A stretch of 64,000 nucleotides of DNA, from contig JAQOTA010000054.1 in the NCBI GenBank assembly GCA_029532415.1, positions 1,054,001-1,118,000 on the forward strand. Reading direction: 5' to 3'. A program made the position numbers and the translations under genes. Below the pieces are notes generated by a model that did no database searches, was not told the DNA's origin, and saw nothing but the letters and a program-made list of their open reading frames with translations. This DNA comes from Marasmius tenuissimus (Eukaryota; Basidiomycota; Agaricomycetes; Agaricales; Marasmiaceae). Position 1 is the first letter of the stretch; every line of letters begins with the position of its first letter. Positions 1 to 64,000 of this stretch are shown here, in pieces.

Positions 1-2137
1 AGTGCCGACTGCAGAGAAAGGGTGAGGGAGAACGCTTCACCTTCGTCTTCATGACGACATTCTGTTAGATCCTCCAAGCGACATCCATCCTGGGGGATCA
101 CCTCGAGGTCTGGAATACCCAACGACTCTGCGTAGTCTGTTGTATGATAATCGAACCCCTTGGCGTTCTGCCAATGTTCCATAAAATCATACGCGGCGGT
201 GTCCCAATAGGTATAATTCACCCAAGCTTCACTGGTGAAGGAAGGGAGTTTGAGTGAAATACGCTCTTCTTCGGTGATGGCTGACCCTCCTTGAGGGTCG
301 TAAGAATAGTGGTAGAGGTTCTCTCCGCGAAGCCAAGTCTCAATGTCGGGAGCACCGTTGGGTAATCGAGGTGGTGGCGACATGTATAGATAACACGGTG
401 GATCAAAAACGTTGTTCCAGTCATTGTCTTCTATTCCAAATTGGTTCTCGTCAAAGGAGAGTTGTAGCGAGATCTTGTCGATGATAGCTATTGAACAGGT
501 GAAAAGTCTGCCGCCAAATGGCAATGCAAAAGGGAAGGGATACATACCGTAGAATGACCATTCTTCTCGAGGAACTCTCAAACGACTGAAGATCCACCCA
601 GCTTGCGTCAGCCATTGCGCATGTCGAGAGCGGCTCGAAACGTTCCATTCGGGGCCATCCGGTTCGAATGTGAAACTTGGGAAGGTGAGTGATCGCGTGT
701 ATCGGAAGCTAGATCAGGCACTATTAACATCTGAAGGGAGAAGAATGTATCTACGGTCCAGAGCAACACACCATATTTCTGATCCCTGCCCCGTCGTACA
801 CGGCCACGCGTAATCAAGATTGTAATACCACCGATCGGTCGGAATTTGGAGAACACGCCTTGAGCTATGCCAGTCAGTCCATGTTTGGACCGTGTGTTCT
901 TTCCACAGATATACTCCACGATGGGTAGCTCCACTTTCATGGCATGCAGTAGAGGAAGATATTTCCTCCACTGCCAACAGTTCTGGCAAATTGTGTATCA
1001 TGTGGTCGAGGAAGGTGGCATCGTTGCACACATCAAGTGGTAAGGGAGGAAGTTCGAGATGAATGACATCTGGACGTTCCACGTAGCACCGGTAGAGAAA
1101 CTCACGGTCATACCCATCGAACTGATACTCGAGGCGAGGTCCGGGTGGCCCCAAAAAGAGGATCCCTGTGTTCGGGTGGAACCACAAGAGGTGGGTCAAA
1201 TCTGGCTGAAATTTCTCTGACGTCGAAAGTATCCAAGTACGAAGCTCGGCGGAGACGCCACCAAGAAAGCCACTCTGAATGTATGACCATATCAATATCA
1301 GTATTATCGTGTCTGATAAAGGATGGACGCACCAAACAAACTTGAAAGTCAAGGTAACACTGTGCATAAAGGGAATGACGGTGGTGTGTTAAAAAATGGT
1401 GAGCCGAAACGAGCTCTAGAGGGAGTAAAATGTCATGATTTGCGTCATATACTTTGAGGTCAGGTAGCCCACCTTCATGAAATATGATAGTGGGAATATC
1501 GTGATCGTTGAAAGCTCGGAGCGGTGGTATAGTGGGAGATCTGTTTCAACTTGAACGAGAAATATGTCTCCATCAGCTTTGAATTACCTACCGTTCACGA
1601 CAAAAAAGGATCAAGTCCTCCTTGAAGAACTGAATTTGGATTGTCAATGTTACGAAACTCATTCAAATAGGTCAGTTTAGGTGCACCTTTTGTGCGTCCC
1701 GACCGATGTATCTGATAGTCAGCAATGGGGCAGACTCCTTTCTTCCATTAACGATTGATGCGACCTCAACGATTCGCTCCGCCTCAGGCTGATCCTCCCT
1801 CCTCGAATTGGCCATTATGCGCCGTCTTCTTGAAGTTACTACTGATTGGCGGCAGAGGGTTCTGAGGATTTTGATTCTTCCCAAAGGGATTCGTTCGTAC
1901 TGTCGTCGCCCGTGGATGAGTCAGTTACAAGCCATGTTACCAGTGTGTCGTCCGACGCACCTCCTGATAAAGCATCTCTTTCCATTCCTCTCCCGGTCGG
2001 AACCGAATCGGGTTGCGTTCGATGGGCGGCTCAAAGTGCAGGTCATAGCTATTATAGTTATTGATTTGGTCGCGATGAACATCGCTGAAGTTTCCTCCTG
2101 TAATGTTCATGCCGCCTGCACAGTGGAACGTCGACAT
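1..2137 (-). CDS. Uncharacterised mushroom protein, paralogue A (3' end off the window)
   Basis: Multi-exon gene starting at the ATG at 2137-2135 and running off the left edge. Exon 1 encodes an N-terminus with GNFSDVHRDQINNYN followed by FRPGEEWKEMLYQE; exon 2 begins YERIPLGRIKILRTLC and contains AERIVEVASIVNGRKES. Later exons match copies B and C, including the GPPGPR stretch and EDFxWLRGENLY-type segments, and the last visible exon ends in an acidic stretch near position 10. No known catalytic motif is visible. The VxGNQ-like start and the GPPGP block recall, from memory, a large family of Agaricomycete-only hypothetical proteins. Copies B and C supply the exon model. The terminal acidic, Ser-rich exon seen in B and C lies outside the window. 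Reading frames look open throughout what is visible. Function unknown. Confidence 0.75.
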
Positions 2138-3307
2138 GGCTAGTGGGGGCGGTGATGGTGGAGGGCGCAAGTCGAGGAAGTGCTGTTCGTGGGGATGTTT
2201 TGCTTTGCTTGTAGGTCATATGTTCGAAGGGGTGCCACACAGCCGGGGCATTTCCAAGTCTGGCGGTGATAGCCGCGTAATCTCCATCCAATCTTCTGAA
2301 TTAGGGACAGGCTGCGGTCCAGATCGATCGTTGATTTGGACTGCCCAAAGCAAAAGTGAAACGGGTCGGAGGTAAGACGCTGAGGATGTCAAATGAACAA
2401 ACGTGCGAGAAGATACCTGACATGACAGGAGAAGAACGTTGCAGGGACGGAGCAAATTGACACGAAGTTCTGGCTAACTGAGTCTGAATGAACTCAAAGA
2501 GAGGCCAGTCCCAGGAGTCGTTATAGCTAGTGATTACGACCGCTACTCAAATGTCTTTCATGGACAGGTATCTTCATGAATTCAACAATCTCCGAGGTGA
2601 TTCTCTCTTGACGTTCACAGTCACCAGTAGAAAGTGAAAATAGACTCGGACCCGGTGGACCCTGGGTCTACCAAAGAACCCCCATGCTCGCGACCGGAGA
2701 GGTCGGAACGCGTACAGCTTCAACGCGGTCTTGATACGCCGCTTTCATTGCTTGAGGGATCGCCCAAGCTTGCCAGTACCAGTAATGAGTACAGCTAGCT
2801 GCTATAACCCCCTTTATTGTTTCGGCTATCCGAGTTTACAAGAAGCTTGATATTTTGCCTCTTGACGGCCCCGTTCAGCAGATAGTGGAAGAAGAGTCCG
2901 ATCCCCAGAGTCACCAAAGGCGCCCCGTGCTGGGAACGGAACGGAATTGTAGCGCTTGCCCTGGAGCAACTTCACGGTCTTGGTATGCCGTCCTCCTTGA
3001 GGTAGCGCGTGGACCTGCGTGGACCCGAATATTGTCGTGCGTCGAGTCCTTGGCCAGCGACTGGGACCCTTTGGCATCGATCACCTTTGAAAATTTGACC
3101 CCTCGTCGTTCGTTGATTGATGTTGAGGTGGACGAGTTTGAGCGAATGCCACGACTGTCAGTGTCGTTGTGATGGTGGTTATATGAAGAGAGAACACGCG
3201 TGAGAAAAGGGACACTCAGTGCAAGAAAAATCCGAGTCGGAGTAAAATTTATCGATCTAGTAATTAGCAAGTGCTCATGAAGTTACAACCTCAAAGTTTC
3301 GAAACTT
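2138..3307. repeat. Intergenic segment duplicated in inverted orientation at 10.2-10.85 kb
   Basis: No gene is supported here. Read on minus, the sequence after the acetyltransferase stop matches the plus-strand sequence after the pseudogene stop at 10222, with shared blocks such as TCTCACGCG..., ATAACCACCA and CAAGACCGTGAAG. Within each arm a module beginning CCTCAAG and followed by ACCAAGAC occurs twice (minus strand, about 2990-2860 and 2755-2600). Translation of the modules gives only short open stretches with stops between, so they may be decayed exons of an unrecognised gene. Confidence 0.6.
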
Positions 3308-4125
3308 CTACATCCTATCCGGCAACTGATTCCATACATTATCTGGATCTGCCCTCTCCTCCTCGATGCTCTGCAATTTCTTGATCACCCTCGCCGGACA
3401 CCCAACCGCGACGGAGTACTCTGGAATATCTTTCGTCACTACACTGCCCGCGCCAATGGTACATCCTTTTCCGATTGTGACACCAGGCATAACTTGAACG
3501 TTAGAGCCGATCCAGACATCGTCTCCGATGACGATAGGCAGCCCATATTCGACGAATTTGATACGAGAGAGGACGGAGGTTGAGTGGGTTGCGGTGAGGA
3601 GCGAGACGTTGGGTGCCATTTGGACGCGGTCACCGATAATCACGAGAGATGTGTCGAGGATTGTTAGGCTAACGTAGAGTTAGCTTCGAGATCATAGCAA
3701 GGACAACGGGTAGTAGCTACGCACCCGAAATTTGCGAAACAGTTCTTCCCAAAGACGACGTTGAACCCGTAGTCAGGCTTGAACGGCGGTTCTATGAACG
3801 TTCCTTCGCCGACTTTGCCTAGCATGCCTTTCAACAGCTTCAACTGATTCTCACCGAACTTGTCGGCATCCGGTTCTGAACGAGGATCGAGGGTGTTGAA
3901 CTCATGGGCGAGGCCGCGAGCTTTATGGCGAGCTTTGAGGAGAGTAGGGTGGAGAGGATTGTACCTGTGCGAGTGGGTAAAGTGTAAACGTGGAGGCTTG
4001 GGGAAAGAGAATGCCAGGACGTACATCATTCCAGAAACCATCTTTTCGTATTCATCGCTCCACGGTACGTCCTTCAGATCGCGAGCGATCTCGAGAATTC
4101 TGGTGTCTTTTTCTGCTTTTGCCAT
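3308..4125 (-). CDS. Maltose/galactoside O-acetyltransferase-like enzyme (hexapeptide repeat)
   Basis: Exons 4125-4025, 3964-3725 and 3668-3308 give 233 aa, with frame kept across both introns. An N-terminal Mac-type segment (SGMMYNPLHPTLLKARHKA, about residues 31-50) is followed by a left-handed beta-helix acyltransferase domain. It carries the catalytic-His region LLTATHS and hexapeptide runs such as VIGDDVWIGSNVQVMPGVTI, then KGCTIGAGSVVTKDIPEYS and the closing GCPARVIKKL. Family members transfer acetyl from acetyl-CoA to sugar hydroxyls in the cytosol; the natural fungal substrate is not known from sequence. Length is typical for NodL/LacA/Maa-type proteins. A frameshifted inverted copy lies at 9.4-10.2 kb, so this is the intact member. 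Confidence 0.92.
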
Positions 4126-4318
4126 TATGTTGGTGGTAGTAGTGGTAAGAGAGAGTATCAGGCTGGGCCACCTCTGGATATTGTTCCGGGGAATATGAAT
4201 TCTGACGTTGCCTCGTTGCGTTTGAAAAGGGGTTGAGATTACGCGAGGATACGCCGAAGGCCTCCGATCCGTCGAACGGTGGAGGCATAATGGACGCCCG
4301 GAGCGTTGGACTGCGCAT

Positions 4319-4406
4319 GGGCACATGGTGTAGTTGGTTATCACATCCGCTTAGCATCACAATTGCTGCCTGCGGGGGGTGCTGGGTTCAATTCCCAGTG
4401 TGTCCA
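4319..4406 (+). tRNA. tRNA-Ala(AGC) with a 14-nt intron
   Basis: The acceptor stem GGGCACA (4319-4325) pairs with TGTGTCC (4399-4405), with discriminator A at 4406. Position 3:70 is the G-U pair that identifies alanine tRNAs. The anticodon stem TCCGC (4346-4350) pairs with GCGGG (4372-4376), the anticodon AGC is at 4353-4355, and the intron 4357-4370 follows nucleotide 37 as is canonical. The T stem-loop is CTGGG TTCAATT CCCAG. It sits 65 bp from a MITE and outside any coding gene. Confidence 0.9.
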
Positions 4407-4471
4407 ATTTCTCATAGATGAAACTGGTGCATCTTTTTGGTTGCGTAAGACCTTGGTTTTGGCGCCCATTA

Positions 4472-4854
4472 CTGCCTTTTGCATAATAGCGTGAACACGC
4501 GAAAAAAATATTTTGCCTTACGTCACCCGGTCCGACACATCCTGCCACTCTGGCAGCGCGAAAATTCGACCTCCGCCGGGATGTCCCGCAGTGGCTCTAA
4601 CTCTCCCCGATTGCAATGTGGACTGTTGATATCCACAAGTAGGATCATTTACCCTCATTTCGAGTGATCAGGGTACCCAAGACCTGAAAAGAGCCAGTTT
4701 TCATGATTGAAGTCGAAAAGCTCATTCCAAGCAGGCCACTCGAGGTATCCAGCATCAGCGGCAGGACGTGTTGCCAGGGTAGCAGGAAGGGCGGACCGGG
4801 TGACGTAAGGCGAAATATTTTTTTCGCGTGTTCACGCTATTATGCAAAACCCAG
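4472..4854. mobile_element. Non-autonomous inverted-repeat element (MITE), about 383 bp, flanked by TA
   Basis: The sequence at 4477-4534 is repeated inverted at 4792-4849 with one mismatch. Weaker inverted homology continues inward (CCTGCCACTCTGGCA against CCTGCTACCCTGGCA) and outward to CTG/CAG ends. The copy is bounded by TA at 4470-4471 and 4855-4856, consistent with a Tc1/mariner-type TA target duplication. There is no transposase ORF between the repeats. No second copy was seen in the window. Confidence 0.8.
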
Positions 4855-4856
4855 TA

Positions 4857-5879
4857 GAACTCTCACCGAAACCATTAAAGCAGTGGAAGCGACTAAGCGA
4901 CACACGAGTTACTCACGTATCTTCCGCTCCCCTCAACTCAGTTTTCTGTTAGAGGATGAGGGGTTGGTAGGATTAGAAAATACAGAGGCTATGGGCTTCT
5001 GAGCCATGAAATTTGGTGTGTCGACCCTTCCGTGTTTTATTTGTTGAAAGCATCTCTAAACAACCTCATAGTATTGGCTTAGTTTCGACTCCAACTATCT
5101 CTACGCGCATGCGATCAATGCGAATCTGGAAGCGAAAATCAATGTCCATGTCCAAAATATGCACGCTGCCCTGCTTTCGTCCCTCGGATAAAGAAGGTTT
5201 TGGAGAACTCGCCACTCGAAAGTGTCAAAGAACCACAAGGATCGGATTGGGCCAGTTTGAAAGGTACGTTTGGAGCCACCTATTCACTATTTACCCACCT
5301 TCATGGTCGCCATTCGCTCCCCTCACGTCTCACCTATGCATCACCAGCGCATCCACACCAGCCCACTGGCGCTATCACCTAGCAAAGCTGTTCTACGTGT
5401 GCATACGATGTTTCTTGACTATGTCACACGCCGGATATGATTCGAGGGTTGTTGGGCTAACGACGGAGAACATAAATTTAGGTACTATTCGTGGCGCTCA
5501 AAACATCAGGTTTGCAAGGATGTCCCTTCATCTTCACTACATAGAACACACAGAGACCGGCGAGCGAAGTTTATTTGACAATCGAAAGGTGGGTACATGT
5601 GAACGGGAAGCCTCACATTTGTAGCTGAGTATGTTAATCTGCTTTGATCATTAGTTCAAGGCATCAAACTCACAGTCTAGCACTCAGGATTTGCGAGCTT
5701 CATACTCTGGCGAAAAACATATGTGCGCCGAGCGTTCTTGAGTCCGACCTTGGATTTCTGGTCCCTGGACGCATGGTTTTATGGTTTTCGATGGTCCCCC
5801 CGCTCCGGTATAGTGAGTTCGGCGACAAAGTTAGTCTTCATTGAGAGGCACACACCATGCCTACTGTACCATTTCGAGA
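4857..5879. other. Gene-poor stretch
   Basis: I see no supportable gene. The longer open frames begin with non-ATG codons, have no recognisable family motif and no plausible intron pattern. Confidence 0.5.
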
Positions 5880-6046
5880 TGACCAGGTCAAGCTTCAACG
5901 ACGGCTTCAATGCCGACGGAACCAAACTCCAACTTTGCACCTGTATCACCGATTCCCGTAACCAACAGTGGATTTCTGTCGAGGAAGAAACGTGGCACTG
6001 GGTCGGAACGGTTAAATGTATCAACCTGACGGATGAGATGCGTTGA
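5880..6046 (+). pseudogene. Ricin-B lectin relic (one repeat)
   Basis: The frame reads FNDGFNADGTKLQLCTC, then NQQWISVEEETWHWVG and KCINLTDEMR before a stop. This matches the beta repeat of the lectins elsewhere in the window (DGINADGAKLQLWTC...NQLWIS...KCIDLTDG). There is no signal peptide exon and the remaining repeats are missing, so it is a fragment. It is the leftmost member of the lectin family seen here. Confidence 0.75.
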
Positions 6047-6462
6047 GGACTGGTTCGAGTAATCAGAATTCTGGGTTCATGGTCTGTGTAGAATAATCCA
6101 GATAGGTACGCAAGAGTAGTTATCGAGATATCACCAATGGCAATGCTACACTGGTGAAACTTACTACTAGATTGTGGTTGGCTCCGGGCCGGAAAACGAA
6201 CTGCTTTCGGGTTCCCGGTCCCGTTCGACATCCACCTTAGTTACCCTGTCGCATGCAGATATCAACGTTCTTTTCCATCCGAGTCAGCGTCTCATGTCGT
6301 GAGGTTTCTATCCCCAATCTGGATTGAGACCACACGGTTGCTATGCTAGGAGATTTGTGGCCGTTTGGCACTCACCCAATATATATTAAGGCGACGTCCC
6401 ACGAACAGCACTCCTCAACTTTCACCCATACCACCACCTCTGGACCTGACACACCCCGAGCC

Positions 6463-8793
6463 ATGACAACGTTCCATTGTGCAGGCGACTTGAACATCAC
6501 AAGAGGAAACTTCAGCGTTGTTCATGGGAACCAAATCATCAACTACAACAGCCATGATGTGTACTTTGAGCGGTCCAACGGACGCAACTCGATTCGATTC
6601 CAACCAGGAGAGGAATGGAAAGAAATGCTGTATCAGGAGGTGCATTGAGCGATACATTGGGAATTTGACTTGCAACTGATTCATGCGCACAACAGTACGA
6701 AAGAGTTCCTATAGGAAGGATTAAGCTCACCAGAACCCTCTGCTATGCACCGCTAGTGGCCCAAAGAAGAAGGTACATAACGACGAGTTCGGGGGAGGAG
6801 GATCACCTTGAAGCAGAACGGGTCATTGAGATCGCATCAACCATCAATGGGAGAGAGGAGTCCCTTCCATCACTGTCGATCAGATACGCGGGTCGGGATG
6901 CCAAAGAGGTGCGGTCAAATCAAATTGCTCAAATAAGTTCGATCAAGATCTCAATCCCACGCCACGGTCTCAGCTTTTCAAGCAGGACTGCATCCATTTT
7001 TCTCGACAGCGGTGGGTCATTTGATTCAAGCCAGCGCCGACAGAGACGCTTCTAATGCAACCCGAAACAGAACTACCATCATACCGCAGCTCCGAGCTTT
7101 CAACGACTCGGATATTCCTATCATTATCTTTAATGAAGGTAGGCCTTCAACTCAGATGAGTATACGACACAGATCGCAACATTTCGTACCCTCTAGAGCT
7201 CGTTTCTATTCGGCACTTTCTAGAACATAACCTCTATTCTGTGCAGGCCCTTACTTACCTTGGTTTCCAAATTCATTCGGTGCGTTCATGTTCATCCATC
7301 GTTAGTCAGTACATTACCGATCTGTGTTGACATCATCGTGTATCCAGAATAACCTGCTTCTTCAACTTGGCACTTCTGACGAGCTGCGAGCGTGGTTGCT
7401 TTCGGCATCCGAGGAAGGGGACTTGAAACACCTCTTATGGTTCCGCCCACAAACAGGAGCTCTCTGCTTTGGGCCGCCTGGGCCTCATCCTGAGCGACAC
7501 CCTAATGATAATTTGCCCTTCTGGATCAACCGGTCGGCAGTGGAGCATAGTTCAGGCTCGGCCCTGCTCGCTCGTTCTAAGCCGTCACTGCCACTTAACG
7601 CGTGCAACAATGCCATCTTCCTCGACTGGATAATGCATAATCTCCACGAAACGGAGGCACTATATTCCATGTGTTCCTCTGCGGTACAACGCACGAGTGG
7701 ACCAGCTCATCGAGGAACATGTCGCTGGAAAGAGCACCTCCTGACAGAAGAATGCACTGCTTGGAAGGACTGTTCAAGACGTGTTCTCAAATTTCCGTTC
7801 TCCAATGGGTGGTACTATGATACCTTCCCCACTGTGCGTACAAAAAAAGCGACGGAGAAAGGAGGGATGCGGTATGTTGCTCTGGCATGCAGATGTCTTT
7901 GCACCTACGATGTTGACAGTTTGTTTGATGTATTCTAGCTTCTTACTCATGGGAGATTTTCCCAATTTGCCAGGGTTCGCTGTTGTAGAGGATGATGAAA
8001 CTGATACGCAACCCTTTAGTCGCGAGGTGAGATGGCTATCACAAGCCGGATGGTTCTTCAGCAGTATGAGAGTCCCCCGAGCAGAATGGTCATCTTACGG
8101 TTTGCATCTTTTCCCAATTGCAATGCCGTTTGGAGATAGGTTCCTGACTTGGCAGACAGCTATTATCACAGGCGTCACCTTACAACTCTCAACTGACGAA
8201 AAATACAATTGCTGGTACAAGAACCTGGGCTCACCGTGTTATCCGTGTTATCTATTTGTCCTGCCGGCCCCTCAACTATCCAATAGCGTTCCGGACATCG
8301 AGACTTGGCTTCGCGGAGAGAACCTCTACTATTATTCTTATGACCCCGAGGGAGGGTCCGTCATCACTGAAGAAGAGCGTATCGCACTCGGACTGTTTTC
8401 CTTTACCAGCGAGGTTTGCATAGAATATGCATACTGGGATGCTGGGGCGTACGATTTTATGGAACAATGGCAGAACGCCAAAGGGTTTGATTATGCTACA
8501 AGAGATTACGCAGAGTCGTTGGGTATGTCAATCCTTGAGATAGACCCTCAGGATAAACGTCGACTCGACGATGTGATGGGGTTTCAAGTTGATGGTGAAG
8601 GAAAAGGTATTGCTTTCTCCCTTACACTCGATTTATTGCCAAAGTGCTGAAACTTCTCAAAGATTTGACTCTGAGTATATATGAACTTCTGGACAGCCCG
8701 ATGGAATTAGACTCCGACTTCCCGAACATGCGTAGCGGTGATGATGCTCCTTTGTCGTCGTCAGATGTGGACATGGATGTGGATAATTGGTAG
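6463..8793 (+). CDS. Uncharacterised mushroom protein, paralogue B (intact)
   Basis: Likely exons are 6463-6639, 6696-6908, 6974-7011, 7071-7138, 7197-7279, 7348-7871, 7939 to about 8606, and 8645-8793; phases agree across all junctions. The protein starts MTTFHCAGDLNITRGNF and carries VVHGNQIINYN, a middle segment AFNDSDIPIIIFNEE plus RHFLEHNLYS, then DELRAWLLSA, GPPGPHPE, WLRGENLYYYSYDPEGGS, and an acidic Ser-rich tail ending DVDMDVDNW. No enzymatic motif, signal peptide or membrane segment is evident. Related, from memory, to a large Agaricomycete-restricted family of unknown role. This copy has no frameshift, unlike C, and serves as the reference for the family. A scrap of an acetyltransferase follows it at 9.0 kb. 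Confidence 0.8.
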
Positions 8794-9020
8794 AAGTACT
8801 GTGACCAGAGAGTTGACCTGGAGGTTACGGGCAGTTATATATTATACTACGTGTAATTTCAGACCTTGATAGGAACGAGAGTTGAAGGTTTTCCCTAGGA
8901 ATCGGCTCCCATTCCTGGTTTTCTGAAACCGAGGTTGAGTATAACCTTTCAAGCCTGGTTGACTTCACTATTTTGTGGGCAGTATTGAGAAAAGGATACT
9001 AAACGGTACTCTGCAGGCTC

Positions 9021-9133
9021 GCCGCTGGTCTTCCGGCGCTGAGAGGTATCAAGAAGCTGGAGAGCGTGGTGGAGGAGAGGGCGGTAGGTCCAGCCCAGGC
9101 GTGGAATCAGTTGCCGGGGCCCGATAGGATGTG
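9021..9133 (+). pseudogene. 3' scrap of the sugar O-acetyltransferase
   Basis: The DNA aligns with the last 35 or so codons of the intact acetyltransferase (ATCAAGAAG...GAGGAGAG GGC...TGGAATCAG...CCGGATAGGATG), with substitutions and small indels. No upstream part of the gene is present. It is a third copy, lying just before the longer pseudogene. Confidence 0.7.
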
Positions 9134-9406
9134 GACGTTACCCGGAGTTTGGGCTCATCCAAGGGTATTGCCAATCAAAATCACCCGTACGAAGGAGAAT
9201 TAATGCCTCCAAGGATTGATACACTTACCAGTAGCTGAAGTCGGAGAAACTTGAAGAGGGCATCTAAGCAGCTCGCGTGACGTCATCGGATTTTTCTGAA
9301 TTCCCGCGCTCTCTACATAATCACCAACACCGATATCAGGGATTGTACCAACTGTTCATCTGGCTTATTTGCTCCAATGCTACCAGTACGACCGTCACCA
9401 CCGCAG

Positions 9407-10222
9407 TGGCAAAATGAGAACAAGACGCCATTGCTCAGACCCACGATCCAATGAAGGTACCACCGAGTGATGAATACGAAAAGACGGTTTTCGGAACGAT
9501 GTACGTCCGTGCACTTTCCTCCTTTCCTCAAGCCTCCGCGTTCACACTTTCCCCACTCGCACAGGTACAATCCTCTCCGTCCAACTCTCCTCAAAGCTCG
9601 CGCCATAAAGTTCGTGGCTTCGCCGACGAGATCGAAACTCTCGATCCCCGTTCAGAACCCGATGCCGACAAGTTTGGTGATTACCAGTTGAAGCTGTTGA
9701 AAGGCATGCTTGGCAAGGTCGGTGAAGGAACATTCATAGAGCCACCGTTCAAGCCGGACTATGGGTTCAATGTTGTCTTTGGGAGGAAGGGTTTTGCGAA
9801 TTTCGGGTGCGTAGATACTACGCGTTATCTCTGATCTCAAAGCTGACTGTTTGTTAGCTTAACTATCCTCGACACATCCCTCGTCATGCATCATCGGCGA
9901 TCGCGTCCAAATGGCATCCAACGTATCTCTTCTCAATGCTACACACTCAACCTCAGTTCTCTCTCGTATGAAATTCGTCGAATACGGGCTGCCTATCGTT
10001 ATCGGAGACGACGTCTGGATTGGTTCCAACGTCCAAGTGATGCCTGGTGTTATAGTCGGAAAAGGATGCACTATTGGTGCGGGTAGTGCGGTGACAAAGG
10101 ATATCCCAGAGTATTCTGTCGCGGTTGGGTGTCCAGCGAGAGTAATCAAGAAGTTGCAGAGTGTAGAGGAGGAGAGGGCAGATCCAGAGAACGTGTGGAA
10201 TCAGCTACCGGATAGGATGTAG
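9407..10222 (+). pseudogene. Sugar O-acetyltransferase, inverted duplicate with frameshifts
   Basis: Collinear with the intact gene at 3308-4125 but damaged. The start ATG is changed to GTG (about 9407). A 2-nt insertion lies in the region of AAAGCTCGCGCCATAAAG (about 9597), and a 4-nt insertion follows the second intron acceptor (CTCGTCATGCATCATCGG, about 9885). Downstream, the hexapeptide domain is intact (LLNATHS, VIGDDVWIGSNV, GCPARVIKKL, stop at 10222). If intron 1 is retained, the 2-nt insertion is compensated and an ORF from 9451 reads through to the Mac-like segment, but the later 4-nt shift still breaks the protein. Confidence 0.88.
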
Positions 10223-12789
10223 AATTAAAGCTTCGAAACTGTAACTTCTCATGACATTTGTTAATCACTGAGCAGATCGATACACTTTGCTCGGACTCGG
10301 ACCCAGCTTGGACCTTCCCCAGGTCAAGTCTCAGCGTCTCTTTTCTCACGCGCAATCTCTCTCCACATAACCACCACCACGACGTTCATAGCACTCACCT
10401 GACCGCCTCAACATCGATGAAATGAACGACGAGGGATCGAGGGCAGTCAATATCAATCGACTCACAACGATATTCGGGTCCACAGATTGCCTCAAGAAAG
10501 ACGGTATACCAAGACCGTGAAGCTGATCCATGGCGAGCGCTACAATTCTGCTCCGTCTCCAGCACGGGGCGCTGGAGACTGTAGTCTTTATCTATTCTCT
10601 GCTGCTCCTACTGCTGAACTTCACGATGGAAACAAACTCTAGAGAAAAAGGCAGTCCGGGCCACACAGAGCGGAGTTATCCTCATGACTATTGGCGACTC
10701 GGAGGGCTACCTCAAGAACAACGGCGTACCAAGACTGTGTTGAAGCTGCACGCATTCCGACGTCTCCCGTCCCGAACAGAACATAGGGGGCCTTTGTCGG
10801 AGTCCAAATTCACTATCTCCGCCGAATGTGAACGTCAAACTCCTACTTGGGGGCTGCACTGTCGAGGCGAAAAACAACGGAAATCTGACTTGGAGGGTAA
10901 CAGATCTTCGCTAGCTGGAATGATTCGTCTTGGAACAGACTCCTCCCGTGTAAACTCTGTTCTCCCTTCCCGTTCTCACTCGCGCTCACCACCGACTCGG
11001 AATAGCAACCTTTCACGTCATCAGTGGGTTCCGGCTCTGTCTTTTTTTCCGTGTGTCCTTCCACAACAAGACTTCTCCACAGTCTTTCATTGGCTTGACC
11101 CAACACCCGTGCTGCCATTTAACTCCGGGAAAAGTAGATCAACGTGCTTTTTTACGGGATTGAATTCACAGCGACGCATGGAACAGGAACCAGACGAAGC
11201 TGCAGTATAGTCATCGTATGTGTCTACAAGACGCGAAGCCAACGGTGCGAGCGCGGGGTCCTTCCATGGTCACTTGATTCTTGCGAATAGGCTGTATGTA
11301 GTCTTGAAATTTCCTGAGAAGAATTGCCAGGGCTTCCCGTATCAGCTTCGAGCCACGGAATTCCTCATCCAGGTCTCGATATAACTTACTGAGATACCTC
11401 GTTTCTCTCTGTTCGGGAAGCGGGTGCCAATTTCGCTCTCTATCTTGGACCGTCAAATTGAACCTTGGGATTAGCTTTTGATGGTTCGCCAGCTGCTGTG
11501 AGGTAAGAGATCTAATTGTACTCCACATCATACCTGCAACTTTGCATAACCACCAGCCGACATCAGGGGATCCCGTCGATGGGACAAGTGACTCGATACG
11601 GTTGTTATTGATAGAAGCCATCGCTAGTCAACAACACCGCCGAACTTCCAGCCTCATTCGCGCGCTACCAGGCACAGCCTGGTGTTACCGTGAAGCTACC
11701 TGTTGGTCGGCAGTACCATAACTTCTGAAGACTTGGTGGGTTGTGTCCGACTGAGCAGACGATGATCACCGCTGTATCAAAGCTGAGTACTAACCTTTTA
11801 GGTTTTGGCTAACCTACTAGAACAAGATCCGGAAGGTGGCTTATTGCCTCCTTCCGACCGCCCCACTCAGCAACCGTGGTTTTATGACTCTATCGGAAAT
11901 GCACCCGTCTTTATCTATTTCGACGAAGAACACAAAGTCCTATGACAATTCCACTGACTAGCTATATAGGAACACGACCACCCGACGTATACGGTTGTCA
12001 GAACCCGCCAGCTTGGTCCGAGTGTGTACCGTCCAGTCTCGACTCACGATTCATCGTTCAAACTTGTGTTGAAAAATTGGACACTGGCGTAACCGTTGCT
12101 GCAAGCAGATCGCCCCATTTATGGCTCCTTCAAGCAGGAAGCTCCCGGTCACACGCTACATCCGGATTTTGGAGCGCTCGAAGGATCAGATCGATCAAGG
12201 CCTCCAGAGGTAAGAGGTAAATCTGCGGTATTCCTGTTTAGAAACCGCAGGGTTTTGTAGGGGCCTGTGCGACCGCCAGTTGGTCGCACACTACGGCACA
12301 AAACGGCTATGTCGTTTCGATAGACACCTCTCAGTATCTTCTAATGAGCCATTGGTGTTCACCGGCACCTGTAGGTCGTCTTCTATGTGTAGATGGTCGG
12401 CTTGGCGGCCCCATGGTTTAAGCTCGCCTTTTCTCTTTTTCTCACTACAGCTCAGTGGGTCGTTTGAGTCCCTAAGCGGACGGGCGCCGTTGACTAAGTG
12501 TCGACCGTGTTCGCTCGAAGGGTGACAAGGTTTCAAACTCCCGAATCTCGATGTGTTCTTCTATAACAAGTCATAACACTCTGCCATTGGGGGTTTCTAA
12601 CGTGGTGTCACAGTATTACCGGACTTCCCTCTCAGCTCTGAGCTGTGAATTTACGCAACAGTGGACCCTGATAGGTACAATTCCCGTGATGAAGAACGTG
12701 GGAACAAGTCATGATAGTTGCACAAATAGCATTCCCATTTGTGCTCAAAATACCAGGTCACTGCCCAACGGTGTTTGGACGACAATTTC
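10223..12789. other. Gene-poor region: duplicated 3' flank, then unrecognised sequence
   Basis: From 10223 to about 10850 the sequence is the inverted duplicate of 2.6-3.3 kb, with two copies of the CCTCAAG/ACCAAGAC module (about 10490-10600 and 10705-10830). From 10.85 to 12.79 kb I recognise no gene; open frames are short and have no familiar motif or coherent splice pattern. A small inverted repeat (CTGCGGT/ACCGCAG) sits near 12225-12252. Confidence 0.5.
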
Positions 12790-15097
12790 ATGTTCGACTC
12801 GGCAATATCACCAAGGTTTAGGGGAGGAAACTTCAGTGTCGTTCATGGGAATCAAATCAACAACCACTATCTGAACTTGCAGTCGAGTGAGCGTGGTCTC
12901 GTTCGATTCCGACCAGGAGAAGAATGGGAGGAAATGCTGTATCGCGAGGTGCGTTGGCCCATATACTGGGGCTTTGGCTTGCAGCTGACGCGCCGGGACG
13001 ACAGTATGACCGAATCCCTTTAGGAAGGATCAAACTCCTCAAAACGCTCTGTCACGAACCAGTAGCAGTGGATTCAAAGAGAAGGCGCATAATGCCGAAT
13101 TCGGGGGAAAAGGGTCGTCCCAGGGCAGAACGGGTTGTTGAGATCGCATCGATTGTCTATGATGGTAGAGACGAGTCCCTTCCATTGCTGGCCGTCAGAT
13201 ACACCGGTCGGGAGGCAAAAGAGGTGGGCTTCAAGCGGCCCGTTCAAATTCTTAGTTATGCTGCTAACAATTCCATCTCAGCTTTTCAAGCGGGACTGCA
13301 TTCATTTTTCTCGACAACGGTAGGTTAACCACTTCAAAAGCTGGCATAGACGCTTCTCATTTACCACTGGATTAGAGCTACAAATACGCCGCAGGTCCGA
13401 GCTTTCAACGACTCCCATATTCCCATTATCATATTCAACGAAGGTGAGCCAGCATTTAACCTGAGATGGATTTGACACAATCAACACATCTCGATGGTCT
13501 CTAGAACTCGTTCCGCTTCGGCACTTTCTAGAACGCAACCTGTATTCTGCTCAGGTTCTTATTTACCTTCGCCTGCGAACGGTGTGGGTGCGTTCATCAT
13601 TAGTCACTGCAACACCGTGCTATGGAGTTGAAACTTGAGATTGTCATATATCCAGGGCGCCCTCCTCGATGGCTCCTCTGATGAGCTGCGAGCCTGGATA
13701 CTTTCGACTTCAGAAGGATGGGACTTAAACCACCTCTTGTGGTTACGCCCGCAAACAGGAGTTCTATGCATTGGGCCGCCTGGACCTCGCCACGAAGACA
13801 AGCCCAACCGGCGTCTATTCGTCTGGCTTAACCGACCAGACTTGGAAGATCCAAGACAGCACAGGCACGATCACCTCAACCTTCCTTCTCTACCACTCAG
13901 CATGTGCAATAGTCCCATCTTCCTCGACTACATGATGCACAATGTCCCTGAATGGTTGGCCGTGCTGACCATGTCCTCCTTTATCGCACACCGCAAAAGT
14001 GGACCAGCCCATCGTGGAGTACATTGTTGGAAACAGAATCTCATGACCGGAGAGTGGACCGATCCGGATTACTTTTCAAGACATGTCTTGAAGATTCCGT
14101 TCCACCGGTGGAGTTACAATCACTGCATGTGCCCGCATTTACCTACATCAATTTACTACAAAACCACGGAGAAAGGGGGGATGCGGTATGTTGCTTTGAT
14201 ATCAGATGTGTTTTCCCTTCCCACGTTGACAGCTCCCAATTTAGTGTTCTATTCACACAATCGACCCAGTTTCCAGGATTCTTCTTTTCCCGGCAGGACG
14301 CGAGAAGTACGTATCGTACTCGCGAGGAGGAGTGGTTAACGCAAGCCGGGTCGATCTTCGACCGTTTGAGCGTTCCTCGAAGGGAGTGGCCATTCTATGG
14401 TCCGTATCTCTTCCACTTTTGCATTGTCATTTCGAGATAGATTATTGACCCACTCAATAGCTATCATCACGGGGCTCACGTTACAACTCACTTCCGAGGG
14501 CAAAAACCCGTTTAGCATAGAAGACGACGATGGATGGAACGCGATTCATGGTTCACCGTGCTATTTATTTGTCCCGCCACCCCCTCAGCTACCCAACAGC
14601 GCCCCCGACATCGAGGCTTGGCTTCGCGGAGAGCACCTCTACTACTATTCCTTTGACCCTGAAGGAGGGTCGGCCATCACTGAAGAAGAGCGTACCTCAC
14701 TTGGACTACCTTCATTCAGTAGTGAGGCTCGCGTAAATTATGCCTATTGGGATACCGACGTGTATAACTTTATGGAGCAATGGCAGGAAGCCAAGGGGTT
14801 TGATTATACTACGACAGACTACGCAGAGTCGTTAGGTATTCCAGCTCTCGAGGTAATTCCTCAAGATGAGTGTCGCCTCGAGGATCTGATGGGGTTTCGT
14901 TGTGAAGGTGAAGGTATGGCTTTCTCCTTCGCTCTATATTCGTCATCATTGAAGGTACTGAAGCTGTACTTGAAGATGCAACTTTGGAGAAGCTTGAGGA
15001 CAGCCCGATGGAAGTAGACTCTGAGTTTCCGGACACGCGTACCGACGATTGCATTTCATCGTCGTCAGACGTAAACATGGATGTGGGTGTGTTGTAG
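12790..15097 (+). pseudogene. Uncharacterised mushroom protein, paralogue C (frameshifted)
   Basis: Same exon layout as copy B. The likely start is at 12790, giving RFRGGNFSVVHGNQINN. Exon 2 starts at 13005 (YDRIPLGRIKLL), later ones encode RAFNDSHIPIIIFNE, LVPLRHFLERNLYSAQ, DELRAWILSTSE and GPPGPRHE, and the last exon ends SSSSDVNMDVGVL with stop 15095-15097. Compared with A and B, one extra base near 14414 (CTTCCACTTTTGC against CTTCCCTTTTGC in A) shifts the frame. The reading frame then ends at the TAG at 14438-14440, while the family sequence resumes in another frame up to 15097. No GT-AG intron that restores the phase was found. It may be a recent pseudogene, a sequencing error, or a gene with a shortened product. 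Confidence 0.72.
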
Positions 15098-15400
15098 CAC
15101 TGTGGCTGGACAGTTGAACGGAACGTTACTGGTTATGTTACGTGTAACTTCGTGATTTTACCAGGATTGTGTTGGGAGTTTCCCTTCAGGCGGACCACTT
15201 ATAGCTACGGTCACTGTTGGAAACAAGAACTGGGTGGCTTCAGCATGACCGTCGAGTAAAGAGACAGGAATCGTGGTACCGGAATTTTTAATTTTGGTTC
15301 ACCTGTCTAGCAGAAGGTATAGACCCGACTATGTACATGATCAGGCTAATTCACTTCGAGAGAGCGGCGGAACCATATTAGGGAATGAACGAAGTGACAT
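15098..15400. other. Intergenic, nothing recognised
   Basis: Convergent 3' flanks of paralogue C and the tannase-family gene. No gene, repeat or RNA recognised. Confidence 0.5.
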
Positions 15401-17110
15401 TCAGGCAGTCTCGCATCGCCAGCTCCCAAGCTGCGATGGGTCTCCAACACCATTGTAGGTATTCCTGAACGGATACCGGCAATGCTTTCTCCTCAGCGCC
15501 TCTCCTTTCTCCCTGTCATCTGCGAAGTACTTGACACCCTCGATAGTCTCGGGTCCCTCCCCCCTCTCGACCCACTTGACCAGAGCCACCAGCACATTCT
15601 TATCCGCATCCACAGACGGCGCCGAACTCCCAGTCGCCCCGATCTCCCATGCTCCGGGACCTCCGAAACAATGTTCCATCCCCGAGATCCTGAATAGTCG
15701 GAAGTACTCATCCAGGTCTTTAGGGTCACCACCCGAAACCTCCTGCACCTGCTCATGATAGCGCTCGACAATCCTCGGCGTCGTCAACCCATCCGCCTGT
15801 CCATGATACACCAAAACCTTCCCTCCCCTCTTCCTAAACGCACGCACATCCCCCTTGAATGTCGCTATGTTGAACGGGTTCAAGCGAATTGCGTATTCGT
15901 AGTCCTCAATCGTGAGCATCTTGGGATCGAAGGAACTATTATACACAGCGTATTTGAACCACTCTGCTGCGAGTATCGAAGGCTCGCCAGAGAGAGCTTG
16001 GAGCAGATATGGATTCGTCTCTCCACCAGGCAGAGGAGCCAGGTATATTTCTCGTCCATCCAGACCGAGGAACGGGGCATACACTTTGCGAACCGTTTCA
16101 ACTTGTGTGGTGGTCAGGCAGGTCCCTTTATTGACAGTAGTATTTCCGGAGCATAGAAGCGCGGAGGGGTCGAATATACATCTATGGGGATCTTCAATGA
16201 TGCCGTCTATCGCCCCGTCGATCCCGTCGCATTGTGAGATAACCTCTTCGTGAATGAGGCCAGACCAGGTCTCAGTGGGGATGAACGAAGGTGAACTGGA
16301 GTTCCCGGTGATTTCAGAGTAGAGATGGCCGACCCAAGCGACGAGGGCGTTAAAATCGAGAGCGGGGGCTCCTGTGTGAACGATTAAAGCTATGAAGTAG
16401 GAAAAATCAGGCTAGACGTACCTGCGAGAACGCCATCAAAGTCTTCTGGGAAATCCTCCACGCTTTTGATACCCTGCCGACCGCCTGTTGAGCAGCCGGA
16501 ATAATACGATTTCGTATGCTTTTGACCATAGAATGCTTTGGTGAGCTCTTTTCCAATTACAACACCCATATGGACCCTGACTCAGAGAAAGGCATTCAAG
16601 GCGAGAACAGCAGACTTGAGACCATTGAACTCACGAGCGATATGCAAAGTCTGCCAGAACCTGCGGGCTATTTTCGAAAGCAGCCCCACTTGTACCATTA
16701 TGACCGTTGTTAGCTGATACAGCCGCGAATCCTAACGAGCTTGTGTACGCCAGGTCTTCGTATTCAATGCATCCTCCCAGGGCACTGTTACCCAAGCTGA
16801 GGAATCTGCCAGTCCAGTTACGCGGGAGCCACGCCTCCATGTTAATGGAGGAGCTCTCACTGGTCTCGACTAGCATCGTGATACGACACATGTCGGCGAC
16901 GATTGGCTGAGGTGCAGCGGCACATGAAGCATCTGTATCCGGGAATTGGAGAGTGGAGCCCGCTGGAACGAGAGAAGCATCGAAGAGGGTGGTCTTGTTG
17001 GAGAATTGGGTGTTGGAAAGGCTCGAGAGAGTGCATGCGGCCTCGAAATTGAACGAGGTAGCAAGCTGGAGAACGCTCAAGAGAGAAGAGGGAGCGAAGA
17101 ATGGCAACAT
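15401..17110 (-). CDS. Secreted tannase/feruloyl esterase family enzyme, copy 1
   Basis: Exons 17110-16635, 16576-16422 and 16371-15401 give 533 aa in frame. An N-terminal signal-peptide-like segment (MLPFFAPSSLLSVLQLATS) precedes a tannase-family alpha/beta hydrolase. The nucleophile motif is GCSTGGRQG (about residue 190). The later Asp is in YHGQADGL and the His in GMEHC, so the family's CS-D-HC pattern is complete. NNGHNGTSGAAF and EDFPEDFDGVLAG are further family blocks. Such enzymes hydrolyse ester bonds of phenolic acids, as in feruloyl-polysaccharides or gallate esters, outside the cell; the exact substrate cannot be told. Length is typical. Two close paralogues lie at 44.5-46.3 and 47.3-49.0 kb. 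Confidence 0.92.
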
Positions 17111-17143
17111 ATCTGTGACTTTATTCTCGACGAACGAAGAGTT

Positions 17144-17149
17144 TATAAA
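17144..17149 (-). promoter_or_regulatory. TATA box of tannase copy 1
   Basis: On minus the sequence reads CTTTATAAAC, 34-39 bases before the ATG. The same spacing is seen for the TATAAG of tannase copy 2. Confidence 0.55.
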
Positions 17150-19080
17150 GCCTGGAGGAGGGTGCTTCGGCGGGCGGTAGCTCGAGTCAAATTTCTATCC
17201 CATCATCCAATCGGAGGCGGAAACGCTCCCAACCTCCTGCGACAACGCAGTATTCTTAAGGAGCTAATGTGCTCCTTCGAGGCGATTATACAGTTATTTT
17301 GTGCTGCCGGCGCTCTGGCTAGCAAGCACCACCAATAGAGAGAGAGAAAAAATATCCACTACGCCCCCGGTGTTGTACGAGGTTGATGAGGATTATATCC
17401 ATCTGAGCTTCCGTGGCGGTTCGATACAGTGGTTGGAAATCCTCAGAAAGTAAGTTGAGAGCTCGCCTACCTCAGTCGGAAAGCCATCCATTCATACGAG
17501 GGCAAAAGCCATTCTGATTCAACTTGGGCGTTGTTTCCCGGGTCCCGTATCATTTGAAGGCGCCAGACTCCGTCGGTGACTCGTGAGGATTGGATCCTTG
17601 ACCGATGGCAGCGGGAAAATCAATGTGGAGCTTTGAGCGTCTTCTGCTAGTGGGATGTGAAGCTGGTAGTTCATTGCATTCAGAGACGGTATGAATACTT
17701 ACATGACCTACGTACGGCGAAATGCCGATGACTCCTCAACTTCAATACCAGACGAAGTTACCCGAGAGCCGCAGTCTTCAAAATTATTGGATCCAGGCGG
17801 ACCCCGACGAAAGCCGGTCATATGCCAGAGATAGTCGTGCAACGTTGAAAATTGGTCAGTGGCAAGACGCCCCACAGTGATGGTACCGAGTAGAGTTCGA
17901 AGAGCAAAGCGTGAAGTTGCCTCAATTCCCACGCACATTCTCTCTTCCCATAACCACCGTCATGGCAGTACACGGCATCAAAAAATCGTACCATATGCTC
18001 GTCGCCTCGAGCTTCGACAAACTGAATCATGAGAGAAATCAACAACGGATCCGAAATGGTCGTTACTAATTGACAACAATCGCGCGCTGGCCCATAGTAG
18101 CTCAACTGACAATTGGCACTAGCGACTCTCGTGATTCTGCGCCTCCGATGAAACAAATCCGACTGGGAGGGGGTGACGGTCGTGGTCGCTGGCCAGGATG
18201 ACTCGACTTGGAACGTAAACTCATCGTTCAGCTCCGCGCACCACTGAGAGCAAAAGCCCTACCATTTTTCTTGGGCCTGAATCCCGAGCATTTTCAACAT
18301 CAGTGACGGTCTTCTCCACAAACTGTCGCACTGGCTTCCAACATCTATGATATGCAGCTATGTCAACCCAAACTCCCGGGCAAGGTTGACCGGCATCTAG
18401 AAGAAGGCATGTGCATGCTGTTTCTGCATAAGTGCAAGGGAATCATAGCGTAATCGAGGCTCATCTACATCACCCCGATGGAAGTGAAACAAACTCAGTC
18501 GTCATCGACACCAACTGTATCGTTGGCCCTGCAGGAAAGGAGATCCCAATTCCCAGACAACCTGGATCGAAGATGACTCGAAACTATTATCATTACTCAG
18601 AGTCGACTTCGCAGGCGGTGTGTCTGTTCAGTGCATCCTCTCCTGTGCGCCTCCGTTACAGCAACATCCATGCCAATGTCAGAAGGGCTACCTTCAGAAT
18701 CGAAGCACTTTCAGCTTTCAATCTCTCCATTGAAATTATGTAACCGGGGTATCGATGGCTAGAGGTTCCCGCTCACGGGTCAAATTTTCAGCATGGACAA
18801 TGGAGGGATCAAGGGTTTGCAATGCGTATACCGAGTATTTGCGGGGTAGGAACGCCGTTGATGTACTTTCCGAGAGGTACACTTCTTGAAGTTCTTTTAT
18901 GCGAGCAAGCCGAAACGGCGATGAAGAGGTGGACCCTGTCATTATTGAGGGGTTCAGGGACATCCGTGCCTGACTAGATCCTGCATTTCTGCACACTGTA
19001 TAAAAGACTCGAGGCCGGTCGGTTTTGTTTCATCGCCAGCATCCTGTCTCTCGTGGTCACGTATCCTTCCTTCTCACACG
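17150..19080. other. Gene-poor region
   Basis: No gene supported. Around 17930-17970 and 18190-18230 there are short matches to the acetyltransferase 3' flank (CATAACCACC..., and GCTGGCCAGGATGACTCGACTTGGAAC against GCTAGCTGGAATGATTCGTCTTGGAAC near 10910). These suggest a diverged copy of the same unrecognised sequence. A 103-codon open frame at 18432-18743 lacks an ATG start and resembles nothing I know. Confidence 0.45.
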
Positions 19081-20320
19081 ATGCGTTACACCGTCTCTGC
19101 TATCGCCGCACTTTCCCTTTCAGCGGGGATCGCCAACGCTCAGGGTACCCGACAGCTTCAGAGCCGTAGTCCTGCGCGTACGTCTCTTCTTTCAACGATC
19201 TGTTGTCTTTCGCGTCTTGGAACTTATATCTTCCGACCATAAGTCTGGGCAGCTGGTAGACAAGGATGTATCGCCGCTTCAGACAACGCGGACGGTGCTC
19301 CTGTTGTCATCCACGACTGCAATAACGAAGATGTTTCGAAGCATTCTTGGAGCGTTAATCCTTGGATTCCTGGACGAATTGCTTTTGATGGTCAACCTGG
19401 TCCGATGAAGATATTTGGTGACAAGGTAAGCAGCGCCCTTCCTTCATCGGAATAGAGCTGTTCGTCTCATTGAAATACTGCTGTCTAGTGTCTCGATGTG
19501 AAAGACGGAATCAACGCCGACGGAGCCAAACTCCAACTATGGACTTGCGAACCTGGAAACACGAACCAACTATGGATATCCGTTAAGGATGAGACTTGGA
19601 ACTGGGCCGGAACGAATAAATGTATTGACCTTACCGATGGGAACATCGCTGATGGGAATCAACTTCAGCTTTGGACGTGTGTGGGTACCCCAGGCTCGAG
19701 TAACCAGAAGTTCGAGAACACGGCGAGAATTCCGAATGATAGGAGTGACAGGCTTGTGTTGAGAGCTGGGGACGCAGATCGTACGTGTTTTTCTTTCTGT
19801 TGAACTTGCACAGGCTCAGGCCCCACCTTCGCCTCACTCAGCCAACATCGACGTCTGCCTAACCGCCACCTCTAACACTGACGGTGCTCGCCTCGCTCTC
19901 GGGAACTGTAACAGCGGAAACGGGAAAACTCCAGCATTCCCCGACGGAGATGAATTTTGGACTTACGCGAGGGAACCTCTCAGCGGTCCTATCAAGTCCT
20001 TTGATGGTGCCAAATGCCTTGACATTCCCAATGGTGACGCCACAAATGGGAACAAGGTACAGGTTTGGAGTTGTGTTGAGGGGAGCAGGAACCAGCAGTT
20101 CAGAATCGAGAGTCCGTGGCCGTGGGCGATCACTTGGGTTGGTGAGGGATCGGGGAACAATAAGTGTCTGCAGACGCCGAACGGGAACTTTACTGAAGGA
20201 AATGAGGTGTGTCATTCGTGTTCGAGTCGTTCGTGGTTTTAGAGCTGATGGACCGTCTTCTCCTTGTAGATTGAGATTTGGGATTGCGACAGTAGTCAAG
20301 TTAGCCAGCATTGGTTCTAG
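19081..20320 (+). CDS. Secreted ricin-B-type lectin, two beta-trefoils (lectin D)
   Basis: ATG at 19081 with signal peptide MRYTVSAIAALSLSAGIANA. Six repeats follow in order, each of the CLD...GxxLQxWxC...NQxW kind: CIAASDNADGAP, CLDVKDGINADGAKLQLWTC with NQLWIS, KCIDLTDGNIADGNQLQLW, CLTATSNTDGARLAL, KCLDIPNGDATNGNKVQVW with NQQF, and a last exon IEIWDCDSSQVSQHWF ending at 20320. This predicts two carbohydrate-binding trefoils without a toxin A-chain. One oddity: the expected first donor (at GC|GTACGT) is out of phase with exon 2 relative to the other lectins. A phase-correct donor exists earlier (CAGG|GTACCC). Either that site is used or exon 1 carries a small deletion. Confidence 0.82.
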
Positions 20321-21064
20321 AGCCTGTGCTTGCAAAATTTCGAAATTTCAAGCCACTGGCCGGTGTTTGCTGGGGACGATATAGATTTGTTATGGACCTG
20401 ATTTGAATGATTATTTTACGAGTTACTTGGAAGTCTTGGTGAATGTATAATTCGGAGCTGAGAGCTAACGAATCGGTAGCAAGCCTGCTGTCGTCGGGAG
20501 AACGGTCGGGTCGATGATTTTGGCCATGTCATCCGAGCCGCGCCAGAACTCTCTCACCAGAACCCTCACCACGTTTTTGTCCAACTTCAAAGTTCGAATC
20601 CATTCTCTTTCATCATGGGAATCTTGAGAGGCTGGGCCGTGTGAAAATTCACTGGTCACCTTTCTGTATCTGATACCCACAACTACTCATCACCGCATCA
20701 ACAAAATCGTCTCATTTCTCTCGGAAACTCCTCCAAAAGACTCTAAAATCTCCAGAAAACCTCCAAGGCTGGGGCCGTGTCGCTACAGTACCTTAAGATG
20801 GACGGTGGGTTCCTGTGCTCACGTTTAACGTGTGCTTTTCCTTTTTTTGTTCTCAAAACAGTGATCTTACTCGTGGATTCCTGTGTTAGTGCTCAGTTTT
20901 CTGCTCTAATCATTCGACAGCTTAGTACCCCAACCTTGGTTTGCAACACGAGTCACGATGAAACAAGCATAGCAAGGCACTGCATGAGTCAATCAAACTA
21001 TACGGTCAACCCCATATAAAGGTGCGCAAGATACACTATTCCCCATCAATCATCATCCCTAAAC
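20321..21064. other. Intergenic, nothing recognised
   Basis: No gene or repeat identified; the last part is the promoter of the intronless gene at 21065. Confidence 0.5.
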
Positions 21065-22102
21065 ATGCCCAAGAAGAAGACTAGCAAAGCGAAGCAACCG
21101 TCCTCCATTTCTACGACCTTCCATAACCCAGTCACAACTCTCCTCTCCCAAATCACCTCCAACCCTTCGACCCTCGACACAGGCTTGACCCCCGAATTCC
21201 TCCTCAACACTTCGTTCCGACACAAATCTCTCGCTCAACTCCTCCACGAAGAGATCTACGAGTCCACAACGAGAAACGTCACTCCCGAATTACAATGGGG
21301 CGGCGACCCAACGCGTCCTAAAGAGTACTACAAAAAGTGCTTCTACGCTGCCTTGCTCGTCGGACGAGCATTCACCAAATCCCTCGCTCTCGCAGATCAA
21401 GGTGGATCCTCCGACGTCCAAGAACTCCAAGACCCAACTGTCCACACCCTATCTCCCGAAGAACAAAAACAAGCACGTAGCATGGCCGCATTCACCTCGT
21501 TCCTAGCCCAAGCAGAGGAAGACACTCCATCGTCCTCATCACAACCACCAACACCCGCGCTCTCTCCAGAAGACCAAAAACGCGCTCGAACTCTCGCAGA
21601 ATCAATCTGGAGAATCTGCATAACCGACACCATCAACAAAGCCCTCTTCTCAGGTCTCCACGGCGTCGAACCTGGTTGCCTCGTCGTCCTCGGAATTATC
21701 CTCCTCGCGTCTTCACACTCCATGTCCACACACCCAGTGCTCTGTACGTCCAAAGGCAAAGGCGATACGGGTTGGGGCGGGTGGTTTCATGAACCCGATA
21801 CCGTGTGGTGTTGGAAGGACGTCAAGGTTGCGGTGAGGGAGACGAAGAATTTGCCGAGAGATAATTTTCGAGTTGGGAAGGTGAAAGAGAGGTTGGATCG
21901 GTATTATGAGGAGTTAGTAAAGAGACGGGAGAGTGGGAAGACTGGGAATTCGGAGACGTTCGATGAGTCGAGTACTGCCTATATCCCGATGGAGGCGTTG
22001 GTGGTTATGGATATCGCACGGGAGCATGTGTTGAATGGAGGAGAAGATCTGAGCAGCCAGGTTATTGTTGAAAGAGTGTACGATACGTTGATGGAGGCGT
22101 AG
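21065..22102 (+). CDS. Intronless orphan protein, 345 aa
   Basis: Single open frame from ATG 21065 to TAG 22100-22102, remarkable in a window where most genes have many introns. It starts with a basic patch (MPKKKTSKAKQ). In the middle are two similar segments, TLSPEEQKQARSMA and ALSPEDQKRARTLAE, separated by a Ser/Pro-rich linker, which points to an internal duplication. A hydrophobic stretch GCLVVLGIILLASSH (about residues 206-220) could be a membrane or buried helix. The C-terminal part is charged. I recognise no family. Codon use and length support a real gene. No paralogue in the window. Confidence 0.7.
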   Translation: MPKKKTSKAKQPSSISTTFHNPVTTLLSQITSNPSTLDTGLTPEFLLNTSFRHKSLAQLLHEEIYESTTRNVTPELQWGGDPTRPKEYYKKCFYAALLVGRAFTKSLALADQGGSSDVQELQDPTVHTLSPEEQKQARSMAAFTSFLAQAEEDTPSSSSQPPTPALSPEDQKRARTLAESIWRICITDTINKALFSGLHGVEPGCLVVLGIILLASSHSMSTHPVLCTSKGKGDTGWGGWFHEPDTVWCWKDVKVAVRETKNLPRDNFRVGKVKERLDRYYEELVKRRESGKTGNSETFDESSTAYIPMEALVVMDIAREHVLNGGEDLSSQVIVERVYDTLMEA

Positions 22103-22543
22103 CACGCCTTGGAAAAACCAACAAGACTTTTTCCCCAACGACATAGTCGGATTATCATGTCTGCTTATCGAGTCGGAAGAACCTTGTACTCAATATCGAC
22201 CTGACCACCCCATCCGTTGTCTCGACTCTCTAGAACCCCTGTCCTCAATGCTCATTGCTATAGATGTAGATGTTGAGCCTGCTACGAGCTTGTCTATCCA
22301 TATGGCCTCAGTATCCACTGTCGCAAGTCAAAACAAACCTAAAATTCATATGGAGGACAATGGCCCTGTCAGATAGTAATGTTGACATGACTAACAAGAG
22401 TGCGTCTCATTCCTGGGGTTATCACCAAAACCACTGCTCAATACGATAAATTAAGTATAAATGAATGACAATAGCAGAATGCAGAAAGCGCGTGCCATGG
22501 TGGCGAGTGGTCGATTATAATACCTATCGTCGATCTGTAACTC
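22103..22543. other. Intergenic, nothing recognised
   Basis: Convergent 3' flanks; no gene or repeat recognised. Confidence 0.5.
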
Positions 22544-25500
22544 TTACTTCGCGCTGGGTACCCATCTCTGGTTGGCACTCGTAGTATCACAGTCCCAAAT
22601 TTCGAGCTACCGAGAAAGTCAGCCAAACGCCTGAGACCCAAATACTCGGAAAAACGTACAGTAGCTCCGGCGGTCACATTTCCGGTGGGTATGTTAATAC
22701 ATTTGTTCTTTCCAACCCACTCGATCGTGTTGGTGGTAGAGTCGACTTTCCACTGCTGGTTGGGGCTTCCGACGAAGCAGGTCCAGATCTGGAGCTTGTT
22801 CCCGTTCGTGGTGTTGCCATCTGGAACGTCAAGACATTTGTTGGTGAAGGTTTTGATGGGTCCAGAGGAGGGTGGGTTGGCGTAAACGAAGGTCTGGTTC
22901 CCGCTAGGGAAAGTGCTGCTAAAGTCGTCGCAAGGAGCGATGGCAACGGGAGCACCATCAGTGTTGGAAGAAACGGTTAGGCACATCGATGCTAATAGAA
23001 CCAAAACGGCCCGATCAGTTAGGACACTCGTTGAGCGAAAAAAAGACTAGCAAAACTCACCATCCGCGGGACCGCCCTGAAACTTGGAAGGTACTGAACT
23101 GAGGTTGTCGGATCCGACATCGTTGGCGCTCCATTTTTGGTTGTCGTCACCGCTGCAAGTTCGAAGCTGGAGCTGGGTGTTGTCTTCGAGTTTGCCCTCC
23201 GTAAGGTCGATACATTTGTCTGTCCCGGCCCATTGGAAGGTGGAGTCTCTCCGAGAAGTCCATCGTTGGTTAGGGTTCGAGCCGTCGCAACTCCAGATTT
23301 GGAGCTTGGCCCCGTCGGCGTTGAGGCCATCCTTCACGTCCAAGCACTAGACCGGAAACGGCATTAGCATCCGGCCCGAACGAAGAGAAAGCAAATAGAG
23401 ATCCTCCTTGCCTTGCTACCAAAGACCCTCAGTTGCTGAGGCCCGGCGTCTTCTCGCCCGAAGAGAGACAGTTCCCAGTCATGTTTTGCCACTTCTTCGG
23501 TGTTGCAATCGTGGATTACAACGGCAGCACCATCGCCGTCTTCAGAAGCGGACATGCATCCTTGTCTGCCGGCGGAGGCGACTGAAGGGTGAGGTCAGTA
23601 TTCAGTCGTGTCTCATAGAAACCAATAGAACATACACCCAGGGTTGAGGCTCTGGAGCTGATAGTGACCCACCGGGGTAGTGATTGGCCCTGAGGAGTAT
23701 CAAGCATGAGAGAGAGCGTGGGGGTAGAACAAATGTCAAAGACATTACCGTCTTCTCTGGGAGTGAATTCTGAATATCCGAGATATTCTCCATTCTTATC
23801 GAGAGCCGCAACTTGATAGAATTCGTAACTGGTCGAGCCCGTGTAGCCGATTGCGGTTTCAAAGTCAGTCTTGGTGGTCTTGTTGAGAGAGACGCGCCCT
23901 TCAGGATAAGCAGATGTCGACCCGAAGAGTTCCCAGATTGCTACTTCGGTGGCGCCGTTCCAACTTGCGAAGACGTCAGTCTTGGAGAAACCGATATCGG
24001 GTTTTGTATTCGGCCTTCCAACCCATGGGCCCCGTATGGTGCGATCTGTACAGAGGATAATTTCTGAATCTTGGGGTACTAGCGACACGTAAAGTAAGAC
24101 TCACAGGCTTGAACGTCCCCCACGCCAAAATGGACGGAGTACATCATATTTCCGTTGGAGTCGTATTCTGAGAAGTAAGGTTTGGATCCCCAGCTACAAG
24201 AATGTGAGGACGATGTTGTGTCAGGCGAAAGGTTGGCTTACCCTATGAGTACGTTGCCGTTATCCAACATTTGCATGTTTCCCTGAGAAGGAGAGGTTTG
24301 TCGGGCATAAGGAAGGAATTCCCGAATCAGCGTGACTTTCATAGCAGCGGTATCGAACTCGAGTAGCATTCCGCGAGCAGTATCAGCGGTAGAGGTCCAG
24401 TCAGTGCCGGCGTTGTCGAACAGGCTTCATGGAACGGGCAGTTGTGAGAAAACTGGTGCTGACGGGTACCAGAAGACCTTACCTGATCCTGTTCTCGCCA
24501 GCCCACCGAGCATCATGCTGGTAAGCAAAATCCGTTCCTTCACCCATCTCGAAGCTAGAGTTCTTCCCTCCCAACCTGTCAAGGTAAGTCAATTCACAAT
24601 TCGAACGATGACGGGTACATAATACGCACTTCCACAGAATTTCACCCGACCGACCATCAACGTAGTAGAGTGCATTGCAGTGTCTCGGAGAGATCAAGTA
24701 GTTTCCACGAGCGTCTTTGTCGATGCTATTGATATGCTTATGTGGTTTCATTAGATCAATCATCCCCTTAACGTCAAAGTTCTGTATACTCACGAAGTAG
24801 TCCCATGGCGAATCGAATGAGCCACCCGAAGATCCCGGGGATACGTATGATTCGCTGGGATCGATATGGTCTAAAGAGTTCCAGGTGAACAGTACATTTC
24901 CTGTGAAGTCCGTGTGGTAAGTTTCATACTTCGCGCCGTAAGATGTCAACCCGAAACGCACCCGTTTCAATATCGACCTCTTGAACGACACCCGCTGAAA
25001 TGAAACCATTGGCGGGACCCTCAAACTGGGTTAGATTCCATGGCTCAGTAGCGTATATGGTCATTGCCATAGCGCCGGTATCGGTTATGATTGCCTAGAC
25101 ACGTTGAATAGTCGGGTTAGAGTCGGCTGAACGTATGCGTCGAGATCACCTACATCGTGGAAATCGGCGAGGACATCGCCCTCGAGCTTGGATGTACTGG
25201 AAGGCAAGGCATGCACGAGTTAAGAGTTTTGGAAGGTGAGTAAGAGTTCAGAGGGATACTCACACGTTCTTCACAACTTCGTAGCTTTGGTCAAGCAACA
25301 TGAAGTATCCGAATCCATGACCTAAGGGATTCACTTCACCCTGCCACATCAAGATGTGGTCTGCGTTCTTGTACTGGACAGGCTGGAAGAGTAGAGCCGG
25401 ACCAAATCGTGGAGGTGCCGACCAGACCATCGTACCGTCCTGGTTCCATATCGCACCACCTGGTACGGTGACGGCCGTCCCTAAAGATGTGATTAGAGTG

Positions 25501-25829
25501 GACTCGGGAATCAACGATAAGGATTTACTCACCACGCGGAGCGTTGAACAAGTATCCGGTTGAGAGGCCAGCGAACGAAGGATCACTTGGGGGTTGGACA
25601 TAGTTCCATTGAACTCTTGGCGGTCAAGAAACCATGTTAGGCGACGGAATGGTTGGGTATAAAATCTTTTTACTTACGGCTTGTAGTTAGTTCCAATGTA
25701 AGACTGGGAGGGACTCGCGCCCATCGAACCGTCCTCGTAGCTCGGGTTTTGGATGAAGGCCTTACTCGCATATACATGATGCACCGGAAGAAGGAAGGAT
25801 AAGATAATGAGATCCTGGAGGCACCTCAT
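22544..25829 (-). CDS. Arylsulfotransferase-like protein fused in frame to a two-trefoil ricin-B lectin
   Basis: The ATG at 25829 opens a signal peptide (MRCLQDLIILSFLLPVHHVYA). The following exons match the fungal ASST/Arylsulfotran_2 family: LDHIDPSESYVSPGS, SPWDYFHINSIDKDARGNYL, GEGTDFAYQHDARW, NVLIGWGSKPYFSEYDSNGN and RTIRGPWVGRPNTKPDI. After EFTPRED a 59-nt intron (23690-23748) leads to a 54-nt exon (23636-23689) reading PITTPVGHYQLQSLNPG. This equals the end of the lectins' first exon (LQLQSFNPG) without their ATG and signal peptide. Exons 23412-23581, 23061-23346, 22660-22991 and 22544-22616 then encode six lectin repeats ending NQRWVPSAK. Phases agree at each junction; the intron 23347-23411 has a GC donor. 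The protein would be a secreted sulfotransferase-fold beta-propeller with a C-terminal sugar-binding part. Alternative: two genes, with the lectin part dead for lack of a start. Confidence 0.75.
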
Positions 25830-26640
25830 TGATAAGAGTTAGAAAAGGAGCGACAAAGAATGAAGGAAAGTGGGGATGGGTGAACACAGGAAGGGCGGAT
25901 AGGATATTGGTCGCAGTCTGTCGCTGATAGTCGCATTTATAAACGGAACCTGGGATTCAGCGCCAATACTCTATACCGTCTGGCTGAAACCACGGTAGAG
26001 ATCAGACCAGTATCAAACCCAGAATCCCCACACAGATATGCGTGAGCGACCTATCGGGACCCGACCCCGATGCGTCTGCCTGAAGCTGCCTGCAGAAGGT
26101 AAAGATCTATGCCTGCATCAAAATTCAGGGCGGGATATTTAGTATTACCGATCACCCGAGCTTCGGATACAGCCTGATACAGCCTTGTTGCGTAGTGAGT
26201 GGTCCAAGCAAGTGAAGGGCTGTGAAGGGACGCTCTACCCAGAGAAATCTAATGATGTATGTATACAGTCGTTAAATTCAAATGGGGAGAAGAAGTTAGG
26301 ACGAAAATTACGGGAAAAGGGCGGGTGTGAAAGAAGGGAAAGAAGTACCAACGCGCCCGCCCCTTCAGTCGTAATCATCACAACAATCAGTAATAATTCA
26401 AGTCCAACATCTGAGTCCAAGATGCGCACAGCACAGTCGGTCGACACTGTACGATAGGTCAAAAAGACGGGCAATGAAAATGTGTGAAAGGTAAACTATG
26501 CCTGAAGCGACGAGTCCGTAGAGTTTCTCTTCAACCTTCCGACTTCTCATTCGATTTACTCTTGGCTGGGGAACCGGTAAAGCACGATTGGCTAAGTTGG
26601 CATGCCACGATTGGGTGTCGCCGTCAAAATCATACTGAGA
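25830..26640. other. Promoter side of the ASST-like gene, otherwise nothing recognised
   Basis: Contains the 5' region of the minus-strand gene and AT-rich sequence near 26.3-26.5 kb. No gene recognised. Confidence 0.5.
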
Positions 26641-27773
26641 GTCCGAAATCTGGAGCTAAACGGGAACTGATATGAGTCAAAGCGTCAGGTCTACTCAGGC
26701 AAAGCCATGTACAGTGTTTCCGGCAGCCACACCGCCACTGGCAATATCAACGCACTTGTTCTTGCCAACCCACCCGATGGTGCTAGAGTTGAACTTCCAT
26801 TGCTGGTTCGCGCTTCCCTCGACACAGGACCAAATCTGGAGCTTGTTCCCGTTCGTGGCGTCTCCGTTGCGAATATCGAGGCACTTGGAGCTGGGTCTTG
26901 AATGGACCACTGAGAGGTCTGTCGGTGTACGCGAAAATTTGATTTCCGTTAGGGTCAGTATCAGTGACATGGCGACATTCTGCGAGGGCGACAGCCGTGC
27001 CATCAGTGTTGGATTCAGCGGACGAATGCAGGGAGGGTCGGTCGGCTATGCATCGCAAAGCGAGGATTCAGTAAAAACGTTAGAGGCCAAGTGAAACGAG
27101 AGATTCGACGTACGATCAGCCCGCCCACCATTGGCATACTTGAGTACGAGGAGAAGCTCTCCGTGTTGGACGTGTTGTCACCGCTCCATGTCTGGTTAGG
27201 ACCAAGAACGCAGGACCAGATCTGTAGCTGATTTCCGTCTGTGATGTTCCCATCGGCGAGATCGATACATTAGTTCGTGCCGTCCCATTGAATGCGAAGT
27301 CGATGACCGAGATACAAAGCTGATTGGTGCTTCCATGAATGTAGCTCCAGATTTGGATGGCGCCGACGGCGTTCACATCATCTTTGACGTCCATATACGA
27401 GATTGTCGAAGGCGCTGTGATTAGGGTCGAGTCAGGATAAGAAGTGGAAATGAAAAGTACGCGCAAGTACCTTGTCATCAAAGCCCTTGATTTGCTGAGG
27501 TCCGGCGTTTTATCGGGTCAAAAGGGAGAGCTCCTGGTCATATTTTGGGACTTCTTCGGTGTTACAATCGTGGATTACGACGGGAGTACCGTCTGCGTTT
27601 CCAAACTCAGAGATGCATCCTTGCTTGCCGGCGGCTTCGACTATTGCGATTGAGTTATTAGCGCGTGGTATTAGCGCGTGGTATGAGGATTGTACATCCA
27701 GGGTTGAAGCTTTGGAGCTGCAAACAGGCCACAACGAGTGTCGAGAGAGCAATGAGAGAGCTGGGCGTACCAC
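26641..27773 (-). pseudogene. Ricin-B lectin, dead copy (lectin F)
   Basis: Collinear with lectins G and H but with several lesions. The start codon is GTG instead of ATG (27773). The signal-peptide exon has a small deletion. A nonsense TAA replaces the Gln codon in LFTRQNAGPQ (near 27513), and one base is missing in the FNWAGT segment (near 27285). A stop also falls at the Lys codon of the following KC pair (near 27271), and the last exon is diverged. Lectin motifs remain readable, for example QGCISEFGNADGTPVVIHDC, NQQWKFNSSTIGWVGKNKC and GNKLQIWSC. Confidence 0.85.
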
Positions 27774-29225
27774 AACGATTTGCCGACTTGAAGGAATAGC
27801 TGAAAGAGGGGAAAAGAGAAACTAAGAGGTGGCATGGCGGGCTCTTGGGATCTCTTATATGGTGTGCTTTCGAGAGCAAGGAATTATCGTGGCCTCAGGC
27901 TAGCTCAGGCCCCGCGAGGCCGCCTCGAAAGCCATGTGGTTACGCTCTGTCTCCATAGCCGGACATTGATTGATATGATGGAAATCGTCAGCTTTGCGGT
28001 AGACTATAGTCATTTGCTAATGAATCGTACCCCGAGCCAACAGACTACAAGTAGGAACCAACACTGGCTCGGGGAATTCCCTCAAGGGTCTGAGCTTGCT
28101 GTACACCCTTTATGTATTCCCACCATCGCAGACGGGTACTTTTGCATTCAAATCGGTTGCTTGAAGGTATGAATATTGATGGGCGTAGTCTTAAGTCTGG
28201 TTGAGCCGGTTATCCGTCTATCTGTCTCAGGGTGGTCTGATCATATTCATCAGTCCCCTGATTCCCAGCAATCCCAGCATTCGAGCTCGAGCTTCCCTCC
28301 GTGCAGCCAATTTGAATTATCATCCGAGCGCGTATATTAGGGCAGCTACTAAGCTGGCCCAAACATTCGCTGTTCTCTACACACGAATTTGAGTTTCATA
28401 AACAACAAAAGGGCCAACGAGAGACACACGCACCAACTCCTCCCTTTGTATCACCAGTACGCAACCTATTGGTGAAGATCTACTTCAAGCCGGAATTCTC
28501 AGACATCTTCAAGTCTTCAACAACCGTTGGTTCGACGCGAGATTTGATTCGACAAAGCTAACAAGGGGGCTTGACATTTGAGGATAGTAGTCGTCGTAGC
28601 CACGATTCTTGTAGCTTGATATGTTGTACAGATTCATGCAAGAAGACAGAATTGAGGGAGGAAATGTGTTCTTCCAAACATGAGGTGGTGGTCGCGTTCT
28701 AAGGTTGAGTATGATGACAAAGCGGACGAGACGCGGTTTTCTGCCAGTGCCACCAGTGGCCGCTGGCGCGATATCCAAGCTTCATCACGCCATCGACAAC
28801 GCAAAGTGCTCAGTACTCAGTAAATCCCGTTTGTCTGCAATTTTGGGACCTTTCACCTCGTTTTGACTCATCTCCATCGCGACAAGGGCGACATGATGGG
28901 GGGAGACACGATTCACGAGGAAGGAGGATCCCTCGAGGTCACCCAGATAGCCGTCGTGTTAGTAAACAGGATTGACCGAACATGGATCGATCACCTTCCT
29001 TACAACCATACGCGCCACATCTGCGCTAGGAAACGCTCCATGAATGAGCTCCTGCCCTCCTTCTGTCCTAATTATCACAACAACATCGATTCCGAGATAC
29101 ACAATCAACACCTCAAGATAAGTTAAAAGAATGACGAGGTAAACGAATGACCGAGAGACAGATGATGTCTGAGACGACGAGTCCTTCAAGTTTCCCTCCG
29201 ACCAAGTTCTGGCTCCTCGCACGAT
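27774..29225. repeat. Lectin-unit upstream relic (minus orientation) and flanks
   Basis: On minus, 28790-28500 matches the relic found upstream of lectins H and I and at 63.1 kb (GTGATGAAGCTTG...GTCCGCTTTGTCATC...CTCAACCTT.GAACGCG). Then 28180-28060 matches the promoter block (ACCGATTTGAA...GGGTGTACAGCAAG). These place lectin F in the same unit type as those at the right end. The rest, 28.8-29.2 kb, shows no gene. Confidence 0.65.
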
Positions 29226-30406
29226 CTACTCCTGGTCAGGGAACCACGACTGGTTGTCGCTGTTAGTGTCACAGTCCCAGATCTGGAGCTAAACGAGGAC
29301 AGACAGATATCAGTCAAAATGTCAGCTATAGTCAGGCGAAAATCCACGTACAGAATTTCCAGGAGTCTTATTGCCGTCAGTGATATCCACACACTTGTTC
29401 TTCCCAACCCACTCAATCGTGTTGGGCGAGTTGACCTTCCACTGCTGGTTCGCGCTTCCCTGGACACAGGACCAAATCTGGAGCTTGTTCCCGTTCGTGG
29501 CATCTCCGTTGGGAACGTCAAGGCACTTGGAGCCGCCGTAGGTCTTGATCGGACCGCTGAGAGGTTTCTGGGCGTACACGAAGGTTTGGTTTCCGTTAGG
29601 GAAGGTGTCAGTGACGTGGTCGCACACGGCGAGGGCAACAGCTGCGCCATCAGCGTTGGATTCGGCAGCTAGACAAACAGAGGTGTCGGTAGCTACGATT
29701 GAAAGGCTTTCAGCACGATCATACAACTTGAAATGAAACGAGACTCGACGTACCGCTAGCCCGTCCACCGTAAAAGTTCGAGGGAAAGCTCTCCGTATTG
29801 GGAACCTTGTTACCGCTCCATGTCTGGTTAGGACCATGATGGCAGGTCCAGATCTGGAGCTGATTTCCGTCTGTGATGTCCCCGTCGGTGAGATCGATAC
29901 ACTTGTTCGTGCCGGCCCAGTTGAACGTAAAGTCGTTGACAGAGATCCAAAGTTGGTTGGTACTTCCGGGAGTGCAGGTCCAGATCTGGAGTTTGGCGCC
30001 GTCGGCGTTCACTCCGTCTTTGACGTCCAAACACTATGTAGGTAGTCGAAGGTGCCGTGATCAGGAATAAGTTGGGATGGAAAGAGAGGATGGAAAGCAC
30101 CTTGTCACCGAAGACCTTGATTTGCTGAGGTCCGGCATTCTGTCGGGTAAAGAGGGAGACCTGCCAGTCGTGCTTTGCAGTTTCTTCGGTGTTACAGTCG
30201 TGGATTACAACGGGCGCACCGTCTGCATTTTCAGACGCAGAGATGCATCCTTGCTTTCCGGCGGCGTCGACTGAAACGTGAATGGGACATCAGGGCGTGG
30301 TATGAGAATCAAAAATGCCGAACGTACGTCCAGGGTTGAAGCTCTGTAATTGCAAGCCCGCAACGAGTGTTGAGAGAGCGACAAGAGAGAGAGTCGGGCG
30401 TATCAT
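29226..30406 (-). CDS. Secreted ricin-B-type lectin, two beta-trefoils (lectin G)
   Basis: Start at 30406 with signal peptide MIRPTLSLVALSTLVAG, then LQLQSFNPG and a five-exon structure as in lectin H. Repeats: QGCISASENADGAPVVIHDC, CLDVKDGVNADGAKLQIW with NQLWIS, KCIDLTDGDITDGNQLQIW, CLAAESNADGAAVALAVC, KCLDVPNGDATNGNKLQIW with NQQWK, KCVDITDGNKTPGN, and a final exon with DCDTNSDNQSWFPDQE, stop at 29226-29228. Predicted as a secreted sugar-binding protein of two trefoils with no catalytic part. All frames are open. It is the closest intact relative of pseudogene F. Confidence 0.9.
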
Positions 30407-30487
30407 GGTGTTTGGCCGACTTGAAGGAATGTGGTGAAGGAACTGAAAGAAGGGGAAAGCTGAGGGGTGGTGGAAATAACCTATTCG

Positions 30488-30494
30488 TTTTATA
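30488..30494 (-). promoter_or_regulatory. TATA box of lectin G
   Basis: Minus strand reads CATATAAAACG, about 85 bases before the ATG. A CATATAA(A)-type box sits at a similar place before lectin H, pseudogene F and the copy at the right edge. Confidence 0.55.
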
Positions 30495-32087
30495 TGATGC
30501 GATGGGTGGCAATCAAAAATGCCCTGAAGGGCCGCTTCAGAAACCACGAGGTCTGAAGTTAGCCCATGTTTTCCCGCCGCCCGCGTCTCCCATCACCGGA
30601 CGTGAACTGGCGTGATAGAAGTCGTCAGTTTGGTATTTTGATTCATGATGTAGATTCCCTGGCTAACGAACTATTCTTTGAGCCAGCGAGCCAGAAGTGA
30701 CTCTCTCGACGGCCTTGCGTTGCCGTACACCCTTTGGAAGTATGGCCGAAATATATGAAAATCCTGCCATCACAGCAACGAGTACGCGTTTCAGTTGGTT
30801 GCCTCGGAAAAACGGGATGGCCACACGACGACGCAGGCCTGCTGTTCTTCATCTTCCTGGGACCTCCAGTTGAAAGTTCGGCCTTCATCCGAGTAGGAAC
30901 CTCGGGAATTCTCTGATCAATAGAGGCTCTAGCGGGTGGTGCGGATAAATAGGCCGTGGATGATGGATCGGAATTTTGGTTGCTTATAGAACGATGCAAG
31001 CTCAACCTCTTCGCATGAGTTGACAGATGTGCAGAAGCTGCGTCTGCAAGACAATACTACGGGGTTATTCAGCGAGCCCTTGGGTGATCGTGGCGGTATC
31101 CGTACGGATAGATTGCTCGAGCCGACCTCGGACGGTTTGTGTCAGAGAAATTATCAAGTTCGTTTGAGTGCCATGCAGCGTGTTGCCCATCATTTTGCCC
31201 GGTCTTGGGTCGCTTTTAAACTTTCAGGGAGCTGCAGATGACCTGGGCAGTTGACGATGGTACGTGCAAGTCCCGTCTCGAAACTGGCCACGAATTCGGT
31301 GAATTCTTCAATTCACGAATGGAAAATGTGAGCTAACGAGATGACCTGGTAACCAAAAACATGACTCACCCGACACTTTTCTTCAACAGTGACGCCTCCA
31401 CGCCAAATTTCCTTCTTCTCTTCTACGGTACCTCTAGATCTGAAAGGGCTCGCTGAGGGATTTCATGACTCTCAAGAACGTGATCCTGATGAGATCAACG
31501 TGAGGACAGACTATACTCGTAGTCAGAAGGAGGCAGTTGGAAGGTTGTTGGATCTTCAGCTATCGATGAGACAAAAGTGGGAGTTTTCAGCCGCACTGGC
31601 GACCATAGAGACCTTCAGGATGCTCACTGCTCCGGTTGTGGATTGATATTTGAGATTGAGACCTTCGGAACGCTTTGGCGAGGAGAGTAATACGGATTAT
31701 AGAGCTCTGCCTCCTCCTGCCGTTCTGTGAGTCTACCATTGCCGTATAAGACCCTTGATGTCGGGGGTGCATGGTTGCAGTGGTGTGAGAGCAAAAGCGC
31801 TGGCGGGCGCTTGGGTATCAGGACACGCGGTTCACACGGGCGCTTGTTCAACGCTTTAGCTTGGACCTCCACCATGAACTCGCCAGGAACACCGTTTTGG
31901 GCTTCTATTTGTACGGATGAGGCAAGTGGTCACTGGTTGGTGACTTAGAAAGATCGTTTGTCAGCCAATTGACAGTTATATTCAGAATGTACAACAGCAA
32001 CGCAGCATCCTCGTGTTTTGATCGCCTCCATACCATTACTACTGTGACCAGGTAGAAAGGCTCACAGCGACCGGGATAGACAGTATA
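30495..32087. other. Lectin G upstream block, then kinase 1 promoter region
   Basis: On minus, 30840-30710 matches the block upstream of lectin H (CCAACTGAAACGCG.ACTCGTTGCTGTGATGG). From 31.0 to 32.09 kb no gene is supported. A block near 31790-31875 (GGTTCACACGGGCGCTTG...TTAGCTTGGACCTC) recurs at about 35365-35405, before kinase 2, so the kinase units were duplicated with their promoters. Confidence 0.5.
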
Positions 32088-35049
32088 ATGGATCACAAGC
32101 AGCTAGAAGAGCTGCGGGGGCTGTTAGGATCTATCATGGAGGATGAGGATGAACGCGAGGCATTTCTTGGGAAGAAGGATGATGAAGCGCAGCGTTACCT
32201 TGATATGCTCCAGCTCGTGAGTGTCTGAATATGGTCTCGAGGCTTTCAGGAGATTCTGAAAATGGTTATCAACCTTCCAGCTCGCCGACTCTCCTGACAT
32301 CCCCTCTCGATTGCGATCCACGATACTTCAAATTATGCTCCGACTCTCAAAAAAATCCGGGCTTTGCCCGGAATGCCTAGTTATACAGAACGTACAACAG
32401 CAAGGGCAGCATCCAGTTGGTGGTGGAGGCTTCGGCGATGTCTGGAAGGGGACTATTGGTCACGCTGGCTCTACCCGAGCAGTATGTCTGAAGGTAGTCA
32501 AAGTATACCTTACATCAGACGTACGCCGGTCGTTGGCGGTATGTTTTACTCCGGTTTCGAAATTGTCGATATGCTAACCAGATGCATATAGGGCTACCTT
32601 CGAGAAGCGATTGTATGGAAGCAGCTCGATCACCCAAATATCTTGCCATTCCTCGGTATCTACTACCTGGATGATACTCGACAGCGGATATGCTTAGTAT
32701 CTCCGTGGCAGGAGCGCGGTAACCTGGTGGATTACCTGAAAGATACCCCACGAGAGTCTGTCAACCATCTCTCATTGGCGAGTTTCTTCTTCCTCTCCTG
32801 TGCGTCGTGATTAACGGGGGATCTTATAGGTATTCGATATAGCGTTAGGCCTCTCCCACCTACACTCGAAGAAGATCGTGCATGCTGATCTTAAGGGCGT
32901 GAGTCGTTGCGACGGCTGTACATTTTCAGTATTCACAGACTGGTCTACCTGCAGGTAAATGTCCTAATCACCTCGTCAGGAAGGGCTTGCATCTGTGACT
33001 TCGGCCTGTCCCACATAGCCGACTCACAGGTGCTCGGACTTTCCTCTTCATCACCTCGAATTACGGGAACAGTACGCTGGATGGCACCAGAGCTTTTCGC
33101 CGAAAATGCAACCGCCACAAGAGAAAGTGATATATACGCTTTCGCATGCGTTTGCTACGAAGTATGTTGATTGCCCTCATCGGTCATACAAACGAAACCA
33201 ACCCAAGCCTTCAATTTCATTGTCAGATTCTCACTGGTTGCCTCCCCTTCCACGAGTGCAGGAGTGATGGTGCAGTAATACTCCAAGTAGCACTTGGAAA
33301 GCGCCCTCCCCGTCCAGAAGCTCTTTCGAAATCATCAGTCGTAATCTGGAATATCATGGAGGTGTGCTGGCAGGCGAACCCTTTGTCGAGACCAAGCACT
33401 TCAGCTATACTCCGCGATAATGTCGTTGTAACGAAACCCGCTGCTACTCTATTCCACCCGGCGTTATCTACGCCACATTCGCCTTCACATCCCTACATTC
33501 CTCTGCCGTCTTCAGCTCCCGCAGCACCTACACCTATGGCAATGTCACACCAAATAGCTTCACCAGCCTCGTTACCACTGTCACTCGAGATTGATGGCGA
33601 ATCCTCAGTTCATTTGTTACCGATACCTAACCGTCCAAATGTGTTAAGTACGCGGGACGATGTTGCTTCACCGCCGTCTCTAACGTCTGTTCGCCGGGGA
33701 CTGCCTTCAGCTTCTCGTATGGACGAGGAGGCAAAAGTACAAATGCACGACAGCGCCTCCACAGCTGGTGGTGATGGCTGGGGAGAAAGGGCTTCCCCTC
33801 AGGATATGTGTCAACGCTTGAAAAAGTCCTCCCTCAAGCGTAACCTGGATATGTCAGGCACCAAAACGAGCAGTGGTGCGACTTTGGCGTTGGTTGCAGA
33901 AATTCCTCTCGTCCCCCCTGTATTGTCGGTGGCCGAATCTGCTCCTACGGTGAAAGCGACATTCAAATGGGTGCGCGGGGAACTTATCGGGAAAGGTACA
34001 TACGGGCGCGTATACCTTGCCACGAATGCAACAACGGGAGAGGCGATGGCCATCAAGCAGGTAAATTTACCTCGGACACCGAGCGATAGGAACGACGAGG
34101 CGCAAGTACGCGGTTGTTCGGGCTTTGAGGTTGGAGATTGAAATGTTGAAGGACTTGGACCATCCTAATATCGTGCAGTACCGAGGTTTCGAAAAGACTT
34201 CGGCTCATCTGAGCATGTAAGGAGCTCGCTGAATCGCCTTACGTTTGGCTGATTTAAGCTTCTTTTTTCTTCCATAGGTTCCTGAAGTACGCTCCTGGCG
34301 GTTCAGTGAAAAGTGTTTTGCTCAAGCACGGCAAGCTCAGTGAAGCGGTGTCCATTTCCTTCACCGCACAGATCCTCAGTGGATTGGAATATCTCCACTC
34401 GAAGGGCATCCTCCATCGAGTACGTTCGCATCTGACAGTTGCATCTTTTGTGTGCTGACGACTGGTTCTCAGGATCTGAAGGCCGGCAACATCCTTATTG
34501 AGCTGCCAGATGGAGTCTGCAGGATATCGGGCTTTGGGATGTGCACGCGAACCACTGAGAGTCACGGAGCGGATACCGCTATGATGGGAACTATATATTG
34601 GATGGCTCCAGAGGTGATAAACCCGCAAGGAAAAAGCTACAATGACAAGGTGGATATATGGAGTTTGGGTTGCGTGGTTTTAGAGATGTTAGGGGGCACT
34701 CGTCCGTGGTCGGGTGAGGAGATGTCTCAAGTTCCTATCAAAGTACGGATTTTCTTTTGTATGTAGCACCCAGGGACTCGATACTGACTCGAGCCTTCTT
34801 GACAGGTTTCCCGAGAGAAGACTCCACCTCCTGTACCCGAAGGTGTGGTGTTGTCGGAGCTTGCGGACGACTTCCTACGGCGAAAATGCTTTGCCATGTA
34901 AGTCAAGGCATGCTGATTCCTCACAACCTGTTGAAAATGACTACCTTTCCTCCAATAGAAACCCGGAAGAGCGCCCCACTGCTTCGGAGTTGCGGAGACA
35001 CAAATATCTCGAGCTACCGCCGGGCTGGAAGTTCAGCGGATTCACTTAA
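32088..35049 (+). CDS. Kinase 1: TKL-like kinase plus C-terminal BCK1/Ste11-like pseudokinase domain (frameshifted)
   Basis: Starts MDHKQLEELRGLL at 32088. A helical N-terminal segment (EDEDEREAFLGKK, YLDMLQL) is followed by an active-looking kinase: Gly-loop GGGGFGDVWKG, Lys in VCLKVVKVY, Glu in YLREAIVWKQL, HADLKG, CDFGLS and MAPELF. A Ser/Pro-rich linker leads to a second kinase domain of MAPKKK type: GELIGKGTYGRVYLA, MAIKQVNL, HPNIVQYRGFE, GILHR-DLKAGN, DIWSLGCVVLEM, and the end NPEERPTASEL with LELPPGW and stop 35047-35049. In this domain DFG is replaced by GFG (RISGFGM). One extra base near 34105 shifts the frame and gives a stop at 34139-34141. The protein therefore ends in the second N-lobe unless this is a sequencing error. 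The intron 32778-32829 has a GC donor. Expected role: cytosolic Ser/Thr kinase with a pseudokinase tail. Confidence 0.85.
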
Positions 35050-35751
35050 AACATACTTACTCCATTTTCGATGCTGGCCTTTCTTCGTCACCTTCATCGT
35101 CTGGGCAGTCCGTTGTGTTATCTTTATTATTATCATCTACGACATCGGCTTTCTCTCATTCCTTCCGTTTCTGCCTCCATTTGCATTCACTTTCGTGTTC
35201 CGTATTCTTCTATATTCAATATGGCTAGTCCGTCGCAAAGTGAACTTGACAGTGCGTGTAACGTACTACTTACTACAGTGATGATACGATATCGGCTTCT
35301 GAGTACCCCTCAACGAATTTAAAACTCGTGCCACTTTGCTCAATCCCAGTGACGGGTCACCAAAATGGCAGTTCACACGGGCGCTTTAGCGCCCTAGCTT
35401 GGACCTCTACTACGACCCCGTTGTCTTTCGTCCGTTGTCTGTTTCTGCTCTATCACCCGTTAAAAAATAACCTCTAGCTGGTATTTCCAAGGCTCTTGGA
35501 CTTTCTCGAAAGCAAAACTCCTCACACTATGGAATACAGTAAGTTCATCTCTGCACGGCCTTCTATTTATGAACGAGGCTGGTTGATGGACTCATAGATC
35601 GTCATACAATTGACAGTCACGTTCACTCAATTTCAGGGCGCGTAACAGCAATATGCAGCATCAACTCGTGGCTTGATCGCCTTCACTTCACTGGCACTAA
35701 ACGGAAAGACTCACAACGACTGTGGTGAATGGTATCGTGACGAAGTTTTGG
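35050..35751. other. Intergenic/promoter of kinase 2
   Basis: No gene; holds the duplicated promoter block GTTCACACGGGCGC (about 35365) also present upstream of kinase 1. Confidence 0.5.
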
Positions 35752-38496
35752 AATGGACCACAAGGAGCTAGAAGAGTTACGGGGCCTGTTGGAAACGATT
35801 GCCGAGGACGAGGAGGAGCGTGAGGCATTTCTGGGGAAGAGGGGTGATGAAGCGCAGCATTGGCTCGACATGCTTCAGCTGGTGAGTGTATGAATCGTCT
35901 CAGGGCTTCGTATGCTGATCAAACTCTTAGCTTGCCGATTCTCCAAATGTCTTCTCTCAGACTCAGCTACGATCCACAATATTCACAATTATGATTCGAC
36001 TATCCAAGAATTCTGGGCGTTGCCCCAAATGCCTGGTCATACAAAACGTGGAGAAGCAAGGGAAACATCCTGTCGGCGGCGGCGGTTTTGGTGACGTTTG
36101 GAAAGGGAAAATTGGCCATGCTGGGTCTACGCAGACCGTTTGTCTGAAAGTCGTGAAAGTCTACCTTACATCAGACGCTCAGCAATCATTCAAGGTACGC
36201 TCTACTCCATCTTTTCACAGGAAGCCCAGACACCAACCAGAAACGTATGCAGGAATACCTTCGAGAAGCAATTGTGTGGAAGCAACTCAAACACCCGAAC
36301 GTCTTACCATTTCTCGGCATCTACTACCTGGATGATACTCGAGAACGTTTATGTTTAGTATCCCCTTGGATGGAACGTGGTAACCTAGTGCAATACTTGA
36401 AAGATACCCCGCGAGAGTCCGTGGATCACCTCACGCTGGTAAGTCTTCCAACCTTTTTCTATTTCTCGTTTGACACGAAATCCAACAGGTGTTCGACATC
36501 GCTTCGGGCCTATCCCATCTGCACGAGATGAAAGTGGTGCATGCGGATTTGAAGGGTGTGAGTGTTATGATACTTGTGGCAATACCCACCCTAATAGTCT
36601 ATTCCTCCAGGTCAACATCTTGATGACACCATCAGAGAGAGCATGCATCGCCGACTTCGGTCTGTCCCGTATATCGGATACACACGCACTTAAGCTTTCG
36701 TCTTCGGCCTCTCGAGCGATAGGAACAGCACGCTGGCTAGCTCCAGAACTGTTTGCCGAGAATGCAATTGCGACAAGGGAGAGCGACATCTATTCTTTCG
36801 CCTGTGTCTGTTATGAGGTACGTCTCCTGTTTTAGACATCTCACAACCGACTGAGTGCAATGTTGGTAGATTCTGACAGGCCTTTATCCTTTTCACGAGT
36901 TCAAAAATGACGCCGCAGTGACCCTTCAAATCCTACTCGGAAAGCGTCCCTCGCGCGTCGAAAAGTTGATGGAATCGTTCGGATCGGTTTGGGCCATCAT
37001 GGAGACGTGTTGGCGAGATGACCCGTCTGCAAGGCCGACTGCCTCATCGATAGCACAAGATGTCGCTACGTCCAAGCCGACTCCCGTAATACCCGCACCC
37101 GTCTGGGACGATTCCATCGTAACCCATGTGTGGAATAATCTCGAACACTCGGTCACCAGCGCTACCCCCTTGGAGTCTTTGAAACCTCTTCACAATCGAC
37201 AAACCGGCCATTCATCGTATAACAGCGAGCCCATGGCTACGGGAACGCACATTCGATGGATACGAGACCAAATGAGAAGACAGAGAACCCTGTCCGACCC
37301 GTCAAAACTAGATTGGGACAGTGGAGAGAACTTCTCTCCCGGCTCTCCCAAACATGTCAACGTCGTGAAGCTACTGAGTCGCCGAAACTCAGGGTTTTGG
37401 AACTTGGGCTCTGTACCTTCCGAAGGTTCCGGCTCTTACGGCTCATACGGCTCGGGTTCCTATGCCTCGACATCCTCAAGCATACTGACGAGGTACTTCC
37501 CAAAACGATTTTTTGTCTCCAAAATGGCCTCAGAGGTACGTGGTGCTCCCCGTGTATCGAATGACTATCTGACGATAAACCTGTAGGATATATTAGCCCG
37601 AAGTGTCGATACCGGGGTGTGGTCCAGTCAGAACGAGCTGTTCGATGAGGAGCTGGAACGGGCTTCACGGACGAGCTTGGAAGTTTTCGTGATATTCGCT
37701 CTTGAGCGGAAAGACGAATTCTGGGGTTATGCAAAGTACGTCGGTTCATTTCCCTTACGTTCCGTGCCTCCATGCCTATCGAAACCCTAGAATAGCCGGG
37801 ACATCATGGCCGAAGGAGGGCAGGCCCTCTTCCCCCCTAGCTGTCTACGAACCGGTGATACCAAGCGAAGAACCACCTCAGGACACGACCGAGGGAGACT
37901 TCCCGCCCGCACCACAAGTATCTCTGTTAAGCTCCCTCTTTGCGACCCTTAGCGAAGCTTCTCCGCACGAAACATCGGGACTTTCAAATCACGCGAACTT
38001 TTCAAGGTCTCCAGGTCACCTGTCGCCAGTACCGATGACAGGCGACGAGACACCCCATTCCCCTCCAGATACCCACGATTCCCCACTCAAAAACTTCCGT
38101 CCACCCCCCAAAATTTCAGTGTCTCCTCCTCATCACTTTGGCCTCGATAGTGTGGTCGGGTCTCCCCTTGCCCTCTCTGGTTGGGAGGATCAGTTAGGAA
38201 AACGAAGCGACGTGATGGTAGAGGGAGGATCCGCGAAGAAGAAGGATCATTCACTTGACGAGTTCACGGTCGAATGGATCTGTACCGACCGTCTTCCTTA
38301 CAGCCGCACACGACACATACGGAACCCTTGGAATGATGACCGAGAGGTCAGACTCTCGAATGACGGGCACGAGTTGGAGCCTGGTGTTGGGCAGCAGCTG
38401 ATCGATGAGTGGCAGAGATATGTTGTGGAGCGGCGAGCGGGTGGCAGAGGGTTCCTACGTCGCCGACAGGCGGAGTCTTCAGCGTCTTCTGGTTGA
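35752..38496 (+). CDS. Kinase 2: TKL-like kinase fused to a YTH (m6A-reader) domain
   Basis: Starts MDHKELEELRGLLETI. Kinase motifs: GGGGFGDVWKG, VCLKVVKVY, YLREAIVWKQL, VVHADLKG, ADFGLS and LAPELF, then ILTGLYPFHEF. A Ser/Gly-rich linker (GSGSYGSYGSGSYAS) leads to a YTH domain split by introns: RYFPKRFFVSKMASE, DTGVWSSQ, FALERKDEFWGYA, KIAGTS, a long insert, and FTVEWICTDRLPYSRTRHI with NPWNDDREVRLSNDG and LEPGVGQQLIDEW. The insert between the two halves is usual for fungal YTH proteins. Trp residues at GVW and VEW, in the positions of the m6A cage, are present. YTH proteins bind N6-methyladenosine in RNA and steer mRNA fate. All splice phases agree and no frameshift was found. Stop at 38494-38496. 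Confidence 0.9.
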
Positions 38497-38879
38497 AGCT
38501 TATGTACGCGACAAGATGTTTGGGACATTCGTCAAGTCGTAGACCGTAGACAACCTATGGCCACCTCATTTGTTTCCGGACCTCGTTGAGAATTCACCTT
38601 GTCTTCGCGAAACGTCTACAACACGCCCTCAATCCTTTTTTTTTGTGTCCTAACTGTAAACCCGTCAATAGAAAATCGGGCTGCCACGTTCTGGTTATTT
38701 GATCAAAAATAGCTCGTAAGGCACTCCAACTCGTCCGAGTCCTATGTCATCGCATTGCCACATAGCTGCCTGCTGAACAGCTTTCACAACCAGAGCATAT
38801 ACGCCATCGTTAACATCTCTTCCAGCTCCAATACGAAGGCAACCCACCACAAAGCTACTTACATCAGACTACGCCTTTT
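38497..38879. other. Intergenic, nothing recognised
   Basis: 3' flank of kinase 2, including a poly-T run near 38637; no gene. Confidence 0.5.
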
Positions 38880-39658
38880 ATGACGGGAGACTCTTCGCGA
38901 GACCACGTTTTGGATCTTTCGCCCCCAGAATCCAGTATAGGCACTTCGGTTAATCCGATGTCGCCCCCTCTTCCACTTCCAGTAGCACCAGCCTGGTCTC
39001 CAAAGAGGTTTTTTATTCTCAAGTCGCTGTCGCAGGCATGGTTTTTTTGCCTGTTATGTGCTCCCAATACTGACGTAACGATTGACAGCCCGACTTTGAT
39101 CTCTCTGTAGAAAGAGGCTTGTGGACGACTCAGAAGCATAACGAGGGTATATTGGATCAGGCATATCGAACATCCTCAGAGGTCTACTTGATATTCAGCG
39201 TGAACAAGAGTGGGGAGTTTTAGGGATACGCTAGGTCAGTCTACTTTATACTTCCCTCTCCATCTTGGTTTGCTCAGGACCGACCAACTTTGGACATAAG
39301 AATGGCAGGCCCCCTGCGACAACGCGAACGCCAGGCTACAGACCCAGTGTCCGTCGTCCAGTACTCCCCCATCATCGAAGGACCCGTAAGTCTTATGGGA
39401 GTTATTGGCGAAGGCCCCAATGCATTAAGCGATTCATTCAAAGTTGAATGGCTCTGTACGGAGCGTCTCTCGTTCCTCCGTACGAGTCATATACGGAATC
39501 CGTGGAACCACAATAAGGAGATCAAGGTTTCGAGGGACGGTACGGAGATCGAGCCAGTGGTCGGACAGCAGCTGCTGGATGAATGGAACAAGTTCGTTCA
39601 GGAAGTTCGTGGTGGGGTCGTGACGAGTTCAAGGTTGCGAGAGATGGAACAGAGCTAG
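38880..39658 (+). pseudogene. Stand-alone YTH-domain gene, broken
   Basis: Starts in a Pro-rich segment and reads SPKRFFILKSLSQ, then after an intron with a GC donor (39046-39088) VERGLWTTQKHNEGILDQAY and FSVNKSGEF. A TAG stop (near 39222) follows where the family has an aromatic residue before GYAR. It continues RMAGPLRQ after an intron, then FKVEWLCTERLSFLRT, NPWNHNKEIKVSRDG and EPVVGQQLLDEW. This sequence is closer to ordinary YTH domains than the kinase-fused ones (KHNEGILDQA, MAG, HNKEIKVSRDG). It has no kinase part. The nonsense codon, the GC donor and the shortened N-terminus indicate a relic. Confidence 0.85.
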
Positions 39659-39845
39659 AGCCGAAGGTCGGACAACAGTTGCTCGACGAATCGGAACGTC
39701 CGTCCAGGAATTACTGTGGCAACATCAGGGAAAGAACAAGTGCTTGGGCCTGTGAAGAAAGGTGTATGGATAAGAGGAGGAGGTCAAGGTTGCGTGAGAT
39801 GGTACAGAGCCTAGTAGAACCGAGGGTCGGATATCAGTTGCCAAC
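39520..39845 (+). repeat. YTH C-terminal segment present three times in tandem
   Basis: The block encoding KVSRDGTEIEPVVGQQLLDEW (39525-39588) is followed by diverged copies at about 39612-39695 (KVARDGTELEPKVGQQLLDE) and 39778-39843 (AAGGTTGCGTGAGATGGTACAG...GGTCGGATATCAGTTGCC). Only the first is in frame with the YTH relic. Confidence 0.75.
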
Positions 39846-40239
39846 CTACCCAAGCCTACACGTTCACCGTTGCAACTTCTAGAATTAATACTTACATCAT
39901 AAGAACTTATGAACGTCATCTGAGCGAAATGAAGACAGCACGAGCATTATAAAATTATGTAGCGAGGACCTCAAGGGACACGAAGGGATCGTTATGACAA
40001 GGAGGGACTAGATGACTTAGAAGGACCTTGAAGACGGTTGAGGGAAAACGTGCAGCGAGAGACGAGATCCATTCGCCAATAGGGCGGAACTGTGCTCGAT
40101 GTTTCCTGCATCTTTCATCTTGAGATGCACAAACTGACCAGCGTCGGTGCTCATGCCAGAAGCGTGATACTAGATGGGTCACCAGTGGTGATGCATGATG
40201 CGCCATCCCTAACTGGAAACAATCTCACGCCATTCCGCA
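39846..40239. other. Intergenic, nothing recognised
   Basis: No gene or repeat recognised. Confidence 0.4.
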
Positions 40240-40742
40240 TCACCAGCTCTCCGGCATCGGCGCGCCACTAACCCCATCGTAAGTATTCCTGAACGGATAC
40301 CGGTAATATTTTCTCCTCAATGCCTTTCCCTTCTCCTTGCCACCTCCAACATACTTCACGCCCTCAATGGTCTCCGGTGCCTTCCCCATCATCTCGATCC
40401 ATTTGACTATAGCCACCATGCTTGTCCGCATCGAAGGACGGTATGGAGCGCTCAGACTGCCCAATCTCCCATGCTCTGGAGCCTCCACTACAATGCCCCA
40501 TCCCCGAAATCCCAAACATGCGGAAGTACTCAACCAACTCTCCGCCAGAAACCAGTGTTGGACAGTCACTGACCGGTCACTGACCGGGCCAACACTGCCA
40601 GAAACCACCTGTACCCGCTTATAATATCCCTCGGAGATTCAGATCTTGGGTGTAATCAGCCCATCCGCCTGTTCAAAATACATCATACGACAGGATTTCT
40701 CCAAACGCACGCGTGTCGCCCTTGTACACCGAGATATCGCGT
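40240..40742 (-). pseudogene. Tannase-family 3' fragment
   Basis: On minus the sequence matches the last 150 or so codons of the tannase genes: a degenerate YYKRVQVVSG, then EYFRMFGISGMGHCSGG and the tail GVKYVGGGKEKGKALRRKYY with YPFRNTYDG. It carries frameshifts and a TGA in place of the Arg codon in SWRC near the end, and it is interrupted by a 45-bp element. No upstream exons or catalytic Ser motif are present. Confidence 0.85.
40553..40597. mobile_element. 45-bp hAT-like micro-element with 8-bp target duplication
   Basis: The segment begins CAGTGTTGG and ends CCAACACTG, so its ends are inverted repeats. It contains GTCACTGACCG twice. It is flanked by CCAGAAAC at 40545-40552 and 40598-40605. 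The tannase paralogue at 44.87 kb has a single CCAGAAAC and no insert. CAGTG ends plus an 8-bp duplication fit the hAT superfamily. Confidence 0.75.
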
Positions 40743-41295
40743 TAGGGAAGACTCGGCCTGAGGAGAAAAAGCTTCAAATGGGCCCGGCTTCTTGCAATTG
40801 GTCACGAGTCCTTGAGCGCTGAAAAGTTGAGTTGCGCACGGGCCAAGCACAGGTCTTCATCGATTCATCCTTATCCTAGGTCACCACCAAACCAATCAAA
40901 TATTACACAACAATCATCGTCGTATCGCTCAGGTATCACATATTGTTACTTATGCCTCGCTCTGTCTCTGGTCTTCTCTATCACTCCGAGTGTAAAAAAG
41001 GAAAATATCACAATCTGTGCGACACCCAACCTGCAAATGGCCTGGTAGACCCTCTATCGCGAATGGCACAAAACCAAACCACGTTAACCTTCACAAGAAC
41101 ATTCTGCAACATGTTCACCTTCCACAGGGAGGCGAACAGCGGCACGGAAACTGGTGGCAACAGTCATGGCAACAGCCAAGTGACGGTCCATCAGAACGAC
41201 CAAAATACCAGTAACAAGTTGACCTGTTGCCAAAACAGCGTCACAGCAATGATATCAGCATCGAACCTCCTGCCTTGAGCATCAAGTTGCAAGCC
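40743..41295. other. Promoter region of kinase 3
   Basis: No gene supported. An open frame covers part of 40943-41278 but has no recognised motif. Confidence 0.45.
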
Positions 41296-44200
41296 ATGTC
41301 CCAGACTGCACTGGACGACTTACTGAGGAACAATTACAGTGCTGAAATCTGGAGCGAGGAGTTGCCAAAAGAATTGGTTGCGGGGTTACAAATCGCAGTA
41401 GTGGACGAAGAGCGGCGCCGGGACATCCTAGAGAAGAAGGGCGAAGATGCGCAGCGCTGGTTGGATACTCTTCAGCTGGTGCGTCTACAAACCGTACCGA
41501 AGTTCTTCAACTGAAGTAATTTCAAGCTCGCTAATTCCGCTGATATCTCCTCTCCATTACGATCCACGATACTTCAGATCATGCTCCGACTCTCCAAGAA
41601 ATCTGGATGTTGCCCGAAGTGCCTGGTCATTCAGAACGTAGACAAGCAAGGCGAACATCCTGTCGGTGGCGGGGGTTTTGGCGATGTATGGAAGGGGACT
41701 ATGTGTCATGCTAGCTCTACGCAGACTGTATGTCTGAAGGTAGTGAAGATATACCTTACGTCGGACGTGCGCCAGTCGTTGGCGGTATGTTTTGCTCCAG
41801 TTCTTCAGGGCGGTGTCCTACTCAACGAATACAGGAATACCTCCGAGAAGCAATTGTATGGAAGCAACTTGATCACCCAAATGTCTTACCATTCCTTGGG
41901 ATATACTATCTAGACCATACTCGACAGCGGATATGTTTAGTGTCCCCGTGGATGGAACACGGTAACATGGTAGAGTACCTGAAAGGTACCCCACGAGAGT
42001 CTATCGACCATCTTGCACTCGTGAGTCTCCCTCTCTGCTTCTGTGCGCGGTAAATCTCAAATATTTCTATAGGTACTCGATATAGCTTCAGGTCTCTCTC
42101 ACCTTCACGTAAAGAAAATTGTGCATGCTGATCTGAAGGGCGTGAGTGGGTATATCTGACGGCCTTGCTTGTAGTACTCATCAACGGTCTCTTCAGGTGA
42201 ATGTCCTAATTACGGCATCAGGAAGGGCTTGCATTTGTGACTTTGGCCTGTCCCTTATAGCCGACTCACAGGCGATCGGGCTTTCCTCTTCAACCTCTCG
42301 AGCCGCAGGAACGCTACGTTGGATGGCACCAGAGCTATTGGCTGAAAATGTGACCGCCACGAAGGAAAGCGATATCTACGCTTTCGCATGTGTTTGCTAC
42401 GAGGTATGCTTTATATCCTCGTACCTCATACAAACAAGACTGATCCAATTGTTGTCAGATTCTCACTGGTCTCCCCCCCTTCCACGAGTGCAAGAATGAC
42501 GGTGCAGTAATCATCCAGGTATCACTTGGAAAGCGCCCCTCTCGCCCCGGAAATCTTTCGAAATCATTGATTGTAGTCTGGAATTTGATGAAAATGTGCT
42601 GGCAGGAAAACCCTTCATTGCGACCGAGCGCTTCAACCATATTACGCGACCATAATGTCGGTGTAACTAAACCCACTGGCGCTTCAATTCCATCCGCGCC
42701 ACATTCGCCTTCACGCCCTTACACCCCCATACCGTCGTCAACCCCCATGTTACCTACACCTATGGTGATCTCACAGCAAGCAGCATCACCGACTCCGGGC
42801 CGCGCCATCACTATCGCTCAGGACTGATAGCGCATCTCCAATCCATCCGTCACCAATACCCAACCCAAATGTGTCAAATTCGTCAAGTATGCGAGACGAT
42901 GTCGCTTCGCCACCGTCTAGGCTGCGAGAGCAGTCTCGGGCGTTCGCGGGATCATCATTGCCCGTTGTCTCTGCTGCCCCTCCGCCTCCGTCAAACTCCT
43001 CTGATACATCGACCATCAGGACCATAATTTCGACGAGCTCAGCAACATTGACCGATTCTGATGACTACGAAGACGATGGCACTTGGCAAAAGCCACCTAC
43101 CGAAATAGTTGACCAGGGACGGCCTCCAATCACGATCAAGCATGACGATATGGTCCCAATCTCGAGTGAGCATCTTCATTTCATTTGTCACTAGACCATC
43201 TCTTACCATCGAACTCTCACAGCGACATTCAGATGGGTGCGTGGTGAAATTATCGGGGAAGGTCCATACGGACGTACATACCTCGCCTTGAACGCAACAA
43301 CGGGAGAGCTTATGGTCGTCAAGCAAATGGAGATACATAGACCGCAGATTAGGAAGCGAACAGAGGCCACTAAAGCCTTCAGGTTTGAGAGTACAACGTT
43401 GAAAGATTTGGACCATCCCAATATCATACAATACCTGGGATTCGAAGAGTCGACGACCGATTTGAGCATGTAAGGAGCCTGCTTGATCCCCTTACCATTT
43501 AGCTGATCAAGACTTCCTTGACAGATTCCTGGAATACTTTCCTAGCGATTCAGTTGGAAGTGTGCTTCTTGAGCATGGCAAGCTCAGTGAATCAGTCATC
43601 GCCTCTTTCGCGGCGCAAATCCTCAGTGGACTGGGATACCTCCATTTGAAGGGCATCCTGCATGGAGTACATTCACACTTCATGCCTGCATTTCTCGTGT
43701 GCTAATACGTTATCGTAGAATCTAATGCCCGAGAACATCCTTGTTGATATGAGTGGAGTTTGCAAGATTTCGGGTTGGAGTACTCGTACGTCGCGGTGTC
43801 CTGCTCGGAGTAACGGGGCGAATGTACCCATCACACCTGTGGAGGATTCTGTCTTTTGGATGGCCCCAGAGATGTTAGAACCGCCAGAGAAAGGTTATGA
43901 CTTCAAGGTGGATATATGGAGTTTGGGCTGCGTGGTTTTGGAGATGCTGACGGGTACTCGTCCGTGGTCGAGCTCCGGGACGCTTGTAGTCTTTGGCAAG
44001 GTATAGATCCTTTTGTAGCACACAAGAACTCGGTGCTGACTTGAGCCTTCTCGACAGGTCTCTAGGGAAAGGACTCCGCCGCCTCTACCCGAAGGTGTGG
44101 TGTTATCGGAGCTCGCGGACGACTTCCTAAGGCGAAAGTGCTTTGCCGGGTGAGTCCATGCCTGCAGGTTTCTTTACACCTGTTGAAAATAACTTACTTT

Positions 44201-44300
44201 CTCTGATAGAAATCCGAATGAGCGCCCCACTGCTTCGGAGTTGATGGAGCACGAATATCTGGAGCTGCCGCCGGGCTGGCAGTTCAGCGGGTTCCCCTGA
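41296..44300 (+). CDS. Kinase 3: TKL-like kinase plus BCK1-like pseudokinase domain (linker frameshift)
   Basis: ATG 41296 gives MSQTALDDLLRNN and a helical segment ending RWLDTLQL. Kinase domain: GGGGFGDVWKG, VCLKVVKIY, YLREAIVWKQL, VHADLKG, CDFGLS, MAPELL. The linker frame ends with TGA at 42825-42827; after a shift near 42800 the family sequence resumes (SPIPNPNVSNSSSMRDDVAS). A GT-AG intron (about 43166-43223) then enters the second domain: RWVRGEIIGEGPYGRTYLA, VVKQMEIH, HPNIIQYLGFE, GILHG-NLMPEN, KISGWS, DIWSLGCVVLEM, NPNERPTASEL and PPGWQFSGF. Both the HRD Asp (HGN) and the DFG Asp (SGW) are lost, so this domain is a clear pseudokinase. It is the closest paralogue of kinase 1. The linker shift means either two proteins, a dead tail, or a sequence error. 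Confidence 0.83.
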
Positions 44301-44542
44301 AACATACCGATGCTGGCGTTCCTTCATTGCCTTTATCGCCTGGGCAGCTCCTTGTGTTATCTTTATTGTTATTATCTGTGACCTTTGTATTCTCTTCCAC
44401 TTATTCAATCATGACATTCATTTCGTGTTCCGTATTCTTTATGGCTAACCCATTGTAAAGTACACTTAAACCTTATGTAAATAGGTCTTTACGAGTGGTC
44501 ATACGATATCAGTTCAAGTACGCCCCTTGAACGAATTCAAAG

Positions 44543-46257
44543 TCATGCTATCTCGCATCGCCAGCTCTCCAGCTTCGATGGGTCGCCGACACCATCATAG
44601 GTATTCCTAAGCGGATACCGGCAGTGTCTCCGCCTCAATGCCTCTCCCTTCTCCCTGTCGTCCCCAACATACTTCACGCCCTCGATGGTCTCCGGTGCCT
44701 CCCCCATCTCGACCCACTTGACCAAAGCCACCAACACATTCTTTTCCGTGTCCAAAGACGGCGCGGAACGCCCAAACTGTCCGATCTCCCATGCTCCAGG
44801 GCCTCCACTACAATGTCCCATCCCCGAGATCCTAAATATGCGGAAATACTCGTCCAAGTCCCCGCCAGAAACCTCCTTTACCCGTTCATAATACCACTCG
44901 GAGATCTTGGGTGTAATTAGACCATCTTCCTGACCATGATACGACAAAACCTTCCCTCCTCTCTCCCTAAATGCACGCATGTCGCCTTTGTACGTCGAAA
45001 TATCGAACGGATTCAACCGAATCGCGTATTCGTAATCTTCCATCGTGAGTTTCGTAAGATCGAACGAGCTGTTATACACAGCGTATTTGAACCACTCCGC
45101 TGCAAATACGGCGGGTTCACCAGAGAGAGCTTGGAGGAAGTACGGGTCCGTCTCCCCACCAGGCTGAGGAGCGGGGTATATCTCTCGTCCGTCTAGCCCT
45201 AAGAACGGGGTATATACCTTTCGGACTGTCTTGACCTGTGTGGCGGTCAAGCAGGTCCCGTTGGTGGTGGTGTTTTCGGAGCAAAGAAGCCCAGACGGAT
45301 CATAATGGCATTGATTGGGGTCTTCGATGATACCGTCTATCGCCCCGTCGAGTCCGTCGCATTGGGAGATAACATCGTCGTGGATGAGGCCAGACCAGGT
45401 GTCGGTGGGGATGAATGAGGGTGAAGTAGAGTCTTTGGTGATCTCGGAGTAGTAATGGCCGAGCGAGGTGACGAGACCGTTACAGTTGACGGCGGGGGCC
45501 CCTTCAGTGGAAACGGTTCACAGTCAGAAGGCGAATAATCTGGTAGTGTAACGAGACGTACCTGCCAAAACGCCATCAAAGTCTTCCGGGAAGTCCTCCA
45601 CGCTCTTAACGCCCTGCCGGCCGCCAGTAGAGCAGCCGAGGTAATACGATTTCGTATACTGTTGGCCGTAGAATGCTTTGGTGATCTCTTTCCCAATCAC
45701 AGTGCTCATATGGATCCTGGATCGGAAGATGTTCAGGGGGTCGAGAACAGCAGACCTCATTGAAGCTGAAAACAAACTCACGAGCGATACGCAAAATCCG
45801 CCAAAACCTGCGGCTGATTCTCGAAGGCAGCTCCGCTCGTACCATTATGACCGTTGTTAGCTCCTACAGCCGCGAACCCCAACGAGCTCGTGTAGGCTAA
45901 ATTCTCGTATCCGATGCATCCGGCTAGGCCTCCGTTCCCCAGGTTGAGGAACCTACCAGTCCAGTTACGTGGTAGCCACGCCTCCATGTTGATGGAAGAG
46001 CTGTTACTAGTCTCGACTAGCATCGTGACGCGACAGATATCGGCGGCGATGGGCTGGGGTGTGGATGCACATGAGGCGTCGCTGTCTGGAAATTGGAGAG
46101 TAGAGCCTGCTGGAACAAGGGAAACGTCGTATAGGGTGGTCTTGTTAGAGAACTGGGCGTTGGAGAAACTCGAGAGAGAACATGCAGTCTCGAAGTTAAA
46201 CGAAGAAGCGAGCTGGAGAGTACTCAAGAGAGCAGGGAATGCGTTGGATGGCAACAT
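44543..46257 (-). CDS. Secreted tannase/feruloyl esterase family enzyme, copy 2
   Basis: Starts at 46257 with signal peptide MLPSNAFPALLSTLQLASS; three exons as in copy 1. Family blocks: NNGHNGTSGAAF, IGKEITKAFYG, GCSTGGRQGVKS (nucleophile Ser), EDFPEDFDGVLA, HGQEDGLITP (Asp) and GMGHCSGGPGAWEIG (His), ending SWRCEIA. Frames are open throughout. Role as for copy 1: extracellular hydrolysis of phenolic or gallate esters, substrate unknown. It lies antiparallel between kinases 3 and 4. Its promoter carries a MITE only 38 bases upstream of the ATG. Confidence 0.92.
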
Positions 46258-46288
46258 TTCTGTGGTTTTACTCTCTCTGAGTGTAGAG

Positions 46289-46294
46289 CTTATA
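46289..46294 (-). promoter_or_regulatory. TATA box of tannase copy 2 at the MITE junction
   Basis: On minus TATAAG lies 32-37 bases upstream of the ATG, the same spacing as in copy 1. The first TA of the box is the target duplication of the adjacent MITE, so everything further upstream was moved away by 617 bp. Confidence 0.6.
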
Positions 46295-46911
46295 CAGAGG
46301 CAAACCCATTAGCGAAACATTGTAGATAAAACCGCTCGTAACGCAACTTCACGGAGGAATTACACAAATATTTATGGCAGACAAAGAGTCATGCATGTGG
46401 AGATACTGCTGAAATATTTGTGTGATTTTATGGGCAGGCCTTTGCAATGCGCAAAGCATTTCATGCCTTGAAGGCAAATTTGGCCAAAAACCCATTAGCG
46501 AAAAATCACGTGTTGCGCTGGTTTGACTCTCCAAGCGCCCCTAAGCGCCCATCTCGACTGAACCCTTCATCACTGAAATTGCGCTCTCATCAACATGACA
46601 AGCCTCTGTCCCCGAAACACGTTTTGGAATGACTCTAACACCTTCATGGATATGCTTCAAGCACTTGACGTGGCAGAAATCAGGGCAGGGAGCCAAATTC
46701 TGGTGATTTTGTCCCATTTTTCCAAAATTCTGGGTATTTTTCATTTTTCGTGAAGCCATACCGCTGACGATACCCTTCTAATAACCAGCAGTGTATTCCA
46801 CAAGTTTGATAGCATTGAACAAAAAAAGACCGCTTGAAAATATCCCCTTATGCAAGCTCAGGATCGAAATGTTTCGCTAATGGGTTTTTTTCGCTTATAG
46901 GTTTGCCTCTG
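46295..46911. mobile_element. Tc1/mariner-like MITE, 617 bp, TA flanks
   Basis: The ends are CAGAGGCAAACC and its inverse GGTTTGCCTCTG, flanked by TA at 46293-46294 and 46912-46913. The subterminal motif CCCATTAGCGAAA occurs near both ends in opposite orientation (about 46304 and 46874) and once inside (46491). No transposase is encoded. The motif arrangement suggests transposase-binding sites. Confidence 0.8.
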
Positions 46912-46913
46912 TA

Positions 46914-47313
46914 AGTCCTACGCCTTCGGCGTTGTACGGTGCCCATGGGGGTGGATGAGGGCGCTATGCATCCGAGTCCCCGAGAGGTTTCCGAGGTGGT
47001 TTGAGTGACAATGATTGACAGAACACTGATGCAATAGTACTCGTAACTCCGGCCATTACCTCGGCCACTATCCTATCAATTCGATTTACCGGAATGCCCG
47101 ATTGATCCCTTTGGTGTCCGCCGCCCGGATACTCAGGTCGATCTCGTTCTCCGACGCTGTGTTCGTGAAGGTTCGTGACAAGCCTGGCAACCTGATCTGA
47201 ATCAGTTACCCGAGCTCACTCGTCATTGTTTTGTTTGTAAATACCTTCGTCGGCATGAGTCCATTTGCAAAGAAGTAGTAGGCAGTACAAGTGACGAGGA
47301 ACGTACGACAAAG
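46914..47313. other. Displaced promoter of tannase copy 2 and 3' flank of copy 3
   Basis: No gene; sequence upstream of the MITE as seen from tannase copy 2. Confidence 0.45.
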
Positions 47314-49012
47314 CTATGGCATCTCGCATCGCCAGCTCTCCAACTTCGACGCGTCACCAACTCCGTCGTAAGTACTCCGAAGGGGATACCGACAGTGTCT
47401 CCTCCTGAAAGCCTCCCCCTTCTCCTTATCATCACCAACGTACTTCACACCCTCGAGCGTCTCTGGCGCCTCCCCCATCTCAACCCACTTGACCATCGCC
47501 ATCAGCACATTCTTATCTGCATCCAGCGACGCCACAGAGACGCCACTCTGACCAACCTGCCACGCCCCAGGACCCCCGGCACAATGCTCCATCCCCGGAA
47601 TTCTGAAGAACCGGAAATACTCGTCCAGCTCCCCAGAGGCACTCCCAGAAATCTCCTGCACACGTTCATAATAGCGTTCAGAGATCTTCGGTGAGATCAA
47701 CCCGTCCGCTTGTCCATGGTATGTTAACACCTTCCCTCCTCTCTGCCTGAACGCGTCCAAGTCACCCTCAAACGTCGCAACATCGAAGGGGTTTAACCGA
47801 ATCGCGTATTCGTAATCCTCCATCGTAAGGGTCGTGGGGTCGTACGACGCGTTGTTGTACACGGCGTATTTGAACCACTCCGATGTGAATGGAGAGGGGT
47901 ACCCAGATATCGCCAGGAGGAAATCTGGATCTGCCTCTCCGCCAGGTTGAGGAGCGGGGAACAGCTCGCGACCGTCTGATCCCAAGAATGGGCTGTACAC
48001 CTTCCGAACCGTCTCGACTTGTGTAACGGTGAGACAGGTGCCGTTGGTGGAGTTTTCTGCACAGAGGAGCGCGGAGGGGTCGTAATGACATCGATTGGGA
48101 TCTTCTATGATTCCGTCTCGCACTCCGTCGATACCATCGCATTGGGAGATGATGTCGTTATGGATGAGGCCGGACCAGTAATCGGTGGGGATGAATGAGG
48201 ATGAATTGGCGTCTTTCGTGATTTCGGAGTAGAGGTGGCCGGCCCAGGCGATGAGATTATTCCAGTTGATAGCAGGGGCCCCTTTTGGACAGGTTAGAGT
48301 GAGAAGGTGAAGAAGCTAAGGCGAGGCGTACCTGCAACGACACCATCGAAATCTTCTGGGAAATCTTCTACGCTTTTGATACCCTGTCGACCGCCTGTAG
48401 AGCAACCGAGATAGTAAGATTTCTTATGTCGTTGGCCGTAGAATGCTTCAGTAATCTCTTTCCCAATCACGACATTCGTATGAACCCTGTACAACAGTTT
48501 AGAACGGCGAAAATATGAGCAGAGAAACGAACGCACGATCGGTACACAAAGTCTGCCAATACCTCCGGGTGATTCTCAAACGCAGCTCCGCTAGTCCCGT
48601 TGTGGCCGTTGTTAGCTCCTACAGCCGCGAATCCTAGCGAAGTCGTGTACGCCAGGTTGTTATATTGGATGCATCCAGCCAGCCCTCCATTCCCCAAGCT
48701 CAGAAATCTCCCAGTCCAGTTCCGTGGTAACCATGCCTCCATGTTGATTGAAGAGTCGTTGCTAGTTTCGACTTGTATGGTGATACGACAGAGGTCGGTG
48801 CTAACGAGCTGGGGTGTGGGTTGGCATGTATCATCGGTGTCAGGAAATTGGAGAGTAAAGCCCGCCGGGACGATGGAGGCATGATAAAGGGTGACTTTGT
48901 TCGAGAATTGAGTGTTTGAAAGGCTGGATAGAGAACATGCAGACTCGAAATCGAAGGAAGGAGGACGTTGGAGAATGCTCAAGAGAGCATGTACTGCGTT
49001 TGGTAAAAGCAT
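47314..49012 (-). CDS. Secreted tannase/feruloyl esterase family enzyme, copy 3
   Basis: Start placed at 49012 (MLLPNAVHALLSILQ, signal-like); an upstream in-frame extension lacks signal character. Exons match copies 1 and 2: NKVTLYHASIVPAGFTL, NNGHNGTSGAAF, VVIGKEITEAFYG, GCSTGGRQGIKS, HGQADGLISP, GMEHCAGGPGAWQVG and the tail SWRCEMP. The Ser, Asp and His of the family triad are present and frames are open. No TATA box like those of copies 1 and 2 is evident in the usual place. Shares orientation with copy 2, in tandem. Confidence 0.92.
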
Positions 49013-49589
49013 ACCTGAACCTATGACTTTGAGACGAGACCTTTTCCCAGCTGAGCGCTCAGCGCTCAGTACGAGCAACAGTGAGACTCACCGGCACCGT
49101 CATCCCTGCTCTCCTAAGCTGTTCAATTTTGCAATTGGCCTGGGGTAAGTAATTTGTAACGGAACTGCTAAGCCCGAATTGTGTTTCAACTGAGAGGTGA
49201 AGCAGATTGAGTCTGATTTCTCTTCAGGACGGCCACAGAATACTCTCGAGGGAGTACAGGTAGGTCATGAGGAGAACATGGTGGTCCAGGATCAAGGAGG
49301 TGCAATCTTGGTCACTCCGGTCCGAGTATCCTACAGGCTGGCTCGACGCGACCGCCAGCTTTGTACTTATCGCCATCATCATTGCCGACTTTCCGCACAT
49401 CTCTGTTTTCATTTTCTCAAAAGTGTTCTATCTATGTCACGTTCAACAAATAACTGATTATTCCTCTCAAAGCCCGCTTCTTTACCCACAATCCAGTGAC
49501 CTTCCAACACCCTCGAACGTGTTTTCTCTCTCACGGCAAAGAGAGTCAGACGTTGGGCGATTAACACACAGTACCGTGCTGTAGAGGGA
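49013..49589. other. Divergent promoter region between tannase 3 and kinase 4
   Basis: No gene recognised. Confidence 0.45.
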
Positions 49590-51284
49590 ATGCCATCTTC
49601 CAACGACAAGCAATCCAAATCAACCAGGGAGCATGCGCATCAGATCCACCGAACTCGGTTGGGCGAGCTTGAGAGTTGCATTATCCAGGAACTCGTCAAC
49701 AACCTCGAAGTCGTTCTCAAAGACGACAAACTACGCGAGGAAATCGTCAGTGCAAAAGGAGAACATGCACAACGGTGGCTAGATTTGCTTCATAAGGTGA
49801 GATGTTTTCACGATGACCCCTCCAATCTCGTGCTGATCACTATTCGAAAGCCTCTGGACTCGCCGGGAGAGCCAGCTGTGATCTCAACACCATTCCGATC
49901 CACAATATTGAAGACAATAACTCGCCTCATCAAGAAATCTGGACTTTTTCCACAATCACTTATCCTCCAGAACGTCCATATGAACGAGAATTATCCCGTT
50001 GCTGGTGGGGCATTCGGAGAAGTATGGCGCGGAAGGATTGGTGAGCCGGATGCAGGACAAACTGTTTGTATCAAGGCCGTGAGGATGTATCAGAATTCGG
50101 ACGTTAAAGCGTTGTTCAAGGTAATCCCAAGATCCTCTATGGTTTGCTTGAACGACTGAGAGCTACCACAGGACTATTTTCGAGAAGCGGTTGTATGGAA
50201 GCAGTTAGATCACCCAAACGTTCTGCCATTTCTCGGAGTGCATTTTCTAGACGAATCGGTGAAACGGATAGGTCTCGTCTCCCCTTGGATGGATCACGGA
50301 ACCCTGGTGCAGTACTTGAAGCTGAAGAAAGAAAAGCGTGAACCTGTTGACCGTCTCTCTTTGGTTTGGAAACTCTTTTCGCGCCTCACCCCATCTTACG
50401 CTGACATAGCCTCTCTTCCCAGGTACAAGACATTGCATCTGGTCTCTACTATCTACACGCGATGAAGATAGTCCATGCAGATCTAAAGGGTGTAAGCAAG
50501 CCAATCCACAAGCCTGCCAATTTTGCTAATACGCCGCCTTAGGCCAATATCCTGATGACCCCATTTCTGACAGCATCTATATGCGACTTTGGGTTATCCC
50601 GGATCGCGGATTCGCAGGCACTCAAGATGTCTCTGTCCACTCCCCGAACCGCGGGAACTACACGATGGATGGCGCCAGAACTCGTGCATGAGCACGCGAA
50701 GACCACGAAGGAGAGTGACATATACGCGTTTGCGTGCGTTTGTTACGAAGTACGTATACATCATCATGGGAAACCTATCTGTTTAACTGCAACCTCAATG
50801 GTAGATCTTTACGGGCCGGGTGCCATTTCACGAGTTCACGTACGATGCTGGCATTGTACTGAAAAAGGTTGCTGGTAGCCACCCATCGCGTCCTGCCGAC
50901 CTTCCCAAATCGCCAACCATCAATAAGGTGTGGACCCTAATGGGAGAATGTTGGGATACCGATCCATCAGCACGACCCAACGCGTCGACTATCCTGCAGC
51001 ACCTGAAGAAACCAACTCCCACTTCCAAGTCACCAAAGCGCGAACTAACTTCAACTATATCCATGAAGGAACTGATGGACAGAAAAGTCTCCATACTCCT
51101 GAAGGGAGGGAGGAGACTAAGCGGGGTGCTGCGCGGCTATGACCTCTTTTCGAACCTTGTTCTCGATCGCGTCGACGACGAGACGAAACCAGAATGCCCG
51201 GTTCCTATGGGCTCTATAGTTGTTAGGGCTGGAGGCATAACGTCTGTGCTCGTTGCTGGCTTACATTACCGTCTCATGAGGTGA
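49590..51284 (+). CDS. Kinase 4: TKL-like kinase fused to an LSm7-like Sm domain
   Basis: Eight or so exons give about 474 aa with all phases consistent; exon 1 is 49590-49796. The N-terminal helical segment (LGELESCIIQELVNNLE) is followed by the kinase at about residues 115-385: AGGAFGEVWRG, VCIKAVRMY, YFREAVVWKQL, IVHADLKG, CDFGLS, MAPELV and a substrate-lobe PFHEF. The C-terminal 75 residues form an Sm fold: LMDRKVSILLKGGRRLSGVL, then RGYDLFSNLVLDRVDD (Sm1) and GSIVVRAGGITSVLV (Sm2). The order and the GG-R...G.L.GYD...NLVLD pattern fit LSm7 best. LSm proteins form rings that bind the 3' end of U6 RNA or deadenylated mRNA. No lesions seen; likely functional as a kinase. Confidence 0.88.
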
Positions 51285-51645
51285 CCAGCCCCTTGTTCGT
51301 CCTGATTACTTTGGCGCTATGTAGGTAACGTCAATTCGGCGCACGATCTCTTTCCCAGTTCCTTGGTCCACCCGCTCTATCGCATAATCATCTTTTCATG
51401 CTCACTCTCGTGCGCTTCCTCTTCAATTGTTTTGTCGCTGTCATTACCATTTTCCATATCCATTCTGCATCTTATTCAAGTTGCGGGGTTGAATTTCCAT
51501 TCTATCATGGTTTACCCTCAGCGAGGGCTTTCTATTTCCTTTGTATGATACCAAGCTCGAGGCTTCGGTGCTCCGGCTCGCTGTATTTTCAACAGCTACG
51601 TTCTTTGAAATGAAGTTGCACGCCACAATCTATTTTGCTGTGTTA
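51285..51645. other. 3' flank of kinase 4
   Basis: No gene; AT-rich 3' region. Confidence 0.45.
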
Positions 51646-51896
51646 CAGCTGTCCCAATAATTGTAGAAAGTTTTGCGTTTTTTCGTGTTCAGAATCTTTG
51701 TTTAGTGTGCAAACACAATGTGATCCCCTACTGAATGCAAACTGAATGAGCTCCATGGGTGCTGGTGGGGCCTAACATCCTCTAGTACCGCGACCATACC
51801 AAATCGAGTCATATTCTGTTTGTTCACTAAACAAAAATTCTGAGCACGAGAAACCGCAAAACTTTCTACAATTATTGGGACAGCTGTAATGTGATT
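51646..51896. mobile_element. Near-palindromic MITE, 251 bp, TA flanks
   Basis: Ends CAGCTGTCCCAATAATTGTA and its exact inverse, with inverted similarity extending to about 75 bp on each side. TA lies at 51644-51645 and 51897-51898. No coding capacity. Tc1/mariner-type by target site. Confidence 0.82.
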
Positions 51897-51898
51897 GG

Positions 51899-52604
51899 TA
51901 GAGCCGCAAAAACCCCAACATGCTCTCTTGTGGCGTCTTGATTGATGTTGAGGGGTAGAATGGAACCTTTTGAGCATATATCCTTCTTAGAGGGGAGCCA
52001 TAATGCTCCAGTGGGGTGGCAGGACGGGACCTTGCTGGTACCTGTAACGTCGTTCGCTCCGGCCCAATGCTTTCTCAACTATCAGGATAGGAAACTTCGA
52101 CGCTATGGGCGGGTCGTAGTAGTGGCAAGCTTCTCAACCTTTCACCATCGATACCCTCAACGTCTAACACTCTCCTTTATTGAGCTGAAGGCTCGCTTTT
52201 ATCTACCGTCTCATCATTAGTGGATCGTACCACTCTAGTCCCGCGAACAGCGTTGATCTGTGGCTCTCACTGTCTTGCTCTCATCTGTCTCTTGAGGCAG
52301 TGACTGACGGAACCACAACAATTGTCTTTTTCCCGGGCCCGCAACACAGGTACCACGATGAATGTCACCCCATTTTGATACATACATTGTCGGTTGGAAC
52401 ATGGTGCACCATCTCCACGCTCCAGCTTTGAAAGCTATTAGGGAGCCAAATTCGGTTAGATGCTGTCTTTCCATTCTGACCGGGACCAGTGACCGCAAAA
52501 GTCGTCATACTTTTCCAGCAGTAACTATGACTGCGCAAGGCGCCATGCTGTAGAGGACTCTTGATATTTCTTCGTGCAGAGACGAACAATACGGCCTAAA
52601 CCAG
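51899..52604. other. Promoter region of kinase 6, nothing else recognised
   Basis: No gene recognised. Confidence 0.45.
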
Positions 52605-54272
52605 ATGTACGAACCCCGTACTACCAAGTCGAATAGGCTCGAGGATCATGATACTCGCGAGCTAATCGAACATATTCAATTTATTCTCGAAGACGGCAAA
52701 CTACACCAGGAACTGCTGAATGCAAGAGGAGACGATGCACAAGAGTGGCTAGACTCACTCCAGAAGGTTAGATGAATACATCTTGACCTCTCTCGATATC
52801 GTACTGACGGTTCTCTCGAGCTGGCAGGTTCTACAGCGGTTTTGACGCCGTTCCGAAATACCATTCTGAAGACGACGACTCGCCTCTCCGCAAACGCTGG
52901 GCTTTGTCCTCCATCGCTCGTCATCCGGAATGTTCACGTGGATGGGAAATTTCCTATCACTTGTGGAGGATCCGGAGAGATATTTGTTGGCAGGATCGAC
53001 GAATCGGATGTTACGCAGATCGTTTGCGTCAAGTTCGCGAGGATATACCAAACCTCGGACAACGTGCAAGCATTGTTCAATGTGGCTACAAAGTCCTCTG
53101 TGACTCGCTCAGCTCCCTGATATCCATCACAGGAATATTTTCAAGAAGCGATCGTGTGGAAGCCGCTGAACCACCCAAATGTTCTGCCATTTATCGGAGT
53201 GTACTTTGGGGACGATGAGATTCGACGACCTGGGCTTGTTTCTCCATGGATGACCCAGGGGAGCCTGGACCAATACCTAAAAGTCACCCCACGGGAGTCT
53301 GTTGACCAACTTCCTTTGGTTCGGAAATTTGTGTTGCTTTTCCTCCTATGATTCATTGACTTACAGCACCTCTTTCTAGGTACACGATGTCGCAACAGGG
53401 CTATCCTATCTGCACTCAAAGGAGATAGTGCACGCAGATCTGAAGGGGGTAAGGACAAGGCCTATCTACACACCCTTCAAGTTACCGCTCTCTAAACCTT
53501 CATTTCAGGCCAACATCCTGCTCACCCCATCTCTGACGGCGTTGATATGTGACTTTGGATTATCTTGTATCTTGTCGAGCTCCGAGCAGGCTCTCGAAAT
53601 GTCCTCGTCCTCCCCCCGCGCTAAGGGATCAATACGATGGATGGCACCGGAGCTATTCTCTCCACAAGTGATAGCCACGAGGGAGAGCGACATATACGCC
53701 TTTGGGTGCGTCTGCTACGAGGTACGTGCGCCGCCCGCCATGCTTTCATTGTCACGAGAAGCCCGCCTGCTAATCATCAAAGTTGACGGTAGATCGTCAC
53801 TGGCCAAATACCATATCACGAAATCAAAAGGGACGTTGCGGTTATGGCGGAGAAGATGATTCATTATCGGCACCCATCACGTCCTGTGTCGGTCCTTCCC
53901 GAGTCGCCGATTGCAGATTCGATGTGGACTTTGATGGAGGAGTGTTGGAACAGGGATCCGTCTGAGCGACCCAGTGCATCGACCATCTTGGCGCGCGTTT
54001 CTGAGATGGAGGCGTCCCAACCCACTCCCAGCCCTAGTCCAGCGGATCAGGTCCCACCAGAGACGAGGAAAGCTGCTGGGAGAAAGCTCCTCGTGTTCCT
54101 ACAGGGAGAGGGCAAATGTGGTGGTGCGCTGCGCGGTTATGACCTCGAGAGTTTCCTTGAGGAGACACATCCGGGGCGAAAAATTTTCTTGGGCATTGTC
54201 GTTGATAGGGACGACAGCATGACGGGAAGGGAGTCATCAGAGGATGGGCGCTGGGACTATGAGAGTAACTAA
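52605..54272 (+). CDS. Kinase 6: TKL-like kinase with decayed Sm-like tail
   Basis: Starts MYEPRTTKSNRLEDHD, then a helical segment with QEWLDSLQK. Exon 2 is in frame with the acceptor before CTGGCAGG. Kinase motifs: Lys in IVCVKFARIY, YFQEAIVWKPL, IVHADLKG, CDFGLS, MAPELF, PYHEI. The Gly-loop is altered to CGGSGEIFVG, so ATP binding may be weak. The tail aligns with kinase 4's Sm domain only in part: RKLLVFLQGEGKCGGALRGYD; after this the Sm2 motif is not recognisable and the end is ESSEDGRWDYESN. It is the neighbour and closest paralogue of kinase 4 and looks like a degenerating or diversifying copy. No frameshift found. Confidence 0.82.
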
Positions 54273-55274
54273 CTCAATCTGGAATTGACGGTCAACGCCA
54301 ACCGTCAATCAGAGTCACTGCAGTGAACCCCCATTCATGATCTTGCGGAGGTCCGCACGTTATCGGTTCGAGATCGACTTTATATGATACCATATCCTCC
54401 ACGCCCTTTCTTGGTGGCGAGGAATCGTCCTGTTACCCTCATTCTCACTCTCGATATTCAAATTTCGTTCTTGGAGTCGTCTCTTTCAATCTGACACATT
54501 GCTATCCCTGTATATGTATCTCATTCAATCCGAGGGCTTGACGCGCTCTTCGTACTGTATTGTTAACAATATTTCTCAGTATCCTTTGTGGCTCTGTACA
54601 TAGGTACCAAGTTGTATATCTCTCGTTATTTTTCGGGTTCAATTTGTAGATCGAAACAGAGCCGGAAGAGCCTCTGATCAGGTGAACGAGGTGATTGCTC
54701 AGTGCTCACTACCTTCTGAAAAACATACAGAGAAGGTCGATATTGGTAGTGCTATGAAGCTCGAGGCTTGGAGAAGCTTGCAAGGGGTCGAAGCTTACGA
54801 GTGCCGTGTGGCAACGGTGCATCAAGTTGAAGTTCAGACGCCCAGGCGCTTCAAGTTCTTCACCTTGGACCTCCATCACGACTCCCAACTTCATCCGAAT
54901 CGCATCCTTCGTCTTACCTGCAATGTCACCTTCCAACCTCAGACATGACCTTTTCGAGACTCGATATTTGACACTAAAGCAGGTCACAAGGCTCTGCGGG
55001 CAATGTGGTACTATCGGATACAGTATGTCCACGTTTGCACGGTTTGTATTAATTGTTGTGGGGTACTCACGAGAACACTCTAGCTGATGCGTAGATCATG
55101 GCAAAGTTTTGTCAGCTACTTGACAGAAGTTAAAAGCCATCAGCAGTAGCACAACAGCAATTCACAGCATCCCAGTCAAAACCCGTACCCCACAACCTCA
55201 CTGACCTTCACTGGAATTGGGTGCAACGTTGTATATAAACTCGAGTGGATGGTATTTTCACGAAGACCACCAGA
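54273..55274. other. Intergenic: lectin-like 3' flank sequence and kinase 5 promoter
   Basis: About 54665-54735 resembles the 3' flank of lectin I (AACATACAGAGAAG...), and 54830-54880 resembles the block upstream of kinases 1 and 2 (CTTGGACCTCCATCACGAC). No gene. Confidence 0.5.
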
Positions 55275-58052
55275 ATGGCGGACAAGGAACTAGAAGAATT
55301 GCGAGACTTGTTGGAAACCCTTGTGGAGGACGACGAGCAGCGCGAGGCATTCCTCGGGAAGAAGGGTGACGACGCACAATATTGGCTCGATATGCTTCAG
55401 CTGGTGCGTCTAGCTTGTCACGCTCTCGAAACTTTGGGATACTGACACGCGACGTAGCTTGCCGATTCTCCAGATGTCTCCTCTCAGCTACGATCCACGA
55501 TATTCACAGTAATGATTCGTCTCTCCAAGAATTCTGGGTGTTGTCCTAGATGTCTGGTCATCCAGAACGTAGAGAAGCAGGGAAAATATCCGGTTGGCGG
55601 AGGAGGATTTGGGGATGTCTGGAAAGGAACTGTTGGTCACCCAGGCTCCGTTCGGACGGTTTGCCTAAAGGTGGTGAAGGTGTATCTCAAGTCAGACGTG
55701 CAGCGCTTGCTCAAGGTATGCCCTCTGCAACTTTTCGTTTGATGTGCCTAAAGTAAAATGCAGGCATACCTTCGAGAAGCAATCGTGTGGAAGCAGCTTA
55801 GGCACCCAAATCTCTTACCGTTCCTCGGTATCTACTATCTGGATGACACTCGAGAAGAAATATGTTTAGTTTCCCCCTGGATGGACCGCGGAAACCTGGT
55901 ACAATACCTGAAGGATAATCCCCAAGAGCCCATCGACCATCTTTCGTTGGTGAGTTCTCTGCTCTTGTCCATTCTTGTCTCATCCTCCGGCTCACAAGAC
56001 GTGGTAGATATCTGATGTCGCGTCGGGCCTTTTACACTTGCACATAATGAAAATAGTCCACGCTGACCTGAAAGGTGTAAGTGGGTCATGTGGAACTATG
56101 TTTACATGCTTACTGAGAAATCGTCTTTATAGGTCAATATCCTAATCACACCGTCTGGGAGGGCTTGCATCTGTGACTTCGGCCTGTCCCGTATCTCAGA
56201 CTCCCAAGTATTTCGGCTTTCTTCTTCGACCACACGGGCTATAGGAACAGTGCGTTGGCTAGCACCGGAGCTATTAGGTGAAAATGAAATCGCAACGAAA
56301 GAAAGCGATATATACGCTTTCGCATGTGTCTGCTACGAGGTATGTTCACGCTGTTGGTTCTTCGTACAGCCAAGTAAACTATCGAACCGGTAGATTCTCA
56401 CAGGCCTCCTTCCCTTCCACGAGTGCAAAACTGATGCCGCAGTGATGTATAAGTTGGCGCGCGGAAAGCGCCCATCGCGTCCTGAAGTCCTGTCAGAATC
56501 GTTCACTGCGGTCTGGGAGATGATGGAAGTGTGTTGGGAGGCAGATCATTCGGCGAGACCAAGCGCCTCAAAGATAGTTCAGGACCTGGCTACGATCAGC
56601 GTGGAACCTGTTGCACCCGCATCTGCTTGGGACGATTCCATAGGCGCTCACGTGTGGAGTAACCTCGAACATCCAGTCGCCAGCAGCGGTACTGTAGAGC
56701 CCGTTCGAGCTGGACAAAACACCCGTTCATTGACGAGGAAGGTGTCCACGGCTGTAGGAATGCATATACGGTGGATACAAGACCAAAAGCGCAGGCAGAG
56801 AGGTCTGATTAATCCATCCAAAACTGACGCGGACAACGAGGAAAATCGCACCTCTGTACCTCTCAATTACGCGAAGAATCTCAGTCACCTTTACCCAGCC
56901 TTGCAAAGATCTTTGAGCTCGGACTCTGCCAACTCCGATGCCTCAGGTTCCTATGCTTCAACGTCTTCGAGTACGCTGATGCGATATTTCCCAAAGCGAT
57001 TCTTCGTCATGAAAGTGGCCTCAGAGGTGACTCGAATTCGCTCTGACTGTCGAGTAATTATTGACGATGTATAAATAGGATCTCTTACTGAAGAGTGTCG
57101 AGACTGGAGTGTGGTCAAATGTGACGATGGACGAGGAATTGGAACGGGCTTCCCGCACGAGTGTGGAAGTATATCTGGTATTCGCTGTCAAGAACAACGA
57201 AGAATTCTGGGGTTATGCCAAGTATGCCGCTTCTTTCTCCGTTCACGTGTGTTTGTGCTGACGTTGAGCAAGGATGGCTGGTACTTCGCCATCAAGGTCG
57301 AAGCAGTCCCTGTCTCGTCCCCTATCTTCCGAATCTCTGCGGACGAGTGGAAAGCCACCGGATCTCGCATAGGAGACGAAAACATCCTTCCTTTGGCTCC
57401 AGGATCTCCACTGAGCCCACCCATCGCAATCCTTGACCTCGAAGCCGAGCCTACTACCCATACAGAACCTGAGCCGATGGAACCTTCGGACCTCCTGAAG
57501 CCTCTATCGTCTACACCCTCAATGGTGGGCGACGAGACGCCCCAATCTCCCACCCCATTCGCCAGAAATCCCGAAGAGATACGACCGGTATCCACCGAGC
57601 TAGACAAGATCATTCCATCGCCTGCGACCCCTGACCAGCTCAGTCTGGATGGCGTTATAGACAAACTTGGGTCTCTTCAGACCTTTCGCGACGACAACAA
57701 CCCATGGGGACAATCAGAAGGCGATGCAACGGAGAGAGCAGCAGAGGTAGAATTAGGAGGACGCATGATGGTCGGGAATGGCCTCTTACCCAACGAATTC
57801 AAAGTCGAATGGTTATGTACGGAACGTCTTCCTCACGCTCGTACCCGCCATATCCGTAACCCCTGGAATCGCGACCGAGAGGTTGGGTTTTCTGATGATG
57901 GGCGGGAGCTGGAGCCCGGTGTTGGGCAGCAGCTGATAGATGAATGGCAGAGGTATCTTGTGGAACAACAAGCTGGTGACAGGGGGTTACTTCGTCGTCG
58001 ACAGACGGGATCCTCGTCTTCGTCAGGGCGAGAAGCTGGCAGGGAATCTTGA
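55275..58052 (+). CDS. Kinase 5: TKL-like kinase fused to a YTH domain
   Basis: Starts MADKELEELRDLLETLV. Kinase motifs complete: GGGGFGDVWKG, VCLKVVKVY, YLREAIVWKQL, IVHADLKG, CDFGLS, LAPELL. A Ser-rich linker precedes the YTH halves: RYFPKRFFVMKVASE, ETGVWSNV, FAVKNNEEFWGYA, KMAGTS, then FKVEWLCTERLPHARTRHI, NPWNRDREV and LEPGVGQQLIDEW. Between the halves the frame breaks after SESLRT. A candidate 52-nt GT-AG intron (about 57350-57401, GTGGAA...CTCCAG) restores it to SPLSPPIAILDLEAE; otherwise a frameshift must be assumed. Trp residues of the predicted m6A cage (GVW, VEW) are kept. It is the sister of kinase 2 and sits at the right end of the kinase array. Confidence 0.85.
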
Positions 58053-58278
58053 TTGAATTAGTTGAACGTTGAAACACAGCTTACTAGCTCATTGACGGCG
58101 GACTACTCCAATCGATGCAGCCCAAGTAATGGGCAATATCTACTAGACGACATGTATGTACACGAGTATGAGTTAGTATAACTTCGTTGGCTATCTAACT
58201 TTGAAGCGCAACGAACGTAGAAACAAGCTGTATGAACTAAAGCTCCCAGATTCTTGAAAACGGGTATACTAGGAAAAG

Positions 58279-59453
58279 TTGGCCTATCTCAAGTTGTCAA
58301 AATCTGGTACCAGTCGTGTTGTCGGTGGCGTGATGAAGCTTGAACATCGCGCCAGAAGCCGGGAGAACGTCGCGTCGTGTCCGCTTTGTCATCGTACTCA
58401 ACCTTGGAACGCGACCACCACCATCTCATCTCCTACTGGTACTGGCCTCAATCTTTCTTGCATCAACCTGGAAAGGATATCAAGTTGCTAGTCTCGTAAC
58501 TATACGGCATGGCACAAGTAGTACTGACACTCTGCCCAGAGATTAAGCTCTCTCGTCAATTCCTTCGGATCTCATCTCGCGTTGAAATTAATGATCGAAG
58601 ACTCGAAGATATTTGGGAACGCTCGGTAGAAGGCCACGTCGGGTTTCTGGTCTTGATGGGTTGCTGAGCAACGGACTATTATCCCGATATAGAGGGATTT
58701 GGTGTGTATGTCTCTCCGTTCGCCCTTGTTCATGAAACTCAAAGTTAAAGTTTGGGGTAGCAATCAATGAATGGTCGAGACCTACATATAGAGTGTGTCC
58801 AGATGAATGGTGGTCAATTGCGTGAAGAGGAATCTGAGCTCGGAGGTGGATATGGGACTCAGGAAAGATCGATAAACTGCAATCCAACTTTAGGAGAGCG
58901 CCCTATATCCACGGGTTAACCTGAACTACAACCAGGTCCTACCTTCCAGGAGTATGTCCTTATGAAGAATGGTAGCCTCGTGTGTCCACCGCCGTTCCGG
59001 TTTCCCCGAGCCACCAACTGAAACGCGAGCGGAAGTACTCGTTGCTGTGATGGCGGGATCGTATTTCGACATCTTTCGGTCACACCCAAGGGATGCACGG
59101 CAAAGCGAGGCCGTCGAGGGAATTTGCAAACGCAGCGCCGGTTTCTACTTCTGGTTTGTTGGCCAATGACTATAGCGTATTGCAGTACCGAGCTGACAGA
59201 TTCTATCGCCCCAGTTCACGTCCGGTGACGGGATACACGGGATAACTTCATGCTTCATGCTTTCTGAGGCGGCACTTGCGGGCTTCAGGTCCCTTCCCCG
59301 TCACCGTCAGGGGCCTGAGGCGCCGCTTTATTGATTTGACTGCCACCAACACATCATATAAGAACCCCCAAGAGGTCTCCACATTTCACTAGCACCTCTC
59401 AGCTTTTCTCCTCTCAATTTTGTGACCACATTCCTTCAAGTCGGCAATTCATT
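58279..59453 (+). repeat. Lectin unit 1 upstream relic and promoter
   Basis: The first copy at this end of the sequence repeated at 60980-61899 and 63060-64000: GATGAAGCTTG, GTCCGCTTTGTCATCGTACTC, AACCTTGGAACGCG, then GTTGAAATTAATG..., TCTCTCCGTTCGCCCTT and the CACGAGGC-type promoter block. Plus-strand translation gives a short hydrophobic open stretch (VRFVIVLNLGTRPPP, IFLASTWKG) followed by stops, so it may be a relic of a coding gene I do not recognise. Confidence 0.65.
59357..59362 (+). promoter_or_regulatory. TATA box of lectin H
   Basis: CATATAAG lies 92-97 bases before the ATG and is shared in type and position with other lectin units. Confidence 0.55.
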
Positions 59454-60647
59454 ATGATACGCCCAGCTCTCTCTCTCATTGCTCTCTCAACGTTCGTTGC
59501 GGCTCGCTTGCAGCTCCAGAGCGGCAATCCTGGATGTACGTTCGAGGTTTAGCGATCGATCCTCACACCGAGCCCTGACATTGATCTTGTTATAGTCGAC
59601 GCTGCCGGAAGGCAAGGTTGCATCTCTGCGTCTGAAAACGCAGATGGTGCCCCCGTTGTCATCCACGATTGTAACACCGAAGAAACCGCAAAGCACGATT
59701 GGGAGCTCTCCCTCTTTACCCGTCAAAACGCTGGACCTCAGCAAATTAAGGTCTTCGGTGACAAGGTACTTTTCATCCCCACTTCTCATCGCAATTCAAC
59801 CCTAATCACGATACCTTTGACTACCTAGTGCTTGGACGTGAAAGATGGGAACAACGCCGACGGAACCAAGCTCCAGATCTGGAGCTGCACTCCCGGAAGC
59901 ACCAACCAGCTTTGGATCTCGGTCAACGACTTTACGTTCAACTGGGCCGGCACGGACAAGTGTATCGATCTCACCGATGGGAACATTGCAGACGGAAACC
60001 AGCTCCAGATCTGGACCTGTGTTGGTGGTCCCGGTAGTTCGAACCAGAAATTCAGCGGTAACCCGGTTCCCAACACGGAGGCTCCCGCTACAAACTTCGT
60101 TGGTGGTGCACCTAACCGTATGTCGCGTCTCTGGTTCCACTTCCCCTCTAAGATTTGTACTGAAATCTCACTTTCTGATGCATAGCTGACCGACCCTCTA
60201 TGTGTCTATCCGCCGAATCTAACACTGATGGCGCGGCTATTGCCCTCGCAGAGTGCCGTCGTGTCACTGATACCTTCCCTAACGGAAACCAGACCTTTGT
60301 GTACGCCCAGAGGCCTCTCAGCGGTCCGATCAAGACCTACGGTGGTTCGAAGTGCCTCGACGTTGTCAACGGAGACGCCACGAACGGAAACAAACTCCAG
60401 CTCTGGACTTGTGTCGATGGAAGCACGAACCAACAATGGAAGGTCAACTCGCCCAACACAATCGAGTGGGTTGGTAAGAACAAGTGTGTTGATATCACCA
60501 ATGGCAATTTGACTGCTGGAAACGCTGTACGTTGCTTTGTCTGAGAATAGCTGATGTTGTTGACTGATATCTATTCCTTTTCAGCTCCAGATCTGGGACT
60601 GTGACACTAACAACGACAACCAGTCGTGGTTCCCCAGTTCGTTGTAG
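59454..60647 (+). CDS. Secreted ricin-B-type lectin, two beta-trefoils (lectin H)
   Basis: Exons 59454-59535, 59596-59765, 59829-60117, 60186-60526 and 60585-60647 sum to 945 nt (314 aa). Signal peptide MIRPALSLIALSTFVAA. Trefoil 1 repeats: QGCISASENADGAPVVIHDC, CLDVKDGNNADGTKLQIW with NQLWIS, KCIDLTDGNIADGNQLQIW. Trefoil 2 repeats: CLSAESNTDGAAIALAEC, KCLDVVNGDATNGNKLQLW with NQQWK, KCVDITNGNLTAGNALQIW with NQSWF. These give QxW-type motifs expected to bind galactose-like sugars. It is not linked to any catalytic domain. This is the best-preserved copy and the reference for the family in the window. Confidence 0.93.
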
Positions 60648-60979
60648 GAGTCGAGAGTTTGCAGAGAAACTTTAAGGACTCGTCACCTTAGGCATACCCC
60701 GCGGTCCCCGCCTCTTACACATTCCTTTATATTGTCGTTCTTTTAACTTATAGTACTGTGTCAACTGTGTATCTCGGATATTGAAATAGTACTGATTGTT
60801 GTTGTTGTGAAAATCAGGACTGACGGGGGCAAGAACTTCATAGTTAGGTGAGACGCTACTACCTGGTACAAATGTAGCGTGTGCGGCTGCAGGGACAGTC
60901 AGAAGGCGACGTAACGGAGAGGACATCAGAGGCAGAACTCGGTCGGGGATAGCCTGTCACCTAACGATTTCAAGGCTGA

Positions 60980-61899
60980 GTGAGTGAATCTGAACGGAAC
61001 GTCCTCCGGATCCTCACACCCGTACGCCCCATGTCCGGAGCCTTGGACATCATGTCGCGTGGTGTCGGCTTTGTCATCATGCTCAACCTTGGAACGCGGT
61101 CACCACGGTCTCGATTCTCATTCCCTGCCTTGATCTTCCTCGCATCAATCTGGAAAGGATGTCTCGTAACTATACGGCGTTGCTCGAATATCAGTGCTCT
61201 GCCCAGAGATCAAGTTCTCTCGTCACCATATTTAGATCTCGTTTCGTGTTGAAATCAAGGGCTGAAGACTTGAAGACATCCGCGAACGCTCGGTAGAGGG
61301 CAACATTGAGATTCTGGTCGTAATATTGGGCTGTTGAGCGAGGGATATGCTGATATGAGGAATTTGGTGTGTACTTCTCTCCGTTCGCCCTTTTGTTCAT
61401 GGAACATATTTGAAGTTTGGGATGGCTATCAATGAATGGTCGAGACCCATAGATCGTGTTTGGATGAAGGATGGTCAGTTGTGTGGAGAGGAATCTGAGC
61501 CCGGAGGCGGATGTAGGACTCAAGGAAGACCAATGAATTCCAATGCAACTCTAGGAGAGCACCCTGTCATGGACTGACGCGTCGATTTGAACGACAGCTG
61601 TGCCCCAGTGCCCACCGTCCTGATGGAGAACAGTAGCCTCGTGTGCCCATCGCCGTTCCGGTTTACCCAAGCAACCAACACGAGCAGACTGCGGAAGTAC
61701 TCGTCGCTGTGATGCCAAAGGATGCACGCCAAGGTCAAGGGCCTGGGGCGTCGCTTCGACTCTCTTTTTATTGATTTGAATCATTGATTGCTACCAATGT
61801 ACCACATAAAACGTCCCAAGAAGCCACCACACTTTACCACCCTCACCTTCTCTCCTCTTCCAGTTCTTTGACCACACTTCTCTAAGTCGGAAAATAATC
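60980..61899 (+). repeat. Lectin unit 2 upstream relic and promoter
   Basis: Collinear with 58.3-59.45 kb, with the same relic and a promoter box CATAAAACG about 95 bases before the ATG. The hydrophobic open stretch (GVGFVIMLNLGTRSP, LIFLASIWKG) is kept, again with stops beyond. Confidence 0.65.
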
Positions 61900-62542
61900 A
61901 TGATACGTCCAGCTCTCTCTCTCATCGCTCTCTCAACACTCGTTGCGGCTCGTTTGCAGATTCAGAGCGGCAACCCTGCTTGTATGTTCGAGATCTAGCG
62001 ACTGATTCTCATATCACGCGCTGACATTAGTCTCGTTCCAGTCGCCGCTGCCGGAAGGCAAGGATGCATCTCTGCGTCTGAGAACGCAGATGGCGCCCCC
62101 GTCGTGATACACGATTGTAACACTGAAGAAGTGGCGAAACACGACTGGGAGCTCTCCCTCTTTACCCGTCAAAACGCTGGACCTCAGCAAATTAAGGTCT
62201 TCGGTGACAAGGTACTTTCGATCTTCGTTTCTCGTACTAACTTGAATCTGTGACGCTGACCACGGCACCCAGTGTTTGGACGTCAAAGATGGGATTAACA
62301 CCGACGGAACCAAGCTTCAAATTTGGACCTGCACCCCCGGGAGTACCAACCAGCTTTGGATCTCGGTCAATGACTTTACGTTCAACTGGGCCGGCACGAA
62401 CAAGTGTATCGATCTCACCGATGGGAACATCACAGATGGAAACCAGCTCCAGATCTGGACTTGTGTTGATGGTTCCGGTAGCCCGAACCAGAAATTTAGC
62501 GGTAGTCCGGTACCCAGCACAGATGCTGACGCTTTCGACTGA
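61900..62542 (+). CDS. Secreted ricin-B-type lectin reduced to one trefoil (lectin I)
   Basis: Exons 61900-61981, 62042-62211 and 62273-62542 give 173 aa: signal peptide MIRPALSLIALSTLVAA, then QGCISASENADGAPVVIHDC, CLDVKDGINTDGTKLQIW with NQLWIS, KCIDLTDGNITDGNQLQIW with NQKFSG, and a new tail ending DADAFD and TGA. The exon that encodes most of trefoil 2 in lectin H is absent. The final lectin exon (CTCCAGATCTGGGACTGTG...) survives unused at 62561-62623. So this is a shortened but open one-trefoil lectin derived from a two-trefoil parent. Confidence 0.85.
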
Positions 62543-63059
62543 TACTCTGTACGTGTTTAGCTCCAGATCTGGGACTGTGACACCAACAATGACACTCAGT
62601 CGTGGTTTCCTAACTCGCTGTAACACTTATAAGGAGTCGGAAGTTTGCAGGGAGAATTTGAGGACTCGTCCCCTCAGACATACCCGTTTTCCATCCAGTC
62701 ATTGTTATGATCGACATTTTTCAGTATTACTTGCGGCTATTTACATAGGGATCTTGTATATTTTTCTCGTTGTCTTTTGAGGCTCTTGAATGTATGTTGC
62801 ATCCGAGCCTCGAGCCTGTGGATGAGGTGAATGCTCCCGAGTTTCAACTCTCTACAGAACATACAGAGAAGCTATACAACCATGAGAGGCCTGTTATACA
62901 AGGTTGTACTGTGCTTCCAGAAGTCGAAATGGGGTCGTGCTACCATTCACGATCATTGCTTGTTGGAAAAAGCTATGTCGCGTTCACTGTAGTCTGCCTT
63001 TGGGAGACTAGAAAACAGATATACAAAGAAAATGTAGCTCAATCATACTATCAGATTCT
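62543..63059. other. Stranded last lectin exon and 3' flank
   Basis: 62561-62623 is the unused final exon of the parent lectin; the rest is 3' flank without a gene. Confidence 0.7.
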
Positions 63060-64000
63060 GGTCCAAGTCGTATTGTTGGTGGCGTGATGAAGCTTGGAGT
63101 CACGCCAGGACATCGCGTTGTGTCCGCTTTGTCATCGTAATCAAACTTGGAACGCGACCACCGCCATCTCATTTCTTGCCACCTTGATCTTTCTCGCGTC
63201 AATCTGGAAAGGATTTCGAGCTGCGAGTCTCGTAAGGCGTGGCACGACGACCATTAGTACTCTGCTCAGGAGTCAAGTTCTCTCGTCAGCTTTTTCGCGT
63301 TGAAATCAATGGTCCAAGACACGGAGACATTTGGGGATACTCAGTAGGAGGCAACGTCGGGATTCTGGTCATGATGGGTCGCTGAGGAACAGTTAACATG
63401 CTGATATGGAGGAACTTGGTGCGCATGTCTCTCCGTTTGCCCTTGGTCCATGAAAACGTTTGGGTATGTAGCTATCAATGGATCATCAGAACCTATAGAC
63501 TTGCTATAGACTGCGCTTGGAAGATGGTTCATTTCTATCCGACAGGGTAATGCTGATGTAGGATCCAGGGACCAGGGAAGAGGAATTGATTTCAATTCGA
63601 GGAGGGCGACTATGATGGATAAACGGCTCAACCTGAACAAGGCCTGGCCGTCGAGGGAATTCGCGAACTCAATGCCGGTTCTGACTTTTGGCTCGTTTGC
63701 TCAAGGTACGGTTTGCTGGCTAGTGACTATAGCGTGTCGAAACACCGAGTTTTCGGCAATGGGAGACGCGGAATAAACTCATTCATCGCGGTTTCTGAAG
63801 CAGCCCTTCAGCACCCTTCAGGCCTCAGGGCCCTTCTCTGTCACTTTCGGGGCTTGAGGTGTTGATTTATTGTAATAATATTGACTCAAATCCTACCAGT
63901 GTATCATATAAAATGTCCCAAGAGGCCGCCAAACTCCACCGCCCCTCATCTTTTCCCCCTCTTTCGGTTTCTTCGACCATATTCCTCTAAGTCGGCAGAT
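63060..64000 (+). repeat. Lectin unit 3: relic and promoter; gene begins beyond the window
   Basis: The relic and promoter match units 1 and 2 up to the last bases. The final CTCTAAGTCGGCAGAT corresponds to the sequence 10-15 bases before the ATG of lectins H and I. A further lectin gene therefore should start within about 15 bases after the end of the window. Confidence 0.8.
63907..63913 (+). promoter_or_regulatory. TATA box of the next lectin (off window)
   Basis: CATATAAAA followed by TGTCCCAAGAGGCCGCC, as before the other lectins. By their spacing the ATG falls just after base 64000. Confidence 0.55.

What the first reader, a model, noticed from the sequence alone, without database searches (positions are those of the whole stretch)
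32088..58052. Array of six TKL-like kinases with interchangeable C-terminal domains taken from conserved signalling and RNA proteins
Six paralogous kinases on one strand share the same N-terminal segment and kinase domain but end in different domains: BCK1-like kinase (two), YTH (two), LSm7-like Sm (one), decayed Sm-like (one). The donors are normally conserved stand-alone proteins of cell-wall signalling, m6A reading and RNA decay/splicing. A kinase used as a platform for repeatedly captured domains is reminiscent of integrated decoys and tandem-kinase proteins in plant immunity. That parallel is inference; regulatory scaffolds or passive tandem fusion are alternatives.
Basis: partly seen in the sequence, partly recalled or inferred. 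Interest (0 to 1): 0.92.

Follow-up and report, generated by a model that had tools for sequence, protein, structure and literature searches.

The report
Mushroom kinases wearing borrowed protein domains
In Marasmius mushrooms a large family of signalling kinases has repeatedly gained tails copied from important cell proteins, much like the bait domains on plant immune receptors, which suggests but does not prove a fungal sensing system.

Summary
The window is from Marasmius tenuissimus. Six TKL kinases with five shared intron positions run into BCK1-like (2), YTH (2), Sm (1) and decayed Sm-like (1) tails; three more lie just beyond it. The Sm tail is SmG, not LSm7. K2, K4, K5 and K9 read open; K1, K3, K6 and K7 carry frame irregularities. 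The kinase exon has 118 matches in this genome, and in Marasmiaceae proteins the family carries 24 C-terminal tail types on 65 labelled members (VHS, G-alpha, RhoGEF, CNH, WD40, La, MIF4G, ATG11, NACHT and others). Six types were checked in this genome's DNA. BCK1 and YTH tails come from 3' ends of donor genes, keep donor introns and evolve under purifying selection. All five BCK1 tails lost the DFG aspartate and the SmG tail its RGN motif; the second YTH cage tryptophan is absent in 4 of 9 tails, displaced in 4, kept in 1. The platform kinase stays catalytically intact (190 of 195) and non-RD. BCK1 and SmG tails most simply replaced YTH. Best reading: a fungal counterpart of integrated-domain receptors. 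Architecture is shown; sensing is inferred (0.42).

The parts
32088..35049 (+). K1: N-terminal segment + TKL kinase + BCK1-derived linker and BCK1-like tail (tail domain about 33962-35049; one frame break in its N-lobe)
   Evidence: HRD kept, DFG read as GFG
35753..38496 (+). K2: TKL kinase + YTH tail, 791 aa, fully open, 8 exons
   Evidence: YTH hits
38994..39628 (+). lone decaying YTH fragment of donor type (in-frame TAG), no kinase
41296..44300 (+). K3: TKL kinase + BCK1 pseudokinase tail (about 43228-44300; HGN and GWS in place of HRD and DFG); frame switch in linker near 42.8 kb
   Evidence: AFHP31 relative P0031 continuous
49590..51284 (+). K4: TKL kinase + SmG tail (LSM match 51063-51248), C-lobe and SmG in one exon
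52605..54272 (+). K5: TKL kinase with altered glycine loop + decayed Sm-like tail (deposited protein P0032)
55275..58052 (+). K6: TKL kinase + YTH tail (YTH about 56986-58030); frame problem in YTH loop, deposited model (P0026, 574 aa) ends there

Best explanation
A large tandem-duplicating family of catalytically intact-looking, non-RD TKL kinases (N-terminal helical segment + kinase) serves as a platform onto which 3' ends of conserved hub genes are fused in frame and later swapped. Shown: fusions are real for six tail types, several are shared between species, tails are constrained, donors persist elsewhere in the genome, and some tails lost the donor's active residues. Inferred: the tail works as bait, an integrated decoy or sensor that binds whatever targets the donor hub (an antagonist's effector, a virus protein or an allorecognition partner) or loses a partner when the hub is disturbed, and the attached kinase turns that into a defence or cell-death signal, as in plant NLR-IDs and kinase fusion proteins.
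For: In-frame fusions in own DNA for six tail types: YTH, BCK1, SmG, G-alpha (785 of 785 aa, no frame break) and VHS, DUF6699 in one open exon of 352 aa. Fusions annotated in other Marasmius species. BCK1 tails keep the donor's four intron positions, YTH tails its two; linkers of K1, K3, K7 match sequence upstream of the donor kinase domain (pairwise E 6e-25 to 2e-13, no low-complexity filter). dN/dS: BCK1 tails 0.27-0.34, YTH second half 0.09-0.31. Tails 77-87% identical between species in K3, K7, K6, K9. DFG-Asp absent in K1, K3, K7, P0029, P0031; SmG RGN to RAG. Platform Lys/Asp/Asp intact in 190 of 195 rows; HxD middle residue never Arg in 198 read. 24 tail types, 31 changes on 65 kinases. 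One member is kinase + NACHT.
Against: No expression, interaction or phenotype data. Tails show purifying, not diversifying, selection. Loss of activity is not uniform: the second YTH cage Trp is clearly absent in only 4 of 9 fused rows, present but displaced in 4, kept in 1; the G-alpha tail keeps GTPase motifs. The five BCK1 tails include two pairs that look orthologous, so they are not five independent losses. The plant survey itself reports integrated kinase domains as frequent and intact (PMC4759884). K1, K3, K6, K7 carry frame irregularities. Many members have short or featureless tails (24 of 199 short on both sides). dN/dS of the K4/K5 tail is 0.85.
Confidence: 0.42

Rival explanations
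1. Regulatory modulators: the tail docks the kinase into its donor's complex (cell-wall/polarity signalling, corepressors, m6A or snRNP assemblies) and tunes that pathway, for example as a dominant-negative BCK1 or competing SmG subunit; no pathogen sensing.
For: Several tails look like polarity and cell-wall signalling parts (BCK1, CNH, RhoGEF, PH/PB1, PX-PH; the yeast names Rom2 and Cdc24 are my recall); pseudokinases commonly act as allosteric partners (general knowledge); purifying selection; G-alpha motifs kept.
Against: The range of unrelated donors (24 C-terminal types), clustered copy-number growth (118 exon matches) and tail swapping are unusual for housekeeping regulation.
Confidence: 0.36
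2. Passive outcome of tandem duplication: read-through into neighbouring gene fragments yields fusions that are mostly neutral and decay.
For: Frame irregularities in K1, K3, K6, K7; decayed K5 tail and K4/K5 tail dN/dS 0.85; a lone donor-type YTH fragment inside the array.
Against: BCK1 and YTH tail dN/dS well below 1, fusions kept in a second species with 77-87% tail identity, YTH tails on one side of a branch across M. fiardii, M. crinis-equi, M. tenuissimus and AFHP31 (99/98), donors for BCK1, SmG and DUF6699 on other contigs.
Confidence: 0.15
3. Gene-model artefact: automated annotation merged neighbouring genes.
For: At least one deposited model (P0002) joins a YTH end to the next kinase; most of the 24 tail types rest on deposited models; N-terminal additions (PAH P0063, SM-ATX P0206) were not checked in DNA.
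Against: Six tail types verified in genomic DNA across the junction.
Confidence: 0.04

Closest known systems
[quoted passage not shown]
   Same: A multi-copy receptor backbone carries diverse domains taken from host proteins; integrated WRKY domains show loss of critical residues; many domain types recur in several families (PMC4759884, passages)
   Different: Backbone here is a non-RD TKL kinase, not an NLR; fungus; no sensing shown; the same paper finds integrated kinase domains frequent and intact, unlike the BCK1 tails here
Plant tandem kinases and kinase fusion proteins (Lr9, Sr43, Pm57)
   Same: Kinase fused to a second kinase or to unrelated domains (PMC10260399, PMC10260397, PMC11153570: title and start of abstract as listed)
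   Different: Plant genes with shown disease resistance; here the second domain comes from many identifiable donors and function is unknown
Agaricomycete TKL expansions (TKL-ccin; Laccaria TKL)
   Same: Lineage-expanded TKL kinases; one family member is named TKL-ccin by its source (P0167); expansion noted in Laccaria (PMC2838846, passages)
   Different: The passages seen do not describe swapped C-terminal hub-protein domains
Fungal NLRs with kinase N-terminal domains
   Same: PF07714 is on a published list of 19 NLR N-terminal domain profiles (PMC9815663, passage); family member P0179 has kinase + NACHT
   Different: No NACHT was seen in the array proteins scanned; the tail is a hub-protein domain

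Membership tests
TKL protein kinase | PF07714/PF00069 domain with catalytic Lys, HxD Asp, DFG Asp | tested here: met
   190 of 195 rows covering all three sites intact (199 rows in all)
TKL protein kinase | catalytic activity | not testable with these tools
   needs an in vitro assay
BCK1-type active MAPKKK (tails) | HRD and DFG present | tested here: not met
   DFG-Asp absent in K1, K3, K7, P0029, P0031 (5 of 5, two likely orthologous pairs among them); HRD also lost in K3 and P0031; donor C5:624487 intact
m6A reader YTH (tails) | both conserved cage tryptophans (cage role recalled) | tested here: inconclusive
   Trp1 kept in all rows; Trp2 absent in P0001, P0003, P0007, P0026 (K6); a Trp at a displaced place in K2, P0004, P0005, P0006; kept in P0012 and 6 of 6 donor-type rows
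   SmG closer
SmG RNA-binding subunit (K4 tail) | Sm2 RGN motif (role recalled) | tested here: not met
   own SmG VIRGNS, K4 VVRAGG
Integrated-domain immune receptor | multi-copy backbone with diverse C-terminal domains from host proteins | tested here: met
   24 tail types on 65 labelled kinases, 31 changes; six types verified in DNA
Integrated-domain immune receptor | recognition of a foreign or altered ligand and defence output | not testable with these tools
   no infection or interaction data
NLR-ID | NB-ARC or NACHT backbone | tested here: not met
   no NACHT/NB-ARC in the array proteins that carry Pfam annotation: P0004, P0026, P0032, P0034; one distant family member has NACHT

The most novel reading that the evidence does not exclude
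Marasmiaceae possess a previously undescribed class of intracellular immune or non-self receptors, kinases with integrated domains, whose tails are a readable list of the hub proteins (polarity and cell-wall signalling, G-alpha, corepressors, m6A, snRNP, translation, trafficking, ubiquitin and autophagy factors) that antagonists of mushrooms attack.
Probability: 0.38. Interest if true: 0.97.

Novelty: new variant of a known kind. Interest (0 to 1): 0.9.

Why it matters
Integrated domains in plant receptors have been used to predict which host proteins pathogens target. If these kinases work alike, fungi evolved the same trick with a different backbone, and the tail list names candidate targets of mycoviruses, bacteria and mycoparasites. 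It also gives a natural series of captured domains at different ages, with living donors, for studying how a domain is fused and reworked.

Tried and rejected
LSm7 identity of the K4 tail: rejected. Independent capture for each array gene: not supported by the kinase tree (BCK1 rows one clade, SmG rows one clade, among YTH-tailed rows) or by the similar dS of kinase and tail in K1/K3/K7 (0.65-0.78 and 0.68-0.75). WD40 tails as the highly repetitive type of fungal NLRs: self-identity at a lag of 42 residues is only 0.07-0.13 in five proteins; my reading (recalled) is Tup1 and TBL1/Sif2. RhoGEF and PH_10 fusions in this genome: no match lay just downstream of a family kinase exon; only other species' models show them. 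Structure of the K9 protein (P0004, 31 rows): mean pLDDT 61.9; kinase, parts of YTH and an N-terminal helical segment partly confident, loops not. The PDB fold search showed only kinases in the 50 rows listed, so the N-terminal segment stays unidentified.

Caveats. Tail labels rest on precomputed Pfam for most rows and on my own reading for BCK1, SmG, SH3 of P0118 (Pfam agrees), EEP (below the Pfam cut-off) and the Tup1/TBL1 split; the names Rom2 and Cdc24 behind CNH and PH/PB1 are recalled. P0007 was dropped from the kinase trees as too short (65 of 66 labelled rows; 196 of 199 rows); P0002, P0006 and P0026 were removed from the family set. In the YTH tree my pattern mis-cut the second segment of P0005 and P0022, and P0008, P0013 and P0020 were dropped. 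Both kinase trees are quick searches. The protein lists are the best 120 of 1175 and of 991 matches, with length limits set by the query, so the share with tails is no unbiased rate. The 118 exon matches include weak ones that may be other kinases. Downstream DNA was read for 23 of the 109 matches outside the array, and 5 of those 23 tails ran off the fetched piece. dS of the YTH pairs is 1 or more, near saturation. Literature: ten searches in an open-access library; no title or abstract start shown described fungal kinases with integrated domains; subscription papers and preprints were not covered.

Full report
What is there. The window is G000:C28:1054001-1118000 of a 71 Mb fungal genome. 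Deposited proteins on a contig of the same length (4243643) are from Marasmius tenuissimus, locus tags PM082. Hand-built models from three-frame reads give six genes, K1-K6, with five introns at the same places in the N-terminal segment and kinase. In K1, K2, K4, K5 and K6 the last kinase exon runs without a stop into the tail; in K3 the tail is reached after a frame switch in the linker and one more inferred GT-AG intron; the AFHP31 relative P0031 is continuous there. Just outside the window, on the other strand, lie K7 (BCK1 tail), K8 (unidentified tail, P0034) and K9 (YTH, intact, P0004).

Identity of the tails. The nearest own-genome relatives are C5:624487 for BCK1, C28:703447 for YTH (deposited as P0018) and C7:2525204 for the Sm tail. 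The last is SmG: among 15 other Sm loci it scores 149 against 88 for the next, and the tail's best solved relatives are SmG chains (1.8e-10), LSm7 later (6.3e-7). The BCK1 tails K1, K3, K7 and, from Marasmius sp. AFHP31, P0029 and P0031 lack the DFG aspartate (GFG, GWS, NFR, GFS, GWS), and K3 and P0031 also lack HRD, whereas the donor is intact; K3/P0031 and K7/P0029 look like orthologous pairs, so these are not five independent losses. For YTH, donor-type rows keep the second tryptophan in an EHRVSWG-like context (6 of 6). Of nine fused sequences P0012 (M. fiardii) keeps it, P0001, P0003, P0007 and P0026 (K6) have none there, and K2, P0004, P0005 and P0006 have a tryptophan at a displaced place that may or may not be the same residue. 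The site was mapped on the YTHDC2 alignment; its cage role is recalled. The SmG tail reads RAGG where SmG has RGNS.

How the tails arose. BCK1 tails share the donor's four intron positions and phases, YTH tails its two, so these were DNA-level copies. The SmG tail lacks an intron that the own SmG gene has, so intron loss or a processed copy is possible. The linkers of K1, K3 and K7 align with sequence upstream of the donor's BCK1 kinase domain (pairwise E 6e-25, 8e-24, 2e-13, no low-complexity filter), and the YTH homology of K2 starts near donor residue 533: the captured pieces are 3' ends of donor genes. A lone donor-type YTH fragment with a stop sits between K2 and K3, the kind of stray copy from which a fusion could start (inference).

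Are the tails used? Pairwise dN/dS (Nei-Gojobori) is 0.27-0.34 between BCK1 tails, 0.09-0.31 for the second YTH half and 0.20 for the first half in the one pair that is not saturated, against 0.07-0.23 for kinases where measurable; linkers 0.18-0.55 where measurable; the K4/K5 tail 0.85. Between M. tenuissimus and AFHP31, kinases are 89-91% and tails 77-87% identical in K3, K7, K6 and K9, almost without gaps. Against this, K1, K3, K6 and K7 carry frame irregularities, and the deposited K6 model ends in the YTH loop (P0026).

The wider family. The K2 N-lobe exon has 118 matches in this genome, some weak, many in clusters on C10 and C3. Of 23 copies outside the array read downstream, most, by eye, have short or featureless tails after a W...NVEY-like motif; two proved to be fusions, to G-alpha (C24) and VHS (C10), confirmed in DNA without a frame break. 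A DUF6699 fusion lies in one open exon of 352 aa on C3, with a 68% identical donor match on C12. The protein collection lists the family with YTH, VHS (with or without SH3), RhoGEF, PH_10 and PB1, CNH, G-alpha, homeobox, WW, GATA, C2H2, SH3, La, ATG11, DUF6699, USP7 C-terminal, AIG1, NACHT, MIF4G, PX/PH and WD40 tails in Marasmius, Moniliophthora, Paramarasmius, Stygiomarasmius, Rhodocollybia or Dendrothele (rechecked for some). Other than the six types verified in DNA these rest on deposited gene models, and merged models do occur (P0002).

Tree. On 65 labelled kinases 24 tail types need 31 changes (least possible 23; shuffled mean 49.3). BCK1 (5 rows) and SmG (3 rows) are each one clade among the YTH-tailed rows, most simply read as tail replacement; the G-alpha row lies among VHS rows. 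CNH needs 4 changes for 4 rows and VHS 6 for 13: the same domain type was gained more than once, or exchanged, or lost. YTH tails form one side of a branch against donors (99/98), consistent with one old capture. The platform kinase is kept active-looking: Lys, HxD-Asp and DFG-Asp intact in 190 of 195 rows, with G, A, S or V and never R before the HxD aspartate, the non-RD type. That non-RD kinases are common in immune signalling is recalled knowledge.

Mechanism. Most likely the tail is bait or sensor and the kinase the output. Shown: architecture, donor origin of the BCK1 and YTH tails, constraint, loss of active residues in BCK1 and SmG tails and part of the YTH tails, conservation of the platform's catalytic residues. 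Inferred: ligand, trigger and output. [quoted passage not shown] The main rival is pathway regulation by docking or dominant-negative tails.

Comparison. Plant NLR-IDs and kinase fusion proteins are the nearest analogues; membership fails on the NLR backbone and cannot be tested on function. Kosti et al. (PMC2838846, passages) report TKL expansion in Laccaria. No title or abstract start shown in the ten paper searches named in Tried and rejected described swapped hub-protein tails on fungal kinases.

Noticed in passing
window 44543-46308, 47314-49087 and 40240-40638, - strand: Tannase/feruloyl esterase genes (PF07519 for the first two) lie between the kinases; repeat families D8-D10, D12, D13, D15, D16 and D19 suggest tandem copies interleaved with kinases.
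   Followed up: partly
window 29322-30008 (-) and 59829-60185 (+): Ricin-type lectin reading frames (PF00652, PF14200) flank the kinase array on both sides.
   Followed up: partly
C28 about 1124.1-1126.5 kb (-), protein P0034: K8 keeps the YTH-type linker start but ends in an unidentified charged tail that is 80% identical in AFHP31 (P0051).
   Followed up: partly
P0179, Marasmius sp. AFHP31: Family kinase followed by NPHP3_N/NACHT, a direct link between this kinase family and fungal NLR architecture (deposited model, DNA not seen).
   Followed up: partly
P0004 residues 9-80 (K9 N-terminal segment): The shared N-terminal segment is predicted as four helices with partly good confidence; its family is unknown.
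   Followed up: no
P0063, P0206 and other long N-terminal extensions: Some family kinases have extra domains N-terminal to the kinase (PAH; weak SM-ATX); merged gene models not excluded.
   Followed up: no
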